Shown here piece by piece: positions 1 to 45,066 of a stretch of DNA of 45,066 nt. A program made the translations under genes and the position numbers. Each line of letters starts with the position of its first letter. The stretch's first letter is position 1. This DNA is from a virus: positions 1 through 45,066 of IMG/VR virus record IMGVR_UViG_3300036792_000071; one strand, given 5' to 3'. The notes below the pieces were generated by a model, which searched no databases, was not told the DNA's origin, and saw only the letters and a program-made list of their open reading frames with translations.

Positions 1-296
1 AGTGGGCTGCTAACAACCCAGACAAGGTACTGAATACCAGACTAAAGAAGGCGTACGGTATCACACTGGGTGAATACAACCAACTTGTTGTGAGCCAAGA
101 CGGATGCTGTGCGGTATGTAAAGTTACTTTTACGGACAGAGCAGTGTTTGGAGCAGACCGACCTGTTGTAGACCACTGCCATGTAAGCAACAAAGTGCGC
201 GGCATCTTGTGCTCAAATTGCAACGTCGGTATAGGTCTTCTCAAGGAAGACCGTAATGTACTGGCGAACGCCATAGAGTACCTAAAGGCCGCGTAA
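1..296 (+). CDS. Endonuclease VII-like HNH nuclease, 5' end cut by the window
   Basis: The reading frame is open from base 3 to the TAA at 294-296, so the gene begins before the window. The visible protein has the layout of recombination endonuclease VII relatives: a short helix ending in YGITLGEYN, then CCAVC, a DHCH motif and CSNCN, which would give a zinc-bound beta-beta-alpha-metal nuclease fold. In T4 this family resolves branched DNA before packaging; in other phages such genes are often free-standing homing nucleases, and which applies here cannot be told. A GTG at 90 lies inside the conserved domain and is unlikely to be the true start. A second member lies at 12467-12856. Confidence 0.8.
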   Translation, partial: WAANNPDKVLNTRLKKAYGITLGEYNQLVVSQDGCCAVCKVTFTDRAVFGADRPVVDHCHVSNKVRGILCSNCNVGIGLLKEDRNVLANAIEYLKAA

Positions 297-316
297 GGTA
301 AATGGAGGAGTAGTAA

Positions 317-706
317 GTGCAGCATAGACTTCCGACCGACGCAGCGGAGCGTAAAAAGACTCCATTGTGGTCCGGTCTCGTACAGTATTTCCCCGACGCG
401 CTTGTAGCCGTCGCCAAGCTATCCCAAGCAGGGAACGACCAGCATAACCCCGGACAACCTATTCACTGGAGCCGCGAGAAGAGCGCGGACCACCAAGACA
501 CGCTGCTGCGCCACCTGTTCGACTCTGGAACGGTAGACGTAGACGGGCAGCTTCACAGCACCAAGGTTGCATGGAGAAGCCTAGCCATCCTGCAACTTGA
601 GATTGAGCGGAACCGCAAGCAGCATGAACAGTTCGAGAAGCAAGTAGCAGAGAACAAAGTGAATCGTGACCTGCTGGCGGCGGAGCTGCAAAACGAGAAC
701 AGGTAA
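317..706 (+). CDS. Putative dATP/dGTP diphosphohydrolase (DUF5664-like)
   Basis: This 129-residue protein starts at GTG 317, six bases after a strong GGAGGAG ribosome site. The N-terminal two thirds resemble the dATP/dGTP diphosphohydrolase N-terminal family of phages: an Asn-Trp-like segment (HNPGQPIHW), an LLRHLFD segment and a helix with AWRSLAILQLE, typical of all-alpha NTP pyrophosphohydrolases. The last 40 residues are a charged coiled coil. Such enzymes cleave purine dNTPs to the monophosphate and can shape the nucleotide pool for phage DNA synthesis, which fits the nearby NrdJ and MazG genes. The family assignment is by pattern only. Confidence 0.5.
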   Translation: MQHRLPTDAAERKKTPLWSGLVQYFPDALVAVAKLSQAGNDQHNPGQPIHWSREKSADHQDTLLRHLFDSGTVDVDGQLHSTKVAWRSLAILQLEIERNRKQHEQFEKQVAENKVNRDLLAAELQNENR

Positions 707-898
707 GTGACCAAAGAAGACATCATTCGAGAGGCGTGTTCTCTGGATGACGCCAAAGGGAAGTTCGCCGTTCGCATGTACAACAACGGATACATGATTG
801 AAGGCGACCCGATAGCGTACTGGCAGGAGAACCTGTTTGGTTCCCCGGACGTTATCGTGCGGAGCAAGGTCCGCAAAAGGATAAAGAAAACAACATGA
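707..898 (+). CDS. Small hypothetical protein
   Basis: A 63-residue protein whose GTG start follows the stop of the previous gene with no gap; its TGA overlaps the next ATG. It is mixed charged with a very basic C-terminus (VRKRIKKTT), suggesting nucleic-acid contact. No family recognised. Tight coupling to both neighbours is the main support. Confidence 0.6.
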   Translation: MTKEDIIREACSLDDAKGKFAVRMYNNGYMIEGDPIAYWQENLFGSPDVIVRSKVRKRIKKTT

Positions 899-1284
899 GC
901 AATGCGTTTGAGCAAGACCTCGCCAAGGTTGGCAAGGTAGCAGTCGGTATCGTCGATGGAGAGTACATCCTTGACGGCGTGAAGTATCTCGGCAAGGCAG
1001 CGGCAGTGTTCGCGACGGCCATCAAGGACCAGCCTGCGTTGAAGACGGCCCTGACCACGGTGGCCAAGGACGGCGCCAAGATTGTCGGCGAGCTGGGTTC
1101 GGTCATCGCGGAGAAGGGAATCAACTGGACGGACGACCAAGCGCTTGTGAGCCAAGTGACGGCGTTCCTCGTCAGCGACCTGAACGGTATGCTGTTCCCG
1201 CTGATTGAGAAAATCTTCGGCGAGCTGAAGACGGATGTAGTCGCTACCCCGGCAGCCCCGGCGCCCACAACCACCGTTGCTTAA
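895..1284 (+). CDS. Hypothetical helical protein, 129 aa
   Basis: Start ATG overlaps the preceding TGA (ATGA). The protein is Ala/Val/Lys rich and largely predicted helical, with an 'ALKTALTTVAKDGAKIVGELG' type amphipathic stretch near residues 50-70 and a Pro/Ala/Thr-rich tail. There is no signal peptide and no clear membrane span. No family recognised. Confidence 0.65.
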   Translation: MSNAFEQDLAKVGKVAVGIVDGEYILDGVKYLGKAAAVFATAIKDQPALKTALTTVAKDGAKIVGELGSVIAEKGINWTDDQALVSQVTAFLVSDLNGMLFPLIEKIFGELKTDVVATPAAPAPTTTVA

Positions 1285-1513
1285 TCCAGACGAGCTGGCC
1301 CTGACCTTCAACTGTCCTCACATCGGAAACGACGGGTGGGGATGCGGAGCGGCGGCTGGCTCGGAGTGTGACTGGCAACACGACGGCGTAACTGCCCGTC
1401 TTGCAGCGCACGAACGGTTCCATGCGGAACTAATCATGCAGACCTCGATAGAGGGCACTGTAGAGATTCCCAAAGAAGTCATCGATAGAGCAGTCCTCGA
1501 TTTGGTGGACTGA
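1277..1513 (+). CDS. Small zinc-finger-like phage protein
   Basis: The best start is TTG 1277, overlapping the end of the previous gene. The N-terminal half carries the spacing of small phage zinc-binding proteins: CPHIGNDGWGC, then GSECDW, then a C-terminal H within AAHERFH, where C and H residues could bind one metal. The C-terminal half (TVEIPKEVIDRAVLDLVD) is a separate small segment. Function unknown. Confidence 0.55.
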   Translation: MLNPDELALTFNCPHIGNDGWGCGAAAGSECDWQHDGVTARLAAHERFHAELIMQTSIEGTVEIPKEVIDRAVLDLVD

Positions 1514-1515
1514 AG

Positions 1516-1553
1516 CAACAGGGCGGCGCTCGTACAGGTCGCCCGTTGTTTTC
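1516..1553 (+). terminator. Possible intrinsic terminator after the 1513 gene
   Basis: CAAC-A-GGGCG (1516-1525) pairs with CGCCC-GTTG (1540-1548) and is followed by GTTTTCT. The stem has a one-base bulge and the T-tract is short, so it may only attenuate rightward transcription before the NrdJ operon. Confidence 0.45.
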
Positions 1554-1566
1554 TATTGGAGTAAAG

Positions 1567-1725
1567 ATGCCGACATTCCCTGTCAAGGGTAAGCCCCTGA
1601 GTAACTGGCTGCAAGAGTGGTTCGATAAGCCATGCGACAGCAACACCAACAAGACCAATAGGGTCATCAAGAAGACAGACCTCATCAAGACAATGGACAA
1701 GAGCACGGAGAGGGCCAAGAAGTGA
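1567..1725 (+). CDS. Small basic hypothetical protein, 52 aa
   Basis: ATG 1567 follows TTGGAGTAAAG, a good ribosome site, and the TGA at 1723-1725 overlaps the GTG of NrdJ, indicating translational coupling. The protein is rich in Lys and Thr, with a basic C-terminal half (NRVIKKTDLIKTMDKS). No family recognised. Confidence 0.6.
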   Translation: MPTFPVKGKPLSNWLQEWFDKPCDSNTNKTNRVIKKTDLIKTMDKSTERAKK

Positions 1726-3416
1726 GTAGTAGCACCGAGATGAGCTTATTTGCTCAGACAATTATGCAGCAGAAGTATTCCCATACAAAGAGCGACGGCA
1801 CCAAAGAGACGTGGGAAGAGATTGCAGAGCGAGTAGCCAAGAACGTACTAAGGGCAGTAAAGGCACCAAAACGGCAGGTTGATTTAACCGCCAAAATGAT
1901 TGCAGAGCGCAAGTTTATTCCGGGCGGCAGGTACTTGTACGCAGCGGGGCGCCCGTTTCACCAAGTTCAGAACTGCCTCTTGATGCGCGTGGAAGATAGT
2001 CGTGAGGGTTGGGCAGAGCATCTAAATAAGTGCGCGATGGCCCTCATGACGGGAGCGGGAATAGGTATCGACTATTCCCTCATTCGACCGGAGGGGGCGG
2101 TTATAAACAAGACAGGTGGGTTCGCTACCGGACCTCTAGCCTTGATGCAGATGACCAACGAAGCTGGTCGTGGGATTATGCAAGGTGGGTCGCGCCGCTC
2201 GGCTATTTGGGCAGGATTGAATTGGGCGCATGCTGACGTAAATAAGTTTGTGAAGATGAAAGATTGGTCTCCCGAAGTAAAGTCACTCAAGGCGAAGGAC
2301 TTCAACTTCCCAGCTAAAATGGACGGGACTAATATCTCTGTGCAGCTTGACGATGAGTTCTTCAAGGCGTACTACGACCCTAAGTATGTGTACCCTGTTA
2401 TAGACCCGGACAGCCCAGATAAGTACAAACACGCGACCCACGAGTGGGCGCGGTCAGTTTACTGGGAGACCGTCAGACATATGCTGGAGTCTGCGGAGCC
2501 GGGCTTCAGCGTGGACTGCGGAGAGGATACAGGCGAGACCTTGAGAAACGCCTGTACAGAAGTGACCAGCCGTGATGATTCAGATATATGCAATCTAGGA
2601 AGCATAAACATTGCGCGGATTGAATCTTTAGAAGAGATGCAGCAAGTAGTAGAACTTGCAACATATTTCCTTCTTGCCGGAACGGTGTACAGTGACGTGC
2701 CGTACGGTAAGGTAGGGGAAGTTCGTAGCAAGAACCGCAGGCTTGGTCTTGGCTTGATGGGCCTGCACGAATGGCTTCTCAAACGCGGCTTGAAGTACGG
2801 ACCTAATGATGTGCTGGCTAAATACCTAGAGATTTACTCCACAAGTACAGAGCTGGCAGCATCCAAGGCGGACCAGTGGGGACTGTCACGTCCCATCAAG
2901 ACACGCGCCATCGCACCGACAGGGACCATTGGTATCGTGGGCGAAACAACGACTGGTATTGAGCCTATCTTCTGCGTAGCCTACAAACGCCGCTATGCAA
3001 AAGGGAGCGAGTGGTATTACCAGTATGTCATAGACCCTACCGCGAAGCGTCTGATTGATTCCGGTGTCCCGTGGGACAGCATCGAGGACGCGTATTCTCT
3101 GGCACAAAACCCGGAGCGTCGTGTCGCGTTTCAGGCATGGTTGCAGCAGTATGTAGACCACTCCATTAGCTCAACGCTAAACCTACCTGAGTGGGGGTCG
3201 AAGCTAAACAACGAGGGTCTTGTAACAGACTTCGGTGAAATGCTTATCAAGTATCTACCAAAGCTCAGAGGAATAACGTGCTATCCCGACGGTGCCAGAG
3301 GTGGTCAACCGTTGACTCCTGTTAGGTACTCAACGGCAATTAAACATGAGGGGCAAATCTTCATCGAGGCTGCTGACATCTGTGACATAACCAAAGGTGG
3401 AACTTGTGGCTCTTAG
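1722..3416 (+). CDS. nrdJ: Class II (adenosylcobalamin-dependent) ribonucleotide reductase
   Basis: This 564-residue protein converts ribonucleotides to deoxyribonucleotides for phage DNA synthesis. Visible residues are the redox pair C85 (QNCLLM) and C290 (ICNLGSIN), the N276-x-C278-x-E280 triad (NACTE) in which C278 would carry the thiyl radical, the APTGTIGIV loop near 398-406, and C-terminal cysteines 553 and 562 that may act as the reducing shuttle. A large subunit of this form with no small-subunit gene beside it points to the B12-dependent class II enzyme, which needs no oxygen and draws on host cobalamin. GTG 1722 overlaps the previous stop, and an HNH gene overlaps the 3' end. Confidence 0.88.
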   Translation: MSSSTEMSLFAQTIMQQKYSHTKSDGTKETWEEIAERVAKNVLRAVKAPKRQVDLTAKMIAERKFIPGGRYLYAAGRPFHQVQNCLLMRVEDSREGWAEHLNKCAMALMTGAGIGIDYSLIRPEGAVINKTGGFATGPLALMQMTNEAGRGIMQGGSRRSAIWAGLNWAHADVNKFVKMKDWSPEVKSLKAKDFNFPAKMDGTNISVQLDDEFFKAYYDPKYVYPVIDPDSPDKYKHATHEWARSVYWETVRHMLESAEPGFSVDCGEDTGETLRNACTEVTSRDDSDICNLGSINIARIESLEEMQQVVELATYFLLAGTVYSDVPYGKVGEVRSKNRRLGLGLMGLHEWLLKRGLKYGPNDVLAKYLEIYSTSTELAASKADQWGLSRPIKTRAIAPTGTIGIVGETTTGIEPIFCVAYKRRYAKGSEWYYQYVIDPTAKRLIDSGVPWDSIEDAYSLAQNPERRVAFQAWLQQYVDHSISSTLNLPEWGSKLNNEGLVTDFGEMLIKYLPKLRGITCYPDGARGGQPLTPVRYSTAIKHEGQIFIEAADICDITKGGTCGS

Positions 3417-3903
3417 GCGTCAGGACGCCGTGCGTAGAGAGCGCAAGTTAACTAAAGGAGGCAGCCCGTATTACATCTACTACTTTAGCTGCTCCGTGTG
3501 TGAAGTGGAGATATCATCGCAGCACAGCTACCTGCCTAAGCACTCTGGGATGTGTCCGTCTTGCGTACGTAAAGGTCCTAAGTTCATTGCAGCATACGGG
3601 CAACTCTTAGGTAACAAACACAAGCGAAGGGTAGATGTAGAACTTACCTACGAAGAGTTCTTTAGGCTATGTGAGATAGAAACGTGTCACTATTGCTACG
3701 AACCCATAAACCGGACTGTAAAGCGCGGTGAGAAGGGATACAGAGGGTACTGTCTGGACAGAAAGGACAACGACCTATCATACACGATGGACAACTGCGT
3801 GCCGTGTTGTTGGAGATGTAATCAGACGAAAGGTAATCGCTTCACATACGAGCAGTTCATGAAGATTTCCGAAGTGATTCGTTCCTTCGGCACGGTACGG
3901 TAA
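3406..3903 (+). CDS. HNH homing-type endonuclease overlapping nrdJ
   Basis: The frame is open from GTG 3397, but GTG 3406 has AAAGGTGG five bases upstream and is the better start. The N-terminal part has a zinc ribbon (CSVC, CPSC). The C-terminal half has the nuclease core: CHYCYEPI, LDRKDN near residue 120, then NCVPCCWRCNQTKG. It shares this core and the following F-TYE-F segment with the genes at 21544-22062 and 24948-25484. It overlaps the last codons of nrdJ, as mobile HNH genes often do at conserved phage genes; no intron splits nrdJ. Confidence 0.8.
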   Translation: MALRRQDAVRRERKLTKGGSPYYIYYFSCSVCEVEISSQHSYLPKHSGMCPSCVRKGPKFIAAYGQLLGNKHKRRVDVELTYEEFFRLCEIETCHYCYEPINRTVKRGEKGYRGYCLDRKDNDLSYTMDNCVPCCWRCNQTKGNRFTYEQFMKISEVIRSFGTVR

Positions 3904-3917
3904 AAGGAGAATGTACT

Positions 3918-4151
3918 TTGGCAACACCCATTCAAATCCCGCTCACACAAGAGCAATACAAGGAGAAGGTCGCGCAGCTTGAGACTCTCGGTGTCCATCT
4001 TACCGGAACGCAGGGAGCTATCAGTAAAGAAGGCGTCACTGTCAACTATGCATACGATGGTCATCAAGTGGTCCTCAATGTAGTCCATAAGCCCTTTGCG
4101 TTACCTATGTCTGTCGTAGAAGGAAAGATAAAGGAGTGGTTCAACAGTTAA
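3918..4151 (+). CDS. Small hypothetical protein, 77 aa
   Basis: TTG 3918 is chosen because AAAGGAGA lies seven bases upstream; the ATG at 3911 is too close to it. The sequence (YKEKVAQLETLGVHLTG..., VTVNYAYDGHQVVLNVVHKPFALP) suggests a compact alpha/beta fold. No family recognised. The 3' end is one base from the next gene. Confidence 0.6.
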   Translation: MATPIQIPLTQEQYKEKVAQLETLGVHLTGTQGAISKEGVTVNYAYDGHQVVLNVVHKPFALPMSVVEGKIKEWFNS

Positions 4152-4152
4152 G

Positions 4153-4989
4153 ATGAAAATCAAACAGTATCTTTTGGCAGCGGTCGCCACGGTTGCCATA
4201 GCACTAGCGCCTGTGAAAGCACAGGCACAATACGCTTACAGCGGATTCGGTCCCCCGCAGGGGTCATGTAACCCCGGAACGCTGGGCATCGACCGGGTTA
4301 CCGCTACTTTATATAAGTGCAACACGGGTGGTGGGTGGGTAGCCGAGAGCAGCGGAAGCTCCTTCAACGGTGGTGCTGTAGGGAACGGTATTACCGCTCC
4401 CTTCTTCTCGGCTACCGGACCCGGAGCGGGAGTCTACACCTTCGGCGCAGGCAGCGCACCTGCATCCATCGCGAGCAACGCCGTCACTGAAGGCGGTCCA
4501 GCGACGGTCACAACGTCCTACTACGCTCCTCCTCCAAGCGCACCTCCACCGAACGACGGCAACGCTTACGTGATGGCGTACACCTTGGTGTCAACAACTC
4601 CTTATGACGCGCTTTCAGCAAACTGGGTTCTTCCGACAGGCTCTTCCCTCGGTGGGGCCAGCTTCTCCAGTCAAGGCGGCGGGTATACGAGCTTTACCTT
4701 CAACGGCAACAACTCAGACGGCTCACGCCTCGGTATGGTGGCCGGAGGAACCGGAGACTCTAACCTGTACCTCGACACCCCCGGTGGGGCCGGATTTACC
4801 TTCCGCGTCAACAACGTTGCGAAGGCGTTCATCAACGCGAACGGCGTGGTGACCGCGTCCGTGGTCTTGAACGGCTCCACGCCCACCCAAGGGGCGGCGT
4901 GTTCGGTAAACAATGCCATTGTCGGCGCAGACAGCACACACCTGTATGTGTGCATTGGCAGCGTTATTAAGTCCGCGACACTCAACTAG
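4153..4989 (+). CDS. Secreted Gly/Ser/Asn-rich protein
   Basis: A 278-residue protein with a Sec signal peptide: MKIK, a hydrophobic core to about residue 20, then AQA-Q near 22-26. The mature part is rich in Gly, Ser, Asn and Thr with a Pro-rich linker (YYAPPPSAPPPNDG), the composition of surface or fibre-like beta proteins. Cys pairs (GSCNPGTLG, ATLYKCN and near the C-terminus) could form disulfides after export. No catalytic motif is seen. A signal peptide argues against an ordinary virion protein and for an exported product made during infection. Confidence 0.7.
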   Translation: MKIKQYLLAAVATVAIALAPVKAQAQYAYSGFGPPQGSCNPGTLGIDRVTATLYKCNTGGGWVAESSGSSFNGGAVGNGITAPFFSATGPGAGVYTFGAGSAPASIASNAVTEGGPATVTTSYYAPPPSAPPPNDGNAYVMAYTLVSTTPYDALSANWVLPTGSSLGGASFSSQGGGYTSFTFNGNNSDGSRLGMVAGGTGDSNLYLDTPGGAGFTFRVNNVAKAFINANGVVTASVVLNGSTPTQGAACSVNNAIVGADSTHLYVCIGSVIKSATLN

Positions 4990-5004
4990 AAGGAGTTAAA
5001 TAAT

Positions 5005-6540
5005 TTGAAGAAGCGGTTTCTAGCTTCCGTTGCCGCCCTCCTGTTTCCGTTCCTAGCGAACGCACAGATAGGAGGGTCGGCAACTGTAGGAGGCACGGCA
5101 TGGGCTGGGACACCCTCCGGTTCCCTTGCCCTCAGCAACGTTGTCCCGTATAGCACGGACCATACCATCTCTGTAAGTTTCGGCACTAACGTGTTCGCGA
5201 CGCCCGGCCTCACCTGCGGTGTGACATCCGGGACCTACAATCTAGTTGCGCGTGATAACGGTATCGACATCGATAGCTCGGTCAATCACGTACAAATCGT
5301 TGCCGGTCTCCAGCCCTCGACTACTTACTACTGTCAGGTCAGTTCCACGGCGGGAGGGTCTACGGTTACGTCTACCTTCAGCATCGCGACAACGGCCACA
5401 CCCGCCAACATCCCTGCGACCGGAGTTTCGTATTCGACGCCTATCGACTACAACACCATCAGTCCGCCATGCGTGGCCAACGCGGACACCATGTACAACG
5501 CGGAATCAAACGACGGTCTGACCTATTTCTTGCTGGACGATACAAACGGGTGGTTCTGCGACGGCACAGCGTTGAGCGGTTCAAAGTCCGGCAATATGAC
5601 GATTGGCGTGTGGACTTCAATTAGCCCTCTCCAAGGTCACACCCTCAACTGGATGACGGCGTTCGGAGCGGCGACGACTGCGTCTACTTACAATAGCCGT
5701 TCTTCAAAGAACTCTGGCCTGCTGGCGATGGACGGTAAGTTGTTTATGTGGAACGGTGGGCAACAGAACTGGTGTTGCGGTCTGCCTTCTAGCGCCCCGG
5801 CGTTTCTTCAGGACGGCGGTAATCTACTCATGAGCGGTGACCACGGACGTACGTGGAATAACTTCCAGAAGGTAGGAACGTACCTCCAAAACGGAAAGCC
5901 TATCACCGCTGCGATGTTCTCGACTTCCTCTCCTACGACAATGGGGTCATGCACCTTCGTCATGTACGACAAGGATGACGGGACTTTGGGATACTTCAGT
6001 GCGGTGAACCGGCACGACCAAGCCGACGCCTTCGTCTACCTGCACTGTAACGACGGGTACTGGAACAACGGGAACGCCTTGTATCTCGTGCGCGTGCTCC
6101 GCGCCAAGATACAGAACCTGAATCCTGCCGACTATCAGTGGTACATAGGCGGCGACGGCTCGCAGGACTCGGCGTGGTCGAACAGCATGACGAGCGCACA
6201 GGCTATCATCAGCGCGACCGGCCAGATTGGCGAACCGGCGTCGAACTACGTTACGTCGCTGAACACGTATCTGGTCACCACGTTCTACTACCCCAACGGT
6301 CTGGCACAGAGTAACCCGCAGCAGGGAGACGTTACATGGGTGACGTACAACTGCACTCATGTTTGGGGACCATGTAATGTCATCAACACAACGAATTGGC
6401 CGACGCAGGGATACTACAACCCTGTGCCTATCCACCCGACAATCCTCTCTGGATTGACACCAACCGTCCTCTTTACGAGCGGCTTCTCGACCGGTTTCAG
6501 CTATCACCCGTACCTCTCCACCATGACCATCCAGCACTAA
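5005..6540 (+). CDS. Secreted protein with Fn3-like and sialidase-type Asp-box regions
   Basis: TTG 5005 follows AAGGAG. A 511-residue exported protein: signal peptide MKKRFLASVAALLFPFLANA (cleavage about residue 20), a beta-rich region near 45-130 that reads like an Fn3 domain (ending GLQPSTTYYCQVSST), then a domain from about 145 with the Asp-box SGDHGRTW at 277-284, a signature turn of beta-propellers such as sialidases and DUF4185-like proteins. A role in surface glycan binding or cleavage is inferred, not shown. It forms a pair with the preceding secreted gene. Confidence 0.65.
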   Translation: MKKRFLASVAALLFPFLANAQIGGSATVGGTAWAGTPSGSLALSNVVPYSTDHTISVSFGTNVFATPGLTCGVTSGTYNLVARDNGIDIDSSVNHVQIVAGLQPSTTYYCQVSSTAGGSTVTSTFSIATTATPANIPATGVSYSTPIDYNTISPPCVANADTMYNAESNDGLTYFLLDDTNGWFCDGTALSGSKSGNMTIGVWTSISPLQGHTLNWMTAFGAATTASTYNSRSSKNSGLLAMDGKLFMWNGGQQNWCCGLPSSAPAFLQDGGNLLMSGDHGRTWNNFQKVGTYLQNGKPITAAMFSTSSPTTMGSCTFVMYDKDDGTLGYFSAVNRHDQADAFVYLHCNDGYWNNGNALYLVRVLRAKIQNLNPADYQWYIGGDGSQDSAWSNSMTSAQAIISATGQIGEPASNYVTSLNTYLVTTFYYPNGLAQSNPQQGDVTWVTYNCTHVWGPCNVINTTNWPTQGYYNPVPIHPTILSGLTPTVLFTSGFSTGFSYHPYLSTMTIQH

Positions 6541-6719
6541 GGTAGGATAGGGAAGTGGGTAACCGTCTGAAGGGCGTATATCAACGCAACGAGGAAGACT
6601 ACGATGAGTACCGTCCTCAGCATCTGTACTGTCCCTTCGGACAGGCGTAAGGTAGATAGCGTAACAACCCTCCAGAGAACGGCCAGAACTGCTAGAAGCG
6701 CGACTGTCCTCATCCACGA
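6537..6719 (-). CDS. Putative small two-span membrane protein
   Basis: A 60-residue ORF with two strongly hydrophobic segments (VALLAVLAVLWRVV and VLIVVFLVALIYAL). It overlaps the 3' end of the secreted gene by four bases. There is no ribosome site; instead TATAAA lies six bases before the ATG, which would give a leaderless transcript, though no good -35 is seen. A rightward 31-codon ORF (6555-6650, GTG start) covers the same bases and is the alternative; one of the two is likely a shadow. A holin-like role is conceivable but unsupported. Confidence 0.4.
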   Translation of the reverse strand, partial: SWMRTVALLAVLAVLWRVVTLSTLRLSEGTVQMLRTVLIVVFLVALIYALQTVTHFPILP

Positions 6720-6754
6720 CATGCTCACTTTATACCACAACTACATAAACACGA

Positions 6755-6795
6755 AGCCCCCGGCGACCTTGATTGGTTACCGGGGGCTTTTTCTT
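6755..6795 (+). terminator. Strong intrinsic terminator
   Basis: AGCCCCCGG (6755-6763) pairs with CCGGGGGCT (6780-6788), followed by TTTTTCTTATTT. It ends the rightward operon. The opposite strand has a poorer T-tract, so it may also weakly stop leftward transcription after the 6794-6874 gene. Confidence 0.85.
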
Positions 6796-6874
6796 ATTTG
6801 CGTTGGAAGAAGCAATAGATGAAGTAGAGCAAGAACCCTAGCAGGACGAGGAGCACTCCTGTGTCCAAATTCAT
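6794..6874 (-). CDS. Tiny membrane protein, 26 aa
   Basis: ATG 6874 shares a base with the MazG stop (TAATG), a coupling arrangement common in this window. The product is one membrane helix (VLLVLLGFLLYFIYCFF) flanked by MNLDTG and QRK, so the N-terminus would face out by the positive-inside rule. Function unknown. Confidence 0.5.
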   Translation of the reverse strand: MNLDTGVLLVLLGFLLYFIYCFFQRK

Positions 6875-7215
6875 TATCGGTTATCGCCTTCGCTTTTGAT
6901 GACGTTGCGAGACTTGCGGTCGTAGAGCTTCTTGAGGTTCGCAGCGGCTACCTCATCGAGCGAGACCTTCAGTTCAGAGGCGAGCGCAGCGGCGTACCAC
7001 AGTACGTCACCAATCTCCTTCACCAGCTCGTACTTCGTCTCGTCGTTGAGGTCGGCGCCGCTGGTGATGCCAAGGTTGCGCCAGAGCTTCTTGATTTTGT
7101 CTACGGTCTCACCGGACTCCCCGGCAAGCCCAAGGGCAGGGTAGATGAGGTTGGCGCCCCGGTTGGGGTACTCCGCCGTTCCTACAGCCTGCGCTTGATA
7201 GTCGTTGAACTGCAT
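6874..7215 (-). CDS. mazG: MazG-like nucleotide pyrophosphohydrolase
   Basis: A 113-residue all-alpha NTP pyrophosphohydrolase. The metal-binding pattern is clear: E33 and E36 in GLAGESGE, then E67 and D70 in VKEIGDVLWY. Phage MazG-like enzymes hydrolyse (d)NTPs and have been proposed to adjust nucleotide pools or ppGpp during infection. ATG 7215 has AAAGGAA upstream. It lies in a leftward operon with small exported or membrane proteins. Confidence 0.85.
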   Translation of the reverse strand: MQFNDYQAQAVGTAEYPNRGANLIYPALGLAGESGETVDKIKKLWRNLGITSGADLNDETKYELVKEIGDVLWYAAALASELKVSLDEVAAANLKKLYDRKSRNVIKSEGDNR

Positions 7216-7217
7216 GG

Positions 7218-7370
7218 TTATTCCTTTGGCTGGTGGTAGAGCACGCGAGCCGTATTGAGTTTGCGGGCTTCGTTCCGCCCTGTGAGCTGGTCACTGACCG
7301 CAGCGAAAGGACTTGCCACGGCCAGTGCAGCGAGAAAGAGAACGGCCCTAAGCCGCTGCCTCAACTGCAT
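7218..7370 (-). CDS. Small exported protein, 50 aa
   Basis: ATG 7370 lies within the 3' end of the upstream gene (stop 7348). The product has a signal-peptide-like start (RQRLRAVLFLAALAVASPFA, cleavage near residue 24) and a short charged mature part (DQLTGRNEARKLNTARVLYH). Function unknown. Confidence 0.5.
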   Translation of the reverse strand: MQLRQRLRAVLFLAALAVASPFAAVSDQLTGRNEARKLNTARVLYHQPKE

Positions 7371-7596
7371 CGAAAGCACCTGCTCTTGCCCTCTCTATTA
7401 GAATGAGTGTGTTCTCTTCCATGTCGGTGAGAGTCTCAAGCGGCTTATCTTCCGGTAGAACTATTACGTCGATGGTTGTGTTGGCATCGGCGTTGTGCAG
7501 AATCTTACTGAGCTGGAAAGGATGAACCTCCACCACGCGAGGATTCGCTGTAGTCGTCTGTCTCATCCGAATCCCGTGGATTACGATGTCTCTCAT
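7348..7596 (-). CDS. Hypothetical protein, 82 aa
   Basis: ATG 7596 overlaps the previous gene's TGA (ATGA), with AGAGG upstream; longer in-frame extensions run through the upstream gene and are rejected. Short beta-rich protein with an Ala-rich helix at the end. No family recognised. Confidence 0.55.
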   Translation of the reverse strand: MRDIVIHGIRMRQTTTANPRVVEVHPFQLSKILHNADANTTIDVIVLPEDKPLETLTDMEENTLILIERARAGAFDAVEAAA

Positions 7597-7934
7597 GCGG
7601 CCTCTGCTACCTCTGGCTTGTTGCGGACGCGGTCCACCTTGCACTTGCGGTTGTTGCGAGGGTCGCGCCATGTGCCGAGGGTGGACTGGCTGAACTTGCG
7701 CTCCGCCCGGTCCTCTGCGGTCCGCTCGCACGGAACCTTGGTGGCCTGAATGTCGGTCCCCTGTACGAAGTAGAGGAAAACCGGGGCGCCCCGCTTGAGC
7801 TTGGGTACAGGCTTCTTGAACTTCTTGCCGTTGTTCTTCTTGGCGTACTTGCTGCCTGCGGACCCGTTCGGCTTCGGTCCCTTAGTGCGTGCGTGAGCTA
7901 CGGCTCGCTTCTTGTTATCCCCTGCTGCGTTCAT
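7593..7934 (-). CDS. Basic hypothetical protein, 113 aa
   Basis: ATG 7934 has AAGGGAG upstream. Residues 8-48 are extremely rich in Lys, Arg, Gly and Asn (KKNNGKKFKKPVPKLKRG), which suggests nucleic-acid binding. A central VFLYFVQGTDIQATKV strand region follows. No family recognised. Confidence 0.6.
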   Translation of the reverse strand: MNAAGDNKKRAVAHARTKGPKPNGSAGSKYAKKNNGKKFKKPVPKLKRGAPVFLYFVQGTDIQATKVPCERTAEDRAERKFSQSTLGTWRDPRNNRKCKVDRVRNKPEVAEAA

Positions 7935-7995
7935 GTACTTCTCCCTTAGTTGATGGTGATTCGGCCCCTGCGTTGACTAAGCGTTTGGTTTCCAT
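7915..7995 (-). CDS. Possible 26-aa peptide starting at a hairpin-TTTTATG site
   Basis: The ATG at 7993-7995 follows directly on a perfect 6-bp hairpin plus CTTTT (see 7993-8017). The frame runs 26 codons into the next gene, so it might act in translational coupling rather than make a useful product. Its sequence is unremarkable (METKRLVNAGAESPS...). Confidence 0.3.
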   Translation of the reverse strand: METKRLVNAGAESPSTKGEVHERSRG

Positions 7996-8017
7996 AAAAG
8001 GGACCGTCTAGCGGTCC
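7993..8017 (-). promoter_or_regulatory. Stop-straddling hairpin ending in CTTTTATG
   Basis: On the RNA strand GGACCG (8017-8012) pairs with CGGTCC (8006-8001) around a five-base loop that contains the stop codon of the 8008-8208 gene; CTTTT then ATG follow. It resembles a minimal intrinsic terminator whose U-tract ends in a start codon. Similar arrangements occur at 10201, 16763, 25484 and 35520. Confidence 0.6.
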
Positions 8018-8208
8018 TTGATTACTGCCCAGTCTGTAGCCAGAAAGTCATCCATCATGAAAAGCGGACCCTGATAGTCGTTACCGGATACATGATGAAG
8101 GAAGACGTTGTGTAGCTCGCTGTACTCAACCCAACAAGTAGCTATGTACCTCTCACGCTTCACCTTCTTACCGCTTCTGCATAGCTCCATTGCATGAATG
8201 AAGTTCAT
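8008..8208 (-). CDS. DUF2829/Tad2-like protein, candidate anti-Thoeris
   Basis: This 66-residue protein fits the DUF2829 pattern: MNFIHAMELCRSGKKVKRER at the start (usual form M-F-A-GKKV-R-W) and MMDDFLATDWAVI at the end (usual form DLLA-DWE-V). DUF2829 includes Tad2, a phage protein that traps the cyclic ADP-ribose signal of Thoeris defence. The aromatic after KVKRER is Tyr rather than the usual Trp, and the middle is short, so sponge activity is inferred. ATG 8208 has GAGGTG upstream. Confidence 0.6.
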   Translation of the reverse strand: MNFIHAMELCRSGKKVKRERYIATCWVEYSELHNVFLHHVSGNDYQGPLFMMDDFLATDWAVIKDR

Positions 8209-8763
8209 TTAGTCGAACACCTCGTTCTTGGGAGCTTCCTCGCACCAGCAGACGCCGTTGTTGTACTGGCGCCACGGGCAGAACGTCTCGCGAATCCAGA
8301 AGCCCCAGCTACGCGACTTAGGAGCGGTCTTGACGATGGTCCAGACAGGCGTATTGTCTTTGAGGATGACCCGGTGCTTCCACTCGTCAGGACGCCGTAG
8401 AAGGCTGAAGCGTGGGTAGAACTTCATCTTGCGGTGCTCGGTGCCGTCCGGGGAGGTGAGGAAGGTGTACCCCAGTGGAACGATGGAGCCTTGCAGAGGA
8501 GTCTCTTCCCAGTACCCGCGAGTGAGGATAAGACTGGTGAACGACCACGGATGGTCGTGAAGATGTGGGTCTTCGTCCCCACGATAGAACTTGTGCAGGT
8601 AGAGGCGACCCTTTCCCTTGTTCTTGCCGAAGTCCTTATCACGCGGATAGAGGAAGAAGCGGCGCAGGTAGATGTCCGGCGAGTCATCCCTCAGGATGTC
8701 GGTGTAGGGGAATAGCTTGCATAGAAGTCGCTCGATGAGAGAGGGTTGCACTGGGTTACTCAT
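8209..8763 (-). CDS. Cupin-like phage protein
   Basis: A 184-residue protein with the cupin metal motif HLHDHPWSFTSLILTRGYWEE (His91, His93 and a Glu about residue 111 region) and a second EWKHRVIL segment with His that would complete the site. A conserved region RRFFLYP...YLHKFYRGDEDP precedes it. Such single-domain cupins occur in many phages without known substrate. Its stop abuts the Tad2-like start. Confidence 0.6.
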   Translation of the reverse strand: MSNPVQPSLIERLLCKLFPYTDILRDDSPDIYLRRFFLYPRDKDFGKNKGKGRLYLHKFYRGDEDPHLHDHPWSFTSLILTRGYWEETPLQGSIVPLGYTFLTSPDGTEHRKMKFYPRFSLLRRPDEWKHRVILKDNTPVWTIVKTAPKSRSWGFWIRETFCPWRQYNNGVCWCEEAPKNEVFD

Positions 8764-8947
8764 GTGTGTTGTACTCCACGGGCGTCACCCGGAATTTCGT
8801 ACCGGAGTTGGCGGGAGCCTCAGAGTTCCACTTGGCCGCGTAGCTGGCATAGCTCTCGCGCTCATAGGCAGCGATAGAACCTCCCGGAAAGGTCATGGGC
8901 TTCCAGTTGTCAGAATCTGTAGTCTTCTGCTCGACGATGTAAATCAT
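8756..8947 (-). CDS. Small hypothetical protein, 63 aa
   Basis: ATG 8947 has an ideal AAGGAGG site; the 3' end overlaps the cupin start by eight bases. Begins MIYIVEQKTTDSDNWKPM, a pattern seen in small phage proteins of unknown role. Confidence 0.6.
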   Translation of the reverse strand: MIYIVEQKTTDSDNWKPMTFPGGSIAAYERESYASYAAKWNSEAPANSGTKFRVTPVEYNTHE

Positions 8948-8958
8948 CGTTCTCCTCC

Positions 8959-10017
8959 TTAGAACATCCGGTCGATAATCTCGATGAGATACCCGGCGTT
9001 CACCTTCTCCGGGTCTTTAGCCTTCAGATTGGAGATAAGCTGTACGAAGTACGCGGTGTCCACTCCGGTCAGTTGGTCCTCCAGCACCTCAATGCTGGTA
9101 AGGTCTAACTGACTAATCTGCATACACATCTTGAGAATCTGTCCGGCATTGATACGCCAGCCTCGTGTGATGAACTTACGCAGTCGAACGATGGAGCACA
9201 CGGGGTACTTACTGCCGACGTACTTCAGCTCCTTGGACAAGATGCTTTCAAGGGCTTCCTGACGCAGAACAAGATTTCCGTCCCAGCTCGTCCAATATGA
9301 AGTGCAGTGAACGAAGTCGTAGTTCTCGTGAATCGTGTCTGGCTCCCCATAGAAGCGGAGGACAATTTGAATCTTGTCGCTTAGGGTGATGGCGTTCGAA
9401 CTAAGGAACACCGGACGGAACTGTCCTTCGTTTTCCTTTACCAACTCCATCTTCGTGTCTTCTAGGGTGTCTTCAGTCTCTCCGGGGTTATCCATGACCT
9501 TCGCGATATAGTCTGCGGCCTGACCGTCAGGATGCCCTTCGAAGTATTTGTACTCCCCGGTCTCTGTCTCTTCACCGACGATGCCTGCGGACTTGGCCAC
9601 AATCTTCACGCGCTTTTGGACAACTGTGACTGCGGGTTCTGGTTCGGAAGCAAACACCACAACGTCATCCGTAGGAATCACACCTCCGTTAACTTCCGCC
9701 TGTTCCGCTTTGTCCTCTAGGTTGCGACTGAACACGAAGTCAGGGTCCACGAACAGCTTGAAGTCCTTCTCGCCATTCTTCTCTTTGAACTTGTTGACGT
9801 AGTAATTCGCCACGGCCAAAGTGGTGTCGTAGTCGCGTAAGTACACGTCGAAGTCATTGACCTCTTCGCCCTGAAGCATAGAGACAATGGCTCCGCCCGT
9901 AACGATTACGTTCTTGGCGACCAGCTTCCGTATCTCTTCGTCGTCGATAGTGGCAACCCACTTATCAATCTTCTTTGTGAGGATGCTCTTGATTGTCTTT
10001 GCCTTATAGCCTGCCAT
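8959..10017 (-). CDS. Nucleotidyltransferase-superfamily protein
   Basis: A 352-residue protein with the polymerase-beta-type nucleotidyltransferase signature: GG at 41-42 (VTGGAIVSML) followed by D55-F-D57 (NDFDVYL). A third acidic residue would lie later; an acidic insert (about 95-200) makes the domain unusual. The C-terminal part (VCSIVRLRKFITRGWRINAG) may bind substrate. Related phage genes have no assigned substrate; it sits just downstream of the tRNA, so RNA-end or tRNA modification is one possibility. ATG 10017 has AGGAGA. Confidence 0.6.
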   Translation of the reverse strand: MAGYKAKTIKSILTKKIDKWVATIDDEEIRKLVAKNVIVTGGAIVSMLQGEEVNDFDVYLRDYDTTLAVANYYVNKFKEKNGEKDFKLFVDPDFVFSRNLEDKAEQAEVNGGVIPTDDVVVFASEPEPAVTVVQKRVKIVAKSAGIVGEETETGEYKYFEGHPDGQAADYIAKVMDNPGETEDTLEDTKMELVKENEGQFRPVFLSSNAITLSDKIQIVLRFYGEPDTIHENYDFVHCTSYWTSWDGNLVLRQEALESILSKELKYVGSKYPVCSIVRLRKFITRGWRINAGQILKMCMQISQLDLTSIEVLEDQLTGVDTAYFVQLISNLKAKDPEKVNAGYLIEIIDRMF

Positions 10018-10035
10018 GTGTCTCTCCTAAGAAAT

Positions 10036-10109
10036 TGGTTCCCCACCAAGGATTCGAACCTCGATTCACAGCTTCAAAGGCTGCTGTCCTACCGTTAGAC
10101 GAATGGGGA
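10036..10109 (-). tRNA. tRNA-Gln (anticodon TTG), CCA encoded
   Basis: The acceptor stem pairs TCCCCAT with GTGGGGA. The anticodon stem GCAGC/GCTGT carries the loop CTTTGAA, giving anticodon TTG (reads CAA, and CAG by wobble). The T-arm is CGAGG-TTCGAAT-CCTTG and the 3' ACCA is encoded. It lies between the nucleotidyltransferase and a small membrane gene and is transcribed with them. Confidence 0.92.
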
Positions 10110-10117
10110 AAATGTAG

Positions 10118-10201
10118 TTAGTTCAGGAATAGAGACAGGACTATACCTGCCAGTAGTCCAACCCAGAACCATGTGGGAACGTTCTTCACAAAAGTCTTCA
10201 T
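10118..10201 (-). CDS. Tiny membrane protein, 27 aa
   Basis: ATG 10201 follows CCCCCTTTT with no ribosome site. The product is one membrane helix (TWFWVGLLAGIVLSLFL) after a basic start MKTFVKN. It is tucked between recA and the tRNA gene. Confidence 0.5.
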   Translation of the reverse strand: MKTFVKNVPTWFWVGLLAGIVLSLFLN

Positions 10202-10231
10202 AAAAGGGGGCCGCGCTACTGCGCGTCGGCC
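10199..10231 (-). promoter_or_regulatory. Hairpin over the recA stop ending in CCTTTTATG
   Basis: CGCGC-AGTA-GCGCG spans the recA stop codon, extended by GGC/GCC with a bulge, and is followed by CCCTTTT and the ATG of the next small gene. Looks like a terminator-start fusion, as at 7993-8017. Confidence 0.55.
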
Positions 10232-11340
10232 TCTTGCTGAGCTTTGATAGCCTTCTCAAGCTCGGCTCTAATCTGCTTCACGAGTTCCGGTTTGTCACGA
10301 AGGACGTTGACGGCGTTCGCCAATCCTTGTGCAATCTTCTCCCCGTTGAAGCTGATATATCCGCCTCCGCCCTTGGTGAGCGCTCCCACCTCGGCGGCGT
10401 AGTTGACGGTGTCGGCGAAGCGGTCAATGCCCTTGCCGTAGAGGACATCCACGACCGTGGAGCGGAAGGGAGTGCCTACCTTGTTCTTGACAGCCTTCAT
10501 TCGCATACGGTGCCCGATGAGGACGCCGCCTGACGTAATCTCTCCACCATCGGTCTTGCTGACCCGGCGAACGTCGAGACGAACCGAGGCGTAGAACTTG
10601 AGAGCGCGGCCTCCTGTGGTGGTCTCCGGGCTGCCGAACATCACGCCAATCTTCTCGCGAATCTGGTTGATGAAGATGACCGTGACATTGTTGATAGCGC
10701 AGATGCCACGAAGCTTTCGCATGGCCTGCGACATCAGCCTCGCCTGTAAGCCCATGTGACTGTCGCCCATCTCTCCGTCCAGCTCGGCCTGCGGAACGAG
10801 AGCCGCTACTGAGTCCACCACGATGATGGAGACTGCTCGCGACTCTACAAGAGCGATGACGGTTTCGAGAGCCTGCTCTCCTGAGTCCGGCTGGGAGACG
10901 AAGAGTTCTTCCACGTTGACGCCGAGACTCTTGGCGTAGTTGGGGTCCAGAGCGTGCTCGGCATCGACAAAGGCGCAGAGTTCTCCACGGCGTTGCTCGG
11001 CGGAAAGTATCTCCAGCGTGGCCGTGGTCTTGCCTGCCGACTCAGGGCCGAAGATTTCAACGATGCGGCCCTTGGGCACTCCTCCGATACCGAACACCCC
11101 GTAGTCGAGCGAAGGGATGTCTGTAGAGTGGTGCGGCATGGGGATGCCGACTTTGCTGCCGAGGCGAACCAGAGACTGCGTGGTCTCGAATTGCTTGTTC
11201 AGCTTGGAGGCAACGGCTTCCAGAGCCTTGAACTTTTCTGATTTGTTGGCCAGCTTGGCGGCGGGTGTCGCTTTGGCTTTCTCGTTAGCCGCTGCTTCCC
11301 CGGTCGCCTCTGCCAGCTCTTGTAACGCTGTTTTGCTCAT
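10216..11340 (-). CDS. recA: RecA recombinase
   Basis: A 374-residue RecA with Walker A GPESAGKT at about 98-105, [12 protein letters not shown] as Walker B, the MAW-like [20 protein letters not shown] segment and [20 protein letters not shown] (loop 2). It would drive strand exchange in phage recombination and repair. The frame is open to 11373, but ATG 11340 is chosen because a sigma70 promoter (-35 11368-11373, -10 11345-11350) lies within the longer frame; transcription would begin on the start codon. The N-terminus is longer than in E. coli RecA, with an Ala/Lys-rich lead. Confidence 0.93.
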
Positions 11341-11344
11341 TCTT

Positions 11345-11373
11345 AGATTACTACAGTCTTGCCAATTTGTCAA
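11345..11373 (-). promoter_or_regulatory. Operator-promoter of recA
   Basis: TTGACA (11368-11373), 17-bp spacer, TAATCT (11345-11350). The -35 is part of the 15-bp motif TTGACAAATTGGCAA (11359-11373). Predicted start is within two bases of the recA ATG. Confidence 0.8.
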
Positions 11374-11375
11374 GC

Positions 11376-11873
11376 CTAAACGGCTGGCTGTGGTTCGCCT
11401 GCCTCGGCTTGGATGGCCTGAGCCTCATCTGCCGCCTTTTTCCATGCGGCCAGCGTGCTCATGAATTTGAGATAATTGCGAGTGAACTTAGGACCGCGCA
11501 ACTGGCTGAGACCGTCAGGACCGAACTGCTGGAAGACCTCATCGCACGCCTTGGTCAATTCCCCGTGGGCGTTGAAAAAGGTAAACCAGCATCTTTCGCA
11601 GTTGCGATTCTTCGGTTCATGACCGGGGCGGAACTTATGTCCACACAGGGGAACGGTCTGGAGCTGCAAGGTTGCCTTGGAAGAGTCAAAGAACGCACGC
11701 GTGATGTGCTTACGCTCTTCTTTCCAGCTCTGGAACGTGGAGCCGTCGAACTCGGCCTGCTCCAACTCTGCGATGACGGCCTGTGGAGTGGCAGGCGTGT
11801 AGTTGGCTATACCGGGAGTCTGAAAGGTGACGACCTCTGCCGGAATCCCGCTCTCAGTTGTGACGCTATCCAT
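11376..11873 (-). CDS. Hypothetical protein with zinc-like Cys/His cluster
   Basis: A 165-residue protein. The middle has [20 protein letters not shown], a plausible metal site (C-x-H then C-x2-C). The C-terminal part is helical ([18 protein letters not shown]). ATG 11873 lies inside the end of the previous small gene. Function unknown; its stop sits just upstream of the recA operator. Confidence 0.6.
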
Positions 11874-12045
11874 TGCGACCGTTCTTTCGACTTTCGCGGC
11901 GGATGAGATTGTTCTCTTTACCGGTGAGCTGGGGAGAGACCAGACCGTACTTCTGTTTCAGGATGAAGTCCTCGTCGTACTTCACGCCTTGTGCTTCCTT
12001 GCGGTACTCGCGAGTGACCGCCTGCTGAACTGAACCCTGCGTCAT
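11866..12045 (-). CDS. Small charged hypothetical protein, 59 aa
   Basis: ATG 12045 overlaps the previous stop (TAATG) and the TAG at 11866-11868 overlaps the next gene. The protein is hydrophilic with a basic C-terminus ([15 protein letters not shown]). Position and double overlap are the support. Confidence 0.55.
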   Translation of the reverse strand: MTQGSVQQAVTREYRKEAQGVKYDEDFILKQKYGLVSPQLTGKENNLIRRESRKNGRNG

Positions 12046-12470
12046 TACTTCTTGCCTCTCTTACTGGTTAGACCACGGATAACTTTGAAGTACCGGCTGA
12101 CGGGGCTGATACGGCGTGCGCGTAGAAGCTTGCCGAGTTTCTGCTCGATACCGGAACGTTCCTTAGGTGTGAGTTGGGTGGAGTCCTCGTACAGGTACGT
12201 CTCCCAGAACAGGACCTCTTCCTCTGGGGAAAGATTGCGCGAGATGAGGTTCTCTACGTCGCAGAAGAAGTCCATGAGGTTTGGAGCGGCTGGGACACGG
12301 GTACCTTTGCCCTCGTCGAAGTTGTTCTTCATGGCGGCTATGGCGCCGCGTCCTTTGAGGGTTTGGTAGTGCCCGGTGAAAGGCTCCTTGGCGAACGGGT
12401 TGCCGAAGACATCCTCGAAGGCCCGTTGGTTCGCAGCGAGAATCTCGATGCGAGTGAGGTTACTGCTCAT
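12045..12470 (-). CDS. Hypothetical protein, 141 aa
   Basis: ATG 12470 overlaps the endonuclease TGA (ATGA), with GGAGC upstream; the longer frame is the endonuclease gene's shadow. Helical, mixed charge, ending in a basic tail (VIRGLTSKRGKK). No family recognised. Confidence 0.6.
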   Translation of the reverse strand: MSSNLTRIEILAANQRAFEDVFGNPFAKEPFTGHYQTLKGRGAIAAMKNNFDEGKGTRVPAAPNLMDFFCDVENLISRNLSPEEEVLFWETYLYEDSTQLTPKERSGIEQKLGKLLRARRISPVSRYFKVIRGLTSKRGKK

Positions 12471-12856
12471 CCTGCTCCTGCTAGTTCTGCTATTTTCTTC
12501 AATAGCTTGGCTCGTTTCTTTGTTCCTATGCGTCCCGGAGCGGTGACGTGTGCCCGTCCCAGAGCCTCCGTTGCGGGATAGCCTTGGACGTAGCTGGCTG
12601 CGGAGATTACGTGGAGGTCGTTGTCTCTCCACTTACCCAGAGCGCGGTTGCAGAGCATACAGAGAAGGCCGCGTATGGCGCCGGTGATGTGGTTGTGGTC
12701 CACGGCCAGACGCGTCCCGAGGGGAGGTTTCCGGCAGATAGCGCAGCGATTGCCTTGGTGCTTGAGTATGGCGTTGTACTCGGACAGGGTGATACCGAAC
12801 GTACGCCGCAGGCGAAGGTCTGCGGCCCTGTCCTTGGCCGACGTTTTGGAGGGCAT
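12467..12856 (-). CDS. Endonuclease VII-like HNH nuclease
   Basis: A 129-residue protein with the complete family layout: basic N-terminus, RTFGITLSEYNAIL, CAICRKPP, AVDHNHITG with the catalytic DH, then LLCMLCNRALG. It is the intact counterpart of the partial gene at the window's left edge. Stop-start overlaps with both neighbours place it firmly in the operon, so it could be the phage's junction resolvase or a homing nuclease. Confidence 0.8.
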   Translation of the reverse strand: MPSKTSAKDRAADLRLRRTFGITLSEYNAILKHQGNRCAICRKPPLGTRLAVDHNHITGAIRGLLCMLCNRALGKWRDNDLHVISAASYVQGYPATEALGRAHVTAPGRIGTKKRAKLLKKIAELAGAG

Positions 12857-13371
12857 CAGAGAGAGTGGGCAAACATCCCTAGGTCAATGAACCGGAGGGT
12901 GCCTTCCTTGTCGATACGTAGGTTGCCATCATGCAGGTCCGTACTCATGACCTTGAAGGACCGGCGTATCGTCCGCCGCATGTTCTCCATCCAGCTTTCC
13001 AGCTCGGCGTTATAGGCAGGCCGCTTACGGTACTTGCGTACGACTGTGACGCCTGTCTCCGGGTCGTGGTGCAGGAACTCCGGGAGGTGCGGCTTCAGCG
13101 CCTGAAGACGTTTTCCCTTGGACTTGCTAATCCGCTGGAAGGCGTCCCACTCATTGACGGCATGAAGCACGTTACCGTTATTGACGGTGTTATCGCTTTT
13201 GAGGCGAGGAATCTTGACCAGAAGGGAGGTTCCTAGGATTTGGTATCCATCCCGGAAGCATCCTCCACCGATATATTTGACGGGCAACATGCAGTCGTCC
13301 AAGAGAGCTTGGGCGCTTTTCGGTTGAGTGTCCTTGATGTTGCGAATGACATACTCTTCATTCAGGGCCAT
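12856..13371 (-). CDS. Protein-kinase-like phage protein
   Basis: A 171-residue minimal kinase fold by motif order: a Gly loop GGGCFRDGYQI (35-45), Lys53 in LLVKIPR, Glu74 in VNEWDAF, catalytic-loop TDLHDGN with D145/D148/N150, and IDLG with D163. It is shorter than classical kinases (about 250 aa), having lost much of the C-lobe. Phage kinases of this sort may phosphorylate host proteins or small molecules; the target is unknown. It overlaps the primase-helicase gene by one base and has no recognised close family. Confidence 0.5.
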   Translation of the reverse strand: MALNEEYVIRNIKDTQPKSAQALLDDCMLPVKYIGGGCFRDGYQILGTSLLVKIPRLKSDNTVNNGNVLHAVNEWDAFQRISKSKGKRLQALKPHLPEFLHHDPETGVTVVRKYRKRPAYNAELESWMENMRRTIRRSFKVMSTDLHDGNLRIDKEGTLRFIDLGMFAHSL

Positions 13372-15368
13372 CAGTACGTTATCTCTCCAGAGCCTGCCTC
13401 AGGGGCGGTGACAGGAGCAGGAGACATCCCTAGTCCTTTGTCTTTCATCAGCTCTTTGTTGATGAGGGCATTGGCGCCCACGTTGAAGTCGTTGAAGGTA
13501 GAACGCGCACCGTCATACATGAGCCACGACTGTCCTCCCGCCGAGTAGCGGGACAGGCCGACACTGATAAGGGCCTTGTCGTCGAAGGCGGCGCTCTGCT
13601 CGATGCCCATCATCTCTTCCACTTCGTCGGCATTGGTAGAGCCGAGACGCTTGCGGTTGATGGAGATGTTGCAGTCACAATCCTTGGCGATGGCGGCGGA
13701 CCCGTCGGTGTTGTCGCTGGTGACTATTTTGCCTTCAGAGACGCGGTGCGGCTGGAGGATGACGATAATCTGTACGTCAAACTCCTTGGCCATCTTGGTG
13801 AGGGTCTTGCTGATTTCCGACAGGTGCGTCGTACGGTTCTTCCCGTTCGGCGTGGGGGTGGTGTCGGCCAGCAGTTGCAGGTTGTCGAGGATAATCCACT
13901 TGACTCCATAGCGCCGGATGACTTGGCGGATGAGGTTGTAGATGTCATCGGTGGTCTTGTACTTGGGAAGGCAGAAGTATAGGTCTCCCTCGCGGTTGGA
14001 GGTGTGATTCTGTATCTGCGGAATCATGGTGAGGAACTCCTGAAGGAGAGCCTGTGCTTCCTCTGGGGAGTTCGGGATGTTGTCGGCAATCTGCGCCTTG
14101 TGGCAAATCCACTTGCGGGCCAGCTTGGCGCGGGTCATCTCAAGGCAAATCATCACGGCGTCATCGCCGTAGGTCTCGACCATGTGCTCGACGAGGTTCA
14201 TGGCGAACGTCGTCTTGCCCTGCTTCTCTGCCGCGAGAATGTGAATGACATCGCCGGGGTCGAAGCCTACGTGCTTGTTGAGGTCCGGCCACTGCGAGCG
14301 GTACTTCGGCTCGACGCCTTTGCCCAGAAGCTCTTCAAGGAACTCCTGCACGGCGTCGGTTGAGGAGGCTACGCCGTCCACATCGAAGAGGGCGGCTTCT
14401 TCTTTCAGCTTCTCGAACTCTTCAGCGGTCCCACCGCCGACCGTGAACCACTCGTTGAGGTCTTTGCCCTTGCGGGTCTCGCCCTCGTCGGTCGTGACTT
14501 CAAAGTCAGGAAGGGTCATCTTCCAGCAGCGCTCGATGCCTATCCGCGAGGCGAGGACTTGGGCGGCACGCTGGCCTACCTTGTCCTTGTCATAGCAGAC
14601 GTAAATCTTCTCCAGAGACTCCAGCTTGTCGAGAGTCTCTATCCACTCGGCCTTTTTGAAGTTGGCTCCCGGAACGCCACAAATATCCATGACGCCGTGG
14701 TCCATCGCGGCGATGCAGTTGGCCTCGCCTTCGACGAAGAAGACTTCCTTGATGCCGGGCTTGAGGATTTCCCCGTTGTAGAGCGGAGGCTCCCATCCCT
14801 TGGGACTGTTGAACGCCTTGGGTACCTTGCCCGGATGGTTCATGTCCGGCAGGGTGCGGAAGTGCGCGAAGACGACGTTGCCGTTGACGAGGTAGGGATA
14901 GACGAGGGCTTTGACTTCGCCTGTCTCGCGGAACCATCGTTTTTCGACGATGCCCAGCTTGGTCTTCTCAATGATTTCGCGGCTGAACCCCCGACCATTC
15001 ATCAGGTAGTCCATTGCGTCATCATCGGCAAGGAGCGCGGCGTGGCACGCTTCGATGTCGGGCAGTTCTTCTATTTGCTTTTGACCACCAGACCAGTCCT
15101 TGCGGCTTTCGACGCCGGGGACAGTGAGTCCTAGGTGCTCTCTAAGGTCGTTGATACGGCCACTCTTCCCACACTTGTGGCAATGGTGGAGGCCGTCCCG
15201 CTTCTGGTTTTCGTCACCCGTACCGTGTACTGCCATTTTGAAGGGCGTGCGCGATTCTGACTTACAGTACGGGCAGCGGAGGAGGCGAATCTCATTCTGC
15301 CCCTCCTCCGTAAACTCCCAGCCCTGACTCTTGACGAATTGCAAGGCTGTGCTGCCATTGACTTCCAT
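13371..15368 (-). CDS. Primase-helicase (T7 gp4-like)
   Basis: A 665-residue fusion. A zinc ribbon (C32, C35, C63, C66) is followed by a TOPRIM primase core with FVEGEANC (E213, E215) and YDKD (259-262), then a RecA-like DnaB-type helicase with Walker A AEKQGKTT (380-387) and WIILDNLQLLAD as Walker B. It would unwind the fork and lay down primers. The ATG at 15368 is inside MEVNGSTALQ with no better alternative. A sequence close to the operator motif (TTGACGAATTGCAA) near 15335 is coding and probably chance. Confidence 0.85.
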   Translation of the reverse strand: MEVNGSTALQFVKSQGWEFTEEGQNEIRLLRCPYCKSESRTPFKMAVHGTGDENQKRDGLHHCHKCGKSGRINDLREHLGLTVPGVESRKDWSGGQKQIEELPDIEACHAALLADDDAMDYLMNGRGFSREIIEKTKLGIVEKRWFRETGEVKALVYPYLVNGNVVFAHFRTLPDMNHPGKVPKAFNSPKGWEPPLYNGEILKPGIKEVFFVEGEANCIAAMDHGVMDICGVPGANFKKAEWIETLDKLESLEKIYVCYDKDKVGQRAAQVLASRIGIERCWKMTLPDFEVTTDEGETRKGKDLNEWFTVGGGTAEEFEKLKEEAALFDVDGVASSTDAVQEFLEELLGKGVEPKYRSQWPDLNKHVGFDPGDVIHILAAEKQGKTTFAMNLVEHMVETYGDDAVMICLEMTRAKLARKWICHKAQIADNIPNSPEEAQALLQEFLTMIPQIQNHTSNREGDLYFCLPKYKTTDDIYNLIRQVIRRYGVKWIILDNLQLLADTTPTPNGKNRTTHLSEISKTLTKMAKEFDVQIIVILQPHRVSEGKIVTSDNTDGSAAIAKDCDCNISINRKRLGSTNADEVEEMMGIEQSAAFDDKALISVGLSRYSAGGQSWLMYDGARSTFNDFNVGANALINKELMKDKGLGMSPAPVTAPEAGSGEITY

Positions 15369-15397
15369 TGACTCCTGTTACAGATTTGACGGCGGTC

Positions 15398-15895
15398 CTA
15401 GACCTCGTAGGTGACGGGCACGGTCGTGATGTAGTTCTTTAGGACAGCAGCCCCACGAGCTTCGACCTCGCTTTTGTAAACACGGGAGCCTGTAATCACG
15501 TTCCCAGAGAAGCTCTTGAACAGGTTGACGTAGCGGGTGACCTTCTCCTTGGCCATGAAGAGGTCATACTCTGTATCACAGCTAAGGAAGCCACCACTAC
15601 GGTTGACGTGGTACGGTGAACTTGCTGAGTGTTTTTCTGTGACATACGACACGGGATGCTGAATATTGGAACCTATGTCAGAGATGTGAGTGACCTTCTT
15701 GCCCTTGCGGGTGACGACAGGCTTCCCGGCAAGGGCTTCCTTGAGGTTGAAGGGCTTGAGGCCAGCGGGGACGTACGGAGCAGCGGGAGACTGACCGGCG
15801 CCATCGAGGTTAGAGTTCGTGGTGACCGTGTTGCCAATATCGGTCGAGGTGAGACCTGTGTTGACGCGGAGTGGGTAGGTTCTGTAAAGCGGCAT
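15398..15895 (-). CDS. Hypothetical protein, 165 aa
   Basis: ATG 15895 has AAAGGAA nine bases upstream; the frame is open to 15949 but that part is the promoter leader. The N-terminal half is rich in Thr, Asn and Pro; the C-terminal half has AKEKVTRYVNLFKSFSG. No family recognised. It is the first gene after an operator-promoter. Confidence 0.6.
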   Translation of the reverse strand: MPLYRTYPLRVNTGLTSTDIGNTVTTNSNLDGAGQSPAAPYVPAGLKPFNLKEALAGKPVVTRKGKKVTHISDIGSNIQHPVSYVTEKHSASSPYHVNRSGGFLSCDTEYDLFMAKEKVTRYVNLFKSFSGNVITGSRVYKSEVEARGAAVLKNYITTVPVTYEV

Positions 15896-15939
15896 GAGGG
15901 GTATTCCTTTTTCGGTTTCGCTCTTTTGAGTGTAAATCC

Positions 15940-15968
15940 ATAGTACCACGTTATTGCCAATTTGTCAA
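15940..15968 (-). promoter_or_regulatory. Operator-promoter upstream of the 15398-15895 gene
   Basis: TTGACA (15963-15968), 17-bp spacer, TACTAT (15940-15945); 15-bp motif TTGACAAATTGGCAA at 15954-15968. The TGA stop of the upstream gene is inside the -35 box. Leader about 38 bases. Confidence 0.85.
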
Positions 15969-16120
15969 GACTCGTCTTCGTCCAGAAACAGGCGACCGGC
16001 GTAGTTCTTTGGTACAGAAGGCACGGGTAGTGGAATAGGTTCCGGCGCCGGTGTATACACATCCTTTATGGCGTCCAGTATTTCCGTGGTGTCGTAAAGA
16101 AGAGTCAGGTTGTCGCCCAT
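15965..16120 (-). CDS. Small Pro-rich hypothetical protein, 51 aa
   Basis: ATG 16120 has GGAGGAC nine bases upstream. The product is acidic at both ends with a Pro-rich middle (YTPAPEPIPLPVPSVP) and an acidic tail. Its TGA is part of the next promoter. Confidence 0.55.
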   Translation of the reverse strand: MGDNLTLLYDTTEILDAIKDVYTPAPEPIPLPVPSVPKNYAGRLFLDEDES

Positions 16121-16124
16121 GTTG

Positions 16125-16763
16125 TTAGTCCTCCTCAAAGACGCGGTGGTTGGTATCCCGTACGCTCCGGGCCTTGGCGTCGGCCTGTGCGGACTCGAAG
16201 ACGGTAAGGCGAGCCTTTAGTTCACGGATTCGAAGTTCTTGGTCCGCGATGATGTCCGTCTGAGAGATAATTCGCGTACGATACGACTTTGCCATCTGGC
16301 GCATACCGTATACCTCTTCTCGATGTTCCCTGTCCTTCTCGTACTCGCGCTCCTCGATGAACTGCACGACCCTATCTACTTGTGAAGGAGGGAAGCCTTT
16401 TCCGAGGAGTTCTCGAACCTTCTCGTGGAGGGTTGTCGGCGGTGGGGCGCCCCAAGAGGTACCGTAGTGATTACTCAGCCCTTCGGCTTCGAGTGCGGGG
16501 TAGAGTTCACCGAAGTAGGGGTCGAACGCGATGAGTTTGATGAGGTCTTTCAAGTGCCATTTGTAGGCTTTTATGGACTGCGTCTGGTACTCGGTCAGTC
16601 CGGCCCACGGGTCCGTGGTTTCGACATCCAGAGCGGGTACTTCATGGCAAGGGTTATCCAGAGTAGGGATAGATTCTACCTTGCTGCTCTTAGGCTCTTT
16701 CTTCTTATCCCAAGGGCAGCCGTTGTTGTAGTAAGCAATCTTTTCGTTCTTCTTGGGTTTCAT
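16125..16763 (-). CDS. Hypothetical coiled-coil protein, 212 aa
   Basis: ATG 16763 directly follows TCCTTTT from a hairpin with no ribosome site. The basic N-terminus is followed by a Tyr/Trp-rich middle and a long charged helix (about 130-200, SQTDIIADQELRIRELKARL) likely to form a coiled coil. No family recognised. Confidence 0.6.
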   Translation of the reverse strand: MKPKKNEKIAYYNNGCPWDKKKEPKSSKVESIPTLDNPCHEVPALDVETTDPWAGLTEYQTQSIKAYKWHLKDLIKLIAFDPYFGELYPALEAEGLSNHYGTSWGAPPPTTLHEKVRELLGKGFPPSQVDRVVQFIEEREYEKDREHREEVYGMRQMAKSYRTRIISQTDIIADQELRIRELKARLTVFESAQADAKARSVRDTNHRVFEED

Positions 16764-16788
16764 AAAAGGAGCGGCTTTGCCCAGCCGC
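16761..16788 (-). promoter_or_regulatory. Hairpin ending in TCCTTTTATG
   Basis: GCGGCT (16788-16783) pairs with AGCCGC (16776-16771) around GGGCAA, then TCCTTTT and the ATG of the 16763 gene. It follows the RNA ligase stop by 12 bases. Confidence 0.6.
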
Positions 16789-16799
16789 AGGGGTTGAAG

Positions 16800-18035
16800 T
16801 TAGGCTGCCTTGCTGTCCTTTTCGAGAAAGGCGTTGCTGACCAGCTTGAGCTGACGGTGAGCGCGTCGGTTGACCGCGTGGATGCGGCGGATAACGACAC
16901 CCTCACGGATGTGCTTGGCGCCACCTACCGCACTCTTACCGTCCACCTGTGCTAAGGCGTGCTCTTTGCTGAATAGTCCGACGTAGAGAACGGGAACGGT
17001 GTAGTCCTCCAGTTCGTCCCACATCTCGTCGAGTTCCCACAGCCACTCGTCGTCCGGGGTGCGTATGTCGAAGAGGAAGAACCGGGGCTTATCCTTGGTG
17101 GCGCCGTAGTCGAAGCCCTTTTGCGTGGGCGTGACTTCGCCGTACAGAGCATAGCCGGGATGGAGACGGCACCAATGCTCAATCCACGGATTAGCCGCCA
17201 GCGCCTTGGACCACACATGGTCGCCCGCCTTCTTCCACTGGTTGCGCGAACCCTGATACATCACACCATCGAGGAAGACGTAGCGTGCATTGGAGCCGTG
17301 AATCTTCTCGGTGATGACGACTTCATCGTCCGGCTGGAAGTCCCCGGAGTGATTCTTGAACGCCTCCACGTCGTAGGTGGGGAGATGGAAGCTGACCTCC
17401 TGCTGATAGCCGCGAGTGGCGCCGCCGAAGCCCAGCTTGTGCAGGAGGAAGAAGAACCATCCGCGCATCGTCTTGGGGTACTTGCGGCGAGGTGCGCCCT
17501 CCTGCTGGGACTTGGTGCTGGCCGTGCCGTCGGCGGTGTCGGGGTCGTAGTGGGTGATGCCGAGGAGGTCCGACACATCGTCGCCGATGCGGAAGTTACC
17601 GCCGTTCGGCGTGGTGAGGACAGCTTCCGATTTCCCGGACGCAAGGTAGCGGATGCCGTGGAAGACAGGGAAGTCGCTGACCGGGAGCAGCAGACCTTCG
17701 GACCACTCCTTGCGGAACTTGCGGACGGTGATGCGGCGGCGTCGCTCAGGGACCTTGGTGTCGTAATCTACCTGCTGGACACCGTTCATCTCGAAGTGGT
17801 TAGGAGTCTGATACTGCTCCCAGAGGAAGCGGAACGGCTCCGTCTGCGGGACAACGCTGTCGGGCTGGATGTAGACGGCGAGGTCTCCGGGAACGAACTG
17901 CCCCTTGCGGACAACGACCTGATAGCCGTCAATGCGAATCAGCTCAAGGCTGGTGGTCTCCGGGTCAGGGTGAGGAAACATCTCGCGAATCTCGACGACG
18001 TTGACGCGATGGTTGGACTTCTTAGAGTCTTGCAA
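16800..18035 (-). CDS. RNA ligase of the DRB0094/Rnl5 type
   Basis: A 411-residue protein with an N-terminal OB-like domain (ELIRIDGYQVVVRKGQFVPG, DLAVYIQPDS, about 30-60) typical of the Deinococcus ligase family, then the adenylyltransferase core: motif I TEKIHGSN with nucleophile K244, YALYGEV (motif III), EGVVIRR (motif IV) and RQLKLVS (motif V). It should seal 3'-OH/5'-P RNA nicks, perhaps repairing cleaved tRNA. TTG 18035 follows AAGGAGT. A 60-residue insert (about 160-215) is unusual. A second ligase of another family is at 23830-24951. Confidence 0.82.
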   Translation of the reverse strand: MQDSKKSNHRVNVVEIREMFPHPDPETTSLELIRIDGYQVVVRKGQFVPGDLAVYIQPDSVVPQTEPFRFLWEQYQTPNHFEMNGVQQVDYDTKVPERRRRITVRKFRKEWSEGLLLPVSDFPVFHGIRYLASGKSEAVLTTPNGGNFRIGDDVSDLLGITHYDPDTADGTASTKSQQEGAPRRKYPKTMRGWFFFLLHKLGFGGATRGYQQEVSFHLPTYDVEAFKNHSGDFQPDDEVVITEKIHGSNARYVFLDGVMYQGSRNQWKKAGDHVWSKALAANPWIEHWCRLHPGYALYGEVTPTQKGFDYGATKDKPRFFLFDIRTPDDEWLWELDEMWDELEDYTVPVLYVGLFSKEHALAQVDGKSAVGGAKHIREGVVIRRIHAVNRRAHRQLKLVSNAFLEKDSKAA

Positions 18036-18282
18036 GGCTGTACTCCTTTTCCAATTTGGCGAATGTGTACTGCTCGTTGGGGAACGGGTGCGTGGGCCAC
18101 GGGTCGGCGATACCCTGTTCGCCGAAGGTCTGCTTGTACAGCTCCTGCTGGCGATGGAAGTATTCGTAGTTCGCGCTCAGGTTGCGGTAGTAGTCGCCGA
18201 CGATGCGGGAGTGCTCGATGCGGAAGCGGGGAGGAAGGTCAGGTACAGGGACGAGTTCGTCCTGTGACAGTTCGGCTGCCAT
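18022..18282 (-). CDS. Hypothetical protein, 86 aa
   Basis: ATG 18282 has GGAGA eight bases upstream; the end overlaps the ligase start. Hydrophilic, helix-rich (IVGDYYRNLSANYEYFHRQQELY). No family recognised. Confidence 0.6.
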   Translation of the reverse strand: MAAELSQDELVPVPDLPPRFRIEHSRIVGDYYRNLSANYEYFHRQQELYKQTFGEQGIADPWPTHPFPNEQYTFAKLEKEYSLARL

Positions 18283-18325
18283 GTGGTGAATCTCCGGTTG
18301 TAGAGTCTGTGGTTCGGTTAGTTCG

Positions 18326-18628
18326 TTAGTTGACGGCGCGGCTGGAGGAGTTCTGGAACAGGAGGCGTCCGGTCTCAGTGAGCGCGTAGGCGAGGAATCC
18401 CCGGTTCTGCTGGGTGAGAAGCTTGAAGTATTTCTTGCAAACGTTCTTCATCAGACCCATGCGGCGCAGCTCGTCAATCGCGTCGGCACGGTTGTATAGC
18501 TCCTTCTCAAGGAACTTGCAGTCGCGATGGATGGGAAGAGGGACGAGGAAGACGTTCCCTTCGGTCTTGGCAGCGTCGTTGAGGGCCGCGTACTGGAAGG
18601 GTGTCAGGACTGGGTGACTGTGGCTCAT
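18326..18628 (-). CDS. Hypothetical small winged-helix-like protein, 100 aa
   Basis: Start ATG 18628 coincides with the predicted transcript start of the operator-promoter just upstream, so the mRNA would be leaderless. The sequence ALNDAAKTEGN, DAIDELRRMGLMKNV, FLAYALTETGRLLF has the helix-helix-wing rhythm of small transcriptional regulators, but this is only suggestive. Confidence 0.55.
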   Translation of the reverse strand: MSHSHPVLTPFQYAALNDAAKTEGNVFLVPLPIHRDCKFLEKELYNRADAIDELRRMGLMKNVCKKYFKLLTQQNRGFLAYALTETGRLLFQNSSSRAVN

Positions 18629-18634
18629 GAATTG

Positions 18635-18663
18635 AATGTAGGGCACGCCTGCCAATTTGTCAA
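18635..18663 (-). promoter_or_regulatory. Operator-promoter of the 18628 gene
   Basis: TTGACA (18658-18663), 17-bp spacer, TACATT (18635-18640). The 15-bp motif at 18649-18663 has one mismatch at its far end. Predicted start is on the ATG. Confidence 0.75.
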
Positions 18664-18673
18664 GAGAGTTGAC

Positions 18674-18714
18674 AAAGAAAAAGCACGGCCATGACGACCG
18701 TGCCTTTTATTTTC
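18674..18714 (-). terminator. Bidirectional terminator after the SF2 helicase
   Basis: GCACGG/CCGTGC hairpin (18683-18703) with TTTTTCTTTG on the leftward side and CTTTTATTTT on the rightward side. It ends the helicase unit just before the next operator-promoter. Confidence 0.8.
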
Positions 18715-20506
18715 CGGCCTTGTACTGGCCGATGAGTTTTGAAGCCTGTCCCTTGGTCAGGTTGGCCGGGATTGTTTTGCCTTTGAAATAGCGCTTGAGT
18801 GCCTTCAGTTGGTTGTCTGTCGGCGGGTCCGCGTGCCATCCGGCCTCGCGAGTGAGAAGCGTCATGGCGTCCGGGTAGAACTTGGCAATCACGGCGTCGG
18901 CGCCACTGAACGCCTCGGCGAGAGTATCGCGTACTCCCGATGCCTTCTTGCCCTTGATGGTGCCCAGAATCTCCCACTTGTCGAGAAGGTTCTGTTGGAT
19001 TACGATGCGCTCCTTCAACTTATCTGGCGCGACCTTGTATCCGTTCCAGATGTGCTTTCCGGTTTCGAAGTCCGGCAGATTGAGGACGTAGCCCCCGGTG
19101 GGCGAAGGGAACCAACTCAGCGTGCTTCCGGTTTCGACTTCGGGAGGGAAGCGTACTTCAAAGAGATTGACGGACTCTATAAACACTTCTAGGTCGTCAA
19201 GGTTCTCCAGTGTCGAGAAGTCGAGGTGTGGATACTCCGCCTGTGCCTCTTCTACGAGCTTCACGGCCTCGTACAGCCCCTTGCCGTTCAAGTTGAGGCC
19301 GGGAGGTAGTCCCATGAGCGTGGGCAGCGTCACGAGCGAGTTCTTGCTGCTGGCGTCTACAACGTCAATGACGATGCATTGCCGCTTGAGGTCTGTCGTA
19401 GAGCAGAACGGGCAAATACCGTTCAGACCTTGGTCCTGACAGACGTGAGAAACGAGTTTCGTGTCCCACTCCTTGAGGTTAAGCCCTACGAGACGCTCGT
19501 CCAACCGCGTGCCGCGACCAATCTCCTGCGCGAATTTGACGGGCGACTTGGTGGGCGCCGTCAACAGGACGCACCTGATACGCCAATCATCGTACCCTTC
19601 GATGAGCAGGTCCGAGTTGAATAGAACGAGAGTGATGCCTGCACGGTGGCGTGCAAGTTTGTCTTCCCGCTCCGGGTCGTCCCCCCAGATAGCCTCAGCG
19701 GCGATGCCATGCACCTGAAACAGAGCCGCCAAGTCCTTCGCGTGCTGGATACCTGCGGTGAAGCCTAGGCTGGTGAGGCCCTTGGCCTCCTGTAGCCATG
19801 CTTTGAGGACGAGCTGGTTACGCTGCGGTGTGTTGACGGTCTCGGCAAGTTGGGTCTGGTTGTAGTCGCCGTTGCTGGACTTGACTCCATCGAGCGAGAC
19901 GTTGGTGGATACCTTGACGCCGCGCACGTCCACGAGCCAGCCATCTTCTATGGCCTGACGCATGGGATAACTGAAGACGAGCTTCTGGAAGAGAGTCGCG
20001 AGCGCCTGCCCATCGCCGCGTTGTGGCGTGGCCGTGAGACCCAAGAGCAGACGTTTGTCGTTCGGCACCAGCAGACCGGCAGCGGTAAAGATGTTCATGT
20101 ACGTGGACGCGACGCTATGGTGGGCTTCGTCTACCACGAACTTGTCAAAGTCTGACCAGTTGTACTTGGCCATTCTCGCGGACCCTTCACGCCCTAGCGA
20201 GGCAACCGACGCTACCACCACGTCGGCGTAGTTCGGGTCCGCGTGGTGCTCGGCCATCTCCTTGTCGATACGGAGCGTGGGGTTGCACGCCTGTATTTTG
20301 GCGATGGCTTGGTCAATCAACTCCTCGCGGTGAGCGAGGACCAGCATCTTGCCGGGATGGGTGGCTTTGAGTTGTTCCGGCAAATGGGCAAAGAGGACAG
20401 TTTTCCCTGTCCCCGTGGCCGCTTGCAAAAGTTGTCGATAGGTTCCCGCCAGAAGGGAAGTGCTGATAGCCTTGTGAGCGTCAGCTTGGTACGGACGTAA
20501 TTTCAA
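18707..20506 (-). CDS. SF2 DEAH-type helicase
   Basis: A 599-residue helicase: ATGTGKT (30-36), DEAH (126-129), GLTATPQRGDG (motif III), then a second RecA lobe with EGYDDWRIRCVL and QEIGRGTRL (motif VI). A CPFC pair near 355 suggests a metal site. The end (TDNQLKALKRYFKGK...LTKGQASKLIGQ) is a short DNA-binding-like helical motif found at the C-terminus of phage and bacterial DNA enzymes. TTG 20506 has GGGGATAGA upstream. Role in replication or recombination is inferred. Confidence 0.85.
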   Translation of the reverse strand: MKLRPYQADAHKAISTSLLAGTYRQLLQAATGTGKTVLFAHLPEQLKATHPGKMLVLAHREELIDQAIAKIQACNPTLRIDKEMAEHHADPNYADVVVASVASLGREGSARMAKYNWSDFDKFVVDEAHHSVASTYMNIFTAAGLLVPNDKRLLLGLTATPQRGDGQALATLFQKLVFSYPMRQAIEDGWLVDVRGVKVSTNVSLDGVKSSNGDYNQTQLAETVNTPQRNQLVLKAWLQEAKGLTSLGFTAGIQHAKDLAALFQVHGIAAEAIWGDDPEREDKLARHRAGITLVLFNSDLLIEGYDDWRIRCVLLTAPTKSPVKFAQEIGRGTRLDERLVGLNLKEWDTKLVSHVCQDQGLNGICPFCSTTDLKRQCIVIDVVDASSKNSLVTLPTLMGLPPGLNLNGKGLYEAVKLVEEAQAEYPHLDFSTLENLDDLEVFIESVNLFEVRFPPEVETGSTLSWFPSPTGGYVLNLPDFETGKHIWNGYKVAPDKLKERIVIQQNLLDKWEILGTIKGKKASGVRDTLAEAFSGADAVIAKFYPDAMTLLTREAGWHADPPTDNQLKALKRYFKGKTIPANLTKGQASKLIGQYKAGK

Positions 20507-20507
20507 T

Positions 20508-20753
20508 CTATCCCCAACTGTGATGAGTGACTACACAGTCCTTCCAGAGACGTTCGTGTCCGGGTAGGCTCCGCAGAGCGCTAACCATGTTCTCTGCGTC
20601 CTGCTTTCGCTTGAAGCGAATGACCTTCGGGTCGTCCAGAGTGACGCTACACATAATCGGTCCGTTGCCACCTACGCCTAAGTAGCGTGCAGGTGCATAG
20701 TAGGTCCATTCGATGACCCAACCCGTCTCCGGGATGTGAGTGGGGAATATCAT
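20508..20753 (-). CDS. Hypothetical protein, 81 aa
   Basis: ATG 20753 overlaps the previous TGA (ATGA). A small alpha/beta protein (VIRFKRKQDAENMVSALRSLPGHE) of the type found in phage early operons. No family recognised. Confidence 0.55.
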   Translation of the reverse strand: MIFPTHIPETGWVIEWTYYAPARYLGVGGNGPIMCSVTLDDPKVIRFKRKQDAENMVSALRSLPGHERLWKDCVVTHHSWG

Positions 20754-20935
20754 GCGAGTTTAATGTGCCACTCGATATCGGAGACGGAACCGTCCTTGTG
20801 CGCGTCCTGTCGTGCCACCTTCAGCCACGCGTTCAGCTCGTCAATATCAGTGAACTCTTTGTGTACCTTGCGGAGTCCGGTGTGGCTGCGACCGGGGTCC
20901 AGACGCTTGCAGCTTGCTTCATAAATCAGTTTCAT
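20750..20935 (-). CDS. Hypothetical protein, 61 aa
   Basis: ATG 20935 has AGGAGAACGA upstream. Charged, with FTDIDELNAWLKVARQDAHK. Function unknown. Confidence 0.55.
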   Translation of the reverse strand: MKLIYEASCKRLDPGRSHTGLRKVHKEFTDIDELNAWLKVARQDAHKDGSVSDIEWHIKLA

Positions 20936-20943
20936 TCGTTCTC

Positions 20944-21285
20944 CTAGATACGGCTATGACCATCGGCCCACTCCGTCGCTGCGTTGAAGTTATCGGTGTC
21001 GTTCTTGAATCTGTCGTGAAGTTTCTGGTAGGCCGGAGACGAGGTGTCGGTCTGGGTGAGGTCGTACAGGTCCTTCTCGACTGCATCAAACAGGCTTGGG
21101 TCGATGATGCCTGTGTAGTCCTTCTTCAGCGCAGGCAGGTCCTCCTGCCAATGGATAGCGGCGGAAAGGTCAGAGACCGCGAAGGGATTCACCTGCTGCG
21201 GCGGCTTGGCCTTGGGGTGGTGATGGAACGGAAGCCAGCTTGCGGCCAGCAGGACAGCGATGAGAATCATGGTGGTAGACCTCAT
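20944..21285 (-). CDS. Exported hypothetical protein, 113 aa
   Basis: Starts MRSTTMILIAVLLAASWLPF, a signal peptide or membrane anchor, followed by a His-rich HHHPKAKPPQQ linker and a helical domain (AVEKDLYDLTQTD, KLHDRFKNDTDNF). ATG 21285 overlaps the HNH stop (ATGA). An envelope role is likely, its nature unknown. Confidence 0.6.
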   Translation of the reverse strand: MRSTTMILIAVLLAASWLPFHHHPKAKPPQQVNPFAVSDLSAAIHWQEDLPALKKDYTGIIDPSLFDAVEKDLYDLTQTDTSSPAYQKLHDRFKNDTDNFNAATEWADGHSRI

Positions 21286-21551
21286 GTAGGTTTCCAGTTG
21301 CCTTTACGGACGAACCTCACCACAAGGTCGTTGGGCAGGGTCTCCAGAACGAGGATGTCGAGATGACCATCGTGGTGCCCGGTATGGCACGCGGCACAGA
21401 GCGTGAGCAGGTTGTCAAGGGTGTCGGGACCCTGCTGACTCTGGTAGATGACGTGGTGAGGGTGGAGATTATTCCTGCTTCGGCATCCGGTGTTTCTGCA
21501 TCTCCAACCGTCACGCGTGAAGCAGGCGGTAGAAATCCTACGGTCAAGCAA
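21282..21551 (-). CDS. McrA-like HNH nuclease
   Basis: An 89-residue HNH domain of the short type: CRNTGCRSRNNLHPHHVIYQ, DTLDNLLTLCAACHTGHHDG, with the H-N-H triad and two C-x-C-like metal pairs. Its start overlaps the end of a second HNH gene by eight bases, so two unrelated HNH genes are joined head to tail. Confidence 0.8.
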   Translation of the reverse strand: MLDRRISTACFTRDGWRCRNTGCRSRNNLHPHHVIYQSQQGPDTLDNLLTLCAACHTGHHDGHLDILVLETLPNDLVVRFVRKGNWKPT

Positions 21552-22062
21552 AGGTCTGAATCACCTTCCCTAACCGCACAAACTCGTCAAATGTGAACCA
21601 ATCGCCTTTAGCTCGGTTACAACGCGTGCAGCAAACTACAAGGTTATCCTTCGTGTAGCCTGTGGAACTATCCTTTCGGTCTAGGTTGTACGCGCCGCCT
21701 TTTTGTTTATTTCTAGAGAAAGGACTCCACACCACTGTGTCATCGCAATAGAAGCAGTTCGGTTCCCTAGTGAACTCAAGGAATTGCTCAAAGGTGATAG
21801 ATTTTTCGAACTTACGTGGGTCACTTAGAAGTCTGTTGTATAGCCACAAGAACGGCGCCTTCCGGTTGCATCCCTTGAGAGCGCAGCCGCAACTGACAAC
21901 TTTACCGCCCTTCAGGTTATTGGAGGTAACCTCTGTTCGTTTACCACACTCACAGCGACAAGCCCACCGCCTGCGACCTACTTCATTGACGCCGTGAGTT
22001 ACAGTGAGCCGCCCGAAAGTCTTCCCGATGAGGTTGTACTTAGGGTCATTCCACCAGCTCAT
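21544..22062 (-). CDS. HNH homing-type endonuclease with N-terminal zinc ribbon
   Basis: A 172-residue protein. N-terminus GKTFGRLTVTHG and CRCECGK...VVSCGC form a zinc ribbon; the core is NCFYCDDTVVW, YNLDRKDSSTGYT, VVCCTRCNRAKGDW, then FTFDEF. Same architecture as 24948-25484 and same core as 3406-3903. Its ATG lies in the stop of a 7-codon ORF (22082-22059, MKKCSSL), a possible coupling device. Confidence 0.8.
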   Translation of the reverse strand: MSWWNDPKYNLIGKTFGRLTVTHGVNEVGRRRWACRCECGKRTEVTSNNLKGGKVVSCGCALKGCNRKAPFLWLYNRLLSDPRKFEKSITFEQFLEFTREPNCFYCDDTVVWSPFSRNKQKGGAYNLDRKDSSTGYTKDNLVVCCTRCNRAKGDWFTFDEFVRLGKVIQTFA

Positions 22063-22078
22063 AAGCTACTGCACTTCT

Positions 22079-22246
22079 TCATCGTCCAATGCTCCTGAGA
22101 TGTCCTTCAATAAATCCCACGGCGTTCGCCCAGATAACAGCGAGGGCTAGGACCGGGATGGTGTAGTGCGGGTGGTGGTAGCCTGCGTAGACGGCACCGG
22201 TGAAGGGAAGAAGACCACCGGCCATCTTCCATAGGAACCTACTCAT
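22079..22246 (-). CDS. Small membrane protein, 55 aa
   Basis: ATG 22246 lies in the end of the upstream gene. Two hydrophobic segments (MAGGLLPFTGAVYAGY and IPVLALAVIWANAVGF) separated by HHPHY. Function unknown. Confidence 0.5.
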   Translation of the reverse strand: MSRFLWKMAGGLLPFTGAVYAGYHHPHYTIPVLALAVIWANAVGFIEGHLRSIGR

Positions 22247-22415
22247 CGCGCTCTAACCGTCCCTGTGCATAGCCACGGTAGAAGCCTTCGTCAGAGCCTC
22301 GCTCGAAGCCTCGCTCATGGGCCGCATCCCGTTCGCGACGAATCTCTCCTTCGACGCAGCGCCAGATGATGAACGCTACAAGGATACCGAGTGCCAGTGC
22401 GATAAGTCCCATCAT
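22239..22415 (-). CDS. Membrane-anchored small protein, 58 aa
   Basis: ATG 22415 overlaps the upstream stop and has GGAGATGG upstream. One N-terminal membrane helix (MMGLIALALGILVAFIIW) is followed by a charged tail with Gly-Phe/Tyr-Arg repeats (ERGFERGSDEGFYRGYAQGR). This kind of tail recurs in small phage membrane proteins. Function unknown. Confidence 0.5.
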   Translation of the reverse strand: MMGLIALALGILVAFIIWRCVEGEIRRERDAAHERGFERGSDEGFYRGYAQGRLERDE

Positions 22416-23146
22416 GGTTCCATCTCCTCTTCTGCTGCGTCCCAGTCGGTGTTTGCCGAATCGACAATCTCTGCGTGCAGTTCTTGGTTCATTGGATTAT
22501 TGGAAGGGTTATTCAAATATTCGATTGCCCAGACTTCAAAGCACGCCGCATCCGACGCATCCTGAGAGATTCCTTCATCATCCTTGCCAACCGAACCGAT
22601 GTTCGCACGGGCAAGGTCAAGAGCAGGAACGATAGTTGCCTCCAGAACAGAACGAAGGAACGGAATGTTTCTCCATTCAATGTCATTGGCGCCTACTAGA
22701 CCTTTCAGGGTTCTCACGTGTTGCCGGATGTCTTCAAGGTCGGTGTCCACGCCGTTGGCTACGAAGTCCTTGATGAACTCCTTCATGGGAGTTTCCTGTC
22801 CGGTGACCGGGTTCTTGTAGATAGCATCCGGGTCCAGCGAGGTAATCTCGCGGAGCTTGGAGATGCCCAGCTTCTCGTACACGGTACGCGGGATGCCCAC
22901 GTCGGCCATGACCTCGACGATGTGAGTGAGGTACTGGGCCTTGCGAGCCTTGATGCTCAGGCTCTCGGTGTATTCCTTGAACGTGGAGAAGTGGCTCTGG
23001 TAGTAACCGTGGACCTTGACGGTGTGGAGCAGTTCGGCGAGGTCGAAGTTCTGCTTGTTGACGTTCTGGATGAGGGCTTCGACTTGGGCCAGTGCCTTGG
23101 CTGCGGCCCCGGCGACAGCTTCGCCGGAAATTACGACTTCGTGCAT
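22412..23146 (-). CDS. Hypothetical phage protein, 244 aa
   Basis: ATG 23146 has AAGGAACA upstream. Largely helical, with an N-terminal region (FDLAELLHTVKVHGYYQ..FSTFKEYTESL..KARKAQYL) like DNA-binding or plasmid-type accessory proteins of the DUF3102 kind, and an acidic C-terminus (DWDAAEEEMEP). Function unassigned. Confidence 0.55.
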   Translation of the reverse strand: MHEVVISGEAVAGAAAKALAQVEALIQNVNKQNFDLAELLHTVKVHGYYQSHFSTFKEYTESLSIKARKAQYLTHIVEVMADVGIPRTVYEKLGISKLREITSLDPDAIYKNPVTGQETPMKEFIKDFVANGVDTDLEDIRQHVRTLKGLVGANDIEWRNIPFLRSVLEATIVPALDLARANIGSVGKDDEGISQDASDAACFEVWAIEYLNNPSNNPMNQELHAEIVDSANTDWDAAEEEMEP

Positions 23147-23156
23147 TGTTCCTTCT

Positions 23157-23429
23157 TTAGACTTGGTGGTGCGTAATCGGTACTACTGGCGCCAGCTTGA
23201 TAGATGGACGCTCGATGATGAGCGTCGCGGTGGACACCTGCGTTACCGCTACGGTCGTCTTTGACTTTACTGTGTTCGGCCCTCCAGTGCCCCGGTATAC
23301 AGGAGCAACGGGTTTCTCTTCGTTGTCATAGAACGTCACGATACCGGACTCACTGACCGAGAACCCTTCGGCTCCAATCGTGGAGAGTACGTTCCCGGTT
23401 TCGAGATGTTTGATTTCGTAGGTCTTCAA
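23157..23429 (-). CDS. Hypothetical protein, 90 aa
   Basis: TTG 23429 is chosen: GGAGGAAAGAA is upstream and it overlaps the HAD gene stop (TTGA). Beta-rich, Val/Thr-rich C-terminus. No family recognised. Confidence 0.5.
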   Translation of the reverse strand: MKTYEIKHLETGNVLSTIGAEGFSVSESGIVTFYDNEEKPVAPVYRGTGGPNTVKSKTTVAVTQVSTATLIIERPSIKLAPVVPITHHQV

Positions 23430-23830
23430 TTCTTTCCTCCATTGAGGTTCCAGCGAACCCATTCCACAATCCACGGCCAGTCGTCCATGAACCGCAAACC
23501 CTTGTCATCGACATAGAGAAGAGCGGATATCTTGCCCAGCGTTCCGTCATCGATTTCGTCGTAAGGCATTTGGTGCTCGTCCAGCCACTTCACCATCACG
23601 AGGTGGACGGGACGCTCCTTGGCCGGAACGAACGGTGTGTTGGGGTAGTACAGCTCCCAATGCTGCGAGCAGGAGCGGCAGCTCGACACGATGATGCGGA
23701 ATCCCATATCCCGGAACGCCTGTAAGGCTTCCTTGGCGCCGGGCTTGGGCGGACCGACATCGGGGTAGTTCGAGTCGCAGAGGGTCTTGTCGAAGTCGAT
23801 GCAGATAGTCCTAGGCTCAGTGATAGCCAT
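23426..23830 (-). CDS. HAD-superfamily phosphatase
   Basis: A 134-residue HAD enzyme: motif I IDFDKTLC with nucleophile D12 and acid D14, motif II VSSCRS, and a late YVDDKGLRF / MDDWPW acidic segment. It overlaps the start of the Rnl1-like ligase gene by one base; phage polynucleotide kinase-phosphatases use this fold to clear 2',3'-cyclic ends before ligation, so 3'-end healing is a reasonable inference. No kinase half is present. Confidence 0.7.
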   Translation of the reverse strand: MAITEPRTICIDFDKTLCDSNYPDVGPPKPGAKEALQAFRDMGFRIIVSSCRSCSQHWELYYPNTPFVPAKERPVHLVMVKWLDEHQMPYDEIDDGTLGKISALLYVDDKGLRFMDDWPWIVEWVRWNLNGGKN

Positions 23831-24951
23831 TAGTACTCAATCTCCAGAGCGAAGGGCTTGCCGAGCTCTTTTTCGAAGTGCTGTTCTACGGCCTTCCAGA
23901 TGGCCTTCGCGTGGTCCTTCTTATCCAGCATGGAGAAAGCTACCGATGGTCTAACCCACTTCAAAAGTCCGGCCTGACCGTGGATAAGTGCGGCCTGTTC
24001 CTTACGGGTCTCTTTACAGCTAACGACACCTACCGCAAAGCGGGAGGCTAGGGCGATATCTCCGTAGACGCCGTTGAACTTGGCGACCCACTCCTGCACC
24101 CACTTGCCAAGGTACACGTCGGTCTGTCCAATCCACGTATCGAGGAGGTCCGTGTTTCCGGCCTTGAGGTGGTCCAGAATCGCTCGCGGGGTGGCGGCGT
24201 GGACGACCTTCTGGAGGGCAATGAAGCTAGGGTGTTTGACCTTCACCTTGAGAGGAGACTGTCCCGGACGGCGCCACGAGAGGACGTAGCCCTCGGTGTT
24301 GTATCGGTCCTCAAACAGAGTGTTGGCGACGGACTTGTTGTATTCCTCGGCGTACGGTATACCGTTACACGATGACCACAGGCGAAGACTACGTTGATTC
24401 AGCTCCTCGCCTGTATCTGTGCGGATGAGCGCTAACAGAACTAACCGCTCGTACCCGTTGTAGTGGACGACGTGGTGCTGGACGCTCTCACAGATGATTT
24501 CGAAGACAGGGGTGTAGCCTTCCGGCCACACGGCGGTCTTGTGATACTTCCGGTAGAAGTTCGTCGCCCAGATAGCTTGCTCAGACATGAACGAGCCCTT
24601 GGTCGCAATGCCCGTCTCACCGTTGCAGCTATAGAGGATTCCCAGAGAGCCGTCCAGCTTCTCAGAGATGGTAGGCAGCTCCGGGGGAAGGTTATTCACC
24701 ATCGTCTCCGGTCTCCAAGTCGTATTCACGTTGAAGAACTTCCTAAACGGTCGGCTGACCACGTTGTCCTGTGCGTCAACAATTAACCCACGGCAGTTCT
24801 CAGTCGTGTCGTCCCAGATGCTCTCTAACGTGCAGCGGCGAGAATGAACGTACAAGCGGAGGGGAAGTGAAGGGTGGTGACGAACGTCTACCAGACCCTC
24901 CAGCACGTACTGCTCTAGGGTCTCGGTATTCACCAACGAGTATAACTTCAT
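23830..24951 (-). CDS. T4 Rnl1-like RNA ligase
   Basis: A 373-residue ligase: upstream ENCRGLIVD, motif I SEKLDGSLG with nucleophile K98, TPVFEIICE (motif III), NTEGYVLSWR (motif IV) and LKVKVKHPSF (motif V). This order and the long C-terminal domain fit T4 RNA ligase 1, which repairs anticodon-cleaved tRNA. The start overlaps an HNH stop (ATGA). Confidence 0.85.
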   Translation of the reverse strand: MKLYSLVNTETLEQYVLEGLVDVRHHPSLPLRLYVHSRRCTLESIWDDTTENCRGLIVDAQDNVVSRPFRKFFNVNTTWRPETMVNNLPPELPTISEKLDGSLGILYSCNGETGIATKGSFMSEQAIWATNFYRKYHKTAVWPEGYTPVFEIICESVQHHVVHYNGYERLVLLALIRTDTGEELNQRSLRLWSSCNGIPYAEEYNKSVANTLFEDRYNTEGYVLSWRRPGQSPLKVKVKHPSFIALQKVVHAATPRAILDHLKAGNTDLLDTWIGQTDVYLGKWVQEWVAKFNGVYGDIALASRFAVGVVSCKETRKEQAALIHGQAGLLKWVRPSVAFSMLDKKDHAKAIWKAVEQHFEKELGKPFALEIEY

Positions 24952-25484
24952 TGCGCCTCTCGGAATACATCAGGGTTGTTACGCATTAGTTGTCCTATGA
25001 GTAACCACTGTTCGTAAGTAAACGCATCGCTCTTAGAACGGTTACAGCGTTTGCAACACACGACACAGTTAGCCTTGGTGTACCCAACATTGTTGTCTTT
25101 TCGGTCTAGGTTGTACCTAGACCTTCGATAGGCTACGTTATGCTTTGCCCATCCAACAGGCGTGCCACAGTAGTGACACTCACCTATGGAGGTGAACTCG
25201 ACGAACTCTTCATAAGTAAGCGTGTGCGACAGAGAGGTCTTGGCACTGCGAACGAGCACTCTATATAGAGACTCGTAGGGGCGCTTCTTGAAAATCTCAC
25301 CTATACCACGCTTTCTGCACCCGCATGACGTAGTGAGACCTCTCTTTAGACTCGCTCCAAATACTACTGTTGTTTTTCCGCACTCACACTGGCACTTCCA
25401 GTAAGTACCAACTTTATCTAGTGTCTCTCTCTTTAGGACTACCAACCTTCCAAATTGTTGACCCGTTAGGTCTTGTAATTGCAT
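24948..25484 (-). CDS. HNH homing-type endonuclease with N-terminal zinc ribbon
   Basis: A 178-residue paralogue of 21544-22062: GQQFGRLVVLKR, CQCECGK...TTSCGC, then ECHYCGTPVGW, YNLDRKDNNVGYT, VVCCKRCNRSKSDA, FTYEQW. Starts at ATG 25484, directly after a hairpin and CCTTTT. Inserted tightly upstream of the Rnl1-like gene. Confidence 0.8.
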   Translation of the reverse strand: MQLQDLTGQQFGRLVVLKRETLDKVGTYWKCQCECGKTTVVFGASLKRGLTTSCGCRKRGIGEIFKKRPYESLYRVLVRSAKTSLSHTLTYEEFVEFTSIGECHYCGTPVGWAKHNVAYRRSRYNLDRKDNNVGYTKANCVVCCKRCNRSKSDAFTYEQWLLIGQLMRNNPDVFREAQ

Positions 25485-25532
25485 AAAAGGTGCCCGGTGC
25501 TGAGTGAACTAGCTCAGCTTTCCTACCGGGCA
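25482..25532 (-). promoter_or_regulatory. Nested hairpin ending in CCTTTTATG
   Basis: TGCCCGGT (25532-25525) pairs with ACCGGGCA (25498-25491) and encloses a second hairpin GCTGAG/CTCAGC; CCTTTT and the HNH start ATG follow. The rest of the gap to 25617 has no convincing gene, only a 22-codon GTG ORF after AAGGAG. Confidence 0.6.
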
Positions 25533-25617
25533 TAAGTGGAGAGCTTGGCTCGGCCTGTCCAAGGCGTGACCCTGCACCTTCTCTCCTTAGCTTTGCAGTA
25601 CGGCTCTAGGCCGATAG

Positions 25618-26508
25618 TTAGACCGTGATTTCTCCTTCGTGAATTTCGCCCACGTCTGCGGTTACGGCGTTATCGATGGACTGGGTGGATTCGGCCACAA
25701 CGTCGGCGGCTCCTTCCGTGGTCTCGATGTCGTCGAGCTTGGTACGCGAGGCGATGAACTGCCCGTAGATTTCTCCGAACGCCGCACGCTCTTCCGGGGT
25801 GATGTCACGGAACTCGGACATATCCGGCACGTAGAACGTGTACTTGCCTTTGACTTCCTTCTTCGTGCGCAGCGTGAAGCTGACATCGAAGATGCTGGGA
25901 TTCTTGCCCTGCGACTTCATCATCACGAGGCGACGGCTGAGCTTCTGCATCCCCTGCTCGAACGGCGCCTTGGCGGTAGAGCGGAGGTACATCTGCATCG
26001 GCATTTGATACGTGGTGTCGATGAGATGGACGTGGTAGTACGTCTCGCACGGAGGAATGTCGTTCTTATCCTTGGTCTGGCGGTAGGTGTCCCACGACGC
26101 CTTTTTGCATCCGCTGCACTTGACGGCCTGTTCGACCTTGGAGCGTACGTCCGGCCCCTGCGTCTCGCGCTTGAACTTGTCGCGGGTGACCTGCGAGGAG
26201 AAGCACATCAGGTTGTCAGGGGAGCGATTCATCTCGCCGGGCTTGCCGACGTAGTAGGAACGCTTCTCGACGACGGAAAGGAGCGTGCAGGTCAGCTCCG
26301 GGTACTGCTCGCCGGTGTCCGTCATGCGGAACTGTCCGGGCTTGGTGAAGCTACCGTCAGGAAGCTCGTTGCTCTTCTGGACGATGCTGAGGGTTGCGGG
26401 TCGAAGCTGAAACAGGGAGGATGAAAAATCAATTCCCAGACCGCCCTGCGATTCGGCGGTTACGAGGGCGTTGTGCTCCTGCCCCACGATTGCGAGTTCT
26501 GTACTCAT
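25618..26508 (-). CDS. Conserved phage protein, possible ssDNA-binding or recombination function
   Basis: A 296-residue protein from ATG 26508 (AGGAGTCC upstream; the longer open frame is antisense noise from the next gene). It has a cysteine pair CSGCKKASW and a later Cys before YYHVHL, a pattern of zinc-stabilised beta proteins, and a beta-rich middle ending YTFYVPDMSEF. It lies next to the RecB-like nuclease, which suggests a recombination partner such as an SSB or annealing protein, but no signature proves it. The C-terminus is acidic, as in SSBs. Confidence 0.5.
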   Translation of the reverse strand: MSTELAIVGQEHNALVTAESQGGLGIDFSSSLFQLRPATLSIVQKSNELPDGSFTKPGQFRMTDTGEQYPELTCTLLSVVEKRSYYVGKPGEMNRSPDNLMCFSSQVTRDKFKRETQGPDVRSKVEQAVKCSGCKKASWDTYRQTKDKNDIPPCETYYHVHLIDTTYQMPMQMYLRSTAKAPFEQGMQKLSRRLVMMKSQGKNPSIFDVSFTLRTKKEVKGKYTFYVPDMSEFRDITPEERAAFGEIYGQFIASRTKLDDIETTEGAADVVAESTQSIDNAVTADVGEIHEGEITV

Positions 26509-26527
26509 GGACTCCTGAGTGGATTTT

Positions 26528-26575
26528 GGTACTGCATCCCGGCTGGTAAGGTCACAGCCGGGCATTGATGCAGAG
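26528..26575 (-). promoter_or_regulatory. Strong hairpin in the leader of the 25618-26508 gene
   Basis: CCCGGCTG pairs with CAGCCGGG, extended by TGCAT/ATGCA outside. No T-tract follows, so it is a leader structure rather than a terminator. Confidence 0.5.
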
Positions 26576-26584
26576 GACCTTTTG

Positions 26585-26935
26585 TTACTTGGCTGACTTG
26601 GTTGCAGCGGCTGCGGGAACAGGGTTTGCAGGTGCGGGAGCCGGTGCGGCTGCCTGCTGGTACTGCTGGCCCAACTGCGTGAGCTGCGCTTGGTCCTGCT
26701 CGATGCGCTTGTAGAGCTTGAGCTGGTCGGCGGCGGCGTTTGCGTCCTGCACGACGGCCTGCGCCTGCTTGCTAATCTGCTGCTGCGCGGGCGTCTCCGG
26801 TGCGGGAGCCTGCGGTTGCTGGGCGGCCTGCTGCGCCTGTGTGGTCTGAGTATTAGCCGTGGGCTTCTGCGACGCGGCGGTGAAGGGAAGGGCTGAGGCT
26901 GCAAGGAGCGTCAGGGTGAGTGCGAACATCTTCAT
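26585..26935 (-). CDS. Exported Ala/Gln/Pro-rich protein, 116 aa
   Basis: Signal peptide MKMFALTLTLLAASALPFTAA, then a low-complexity Gln/Ala/Pro linker, a helix (ISKQAQAVVQDANAAADQLKLY..IEQDQAQLTQLGQQY) and an Ala/Pro tail. The rod-like layout fits a periplasmic spacer; a spanin-like role is conceivable but there is no lipobox or partner. First gene after an operator-promoter, AGAGGAAA upstream. Confidence 0.65.
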   Translation of the reverse strand: MKMFALTLTLLAASALPFTAASQKPTANTQTTQAQQAAQQPQAPAPETPAQQQISKQAQAVVQDANAAADQLKLYKRIEQDQAQLTQLGQQYQQAAAPAPAPANPVPAAAATKSAK

Positions 26936-26989
26936 GAATCAATTTCCTCTGTGAGTGTTGGAGCGGTTTCTTGATTGGCTGATAGACCT

Positions 26990-27018
26990 ATAGTACCACA
27001 GGTTTGCCAAGTTGTCAA
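26990..27018 (-). promoter_or_regulatory. Operator-promoter of the 26585-26935 gene
   Basis: TTGACA (27013-27018), 17-bp spacer, TACTAT (26990-26995); 15-bp motif TTGACAACTTGGCAA (27004-27018). Leader about 48 bases. Confidence 0.85.
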
Positions 27019-28334
27019 GAACCTTGTGACAGTAATCTTTCTGGGCGCGTCTCGTACTCTGCACGCCAGCAGTGCAGGGAACCGCAGACTGGAGAGGCGT
27101 GGTCTCCGTCGCAAGGACCGGTGTAGTCGAACAGGCACGGAGGTGGAGTCAGTCCATTCCGTATGGCGTACTTAGTGCGGCACGCAAGGCAGGGATGACC
27201 GTCATTGCAGCGTGGAGGGCGAACTCCCTTGTACTTGTCGGCCTTAGGGCACTTGAACTTCAGAGCCTCTGCACGGGCCTGACGCTGCTGTTCCTTCTCT
27301 GCCGCCTTCCGCTCCCGTTCGGCTTGTTCCTCGGCCTCTTTATCGGCCTTACGGCGTGCTTTGACAGCTTCCCGGACCACGTTGGCCCGGTCCTTGACGC
27401 GGCGGTCGATTCCTTCCGTAGTGCGCTTCAGGTCCAGAGCGAACTTGAAGGCGGCCCAGTCCTCGTCAAAATCTGCACGGCTCGCGTGCCACGCTTGGAA
27501 GTCGCCGTCGTCCTTGCCCAGACGTATAATCCAGCGGTCAGATACAGGCCAAGGGAAGTCGTCTAAAGCGGGACGCGGTTTGGTGTTGAACCAAACGTGC
27601 TCCATCTCATCGTTGTAGGCTTCTTGATACGCAGCCGTCTGGAGAAGATACTCGATGTATAGATAGTTCGAGGTCTTCCAGTCGGAGATGGTCAGGCGAT
27701 TCTTGAACTCTTCCTTACAGCAGTCTGGGTTGGAGCAGGAACTGACGTAGCAGAGACCGTCCATCGTCCCGGCGTAGCGATGCGTGCGGTGGTAAATCTT
27801 GCGCTCGGTGCCAAGCCAATGGACCTTGTGCTGCCCCATCCAATCGAGAGCGGCCCGGCAGGCGTTTGCCGCCTTCTCGTCTTCAGGAAGCTTGGCGAAG
27901 ATGGCCTTGACTTCCGGCGAGTCCTTCCCAGCAGCGATGACGGCCTTGATATAACGTTCCACCCACGCATGGGCGGTGTGCCCGATGTCGCCTGCCTCTT
28001 CGAGCTTCTCTTTGTGCGCGTCCTTGCAGTCCAGAACGAACTTCTGGAAGTCTTCAAGGCTCATGGCCTGCGTAAGGTTCGGCCAGAGTGCCTGTGTAGG
28101 AACGGTGGAGAGTATCTTAGAAGCCATCATGCGACAAGACCACGGTATCAACGCGAAGGATTTGTCGATGATTTTGCAGGTACTGGTCACCCCGTCTACC
28201 GGGGTCAGTTCTCCATTCTCAGAGAGTAAGTATTGGTGCTTTTGAGGCTCGTAATGCAGGGTGACTTCCCCTGCGTAAAACGTGTATTCCTCGGTCAGTT
28301 CAGAAAACTGACTGATAAATGCATCGACTGACAT
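27015..28334 (-). CDS. RecB-like PD-(D/E)XK nuclease with Cys-rich C-terminus
   Basis: A 439-residue protein from ATG 28334 (GGGAGTCC upstream; the longer frame is the shadow of the next gene). Nuclease motifs: HxxRYAGTMDGL (Asp), ISDWKTSN (Asp-x-Lys) and LLQTAAYQEAY, as in Cas4/RecB-family exonucleases. A long charged helix (KARRKADKEAEEQAERERKA) leads to a tail with at least eight Cys (CPKADKY..CNDGHPCLACRTKY..), which may bind Zn or an Fe-S cluster. Likely processes DNA ends in phage recombination or host DNA breakdown. Confidence 0.78.
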   Translation of the reverse strand: MSVDAFISQFSELTEEYTFYAGEVTLHYEPQKHQYLLSENGELTPVDGVTSTCKIIDKSFALIPWSCRMMASKILSTVPTQALWPNLTQAMSLEDFQKFVLDCKDAHKEKLEEAGDIGHTAHAWVERYIKAVIAAGKDSPEVKAIFAKLPEDEKAANACRAALDWMGQHKVHWLGTERKIYHRTHRYAGTMDGLCYVSSCSNPDCCKEEFKNRLTISDWKTSNYLYIEYLLQTAAYQEAYNDEMEHVWFNTKPRPALDDFPWPVSDRWIIRLGKDDGDFQAWHASRADFDEDWAAFKFALDLKRTTEGIDRRVKDRANVVREAVKARRKADKEAEEQAERERKAAEKEQQRQARAEALKFKCPKADKYKGVRPPRCNDGHPCLACRTKYAIRNGLTPPPCLFDYTGPCDGDHASPVCGSLHCWRAEYETRPERLLSQGS

Positions 28335-28342
28335 GGACTCCC

Positions 28343-28813
28343 TTACTGAATCGTGTAGGGCTCGGAAACGAGGACCGTTTTGTGCTTGCCGTTCTCCATC
28401 TCGATATCCCGGATGTCGAAACCGCGCTTGGTCAGTTCGTCCTTGAAGACGCTGAAGCGGTGGTAGAGCTTGACGAGGCTGCGGCAGGCGCAGGTGTAGT
28501 TGTAGAACGAGTTCTTGGCGCAACCGCAGTCGTTGACAACTCCCAGAGGACCGGCACAGCGGAGCCAGTGGAGGTAGGTCTGGAGCAGGGCGGAGTGGGT
28601 ATAGGAATCGAGGAACTCGGCAAGTTCTGCCTGCTTCTGCTCGGCCTCGGTGGCCGGGCGGAGAACCGGGCGCAGAAGCCCAACAACGGGAAGACTCTTG
28701 ATGAATTTCTTGGTCTCCTTGCCGTAGCGGACGGTGAGGAACCTGTCGGTCTCCCCGGTGAAGATGCCGATACCGAAGGACGGATGAACCACGGCCTGAC
28801 CTGAAGCGAACAT
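28343..28813 (-). CDS. Hypothetical protein with SH3-like N-terminus, 156 aa
   Basis: The N-terminus (GQAVVHPSFGIGIFTGE..FLTVRYGKETKKF) resembles the small beta barrel of CarD/TRCF-type RNA polymerase-binding domains. The rest has Cys residues (CGCAKNSFYNYTCACRS). AGGGGAA precedes ATG 28813. A transcription role is a weak inference. Confidence 0.5.
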   Translation of the reverse strand: MFASGQAVVHPSFGIGIFTGETDRFLTVRYGKETKKFIKSLPVVGLLRPVLRPATEAEQKQAELAEFLDSYTHSALLQTYLHWLRCAGPLGVVNDCGCAKNSFYNYTCACRSLVKLYHRFSVFKDELTKRGFDIRDIEMENGKHKTVLVSEPYTIQ

Positions 28814-28838
28814 ATTTCGTCAATTCCCCTTTGGCGGT

Positions 28839-28869
28839 GTGACAACTTGGCAAGACTCTTGGGTAGAAT
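28839..28869 (+). promoter_or_regulatory. Rightward operator-promoter
   Basis: The motif GTGACAACTTGGCAA (28839-28853) is followed by TAGAAT (28864-28869), 19 bases after GTGACA, so the promoter is weaker than the others. The predicted start falls on ATG 28876. Confidence 0.55.
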
Positions 28870-28875
28870 CAGGAC

Positions 28876-29052
28876 ATGCACAAGTTCCTGATTCCGGCCC
28901 TCGTCGTCCTTGCTCTTCTTCCTCTGCTGCTGCTACGCGGCGCCCATCCCCGAGGGATAGAAGCCCCAGTCCTGATGCCCGCTCCCGCGAAAGGCGTGCA
29001 GCCGATGTCTGTGTACGTGACCCCGGAGCAGCGCGAGCGGGACTTTATCTAG
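28876..29052 (+). CDS. Small exported or anchored protein on the opposite strand, 58 aa
   Basis: One of two rightward genes in the right half. MHK, a hydrophobic stretch (FLIPALVVLALLPLLLL), then a Pro/Ala-rich tail ending YVTPEQRERDFI. It has no ribosome site, and its promoter predicts a leaderless mRNA. It lies alone between leftward genes. Confidence 0.6.
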   Translation: MHKFLIPALVVLALLPLLLLRGAHPRGIEAPVLMPAPAKGVQPMSVYVTPEQRERDFI

Positions 29053-29268
29053 CTAGAAGTTTTCCTTCATGTCATCCACGCCCACGGTGACGAGGCGTGC
29101 CTTACCGTCCCGCGTGATGGGCTGGACCTTGGCGGTGTGGTCGCTGATGACCTCGGCCAAGTGACCGACGCGCCATCCATCGAGGAAGTAGCAGACCAAT
29201 CCGCCGATAGCGATAGTCGTACCCGACTTCAGGGTGACGGTGGTCTGCTTCTCCTTCCTCTTGGCCAC
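29053..29268 (-). CDS. Small basic hypothetical protein, 71 aa
   Basis: Beta-barrel-like sequence (TTIAIGGLVCYFLDGWRVGHLAEVI) reminiscent of KOW/SH3 folds. Its stop touches the end of the convergent small gene. No family recognised. Confidence 0.5.
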   Translation of the reverse strand: MAKRKEKQTTVTLKSGTTIAIGGLVCYFLDGWRVGHLAEVISDHTAKVQPITRDGKARLVTVGVDDMKENF

Positions 29269-29271
29269 GGT

Positions 29272-29616
29272 CTAGGCCGTCCTTGTCTGGAACTTGGTGT
29301 TGAACCGCTGCACGAAGCGGTCAGTATTGACGGCACGGGTGGTGTCCTCTACCTGCCTGCTGAATCCGGTGGCGGGGCGCGGAGAGTTGCTGTTGTTGGC
29401 ACGCGGGCGGAAGGTCTTGGAGTCCCGGCCTGCGAAGTTCTGAGCGCCGCGGGGGTTGTTCTTGGCCTCGTCCTTCTTGCGTTCGAGGCGCCATCCCTTG
29501 TCCCAGAGGTCGCGGTGGGGCTGCTTGCTGTGCGGGTTGCCGCTGACATCGATGAGCATACGGTACGCCCCGCGCCCGGCCTCGATAACGTTCTGCTGTT
29601 GCTGCGGTGTGAGCAT
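29272..29616 (-). CDS. Hypothetical basic protein, 114 aa
   Basis: GAAGGT precedes ATG 29616. Rich in Arg, Asn and Gln with a disordered middle (RPRANNSNSPRPATGFSR). No family recognised. Confidence 0.55.
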   Translation of the reverse strand: MLTPQQQQNVIEAGRGAYRMLIDVSGNPHSKQPHRDLWDKGWRLERKKDEAKNNPRGAQNFAGRDSKTFRPRANNSNSPRPATGFSRQVEDTTRAVNTDRFVQRFNTKFQTRTA

Positions 29617-29640
29617 GAAGACCTTCTTTCTTTTGGTTGT

Positions 29641-30147
29641 TTACTGGAGGGGAAAAGGCGTGCCTTCCCGGAGGCAATCTTGGAGTTCAGATACGGCGAT
29701 GCGCTTGACTTGGAGCATACCGACGAAGTTGGCGTTGGGAGCGAACTCGCGGACGGACTGGATGATGGCCTGCTTGGTCTCCCCGGAAGAGATGAAGTCA
29801 TCCACGATGATGTAGCGCTTGGCTTCGGTGTACCCTTCCACGTCCTGTCGGCAGTGGGTGGAGTCTTCCGGCTTGCGGACGAGTATCATCTGCTTGTTGA
29901 GCCGGACCGCCAGTGTGGGCGCAAGGAAAGCGCCGGACATGCCACGGAACGCGAGGGTGTCAAAGGTGTGAGTCTTCAGCGCCATCTCTGCCAGTCGCAG
30001 CTTCTCTCGCAAATCGACGGGGGAGAGGAAGGTTCCAAGGTGGCTGTAGTCGATACGGCGGATGCGGTCAGAGTACGCTTCGTAGTCTTCGTGGTCGTGG
30101 CTGTCTTTCGCAGCGCATAGCAGGTTGGGGTTCATCTTGTCCGGCAC
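29641..30147 (-). CDS. Phosphoribosyltransferase
   Basis: A 168-residue type I PRTase fold: a LAFRGMSGAFLAPTLA loop and the PRPP signature RYIIVDDFISSGETKQA (111-127) with the two acidic residues. The GTG at 30147 has AAGGGGA upstream. Probably purine or pyrimidine salvage, fitting the nucleotide genes; the base is unknown. First gene after an operator-promoter. Confidence 0.75.
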   Translation of the reverse strand: MPDKMNPNLLCAAKDSHDHEDYEAYSDRIRRIDYSHLGTFLSPVDLREKLRLAEMALKTHTFDTLAFRGMSGAFLAPTLAVRLNKQMILVRKPEDSTHCRQDVEGYTEAKRYIIVDDFISSGETKQAIIQSVREFAPNANFVGMLQVKRIAVSELQDCLREGTPFPLQ

Positions 30148-30183
30148 AGTTCCTGTCCCCTTGTCTTCTTGTGATGTAGAACC

Positions 30184-30212
30184 ATCCTAGCATAGATTTG
30201 CCAAATTGTCAA
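30184..30212 (-). promoter_or_regulatory. Operator-promoter of the PRTase gene
   Basis: TTGACA (30207-30212), 17-bp spacer, TAGGAT (30184-30189); motif TTGACAATTTGGCAA (30198-30212). Back to back with the rightward promoter at 30254. Confidence 0.82.
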
Positions 30213-30253
30213 TACAGTTGACAAGTGAGAGAGGAAGATAGAGGAGAGTTGCC

Positions 30254-30282
30254 TTGACAAATTGACAAGGACGCTGTAGTAT
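30254..30282 (+). promoter_or_regulatory. Rightward operator-promoter
   Basis: TTGACA (30254-30259), 17-bp spacer, TAGTAT (30277-30282); motif TTGACAAATTGACAA (30254-30268). Start predicted within 2-4 bases of ATG 30292. Confidence 0.85.
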
Positions 30283-30291
30283 GGAAGGACT

Positions 30292-31095
30292 ATGACAGAT
30301 GGAAAACTTGAACACCCAACCAGAGGGCCGAACAGCTACGCCGAAGCCCTAGAGCAAGCCTGCACCCTGCCCGCGCAAGCGGCGGCTGTCCCAGCTATGG
30401 ATGAGCTTTACAGCTTGGTAGAGGAGAATGAGTTGCTGAAGCGGTGCATCAACCACCTTGCAGGCGGCACGGCACAGGGTCTACTGGCATACCGTAAATT
30501 TCGCGATAAGGTCGCGGCGGCTGTCCCAGCTAGACAGGACGCAGTACCTGATGAAGAGAATGAGGATGCAATGACAGACCCTTACGTGAACGCGCTAGAG
30601 GAAATTGAGAAGAGCATCCTGCCCTATAGGGTTGAGTTAGACACTCAAGGATGCAAGACCTGCGGTCATGATGCGCAGTGGTGCGTGGTAAACCCGGACG
30701 GAGTGGCGATGGGCAAGACGTGGGGCGACCGCGACGAGGCTCAATGGTTCGCGGAGATGCTAAAGATGGCACACGACGCCGGTGCATCCCCTCAGCCCAC
30801 ACAGACGGCGGTAGGAGAGGGTGAGCTGCCACCGCTGGATGAGGGAACGTGGGACCACCGTAGCCGAGCGTACAACACCGCTTTAGAGCAGCGCGAACGC
30901 CAACTCCGCGAACTAGGGAAAGCGCACAAACTAGCCATCGCCCAGAGGGATGAGGCGAGGGAGAAGGTGAATTCTGCTGAACGAGTCGGATGCGTGTTCC
31001 CGCAGGGCAATCTCTGCATCAATCAGGGCGCGTTAGATATCAGAGATGAGTACCGAGCCAAGCTCGCCGCAGCTACTGAGTTCAAGACGTCCTGA
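30292..31095 (+). CDS. Hypothetical protein, 267 aa, rightward
   Basis: Predicted leaderless or nearly so, though AAGGAC sits just before the ATG. The protein is Ala/Glu-rich, with a repeated AAAVPA segment, a CKTCGHDAQWC Cys cluster near residue 122 and a C-terminal coiled coil (QRERQLRELGKAHKLAIAQRDEAREK). It stands alone with its own promoter and terminator against the leftward trend, typical of a moron-like gene. Function unknown. Confidence 0.7.
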   Translation: MTDGKLEHPTRGPNSYAEALEQACTLPAQAAAVPAMDELYSLVEENELLKRCINHLAGGTAQGLLAYRKFRDKVAAAVPARQDAVPDEENEDAMTDPYVNALEEIEKSILPYRVELDTQGCKTCGHDAQWCVVNPDGVAMGKTWGDRDEAQWFAEMLKMAHDAGASPQPTQTAVGEGELPPLDEGTWDHRSRAYNTALEQRERQLRELGKAHKLAIAQRDEAREKVNSAERVGCVFPQGNLCINQGALDIRDEYRAKLAAATEFKTS

Positions 31096-31104
31096 AAACA
31101 CGAA

Positions 31105-31131
31105 AGCCCGGATTGTCTCCGGGCTTTTTTT
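31105..31131 (+). terminator. Intrinsic terminator of the 30292-31095 gene
   Basis: AGCCCGG/CCGGGCT with a seven-base loop, then seven Ts. Confidence 0.88.
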
Positions 31132-31171
31132 GGTCTTTCTTATAAAAGGTTTTATCGCTTGTTCCGGGGAC

Positions 31172-31942
31172 TTACGCTGCCGACTCGGTAAGGGACCGAG
31201 GACGGCCCGGCCCCCTTCGAAAATCGTCCGGGATGGCCTCCGGTTCGAACTGCGTCAGGCTGGCGATACCGGCCTCAGTGAGCAGCATCCCGACCAGTGT
31301 ATCGAGGTAGGAGCGCTTGGCCCGGCCCTTGAGCGACTGGAGAGCGTTGCGGCCCATACGGAAGCTCTGGCGCAACAGCTCGTCCTTGTCGGCGGGCATA
31401 GCCTCAATACCCGCCTTGCTGTCGTCGCGAATCTCCCGCTGCTTCTGCTCCAGCTTCACGATGTAGTCGTGGGCCTCCGTAGGCGTGGGGTTCTTGGGCG
31501 GGGGAAGGAGCTTGACCGCCTTGGTGAACTTGCCCAGAGGCTCCTGATTGTTGTACGAGAGCACCTTGAGACCGCGAATCATGGCTGCCTTGAGCACCGG
31601 CTCCGGGAACGCCTTCTGGGCGTTGCGCCACGTCTCCATGTAGCGGTACGCCGTACGCCACGAGAAGGAGAACGACTTGCAGATACGCATGAACGCACCG
31701 GAGTACGGCTCGCAGGTGGAGTAGATGTTGTGGAGGTGCTGGCCGAGAGCCAGACCGGACTGGGCGTGCGCCATACGGGCTGCCGCGAGCTGGCGAATCT
31801 CATCCTGCACGTACTTGGCCTTGTTATTCGGCATGTCCTTCCAGACGGACTTCAGCTCCTCCGAAGGAGCGAACAGGCTGGCTTCATGGAGGGACTTGGC
31901 GGGGAGAGCGATAAGCTTGGTGTCATTCCTTTTGGTCTTCAT
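31172..31942 (-). CDS. Putative DNA-binding protein with HTH-like region and AT-hook
   Basis: A 257-residue basic protein. A predicted helix-turn-helix-like stretch (FSFSWRTAYRYMETWRNAQK, about 90-110) and a C-terminal GPGRPR AT-hook support DNA binding, as in plasmid KfrA- or ParB-adjacent proteins. It has a long structured leader and a strong promoter, so it is a candidate for the factor acting on the repeated operators; this is untested. Confidence 0.5.
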   Translation of the reverse strand: MKTKRNDTKLIALPAKSLHEASLFAPSEELKSVWKDMPNNKAKYVQDEIRQLAAARMAHAQSGLALGQHLHNIYSTCEPYSGAFMRICKSFSFSWRTAYRYMETWRNAQKAFPEPVLKAAMIRGLKVLSYNNQEPLGKFTKAVKLLPPPKNPTPTEAHDYIVKLEQKQREIRDDSKAGIEAMPADKDELLRQSFRMGRNALQSLKGRAKRSYLDTLVGMLLTEAGIASLTQFEPEAIPDDFRRGPGRPRSLTESAA

Positions 31943-32064
31943 TATTTCGCCTCTTCTCTGGGGGATTAGTTTTTGGCTAACAATTTCTTAGACCCGACAT
32001 CATCGCAAAAAGGTTGCTGCTTATTTTTTCTTTTTTACCCTCTGGTTTCCGGGGTATGTTTACT

Positions 32065-32101
32065 ACCCTAAGTCTATGGAATAAGTTTGTCAAGATGTCA
32101 A
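32065..32101 (-). promoter_or_regulatory. Promoter region with half-operators, long leader
   Basis: TTGACA (32088-32093) with TAGGGT (32065-32070) at 17 bp, plus a second TTGACA eight bases upstream. Only the left half of the 15-bp motif is kept. The leader to 31942 is about 115 bases; 31943-32064 holds a T-rich tract and no other gene. Confidence 0.6.
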
Positions 32102-32113
32102 ACACTAAAAGTA

Positions 32114-32172
32114 GTAACAGGTCTACATTACCTTGGGATACGGGGTAATCCCTTGGGGATACAGCCTGTTAC
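32114..32172. repeat. Nested inverted repeats beside the recombinase gene
   Basis: GTAACAGG (32114-32121) pairs with CCTGTTAC (32165-32172); inside, ATTACC (32127-32132) pairs with GGTAAT (32144-32149). Downstream of the recombinase gene it could be its terminator (TACTTTT follows on the leftward strand) or a recombination site. Confidence 0.55.
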
Positions 32173-32198
32173 CACTTTCGTTCAACGCGGGCAACGCC

Positions 32199-32801
32199 TT
32201 ACCGCAGGGCGGCAGAGATGGCGCGAGTGGCTTCTTCGTCGGACACTTTGAGGTACTGGCCGGTGGACGCGATGCTCTTGTGGCCGAGGTGCTGGCGGAC
32301 GTGTTCGATGCCTGCGGCCTTGATTGTCAGTTTGGCAATGGTATGCTTGAGAGCATGGGGATGCATCTTGTGCTCAGGGATGCCGGTACGCTTGGCAATT
32401 CTCTGCATCAGCTTACGCACGCCGTCACGCGTCATCGGAAAACACGCCTCGCCCGGCTTCAGCTCACGGTACAGCTCGTGCAGCTCCTTGCTCTCGTCGA
32501 GAAGGGGGTCCGGGTGGCTTTGAAATGCCTGTACCGTGGACAGGGAACCCTTGAGACGGTTGGAGCGAAGGTATCCCCCGGCGATGTCCTCCCGCCGTAG
32601 GCCGGGATGACCGTCGCGCTCGTTGGGCACCAGCTCCGAGACCCGCAGGCCGTGCCAGAAGCCCACCTTGAACATGAGCCTCTGGCGGGACGTAATCTTC
32701 TCGTCGGAGAGCATCCTCTTGAACTCTTCCATCGTGAGCGCGGCCAGCTTGGCCCGTGCCTTCTGCTCGTGCTTCTTGGGTGCTCGCTTTTTGGTGGTCA
32801 T
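32199..32801 (-). CDS. Minimal tyrosine recombinase
   Basis: A 200-residue catalytic-domain protein: Arg53 in HGLRVSEL, Lys84 in NRLKGSLS, H149-A-L-K152 where most members have HxxR, HLGHKS with His174, and TGQYLKV with nucleophile Tyr183. The core-binding N-terminal domain is missing or tiny. It may integrate, resolve dimers or invert DNA. The Lys for Arg change is unusual. Confidence 0.72.
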   Translation of the reverse strand: MTTKKRAPKKHEQKARAKLAALTMEEFKRMLSDEKITSRQRLMFKVGFWHGLRVSELVPNERDGHPGLRREDIAGGYLRSNRLKGSLSTVQAFQSHPDPLLDESKELHELYRELKPGEACFPMTRDGVRKLMQRIAKRTGIPEHKMHPHALKHTIAKLTIKAAGIEHVRQHLGHKSIASTGQYLKVSDEEATRAISAALR

Positions 32802-33028
32802 TTGGACACTTCCAGCTCGTTAGGTACCCAAATGCGGCGCCTCATAGCAATCATGCGAATCCTGTTTGCGTAGCAGATTATGTACCCACTGTTGTCAATT
32901 TCAGAGACGTGCTTCCATCCACTCTCTGTTAGAACGGCGGGAGGACAATCGGAGCTGACATGCGCGTTGTGGCAGGCGTAGCAGGTTTCCCTAAACATCT
33001 CTTCCAGTGCTTTTTGTGTATTCGACAT
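32798..33028 (-). CDS. Small Cys-rich hypothetical protein, 76 aa
   Basis: ATG 33028 has AGAGGCCC upstream; the open frame upstream covers the promoter. CYACHNAHVSSDCPP near the N-terminus looks like a metal site. Its TGA overlaps the recombinase start (ATGA). Confidence 0.55.
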   Translation of the reverse strand: MSNTQKALEEMFRETCYACHNAHVSSDCPPAVLTESGWKHVSEIDNSGYIICYANRIRMIAMRRRIWVPNELEVSK

Positions 33029-33069
33029 TTTATGTGGGCCTCTGTAGTCGGTACGAATGTAATGAATAC

Positions 33070-33099
33070 AGTGTACCAAGAGGGTCACGGTCTTGTCAA
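33070..33099 (-). promoter_or_regulatory. Promoter with half-operator
   Basis: TTGACA (33094-33099), 18-bp spacer, TACACT (33070-33075). Drives the recombinase pair; only a half-motif is present. Confidence 0.55.
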
Positions 33100-33114
33100 G
33101 GATATTTTGTGCAT

Positions 33115-33141
33115 GAAAAAAGCCCCCCGTTGCCGGGGGTC
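33115..33141 (-). terminator. Intrinsic terminator
   Basis: CCCCCGGCAACGGGGG hairpin on the leftward strand followed by six Ts. Ends the operon that starts at the acidic gene or further right. Confidence 0.85.
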
Positions 33142-33168
33142 ATAGGCGTTGCTCGTTGGGTAAACGTT

Positions 33169-33459
33169 CTATGCTGCGATTGTAGGGTGGTCGGCCAAAG
33201 CAGTCAACCAACCTTCGCTGACAGGGTCCCCGTCCTGCCTGAGCCAACCGAGGGCGTCCAGAGCCGCACTCAGTACGTACGGGTCTCCTTCCTCCCATTC
33301 TTCCAGAATCTCCATCTGGTTCATATCGTCGCGGATGACTTTGATTTGCGCGTGAATCGCCTCATGGTTGTCACCGAGTATGGAACTTTCTGGCACTTGA
33401 TTGTGCAGGCCGTTCAACAGGTGAAGTTCTTCTTGAATCTCGTGCCTTGTGCGGGACAA
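33169..33459 (-). CDS. Hypothetical protein, 96 aa
   Basis: TTG 33459 is preferred for AAGGAGAG seven bases upstream; the frame is open to 33516. Helical and acidic (IKVIRDDMNQMEILEEWEEGD), with ALDALGWLRQDGDPVSEGWL. No family recognised. Confidence 0.55.
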   Translation of the reverse strand: MSRTRHEIQEELHLLNGLHNQVPESSILGDNHEAIHAQIKVIRDDMNQMEILEEWEEGDPYVLSAALDALGWLRQDGDPVSEGWLTALADHPTIAA

Positions 33460-33552
33460 CGGTGGTCTCTCCTTCTCTGCTACGGAGTAATGTAAGAGTA
33501 ACGAGGGACACGACATAATCCCACGTTGGAGTTACGAAAGGGTTACGAGGGG

Positions 33553-33720
33553 TTAGTCCTCGTCGTCGTCCTCGTCTTCCTCGTCATCGTCGTCGTCGAA
33601 GAAGTCGGCATCGAGCAGGTCATCGTCGTCATCGAAGTCGTCAAGGTCTTCGTCATCGAGGTCGTCCTCGTCGTCGAGGAGCAGGCGGTCGTCATCGCGG
33701 AGTTCGCACAGGTCGCACAT
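33553..33720 (-). CDS. Extremely acidic 55-aa protein with N-terminal CxxC
   Basis: ATG 33720 has AAGGGA seven bases upstream. Of 55 residues, 30 are Asp and 7 Glu; only two are basic. The start MCDLC carries a Cys pair. Such charge is typical of DNA-mimic proteins or of flexible acidic tails that bind polymerase or basic proteins. The opposite-strand frame here is a Val-rich shadow. Function unknown. Confidence 0.65.
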   Translation of the reverse strand: MCDLCELRDDDRLLLDDEDDLDDEDLDDFDDDDDLLDADFFDDDDDEEDEDDDED

Positions 33721-33776
33721 AGGTTTCCCTTCGTAACCCTCGGTGCGCTGAGGGTCCGGTATCGGTTGGAGGGTTG

Positions 33777-34079
33777 TCAGGAGCCGCAGATGGTTTGGAC
33801 AGAGCTGCGGTTGCTCTGCGCCATGACCTCGGCGTGGACGCGGAAGGCTTCGGAGATGGCCTCGGAACGCAGGCGGCTCTCAGAGCTGCGAGGACGGTTG
33901 CTGTGACCTATGTGAATCTTGTCGCAGAAGTCACACGTGTAAGGTCTCAATTCAAAATCGGGGAACGCGTCGTTTCCGTTGGATTGGATATTGGCGACGG
34001 CTCCCCATCCTGCCTCCATCGAGGGGTAGACCTTCTTGCGTTCGCAAGTTCGGTATTTGCGATACGCTAATGGTTGCAT
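33777..34079 (-). CDS. Hypothetical zinc-like protein, 100 aa
   Basis: GGGAGGG precedes ATG 34079. The middle has YTCDFCDKIHIGHS, a likely metal site with a His/Cys mix, seen in small phage zinc proteins that handle tRNA-like names 'HIGH'-type stretches by chance. Basic N-terminus (AYRKYRTCERKKVY). Function unknown. Confidence 0.55.
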   Translation of the reverse strand: MQPLAYRKYRTCERKKVYPSMEAGWGAVANIQSNGNDAFPDFELRPYTCDFCDKIHIGHSNRPRSSESRLRSEAISEAFRVHAEVMAQSNRSSVQTICGS

Positions 34080-34103
34080 TGCGCTGGCCCTCCCTTTTGG
34101 GAA

Positions 34104-34357
34104 TTAGTGCAGGATGTGCAGAAGCACCAGAACCTTGACGACGATAGCCGCAGGGATCGACAGGTCGCCGGTGACCAGAGCCAGAACAACGGCCCAGAAG
34201 AACGGTACGGTCTGGTGAACGACATGGAGCAGGACGTAGTTGACGCAGAACCCGCCGAGGAAGATGGACACGACGAAGAACTCGATTGACCCGCGCTGGT
34301 CTGGAAGCTGTAAGAAGCATCTTGAGTGAGTGTTACCTCAATCAGAACCTTTGCCAT
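34104..34357 (-). CDS. Small membrane protein, start frame uncertain (possible -1 frameshift)
   Basis: A membrane-protein frame ends at TAA 34104-34106 with hydrophobic segments FLGGFCVNYVLLHVV, VPFFWAVVLALVTG and AAIVVKVLVLLHILH. In that frame the first start is GTG 34271 with no ribosome site. Upstream, ATG 34357 has a perfect AGGAGGT but opens the neighbouring frame (MAKVLIEVTLTQDAS), which turns into an unlikely Ser/Cys-rich run. A -1 shift near 34315 would join them, by an indel or programmed slippage. Confidence 0.45.
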
Positions 34358-34445
34358 AAAAGTGACCTCCTAGGTCTTAGTTGTGGTGCGCTGTTACTCC
34401 CTGCGTAGAGATAACCTCATCCGCGTGGTAAGGGAGTGCGCGGCC
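34358..34445 (-). promoter_or_regulatory. Hairpin in the 34358-34460 gap
   Basis: ACTCCCT and AGGGAGT pair across about 30 bases, upstream of the AGGAGGT site of the membrane gene. No gene is convincing in this gap. Confidence 0.4.
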
Positions 34446-34460
34446 CTCCTCTCTAGTGGG

Positions 34461-35507
34461 CTACTCGTCGTCCTCATCGAGGAACTTGCGGCCCGGTTTG
34501 ACTTCTACCATATCGTTGAGGGAGTCCATGATGCCGTCCAGACCGTTGAGAATCTGCGACCGCAGCTCGTCATTGGACTTGAGGGACTTGGCGCTGATGC
34601 CGTTGACCAGAGCACGGGCACGGGCGCCCTGTGCGGCCAGCTCCTTGTCGCCGGTGACGTTGCGGAGGTCCAGCGTATCGAGGAACTCGTTCAGGTTCTT
34701 GATGGCCGACTCCTTGAGAATCTTCGGCTTCCCTTCGTCGCCGGGAGCCAGACGCTCCTGCAAGTGGCCCACAAGCTTGTGCAGGGTCTCGCGCATCAGC
34801 GCGGTGATGTCCGCTGTGGCGTTGGCAATGGTCTCCTGCATCTTCTCCTTCTCTGCCTCAAAGAGCGCGGCAGAGATGTTCTTGAGAGAACCGGGGACGG
34901 TGAAGGTGGTGTACTGCCATTCGAAGGTGTACTTCTGGCGAATCTCTTCCGCCACGGGATAGTCCGACGCGTTGTAGAGGGAGCCAAGCTGCTGAGCGGC
35001 GGAATCCTGAAGGGAAGGGTAGACGGCAAGGAACTCCTCGACCAGCTTGGAGCGCTCCTCGCGGTACGACTTCATCTTCTCTTCGGCGGTTTCAATCAGG
35101 CCGATGGGCAGGAGCATGATGCCCATATCGAAGGGCAGGCAGGTGTTGTAGAGCCACTGGCGCATCTTACCGTCCGCCTTCTTGATGGCGTCCAGCTCCG
35201 GGGAGTCCAGAAGAGTTTTGGAGACCTTCAGGCGTTCCTTGTTGGCGTCCGTATCGAGTACGTCTCCGCTGACTTTGCGGGAGTTGCCCATTGCGCCAAA
35301 GCGGGTCTTGAGGAATACGGTCTTGTTGACCAGCTCCGAGGCATCGCTAACGTTCATGAGGACGCCTGTAGCGTGCTGCGTCTGCGCCGGTGTGGCGGAG
35401 AGAGGTTCCATACTGTTGAGGACGGCGTCGATGGTCGCGTCCGAGGGAATGAGGATGTCGGCGGGAATCGTGTAGCCCTGCGGGTGGGTGAAGATGGTCT
35501 CCGTCAT
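34461..35507 (-). CDS. DUF3150-like conserved protein
   Basis: A 348-residue protein with the DUF3150 pattern: TVFLKTRFGAMGNSRKVSGD near 63-82, then a long helical region (REERSKLVEEFLAVYPSL), ALFEAEKEKMQETIANAT and an acidic end FLDEDDE. In phages and plasmids such genes often accompany AAA+ ATPase genes; one lies at 37988-39553. GGAGAG precedes ATG 35507. A 5-codon ORF (35521-35504, MESYQ) ends on its start (AATGA). Confidence 0.55.
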   Translation of the reverse strand: MTETIFTHPQGYTIPADILIPSDATIDAVLNSMEPLSATPAQTQHATGVLMNVSDASELVNKTVFLKTRFGAMGNSRKVSGDVLDTDANKERLKVSKTLLDSPELDAIKKADGKMRQWLYNTCLPFDMGIMLLPIGLIETAEEKMKSYREERSKLVEEFLAVYPSLQDSAAQQLGSLYNASDYPVAEEIRQKYTFEWQYTTFTVPGSLKNISAALFEAEKEKMQETIANATADITALMRETLHKLVGHLQERLAPGDEGKPKILKESAIKNLNEFLDTLDLRNVTGDKELAAQGARARALVNGISAKSLKSNDELRSQILNGLDGIMDSLNDMVEVKPGRKFLDEDDE

Positions 35508-35520
35508 TGGTAACTCTCCA

Positions 35521-35552
35521 TAAAAAGGGTTGGCAGCACTTACGCGACTGCC
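35521..35552 (-). terminator. Hairpin of the repeated GGCAG type in the 5' leader
   Basis: GGCAG-TCGCGTAAGTG-CTGCC followed by AACCCTTTTTATGG. A near copy is at 36461-36490. Here it lies between the promoter and the gene, so it could end upstream transcription or attenuate this leader. Confidence 0.6.
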
Positions 35553-35571
35553 CTACGTTGAGTATGACTTG

Positions 35572-35600
35572 ATAGTACCGACTCCTTGCCAAATTGTCAA
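35572..35600 (-). promoter_or_regulatory. Operator-promoter of the DUF3150-like gene
   Basis: TTGACA (35595-35600), 17-bp spacer, TACTAT (35572-35577); motif TTGACAATTTGGCAA (35586-35600), with the flank TAGTTC also found at 37963, 42908 and 44680. Confidence 0.87.
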
Positions 35601-35603
35601 GAA

Positions 35604-36230
35604 CTATTTTAGATTAGTTTCGACAGCGCGAAGGAACTCGACACCGGGATAGCCAGTGATAGAAACCAGTCCATCGGCGGAGATGGTGACCTCGGCGGCT
35701 TGGACCTGCTTGAAGTCCTTGGCCGTGTAGCGGTCTGTGAACGTCACGATGTTCTGGTTCGCGGAACCGCAGAGAGGCTTCTCGGTGGTGAGCTTCTGGA
35801 CGTTGAAGCGGCCCATGACGGCGTAGTCGATACGCTCCTTGACGTGCTTCCACGTCTCTCCATCGCCCTGTAGCATCTGCCCGGCGTAGAAAGTGCGCCA
35901 GTGGCCGAACTCCAGCTCCCGTTCGGTGTATCCGGTGTACATGCCTACAGACAGCTCAGGCCGGATGTCGCGAAGGAATTGCAGGATGTCGATAAGGTCC
36001 GAGACGTGTTGCATCGGCTCTCCGCCAGAGAAGGTGACGCCCTCAATGTCGGGCAGCTCCAGCAGCCATGACTTGATGTCTTGGTTATCGACATACGATT
36101 TCCCGGTGAACTTGTGGGTCTCTGGATTGTGGCAGCCCGTGCAGGCGAGGGTACAACCTTGCAGCCACAGGACGGCACGCTTTCCGGGACCGTTGACTTC
36201 GGACGATGCGACCTTACCGTGCAGAAACAT
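35604..36230 (-). CDS. Radical SAM activase (NrdG-like)
   Basis: A 208-residue radical SAM protein with the 4Fe-4S motif C26-TLA-C30-TG-C33 and TFSGGEPMQ. It matches glycyl-radical activases such as NrdG, but the reductase in this window is class II, which needs no activase; the partner may lie outside the window or be host. ATG 36230 overlaps the upstream TGA, with GGAGGT. Confidence 0.72.
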   Translation of the reverse strand: MFLHGKVASSEVNGPGKRAVLWLQGCTLACTGCHNPETHKFTGKSYVDNQDIKSWLLELPDIEGVTFSGGEPMQHVSDLIDILQFLRDIRPELSVGMYTGYTERELEFGHWRTFYAGQMLQGDGETWKHVKERIDYAVMGRFNVQKLTTEKPLCGSANQNIVTFTDRYTAKDFKQVQAAEVTISADGLVSITGYPGVEFLRAVETNLK

Positions 36231-36406
36231 CACTCTACCTCCCTAAGCCACTCTGGTAGAAACCTACGTGGGTCTTGGTTCCCACCAGACCATCCATTAC
36301 TGCTCTGCACGAGGTATCTACCGTACTCGTCAGGAGCGCCCACGATAGTTCCATACTTCAGACCGTTGATGGTCTCCCACTCTACTTTTGTACCGATTGA
36401 AAACAT
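36230..36406 (-). CDS. Small KOW/SH3-like protein, 58 aa
   Basis: ATG 36406 has AGGAGA upstream. The pattern FSIGTKVEWETINGLKYGTIVG is a small beta barrel that often binds nucleic acid. Driven by a type-2 promoter. Confidence 0.6.
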   Translation of the reverse strand: MFSIGTKVEWETINGLKYGTIVGAPDEYGRYLVQSSNGWSGGNQDPRRFLPEWLREVE

Positions 36407-36427
36407 GACCGAATCTCCTATGTATCT

Positions 36428-36456
36428 ACAATACATATGTATTGCATACATGTCAA
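36428..36456 (-). promoter_or_regulatory. Type-2 promoter with 16-bp palindrome
   Basis: TTGACA (36451-36456), 17-bp spacer, TATTGT (36428-36433). The perfect palindrome CAATACATATGTATTG (36429-36444) covers the -10 and spacer, a likely operator. Relatives at 43613 and 44330. Confidence 0.8.
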
Positions 36457-36460
36457 GTCT

Positions 36461-36490
36461 AAAGAAAAGGGCAGCACTCACGCGACTGCC
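36461..36490 (-). terminator. GGCAG-type terminator
   Basis: GGCAG-TCGCGTGAGTG-CTGCC then CTTTTCTTT. Ends the DUF2997/DUF1257/ATPase operon before the type-2 promoter. Confidence 0.75.
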
Positions 36491-36505
36491 GTACGTGTTG
36501 GTGGG

Positions 36506-36709
36506 TCATGCGCGTACCTGTACGCCTTTCTTCTGGACATTTTTGTACTCAGGCTTCTTGCCCTGTTTCTTGACCTCGCCCAGCTTCAGGAAGACGGCCA
36601 AGTCCACGTCACATCCCTTGCCGTTGTAGCCGAACGCTTCCGCCGAGAGCTTCCCGCAGTCCGGGGAGGTGGGGTCTGTATTCAGAACGATTTCGATTGT
36701 CTTTGCCAT
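36506..36709 (-). CDS. DUF2997-like protein
   Basis: A 67-residue protein: MAKTIEIVLNTD, FGYNGKGCDVDLAVFLKLGEV, GKKPEYKN, matching the DUF2997 pattern (strand, GF-GK-C, helix, LGEV, KPEY). In bacteria this family sits beside DUF1257 and a Ycf46-type ATPase, as here. AGAGGA precedes ATG 36709. No activity is known. Confidence 0.62.
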   Translation of the reverse strand: MAKTIEIVLNTDPTSPDCGKLSAEAFGYNGKGCDVDLAVFLKLGEVKKQGKKPEYKNVQKKGVQVRA

Positions 36710-36756
36710 GTTGTCCTCTGTTCCCTTTTGGAATCTCGCGCTGCCGCCCCGTTTCC

Positions 36757-37197
36757 TTATGCCCGGAGGAACGTGTACGCGATTTGCCCGTTCTTCACTT
36801 CGCGCTTGGTAATCTTCAGCCCGGCCCTCTTGGCCTGTTTCTGCACGCCGACATCGGCAACGTTCGCCTTGACGGTGTTGAGCCACTTGGCGTCGTAGCG
36901 GGTGCTGTCATAGTCCGAGATGACGGCCTTATACTTGCCGTCCTCGCCGCGCTGAAAGCCGATGTCATTGGACATACCGCCAACCTGCGAACGGGGAATG
37001 ATGATGTCCGCCTTCATGGCCAGCTCTGCGTTGCGGGTGTGGCCGTTGCCGTCCAGCGTGCGGAAGTCTCCCATGTAGCCGACGAGGGGTTGCGGGTCTC
37101 CTACACAGTTCGTGGGGTTGAATCCCATCGCCTTGAGCGCATCGATGAGGTTATCGGCATCGGTGAACTCGGTTTGAATCTCGTTGAACGCGCTCAC
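36757..37197 (-). CDS. DUF1257 (Ycf35)-like protein
   Basis: GTG 37197 has AAGGAG eight bases upstream and overlaps the preceding TGA. The 146-residue protein fits DUF1257: an initial helix (TDADNLIDALKAMGF), GYMGDFR, AELAMKADIIIPR, SNDIGFQRGEDGKYKAVISD, helical end and REVKNGQIAYTFLR. Role unknown; paired with DUF2997 and the ATPase. The longer Gly-rich frame upstream is a shadow of the triplet-repeat gene. Confidence 0.62.
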   Translation of the reverse strand: MSAFNEIQTEFTDADNLIDALKAMGFNPTNCVGDPQPLVGYMGDFRTLDGNGHTRNAELAMKADIIIPRSQVGGMSNDIGFQRGEDGKYKAVISDYDSTRYDAKWLNTVKANVADVGVQKQAKRAGLKITKREVKNGQIAYTFLRA

Positions 37198-37928
37198 TGA
37201 ATTGTCTCCTTCTGTGCGTCTACGCACGCAAAGAACGTTGAGGCTATCTGCTTGTGCGCCGACTCCGCCGACTCCGCCGCCCACGCCGCCGACTTCGCCG
37301 CCGACTTCGCCGCCCACGCCGCCGACTCCGCCGACTTCGCCGCCGACTTCGCCGCCCACGCCGCCGACTCCGCCGCCCACGCCGCCCACGCCGCCGCCGA
37401 CTCCGCCGCCCACGCCGCCCACGCCGCCCACGCCGCCCACGCCGCCGACTCCGCCGCCGACTTCGCCGCCGACTCCGCCGCCGCCTCATCTCCGCTCTTT
37501 AGGGCAGACTTCACCTGCTCGCAAGCGTCTACAACCTGTTGCCAATAGGCTGGGGCAGGGGAGGGTTGAACGGGTCTGGCATAGTCCAGAGCTATATCGA
37601 TGATTCCTACGGTGAAAGCAATACGAACGGATTCCCATTGCTCGGAGGTAAAGGACGCCATACTGTCCGCTCGGTCAGAGAACTGCTGGAATAGCCACGG
37701 TACATCTTGAGCTGACACGCCGTCGTCCAACGTCGGCATCAGTTCAAAGACCCAAAGAGGGAACAAGCTGACGGGGCAGTCACTCACGGACTTGATAGTT
37801 CCCGGTTTTCCCCAAGCAGCGGCCAGACAGACATACTCCCTGCCATCTTCTCCCTGCCTGTGCCAAGCCTTTTGTAACGTCCGGCCTTCCGTTACCACAC
37901 TGCGGAAGTATTCAATCGGGGTGCTCAT
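37194..37928 (-). CDS. Protein with Ala-Ala-(Trp/Ser/Glu/Lys) triplet-repeat domain
   Basis: A 244-residue protein. Residues about 1-135 are a normal globular domain (YVCLAAAWGKPGTIKSVSD..FPLWVFELMPTLDD). Residues about 150-230 are tandem AAW, AAE, AAK and AAS triplets, encoded by a GCC-rich trinucleotide array (37255-37485), then a short tail. It would form a left-handed-type helix or Ala-rich coil. First gene of the DUF1257/DUF2997 operon; ATG 37928 has TAGGAGA. Confidence 0.65.
   Translation of the reverse strand: MSTPIEYFRSVVTEGRTLQKAWHRQGEDGREYVCLAAAWGKPGTIKSVSDCPVSLFPLWVFELMPTLDDGVSAQDVPWLFQQFSDRADSMASFTSEQWESVRIAFTVGIIDIALDYARPVQPSPAPAYWQQVVDACEQVKSALKSGDEAAAESAAKSAAESAAWAAWAAWAAWAAESAAAWAAWAAESAAWAAKSAAKSAESAAWAAKSAAKSAAWAAESAESAHKQIASTFFACVDAQKETIQ
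37255..37485. repeat. GC-rich trinucleotide-based tandem array
   Basis: Imperfect runs of GCCGCC with GAC, CAC or TTC interspersed, coding the Ala triplets. Every reading frame stays open across it on both strands, so several long shadow ORFs appear. Prone to copy-number slippage. Confidence 0.85.
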
Positions 37929-37948
37929 CGCTATCTCCTATGCTTCTG

Positions 37949-37977
37949 ATACTACCAAGGGTTTGCCAACTTGTCAA
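37949..37977 (-). promoter_or_regulatory. Operator-promoter of the triplet-repeat operon
   Basis: TTGACA (37972-37977), 17-bp spacer, TAGTAT (37949-37954); motif TTGACAAGTTGGCAA (37963-37977). Leader about 14 bases. Confidence 0.87.
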
Positions 37978-37987
37978 GAACTAAACG

Positions 37988-39553
37988 TTAGTCGTCCTCT
38001 TCCATATTCAGCACGCGCCCTGTGCGGGTCTCGGCCATTGCTTTGGGGGCAGCATACGAACCTGCCGCTGTCTCTGCTCCGTTGTAGTGGTATAGGCCGG
38101 GTTTGGATGCGCTGAGGTACTTGTTGTTGGACCGTGAACGCAGGTTGTGAATCAGCTCCGCGCTGGACTTGGTGACAGGAACGATGTAGCTGGCCGCTTC
38201 CGCGAGCGTGATGTTGAGCCTGTACGCCTTTTTGCAGCACGCGGCTATCTCGCGGCCCACCCATCCCTCATCCTTAGGGTTTGGCTCACTCGCCGGGATG
38301 TTCCACTTGGCCCGGTGAATCTCCCATATCCCTTGGCGCTCTGTCGCGTCTGGGGCATCGAAGAAGAAGATGTCAGAGAAGCGTGCGCGAAGCTCCGGGG
38401 ATAGTGACTCCACACTGTTGCATGTGGCAATGAGGACAGAGCGTTTGTCGCTGATGGCATCGCAGACCTTCTGTGCCTGACGCAGTTGCGCTCCGCTCTG
38501 GCCGATGATTCCGCCTTGCATACCGGGTAAGTCAAAGATGACCGTGGGACGGCTGTAGGTGTTGCCGCCGCACTTAGTAAGGAAGGACTTCGAGGTTCCG
38601 GGGATGCCGACAAAGAGAATCCCGTGTACGTCGCTATCCTGCATCCACGAGAGCATACAGCCGTGCATCTCTCCCTTGACGCCTGACATATCCGTGCCTG
38701 CGCCTGCGACGGCCTTTTCAATCTCGTCAATAAAGATGACGGCTTTAGGTGCGTCGCGCCCTTCCATGACACGGCGGAAATATTGTTTTACCTGCTCCAA
38801 ACCGCCGATGTCGTCAAGGGTTTCGGTCCCACGGTAGACACTTAGGCCGGGAGTCTGAGCGATGACTTGGCGCTTGTGCTCCCATAGTTCTTCAAGGTCC
38901 AGCGTTCCTTCGCGCTGTTCCCCGTTCTTCGTGATGTTGAGGCACATCGCCGTGCTCTGCTCCGCTGCAAAGGAGGGAACGCCGACAAGGGCATCCACTG
39001 CACGCTGCATGATGGCTTCAGACGGTGCGCTGACCTTGGCGAACTCATGGGTCTCTGTGATGCGCTTGCGAATCTCGGTCTCTGTGGGCAGAGGTTCATC
39101 CATGACCATGACATCGTTGGCCAGCTCTGCCGGGAGTGCGGCGCCCGGTGCTACAAGTAACACGAGCATGTTGGCGTTGGCCTTGTACGGGTCTCGGAGG
39201 TTCCATATACCCTGAATCACGTTCGCTTCGCGGTTGGCCCATTGCAGATGCGCGTTATCCACGTACACGGTGACCTTCTGTGTGCAAGCTTCCAGTGTGA
39301 GCAGGGCAGAGGAGAACTCGGCTGTTGCCGATGCGTCCATACCGTTGAGAATATGGCTGACCTCTTTGGTCCCAGCTTCGTTGAGGGAACGGATGCCGTG
39401 GTTCGCGTCCCACAGGAGGAACGGGTTCTCTTTGGCCTTGGCCCCTAACGCTTCACGGATGTTGTCGCGTGTGGCCTTGGCATCAAAGGTTCGGATGCAA
39501 ACCAACGGCGTAGACACCCGCTTGGCCGCTTTGAACTGTGCAATAAATTCCAT
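37988..39553 (-). CDS. Ycf46-like AAA+ ATPase with permuted motif order
   Basis: A 521-residue protein. The N-terminal half resembles the Ycf46 ATPase N-domain (CIRTFDAKATRDNI, PFLLWDANHGI, VTVYVDNAH, VLLVAPGAALPAEL). The AAA core runs in an unusual order: IFIDEIEK (273-280, Walker B-like) and its helix first, then GIPGTSKS (316-323, Walker A-like, with Ser where Gly is usual), GIIGQS, then IATCNS (sensor 1, 375-380) and PELRARF. Normal AAA+ proteins have Walker A first. It may be a remodelling ATPase for the DUF1257/DUF2997 proteins. AGGAGA precedes ATG 39553. Confidence 0.72.
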   Translation of the reverse strand: MEFIAQFKAAKRVSTPLVCIRTFDAKATRDNIREALGAKAKENPFLLWDANHGIRSLNEAGTKEVSHILNGMDASATAEFSSALLTLEACTQKVTVYVDNAHLQWANREANVIQGIWNLRDPYKANANMLVLLVAPGAALPAELANDVMVMDEPLPTETEIRKRITETHEFAKVSAPSEAIMQRAVDALVGVPSFAAEQSTAMCLNITKNGEQREGTLDLEELWEHKRQVIAQTPGLSVYRGTETLDDIGGLEQVKQYFRRVMEGRDAPKAVIFIDEIEKAVAGAGTDMSGVKGEMHGCMLSWMQDSDVHGILFVGIPGTSKSFLTKCGGNTYSRPTVIFDLPGMQGGIIGQSGAQLRQAQKVCDAISDKRSVLIATCNSVESLSPELRARFSDIFFFDAPDATERQGIWEIHRAKWNIPASEPNPKDEGWVGREIAACCKKAYRLNITLAEAASYIVPVTKSSAELIHNLRSRSNNKYLSASKPGLYHYNGAETAAGSYAAPKAMAETRTGRVLNMEEDD

Positions 39554-39596
39554 CGGTGCATCTCCTGTACTGCTCTGTTCCTGTTGCGCTGAAACT

Positions 39597-39637
39597 AAGA
39601 TACAAAACCCTTGTCAGTTTGTCAAGTCTTTTGACAA
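39597..39637 (-). promoter_or_regulatory. Operator-promoter of the ATPase gene
   Basis: TTGACA (39620-39625), 17-bp spacer, TATCTT (39597-39602); motif TTGACAAACTGACAA (39611-39625). A further TTGACAA half-site lies in opposite orientation at 39631-39637. Confidence 0.78.
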
Positions 39638-39664
39638 GTCACTGAGGAAAAAAAGGGGGAGGGG

Positions 39665-39874
39665 CTATGCGCTGTGATTCTTGGATTCAACCTGCTCCAG
39701 CTTCTGCACCAGAGCGTCAAGGCGGCGTTCCTTACGGTTGATAGACCATGAGAGCAACCCGGCCCCAAACGTCGCGCTGGGTGATGCTTGGCGTGCGCTG
39801 TGGAGACTGGCGATGCTGCTCCGCAGTTCGGTTATCTCGGCACGGATAGAGCGGGTGTCGTGTAGTCGCGTCAT
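39665..39874 (-). CDS. Small coiled-coil protein, 69 aa
   Basis: AAGGA precedes ATG 39874. Helical throughout (AEITELRSSIASLHSAR, RRLDALVQKLEQVESK). Function unknown. Confidence 0.55.
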   Translation of the reverse strand: MTRLHDTRSIRAEITELRSSIASLHSARQASPSATFGAGLLSWSINRKERRLDALVQKLEQVESKNHSA

Positions 39875-39879
39875 GGTTC

Positions 39880-39948
39880 TTAGTCCTTGGCTCGTAGCTT
39901 AGGGTTGAGAATGAAAGCAAACCGTGCGGTAGTCCGTGCCTGTTTCAC
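39880..39948 (-). CDS. Possible 22-aa basic peptide
   Basis: GTG start just after the upstream stop (GAATGAGGCCGTG), close spacing to GAGG. Sequence is basic and plausible (QARTTARFAFILNPKLRAKD). Low confidence. Confidence 0.3.
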   Translation of the reverse strand: MKQARTTARFAFILNPKLRAKD

Positions 39949-39952
39949 GGCC

Positions 39953-40066
39953 TCATTCTACTTTTCCGGCCTCAATGGCATCTAGACAATGCATGAGAGA
40001 CATTAGTTGCTGTTGCTCAGCCTGAGCCTTCATCCTCTGCGTTGCGCTAAGTTTAGGCGTGCTCAT
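39953..40066 (-). CDS. Small helical protein, 37 aa
   Basis: ATG 40066, weak ribosome site TTGGAT. Helical, Gln-rich (TQRMKAQAEQQQLMSLMHCL). Function unknown. Confidence 0.45.
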   Translation of the reverse strand: MSTPKLSATQRMKAQAEQQQLMSLMHCLDAIEAGKVE

Positions 40067-40100
40067 GTACGTTTATCCAATCATTCTGTGCGCTGAAGTT

Positions 40101-40289
40101 CTACAGCGTGTAAACGTGCGCTGTCTGTTCTACGTTCAAACGGTTGACAAGTTGGTATGCCTCAAGCTGGGGCAGACCCCGCAACGGGGAGTAACCTACA
40201 CCCGCTGCCCGGTAATGTTCCTCTGTAAAGGACAGGGTAATCTGTAACCCTGTCGAAACACTGCGACGTGTGAATGTCTTGTATCCCAT
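40101..40289 (-). CDS. Hypothetical protein, 62 aa
   Basis: ATG 40289 has AAAGGAGGG eight bases upstream; the longer frame is rejected for lack of a site. TTGACAAG at 40142 lies inside its coding sequence with no -10. Function unknown. Confidence 0.5.
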   Translation of the reverse strand: MGYKTFTRRSVSTGLQITLSFTEEHYRAAGVGYSPLRGLPQLEAYQLVNRLNVEQTAHVYTL

Positions 40290-40336
40290 ATAACCGGCCC
40301 TCCTTTGGACCTTTGTGTGCGCTGTTGCGCTGATAA

Positions 40337-40540
40337 CTACATGCTGAGGTATAGCTCTGCGGTTGCCCGTTCGAAGTCTTCTGGTGACATTCGCAGGATG
40401 GCCGGAAGCATCACCGCTGCTCGTTCTAACTGTGGCGTCCATCCTTCTTTATCGACTGCACGCTGAAAGTCTTCAGTTAGGCCGGGCGAGAGGTTCGTGG
40501 GTATCTCCCTGCGACCTTGGATGTACGGCTGTCTATCCAT
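40337..40540 (-). CDS. Hypothetical protein, 67 aa
   Basis: ATG 40540 overlaps the upstream TAG (ATGGATAG). Helical (LTEDFQRAVDKEGWTPQLERAA). Function unknown. Confidence 0.5.
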   Translation of the reverse strand: MDRQPYIQGRREIPTNLSPGLTEDFQRAVDKEGWTPQLERAAVMLPAILRMSPEDFERATAELYLSM

Positions 40541-40697
40541 CGGACCGCTCTAAATTCACAGTCCACACCGGGTCTGTTGTGTCGCCAAACCTAACAGTTG
40601 TAATCGACTTGTCACTGTGCTCTACGGTACCTATCTTACCTGTATGTTTGCCAGAGGTAACCGTTACCTTATCGCCTTTCGTAAATGGTTTTGTCAT
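40533..40697 (-). CDS. KOW-motif protein, 54 aa
   Basis: ATG 40697 overlaps the upstream TGA (ATGA). The sequence FTKGDKVTVTSGKHTGKIGT is a clear KOW-type barrel, as in NusG and ribosomal proteins, probably binding RNA or ribosome/polymerase. Short and unassigned. Confidence 0.6.
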   Translation of the reverse strand: MTKPFTKGDKVTVTSGKHTGKIGTVEHSDKSITTVRFGDTTDPVWTVNLERSDG

Positions 40698-40918
40698 TTC
40701 AGGTTCACCCCGTTACGAATCAGCTTTGTACTCTGACACCTAACCGTCTCAGTTTCATAGACGCGGTACCGTGAGACGCTCTGAAAGTCACCTGTCAGCC
40801 GTTTGATGTCCTCGGGTTCGGGTTGCTTATCAAGTGTGTATTCCTGTCTGGCAGAATGTCCGCTCCAGAGTTTCCCATTGACGGTGATACGGTATGCAGT
40901 TGTGTGTGAAACGTTCAC
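40694..40918 (-). CDS. Hypothetical protein, 74 aa
   Basis: GTG 40918 follows GGAGGTGTCACA and overlaps the upstream TGA. Alpha/beta with TAYRITVNGKLWSGHSARQEY. Function unknown. Confidence 0.55.
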   Translation of the reverse strand: MNVSHTTAYRITVNGKLWSGHSARQEYTLDKQPEPEDIKRLTGDFQSVSRYRVYETETVRCQSTKLIRNGVNLK

Positions 40919-41139
40919 TGTGACACCTCCGGGAGTGCGCTGTATGCCACTACTCGCCAAGGCACAAACGTACCGTTTACGTACTCATCCAATTTGAATC
41001 CGTTAGCACGCATCCAAGGGAACAATTCTGCCAGACTGCTAAAGACAGGTGACTGTGCGCTGTGCTCTGTATCGGCAAGGAATGTGCCTGTCTTACCTGA
41101 TAACCTGTCTGTACATTGAACGTTTACACGGTATTCCAT
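40915..41139 (-). CDS. Hypothetical protein, 74 aa
   Basis: ATG 41139 has GGGAGGATAA upstream, just after leader hairpin 41153-41173. MEYRVNVQCTDRLSGKTGTF. Function unknown; paralogous in size to its neighbour. Confidence 0.55.
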   Translation of the reverse strand: MEYRVNVQCTDRLSGKTGTFLADTEHSAQSPVFSSLAELFPWMRANGFKLDEYVNGTFVPWRVVAYSALPEVSQ

Positions 41140-41152
41140 TGTCTTATCCTCC

Positions 41153-41173
41153 CGCACTGTATCGCCGTGTGCG
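41153..41173 (-). promoter_or_regulatory. SD-adjacent leader hairpin, copy 1
   Basis: CGCAC/GTGCG stem directly before the GGGAGG site; leader consensus GACGCACGGC...GTGCGGGGAG shared with three more genes. Confidence 0.6.
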
Positions 41174-41185
41174 CTGCGTCTAGTC

Positions 41186-41392
41186 TTACAACTCGACCAT
41201 CTGTACACGAGTTTCCCCCGGTTCCGGCTCTAAATCGGGAAAATACTCCTTATGGATAGTTCCGCTTTCCCATATGTTGAATGTGTTTAGCTCCGCATCG
41301 CGTACAAGAAAATAACCGTCACTTGTTTGTTTTACTACAACACTTTGCGCTGGAAGGGTGGATAGCTTTTGAATCAATTCTCCCACAGTCAT
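41186..41392 (-). CDS. Small phage protein, 68 aa
   Basis: MTVGELIQKLSTLPAQSVVV followed by an acidic end; this N-terminal pattern recurs in many phages without assigned role. GAGAGGTA precedes ATG 41392. The gap 41393-41464 contains a GGGGAG/CTCCCC hairpin and no gene. Confidence 0.6.
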   Translation of the reverse strand: MTVGELIQKLSTLPAQSVVVKQTSDGYFLVRDAELNTFNIWESGTIHKEYFPDLEPEPGETRVQMVEL

Positions 41393-41464
41393 ACGCTTGT
41401 ACCTCTCGTCTATCGGTAAGGGGGAGGGACGGGGAGTTATTGGAACCTCCCCGCGCCAATTCGT

Positions 41465-42841
41465 TTACATTGATTCTTCACAGTCCACACAGACACCATA
41501 AGACATATCGCGGTCTGTAGCTCCACACTTACGACACGCCTGTACCTCTGGCAACGGTGCGCTGTATGCCTCAAGTTGCACCGCGATACGTTCGATAGAC
41601 GCGAAGGGTACAACGTGGCAACCGGCGTATACGGTACCGTCCGCTGTAATCCTGTCAATGCGGTAATGCCCTAAGTGGCAGGTATGGCCGTTTGTATGCC
41701 AATCCTCCCCGCGTGCCATAACAGAGCGAACTAGAGCCAAACCTCGCACAGCATGAGACATAGGGAAGTTTGCGCCGCGTGATGTTTCGACGGTATCGCC
41801 AACAATCCGCAGGTATGTGCTGTCATAGGAATACCCCGGAATTGAAACAGACTCCCCGCGCATCCATGCCTGTAGAAGTTCCACTGCCAAGCGTGCGCGG
41901 TTTGTGTTCTCCCAGCCATATCTGAGGTTTTCACCCTGTTTTGCTGTACCGTCCCATTGCGCTGATACGTCCGCGTGCTCTGACATCCACTGTGTAAGCT
42001 CTGCCAGTGCGCGTGCATCGCGCTCTTTCAACTGCCGCGCACGCTTTGCTTCACTGTGCTCTGTTGCCAGTGTCTCTGCGTGCTCTGTGGTACCGTCCCA
42101 ACGTGCGGCATACTCGGGGTTACGTTCCATCCATTCTTGGATACGTTGCTTGTATTGCTCTGCCGTTGCTTCACGGTTTACCTTTGCGATACGTGCAGCT
42201 TCTTGCTTTGCTTTGCGTCCCATATCCTTCGCTGCGTCTACGGACGGGGGAATAGTGGGAAGCTTGCGGGATTCAATACGCGCACGTTCTGACAATGCGG
42301 GGAGTCCGAAGAACTGCACGAACCTCAGAAGCTCATTCCGCTCCGCGTGCGCCTCGTCAAGGTGTCTCTGTATCACTGTCGTCAGACGTGCGCCTAACGC
42401 ATCCTGTACGCGTGTCTTGACGTTGCTCTGGTACGCTGCAATGATTCGTTCGCAGTCCAATGTCCCGTTGCTATCAGGGAGCATAGAACGGTTCAATGGA
42501 ACGTAGAAGATTACAGCATCGGAGGGAATCGCACGGCGCACTGTGCTAACGTGTCGGCCAGTGGTAGGTCCATAGCTGTCAGTTGTGAATAGGATGGCAG
42601 CCTGTCCGCGTTTGTTTTGGACGTGTGCAGCTATAGGGAAGTGTGAGCCGTACGAATAGATAACGCCATCCGCAAAGTAAAAGTTACCCTGTGCATTGCG
42701 TGCGCTACCCTGCGTCTTGTGTGCCCAAAGATGCGGAATCTCCGCAATATCGTAGACTTGCTTCTGGCGTTTGCCTGTCTTTGGGGTACGTGCGAGAGGA
42801 TTATTACGTCCGTGCGAGTTACCGCTGTATTGTCCGTACAT
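41465..42841 (-). CDS. Conserved phage protein with C-terminal zinc ribbon, 458 aa
   Basis: ATG 42841 has GGGGAG nine bases upstream after a leader hairpin. The N-terminal domain (HLWAHKTQGSARNAQGNFYF, GVIYSYGSHFPIA) is a recurrent phage pattern of unknown role. The middle is a long Arg/Glu helix with two repeats built on MERNPEYAARWDGT and MSEHADVSAQWDGT. The end CRKCGATDRDMSYGVCVDC is a zinc ribbon. Confidence 0.65.
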   Translation of the reverse strand: MYGQYSGNSHGRNNPLARTPKTGKRQKQVYDIAEIPHLWAHKTQGSARNAQGNFYFADGVIYSYGSHFPIAAHVQNKRGQAAILFTTDSYGPTTGRHVSTVRRAIPSDAVIFYVPLNRSMLPDSNGTLDCERIIAAYQSNVKTRVQDALGARLTTVIQRHLDEAHAERNELLRFVQFFGLPALSERARIESRKLPTIPPSVDAAKDMGRKAKQEAARIAKVNREATAEQYKQRIQEWMERNPEYAARWDGTTEHAETLATEHSEAKRARQLKERDARALAELTQWMSEHADVSAQWDGTAKQGENLRYGWENTNRARLAVELLQAWMRGESVSIPGYSYDSTYLRIVGDTVETSRGANFPMSHAVRGLALVRSVMARGEDWHTNGHTCHLGHYRIDRITADGTVYAGCHVVPFASIERIAVQLEAYSAPLPEVQACRKCGATDRDMSYGVCVDCEESM

Positions 42842-42854
42842 TGTGTTTACTCCC

Positions 42855-42874
42855 CGCACTGTTATCGCCGTGCG
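42855..42874 (-). promoter_or_regulatory. SD-adjacent leader hairpin, copy 2
   Basis: CGCAC (42874-42870 strand sense) and GTGCG around a ten-base loop, then GGGGAG. Confidence 0.6.
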
Positions 42875-42893
42875 TCACGTTTAGGATGTTTTG

Positions 42894-42922
42894 ATGGTAT
42901 CGAATCGTTGCCAAATTGTCAA
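42894..42922 (-). promoter_or_regulatory. Operator-promoter of the 458-aa gene
   Basis: TTGACA (42917-42922), 17-bp spacer, TACCAT (42894-42899); motif TTGACAATTTGGCAA (42908-42922). Confidence 0.85.
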
Positions 42923-42928
42923 GAACTA

Positions 42929-43327
42929 TTATTCTGTCTCGTCCTCGTCTGTGTAGAACTCCGATACCTTACGCTCTGAGAGGTTCGCATTGATACCGTC
43001 CGAGATTCCAGCGTCAAACGCGTCCCAACGTGCCTCTGAATTACGGGCAGAGTTGAACGCGTGCGCCGTGACCTCAAACGGGGAGTAGTCGCGAGAGTTG
43101 GACTCGCACGTAGACGCGTAATCCTGCATGATGTCCGCGACGTTATCAGGCGTAACCGTTACGCGTCCTGTGGACTCTGTAAAAAGCTTTGCGCCTAGTT
43201 CGGGAATATCTACCCATGAGGCACAGTTATAACCGCGTTCAAACCCCTATTCGTACGCATCACGTACGCTACCTTTGCGGTATGCCTTGGCGCCTGTGGC
43301 CATTGTCTTCTGTGCATCGTGTGTCAT
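42929..43327 (-). pseudogene. Gene interrupted by an in-frame TAG
   Basis: From ATG 43327 (GGGGAG nine bases upstream) the frame reads 26 residues (MTHDAQKTMATGAKAYRKGS...DAYE), meets TAG at 43247-43249, then continues in the same frame for 105 protein-like residues (GFERGYNCASWVDIPELG... to DEDETE). Codon before the stop is GAA. A single G to T change from GAG would explain it; readthrough is the alternative. A restart at ATG 43129 is possible but lacks a site. Confidence 0.6.
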
Positions 43328-43340
43328 GTTAGTAACTCCC

Positions 43341-43358
43341 CGCACTGTGAGCCGTGCG
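43341..43358 (-). promoter_or_regulatory. SD-adjacent leader hairpin, copy 3
   Basis: CGCAC/GTGCG stem with an eight-base loop, then GGGGAG before ATG 43327. Confidence 0.6.
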
Positions 43359-43375
43359 TCGCGTGTTGATGATGT

Positions 43376-43579
43376 CTAGCACGTTGCCATATAGAACGAT
43401 GCAAACTGGCGCAGCATTGACTTGGAATCGAATGTTCCGCTTCCAGTTTGCGACCGGAAGTGTACGTCACGTTCGCCGATATGCTCGACACGGTACAGCT
43501 TGCCAGTCTTCAGATAGGAGCACGGGGGAACAGATTCGAATACTACCGTATCCCCTACCTGTAAGCTCTCGACTGTCAT
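43376..43579 (-). CDS. Small SH3-like protein, 67 aa
   Basis: GGGGAGG precedes ATG 43579. LQVGDTVVFESVPPCSYLKTGKLYRV suggests a beta barrel of KOW/SH3 kind. A leaderless 7-codon ORF (43606-43583, MTDAGRI) runs upstream from the type-2 promoter and overlaps its ribosome site. Confidence 0.6.
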   Translation of the reverse strand: MTVESLQVGDTVVFESVPPCSYLKTGKLYRVEHIGERDVHFRSQTGSGTFDSKSMLRQFASFYMATC

Positions 43580-43612
43580 GGTTTATATCCTCCCCGCGTC
43601 TGTCATTCCTCT

Positions 43613-43641
43613 ACAATACAGACGTAATGCATACAAGTCAA
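43613..43641 (-). promoter_or_regulatory. Type-2 promoter
   Basis: TTGACT (43636-43641), 17-bp spacer, TATTGT (43613-43618); imperfect palindrome over the -10. The predicted start falls on the ATG of the 7-codon ORF at 43606. Confidence 0.75.
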
Positions 43642-43663
43642 GAGAAAAAAGCGATGGTTTACT

Positions 43664-43885
43664 TCAGAACTGGAACCTATAGACGTACGCCGCTAGTGCG
43701 TCCGCAGATACTGGCTCGTAACCGTACACCAAAGGTCGTTTGTAACCGTAATATAGTCCTGTGTCTGTTGCGTACCATATACGGCAACGTGTGCCGCAAA
43801 GGGTAAAGCGTACCTCAGCATCTTGCGAACGTGCAAGCTTAGCACGTTTGGCTTCGATTCGTTCTGCTATGGTCTGTAGTGTCAT
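43664..43885 (-). CDS. Hypothetical protein, 73 aa
   Basis: ATG 43885 has GAGGAGGAATAACCTTTT upstream. Helical basic N-terminus (IAERIEAKRAKLARSQ), Tyr-rich C-terminus. Function unknown. Confidence 0.55.
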   Translation of the reverse strand: MTLQTIAERIEAKRAKLARSQDAEVRFTLCGTRCRIWYATDTGLYYGYKRPLVYGYEPVSADALAAYVYRFQF

Positions 43886-43891
43886 AAAAGG

Positions 43892-44104
43892 TTATTCCTC
43901 CTCTGGCCATCCAAACTCAAGACGCGTGTGCAAGTCTCGTACGATGTCATACGCGTCAAAATACGCTTGTTCCTCTGGGGAATTTCCAAGTTCCGCGACT
44001 GCCGCAGACCAGAGACGATTCTCCACCCGTACCAGAGCGTCTATCACTTCCCAAGATTCTCCCCCACCGTTGAACGCATCACAGATGTTCTGAGGTTCGT
44101 ACAT
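43892..44104 (-). CDS. Hypothetical protein, 70 aa
   Basis: ATG 44104 follows leader hairpin copy 4 and GGGGAG. Acidic, helical (SWEVIDALVRVENRLWSAAVAELG). Function unknown. Confidence 0.55.
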   Translation of the reverse strand: MYEPQNICDAFNGGGESWEVIDALVRVENRLWSAAVAELGNSPEEQAYFDAYDIVRDLHTRLEFGWPEEE

Positions 44105-44118
44105 TGTCTTACACTCCC

Positions 44119-44140
44119 CGCACGGATTACGCGCCGTGCG
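44119..44140 (-). promoter_or_regulatory. SD-adjacent leader hairpin, copy 4
   Basis: GCACGG/CCGTGC with an eight-base loop, then GGGGAG before ATG 44104. The best-paired copy. Confidence 0.65.
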
Positions 44141-44155
44141 TCGCGTTTGTCCCTA

Positions 44156-44323
44156 TTATGCCTGTGATTCGTACCGTGCTAACCGCGTCTTCATGTTCTC
44201 CACACGTAGACGGCTAACGGCTGCCATTGCTTCGCGTCCCATTGCTTCGTGACGTGCTGCCCACTTTTATTCAAGTTCGATGTCGGCTTTGAGTTGAGCA
44301 ACCATGTACAGTGCGTTTGTCAT
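44156..44323 (-). pseudogene. Gene interrupted by an in-frame TAA
   Basis: ATG 44323 starts a frame of 18 codons (MTNALYMVAQLKADIELE) that meets TAA at 44267-44269 and then continues in-frame for 36 protein-like codons (KWAARHEAMGREAMAAVSRL...) to TAA 44156-44158. The codon before the stop is GAA; reverting one base gives GAA. No ribosome site is present; the type-2 promoter predicts a leaderless transcript. Confidence 0.6.
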
Positions 44324-44329
44324 TCCTCT

Positions 44330-44358
44330 ACAGTACATACGTATTGCATACAAGTCAA
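44330..44358 (-). promoter_or_regulatory. Type-2 promoter
   Basis: TTGACT (44353-44358), 17-bp spacer, TACTGT (44330-44335). Sequence nearly identical to 43613-43641. Start predicted on ATG 44323. Confidence 0.75.
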
Positions 44359-44366
44359 GAGAAAAA

Positions 44367-44591
44367 TTACATTATTTTTCTGTGCGCCGTGCGTTGTACG
44401 AAAGCGAAGAAATACCGTGCGCGTGACCCGTTGGCGTTTTTTGGTTTGCGGTAACCGTATTGCCTTGCTTCCATCAGCACGCGGCTTACCTGATTAGAGT
44501 CTAGCCTGTGGAAGTCTGCGTTTAGTTCGCATCCAATGGCGGCCATTATGTTGCGTGCCTCATAGAATCCCATTTTCCTACGCTCTGCCAT
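44367..44591 (-). CDS. Hypothetical protein, 74 aa
   Basis: GGAGGG precedes ATG 44591. Basic, helical (KMGFYEARNIMAAIGCELNAD). A 13-codon ORF (44637-44596, MTLETFKAIKVGG) with its own GGGAG site ends within the ribosome site, suggesting coupled translation. Confidence 0.6.
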   Translation of the reverse strand: MAERRKMGFYEARNIMAAIGCELNADFHRLDSNQVSRVLMEARQYGYRKPKNANGSRARYFFAFVQRTAHRKIM

Positions 44592-44665
44592 TAGCTCACC
44601 CTCCGACCTTGATAGCTTTGAACGTTTCTAGAGTCATTTGTCTTGTCTCCCTCGCTTGCATTGTC

Positions 44666-44694
44666 AGAGTACCAAACCCTTGCCAACTTGTCAA
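44666..44694 (-). promoter_or_regulatory. Operator-promoter of the 44367-44591 gene
   Basis: TTGACA (44689-44694), 17-bp spacer, TACTCT (44666-44671); motif TTGACAAGTTGGCAA (44680-44694). Leader about 68 bases. Confidence 0.83.
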
Positions 44695-44784
44695 GAACTA
44701 TTTTCAAAGTGTTTTGTAATTCGTTGGACGTATCAAATACGCTCAATCCGGCCATTGATTAGGAGACGCGTACAGGGTACAGAC

Positions 44785-44922
44785 CTACCGAAGCATCCAC
44801 ACGATATGAGGGTTCTTACCGTCCAAGGTGTAGTGGACTTCTGTACGGACTGTAAGGTGCAACACGGCAGCTAAGCCAAAGCATAGAAGGGTAGCGATTA
44901 CGTACAGTCTGTTGATTGTCAT
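44785..44922 (-). CDS. Small membrane protein, 45 aa
   Basis: ATG 44922 has GGGGAGA. One hydrophobic N-terminal segment (LYVIATLLCFGLAAVLHLTV), short beta-like tail. Function unknown. Confidence 0.5.
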   Translation of the reverse strand: MTINRLYVIATLLCFGLAAVLHLTVRTEVHYTLDGKNPHIVWMLR

Positions 44923-45066
44923 TTATCTCCCCTTGCGTATCAGTTACGCTTTACCTTAGTTGAGCGTGTGAGAGCTTGCCTACTCTCACAGGATGGTTCA
45001 CCATCAGGTCGATTCCCTAAACGCTACTAGCTAGCCTGTTATAACCGCTTACGTACGAATCGAATA
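44923..45066 (-). promoter_or_regulatory. Structured leader at the right edge
   Basis: No gene is seen. On the leftward strand three hairpins stand in a row: GATGGT/ACCATC, TGTGAGAG/CTCTCACA and GCGTA/TACGC, before the GGGGAGA site. A T-arm-like GGTCGATTCCC on the + strand is not enough for a tRNA. Confidence 0.4.

Follow-up and report, generated by a model that had tools for sequence, protein, structure and literature searches.

A candidate phage-wide operator overlapping the -35 box of early promoters in a relative of Tunturiibacter phage Tunturi_3

The window phage and its dispersed palindrome

The stretch of DNA analysed here, the window, is a complete IMG/VR record of 45,066 bases. Its genes encode ribonucleotide reductase, RecA, a primase-helicase, a helicase, an RNA ligase, an exonuclease and an AAA ATPase, along with one tRNA-Gln. 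Among named phages, Tunturi_3 of Tunturiibacter (Acidobacteriota) comes nearest, with RecA and primase-helicase 67% and 59% identical, respectively, and a profile search with the primase-helicase retrieved about 28 related IMG/VR contigs. Because the terminase, portal, head and DNA-polymerase genes of Tunturi_3 had no match among the window proteins, and the larger relatives measure 90-109 kb, the window represents about half a phage genome. Three ORFs (3397-3903, 21544-22062 and 24948-25484) share similar C-terminal HNH-like sequences, DRKDN/CCxRCNxxK, are found in many, not all, relatives and are probably homing endonucleases of one family. Elsewhere, the segment 37194-37440, in which ORFs 37194-37928 and 36757-37440 overlap, is repetitive and open in two frames, encoding repeats of the AAWAAWAAE and GGVGG types.

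Across the window recurs a short near-palindrome, TTGMCAANTTGKCAA. The motif search that the first-pass annotation had proposed found 16 matches with two or fewer mismatches, against 0.41 expected from dinucleotide shuffles (maximum of 3 in 100 shuffles), and all twelve positions listed in that annotation contain the motif. Its near-identical reading on both strands also held up: the architecture is a 7-1-7 inverted repeat, and when the trinucleotide dyads of intergenic DNA were counted without bias, TTGn1CAA ranked first (44 versus 5.5 expected) and TTGn9CAA second (22 versus 5.5). In whole-genome k-mer enrichment, the signal was swamped by codon bias. Read in the direction of transcription, the site is TTGACAAnTTGGCAA, with TTGACAA as the upstream, -35 half at every listed site and TTGGCAA as the downstream half at 10 of 12, counting 18649 with one end base changed. 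The sites stand at the heads of early operons on both strands, as had been claimed, ten facing leftward and two rightward (28839 and 30254).

The copies at 18649 and 28839 had been recognised as imperfect, the latter in its first base; those at 30254 and 39611 are imperfect too. Among the additional two-mismatch matches, the intragenic ones at 18048, 32324 and 40144 are probably due to chance, and the remaining one, at 32087, lies upstream of a candidate regulator gene. An additional TTGTCAA occurs exactly 12 bp upstream of the operator at 18649, 30198 and 39611, two of which (18649 and 39611) have an imperfect second half. The features are listed in Table 1.

Table 1. Predicted operator sites and candidate binding proteins in the window, with the corresponding sites in the related phage G014
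Coordinates	Strand	Feature	Details	G014 counterpart
11359..11373	-	Operator fused to -35 of recA (10216-11373)	-10 TAATCT; ATG about 4 bp past -10	
15954..15968	-	Operator-promoter, 15398-15949 / primase-helicase (13371-15368) operon		43113
18649..18663	-	Operator-promoter, small ORF 18326-18628	Last base imperfect	41586
27004..27018	-	Operator-promoter, 26585-26935 and 25618-26904 region	G014 pairing by 25618-26904	33549
28839..28853	+	Imperfect operator GTGACAACTTGGCAA, before 58-aa ORF 28876-29052	-10 only at spacer 19	
30198..30212	-	Operator-promoter, phosphoribosyltransferase-like 29641-30147	G014 counterpart fused too	30624
30254..30268	+	Operator-promoter, 30292-31095	Divergent from 30198	
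32087..32101	-	Degenerate operator TTGACATCTTGACAA	145 bp upstream of candidate regulator gene	27697
35586..35600	-	Operator-promoter, 34461-35507 operon		
37963..37977	-	Operator-promoter, 37194-37928 operon		
39611..39625	-	Operator-promoter, AAA ATPase 37988-39553	Second half imperfect	13895
42908..42922	-	Operator-promoter, 41465-42859		
44680..44694	-	Operator-promoter, 44367-44591 operon		
31172..31942	-	Candidate regulator	256 aa; HTH-like pair, residues 83-111; C-terminal GPGRP	
18326..18628	-	Second candidate binder	100 aa; operator at the very start in both phages	

Register of the palindrome with early promoters

At 11 of the 12 listed sites, one more than the ten first counted, TTGACA is followed by an exact 17-bp spacer and TAnnnT. 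The lone exception is 28839, with GTGACA and a TAGAAT at 19 bp. By comparison, TAnnnT has a background rate of 0.0077 per position, and any other spacer length was found at no more than one site. The -10 box of these promoters is extended (TGnTAnnnT), and from this register the operator would cover about -36 to -22. In a promoter scan of the window, which dropped four listed sites overlapped by greedy ORFs, the intergenic high-scoring promoters all carry the spacer half, except that of the candidate regulator itself. At 11359, 18649 and 28839 the ATG lies only 4-6 bp past the -10 box, so the mRNAs of recA, the small ORF and the 58-aa ORF would be leaderless.

To separate the operator from the promoter beneath it, 39 intergenic TTGACA-17-TAnnnT promoters from eight relatives were aligned in the register of the window. 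Common to these promoters are the -35, the extended -10 (TGnTAnnnT), A-rich upstream DNA and, in places, AAAATAGTTC. At positions 9-15 from the start of the -35 they carry less than 0.4 bits per column, whereas the window carries 1.06 to 2.0 bits. Since the promoters of relatives lack it, the second half of the palindrome is overlaid on the promoter, and the operator is predicted to be an added binding site rather than a promoter requirement. The flank TAGTTC, noted earlier as kept at several sites, precedes 4 of the 12 (35586, 37963, 42908 and 44680); because it also stands, identical or nearly so, before operator-less promoters of two relatives (G046 and G032), it belongs to the promoters of this group and lies outside the operator.

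A second phage with the network and the candidate binding proteins

The motif-plus-promoter pattern led to a second phage, G014 (IMGVR_UViG_3300028558_000022; 90,978 bp), which is collinear with the window at protein identities of mostly 40-75% and alone among the relatives has the same operator network. Its rightward early arm (1.5-43.1 kb) holds 11 good copies of TTGNCAANTTGNCAA, eight of them exact and three with one mismatch, mostly a perfect palindrome and often flanked as GTTTGACAATTTGTCAAAC; the leftward arm has no more than two, each with one mismatch, of which that at 56759 is intergenic and the other intragenic. Six of the sites precede the same operons as in the window (Table 1). 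Fusion to the -35 occurs only at 30624; other sites precede a separate -35, starting 22, 25, 33 or 47 bp ahead of it. At 1546, 5640 and 33582, that separate -35 itself bears a two-mismatch copy of the operator (TTGACAAATCG...). Strong and weak operators may act in tandem and cooperatively in G014, and the extra TTGTCAA in the window hints at a similar arrangement. This placement of the palindrome, mostly apart from the -35, together with the 39-promoter comparison, led us to reject a promoter-only reading.

Beyond G014, the relatives carry none to two copies each, and the operator motif is absent from Tunturi_3, Tunturi_4 and most other relatives, some of them from Acidobacteriota hosts; the search of related genomes proposed at the outset thus found the network recurring in one phage. 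The exact fused pattern was found in 50 viral stretches, of which only G014 has genes in common with the window, and a perfect-palindrome version in 58, where the only window homologues were distant ribonucleotide reductases. The motif was rejected as a general phage feature, the matches outside G014 being single ones or belonging to phages with a different spacer element.

Other recurrent elements came to light as well. In Tunturi_4 (PP885687; L061 and L062), a distant relative, another element is dispersed: ATCCTAG/CCTAGGA-type 7-mers number 93 against 6.4 expected and are largely intergenic. Arrays of TTGACA..TTGGTAAAACCTTGcTATAAT promoters occur in apparently unrelated phages (the L010-L058 group, records G001-G013; GC content about 45-49%, contigs of up to 208 kb), for example at G001:198823-206027 and G006:8858-24258; the spacer of these promoters contains an element, TGGTAAAACC, that is strongly conserved and not palindromic. 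Lastly, a phage or prophage contig without window homologues (L245:1008-1260) has four TTGACAnnTTGTCAA palindromes, one with a mismatch, within 250 bp, a layout that resembles a classical repressor control region.

The product of 31172-31942 is the leading candidate for the protein that binds the operator, with a likelihood that we place a little below even. Among 30 relatives, many of them fragments, only two gave a member of its family: G014 (E 2.5e-168) and, as a distant homologue, G044 (E 1.4e-43). Structure prediction gave a mainly helical protein, with a well-scored core that includes an HTH-like pair (residues 83-90 and 95-111), and the C-terminus reads GPGRP/RGRP. Fold searches returned no significant match and no credible Pfam or NCBIfam family was found. 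The top viral fold match, itself non-significant, was a DUF3102 protein; DUF3102 (PF11300) was rejected as the family, with no match to the Pfam model in the window, G014 or G044 proteins. The HTH region in all three proteins matches PHROG 1733, of unknown function, weakly. The case for this candidate is circumstantial, consisting of co-occurrence with the motif, a putative autoregulatory site (the degenerate operator that both motif-bearing phages have about 145 bp ahead of the gene) and the HTH-like region. Against it, a recurrent motif was looked for in G044 and none was found, and the two-phage pattern is shared by two other genes, one of the radical-SAM type (35604-36233) and the other a 67-aa ORF (40337-40540).

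The second candidate, the 100-aa product of 18326-18628, has the operator directly at its gene start in the window and in G014; against it stand weak homologues in motif-free relatives, and its model is poor (pLDDT 49). The HTH-like gene 22412-23146 was set aside as unspecific because it occurs in nearly all larger relatives, motif or no motif.

As for integration genes, the window encodes just a 200-aa recombinase, whereas G014 has a tyrosine integrase of 380 aa beside the regulator gene. No clear integrated relative or lysogen was found; one 30-kb MAG contig has a primase at 50% identity and otherwise distant matches. Tunturi viruses are lytic in behaviour despite the integrase or recombinase genes annotated in Tunturi_3 to 5 (PMC11924767).

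A model of control, its rivals and known systems

These comparisons of predicted sites give good support to a palindromic target, fused to the -35 box, of a transcription regulator that acts phage-wide. We infer protein binding, binding as a dimer and repression as the sign of control; with reasonable confidence, we regard TTGACAAnTTGGCAA as an operator with two-fold symmetry, to which a dimeric transcription regulator would bind, most likely a repressor of strong early promoters. The operator would sit on about -36 to -22 of sigma70-type promoters, one per early operon, so that the bound protein would compete directly with RNA polymerase and repress its targets together, early operons of replication and recombination among them, such as those of recA, the primase-helicase, the exonuclease and the ATPase. 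Its role could be that of an immunity repressor or of a repressor that shuts off early genes at the transition to late ones. Repression is the most economical reading because the promoters under the site have a consensus -35 and an extended -10 of their own. G014 counts against simple occlusion: with the majority of its sites starting 22-47 bp ahead of the -35 start, occlusion would fail there unless the protein also occupied the weak copies on the -35. We speculate, as a somewhat unlikely extension, that the network has been rewired between the two phages, with the same operons served by a site on the -35 in the window and mostly upstream of the promoter in G014, and a new, unclassified family of HTH-like regulators as its cognate; the targets would be kept, and the strength or sign of control may differ.

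The first-pass annotation had left open a repressor or an activator. The regulator site is well supported, and of the two the repressor is favoured. As an activator, a dimer on the same site would recruit or remodel RNA polymerase at early or middle promoters, and the operator centres inferred for several G014 promoters, at roughly -51 to -62, do resemble those of class I activators. The window sites, at -36 to -22 with a consensus -35, an extended -10 and a normal 17-bp spacer, argue otherwise: such promoters make an activator unnecessary, and MerR-type spacer activators work on spacers of 19-20 bp. With the distance from site to -35 in G014 also varying (0, 22, 25, 33 and 47 bp), we consider activation unlikely. 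That the binder is instead a host regulator, for instance a stress or SOS repressor whose sites the phage lineage adopted, would suit the presence of the recA promoter among the targets (11359), and the phage binder is so far only a candidate, with part of the phage genome outside the window. The site is lacking from most relatives, including some from Acidobacteriota hosts, and none adjoins recA in G014, so that we hold this origin to be quite unlikely.

Two further explanations have to be set against the repressor model. Stoperators of the L5 type would chiefly block elongation genome-wide, and the many sites across the early arm in a single orientation relative to transcription are what they predict, as is the G014 site at 41586, which overlaps a gene start with no obvious promoter. 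The operator and stoperator sites of L5 are asymmetric 13-mers that bind a monomer and mostly lie off promoters (PMC9283540, PMC6550527), whereas 11 of the 12 window sites are in promoter register and the G014 site is mostly fully symmetric, which makes this mode of action very unlikely. With no binder at all, RNA polymerase or a phage sigma factor might simply prefer an elaborate spacer sequence; this would account for the constant register of the window sites with -35 and -10, and unrelated phages do have other conserved spacer elements. This we regard as extremely improbable, given that relatives with the same style of -35 and -10 lack the spacer half, that the operator stands apart from the promoter in G014 and that its halves are mirror images.

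Gene control in phages of the Acidobacteriota type is almost unstudied: the words promoter and repressor are absent from the main text of the Tunturi paper (PMC11924767), and we found no such operator network described for this phage group in the literature. In this system the operator is defined, as are about a dozen operons, and there is one candidate protein to test. Comparison of the window with G014 would reveal how a dispersed operator network shifts relative to promoters, and the operator-promoter could become a regulated promoter part for Acidobacteriota-type hosts.

The finding of the same symmetric site at many phage promoters, repeated in G014, places the network with the dispersed repressor-operator systems of BPs, phiC31 and P1. 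The C1 repressor of P1 has many operators overlapping promoters around a genome of roughly 90 kb; its sites are 17-bp and asymmetric, whereas the window site is symmetric. In phiC31 the repressor sites are inverted repeats near promoters, with another sequence and in another host. Both phiC31 and L5 have 18-30 repressor sites dispersed over their genomes (PMC4557955). The likeness to L5 stoperators drawn in the first-pass annotation is a loose one: in L5, too, one repressor has more than 20 short sites, including one at an early promoter (PMC9283540, PMC6550527), but the window site is symmetric and at promoters, and the stoperator label fails on both symmetry (the 7-1-7 repeat) and position. 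In BPs, a single repressor, gp33, acts at several promoters genome-wide, one operator lies between -35 and -10, and the half-site is itself palindromic (PMC4557955), as is the window half, TTGnCAA. BPs differs in its 12-bp half-sites (CGACATATGTCG), in having fewer sites and in its repressor-integrase cassette with integration-dependent immunity (PMC4557955). BPs and phiC31 are closer to the window system than L5 is, in the case of BPs by its anatomy. This type of control is already known from BPs, phiC31 and P1 and is newly seen in this phage group; what is unusual is that nearly every early promoter has its -35 fused with an operator half, and that a relative places the same operator differently at the same operons.
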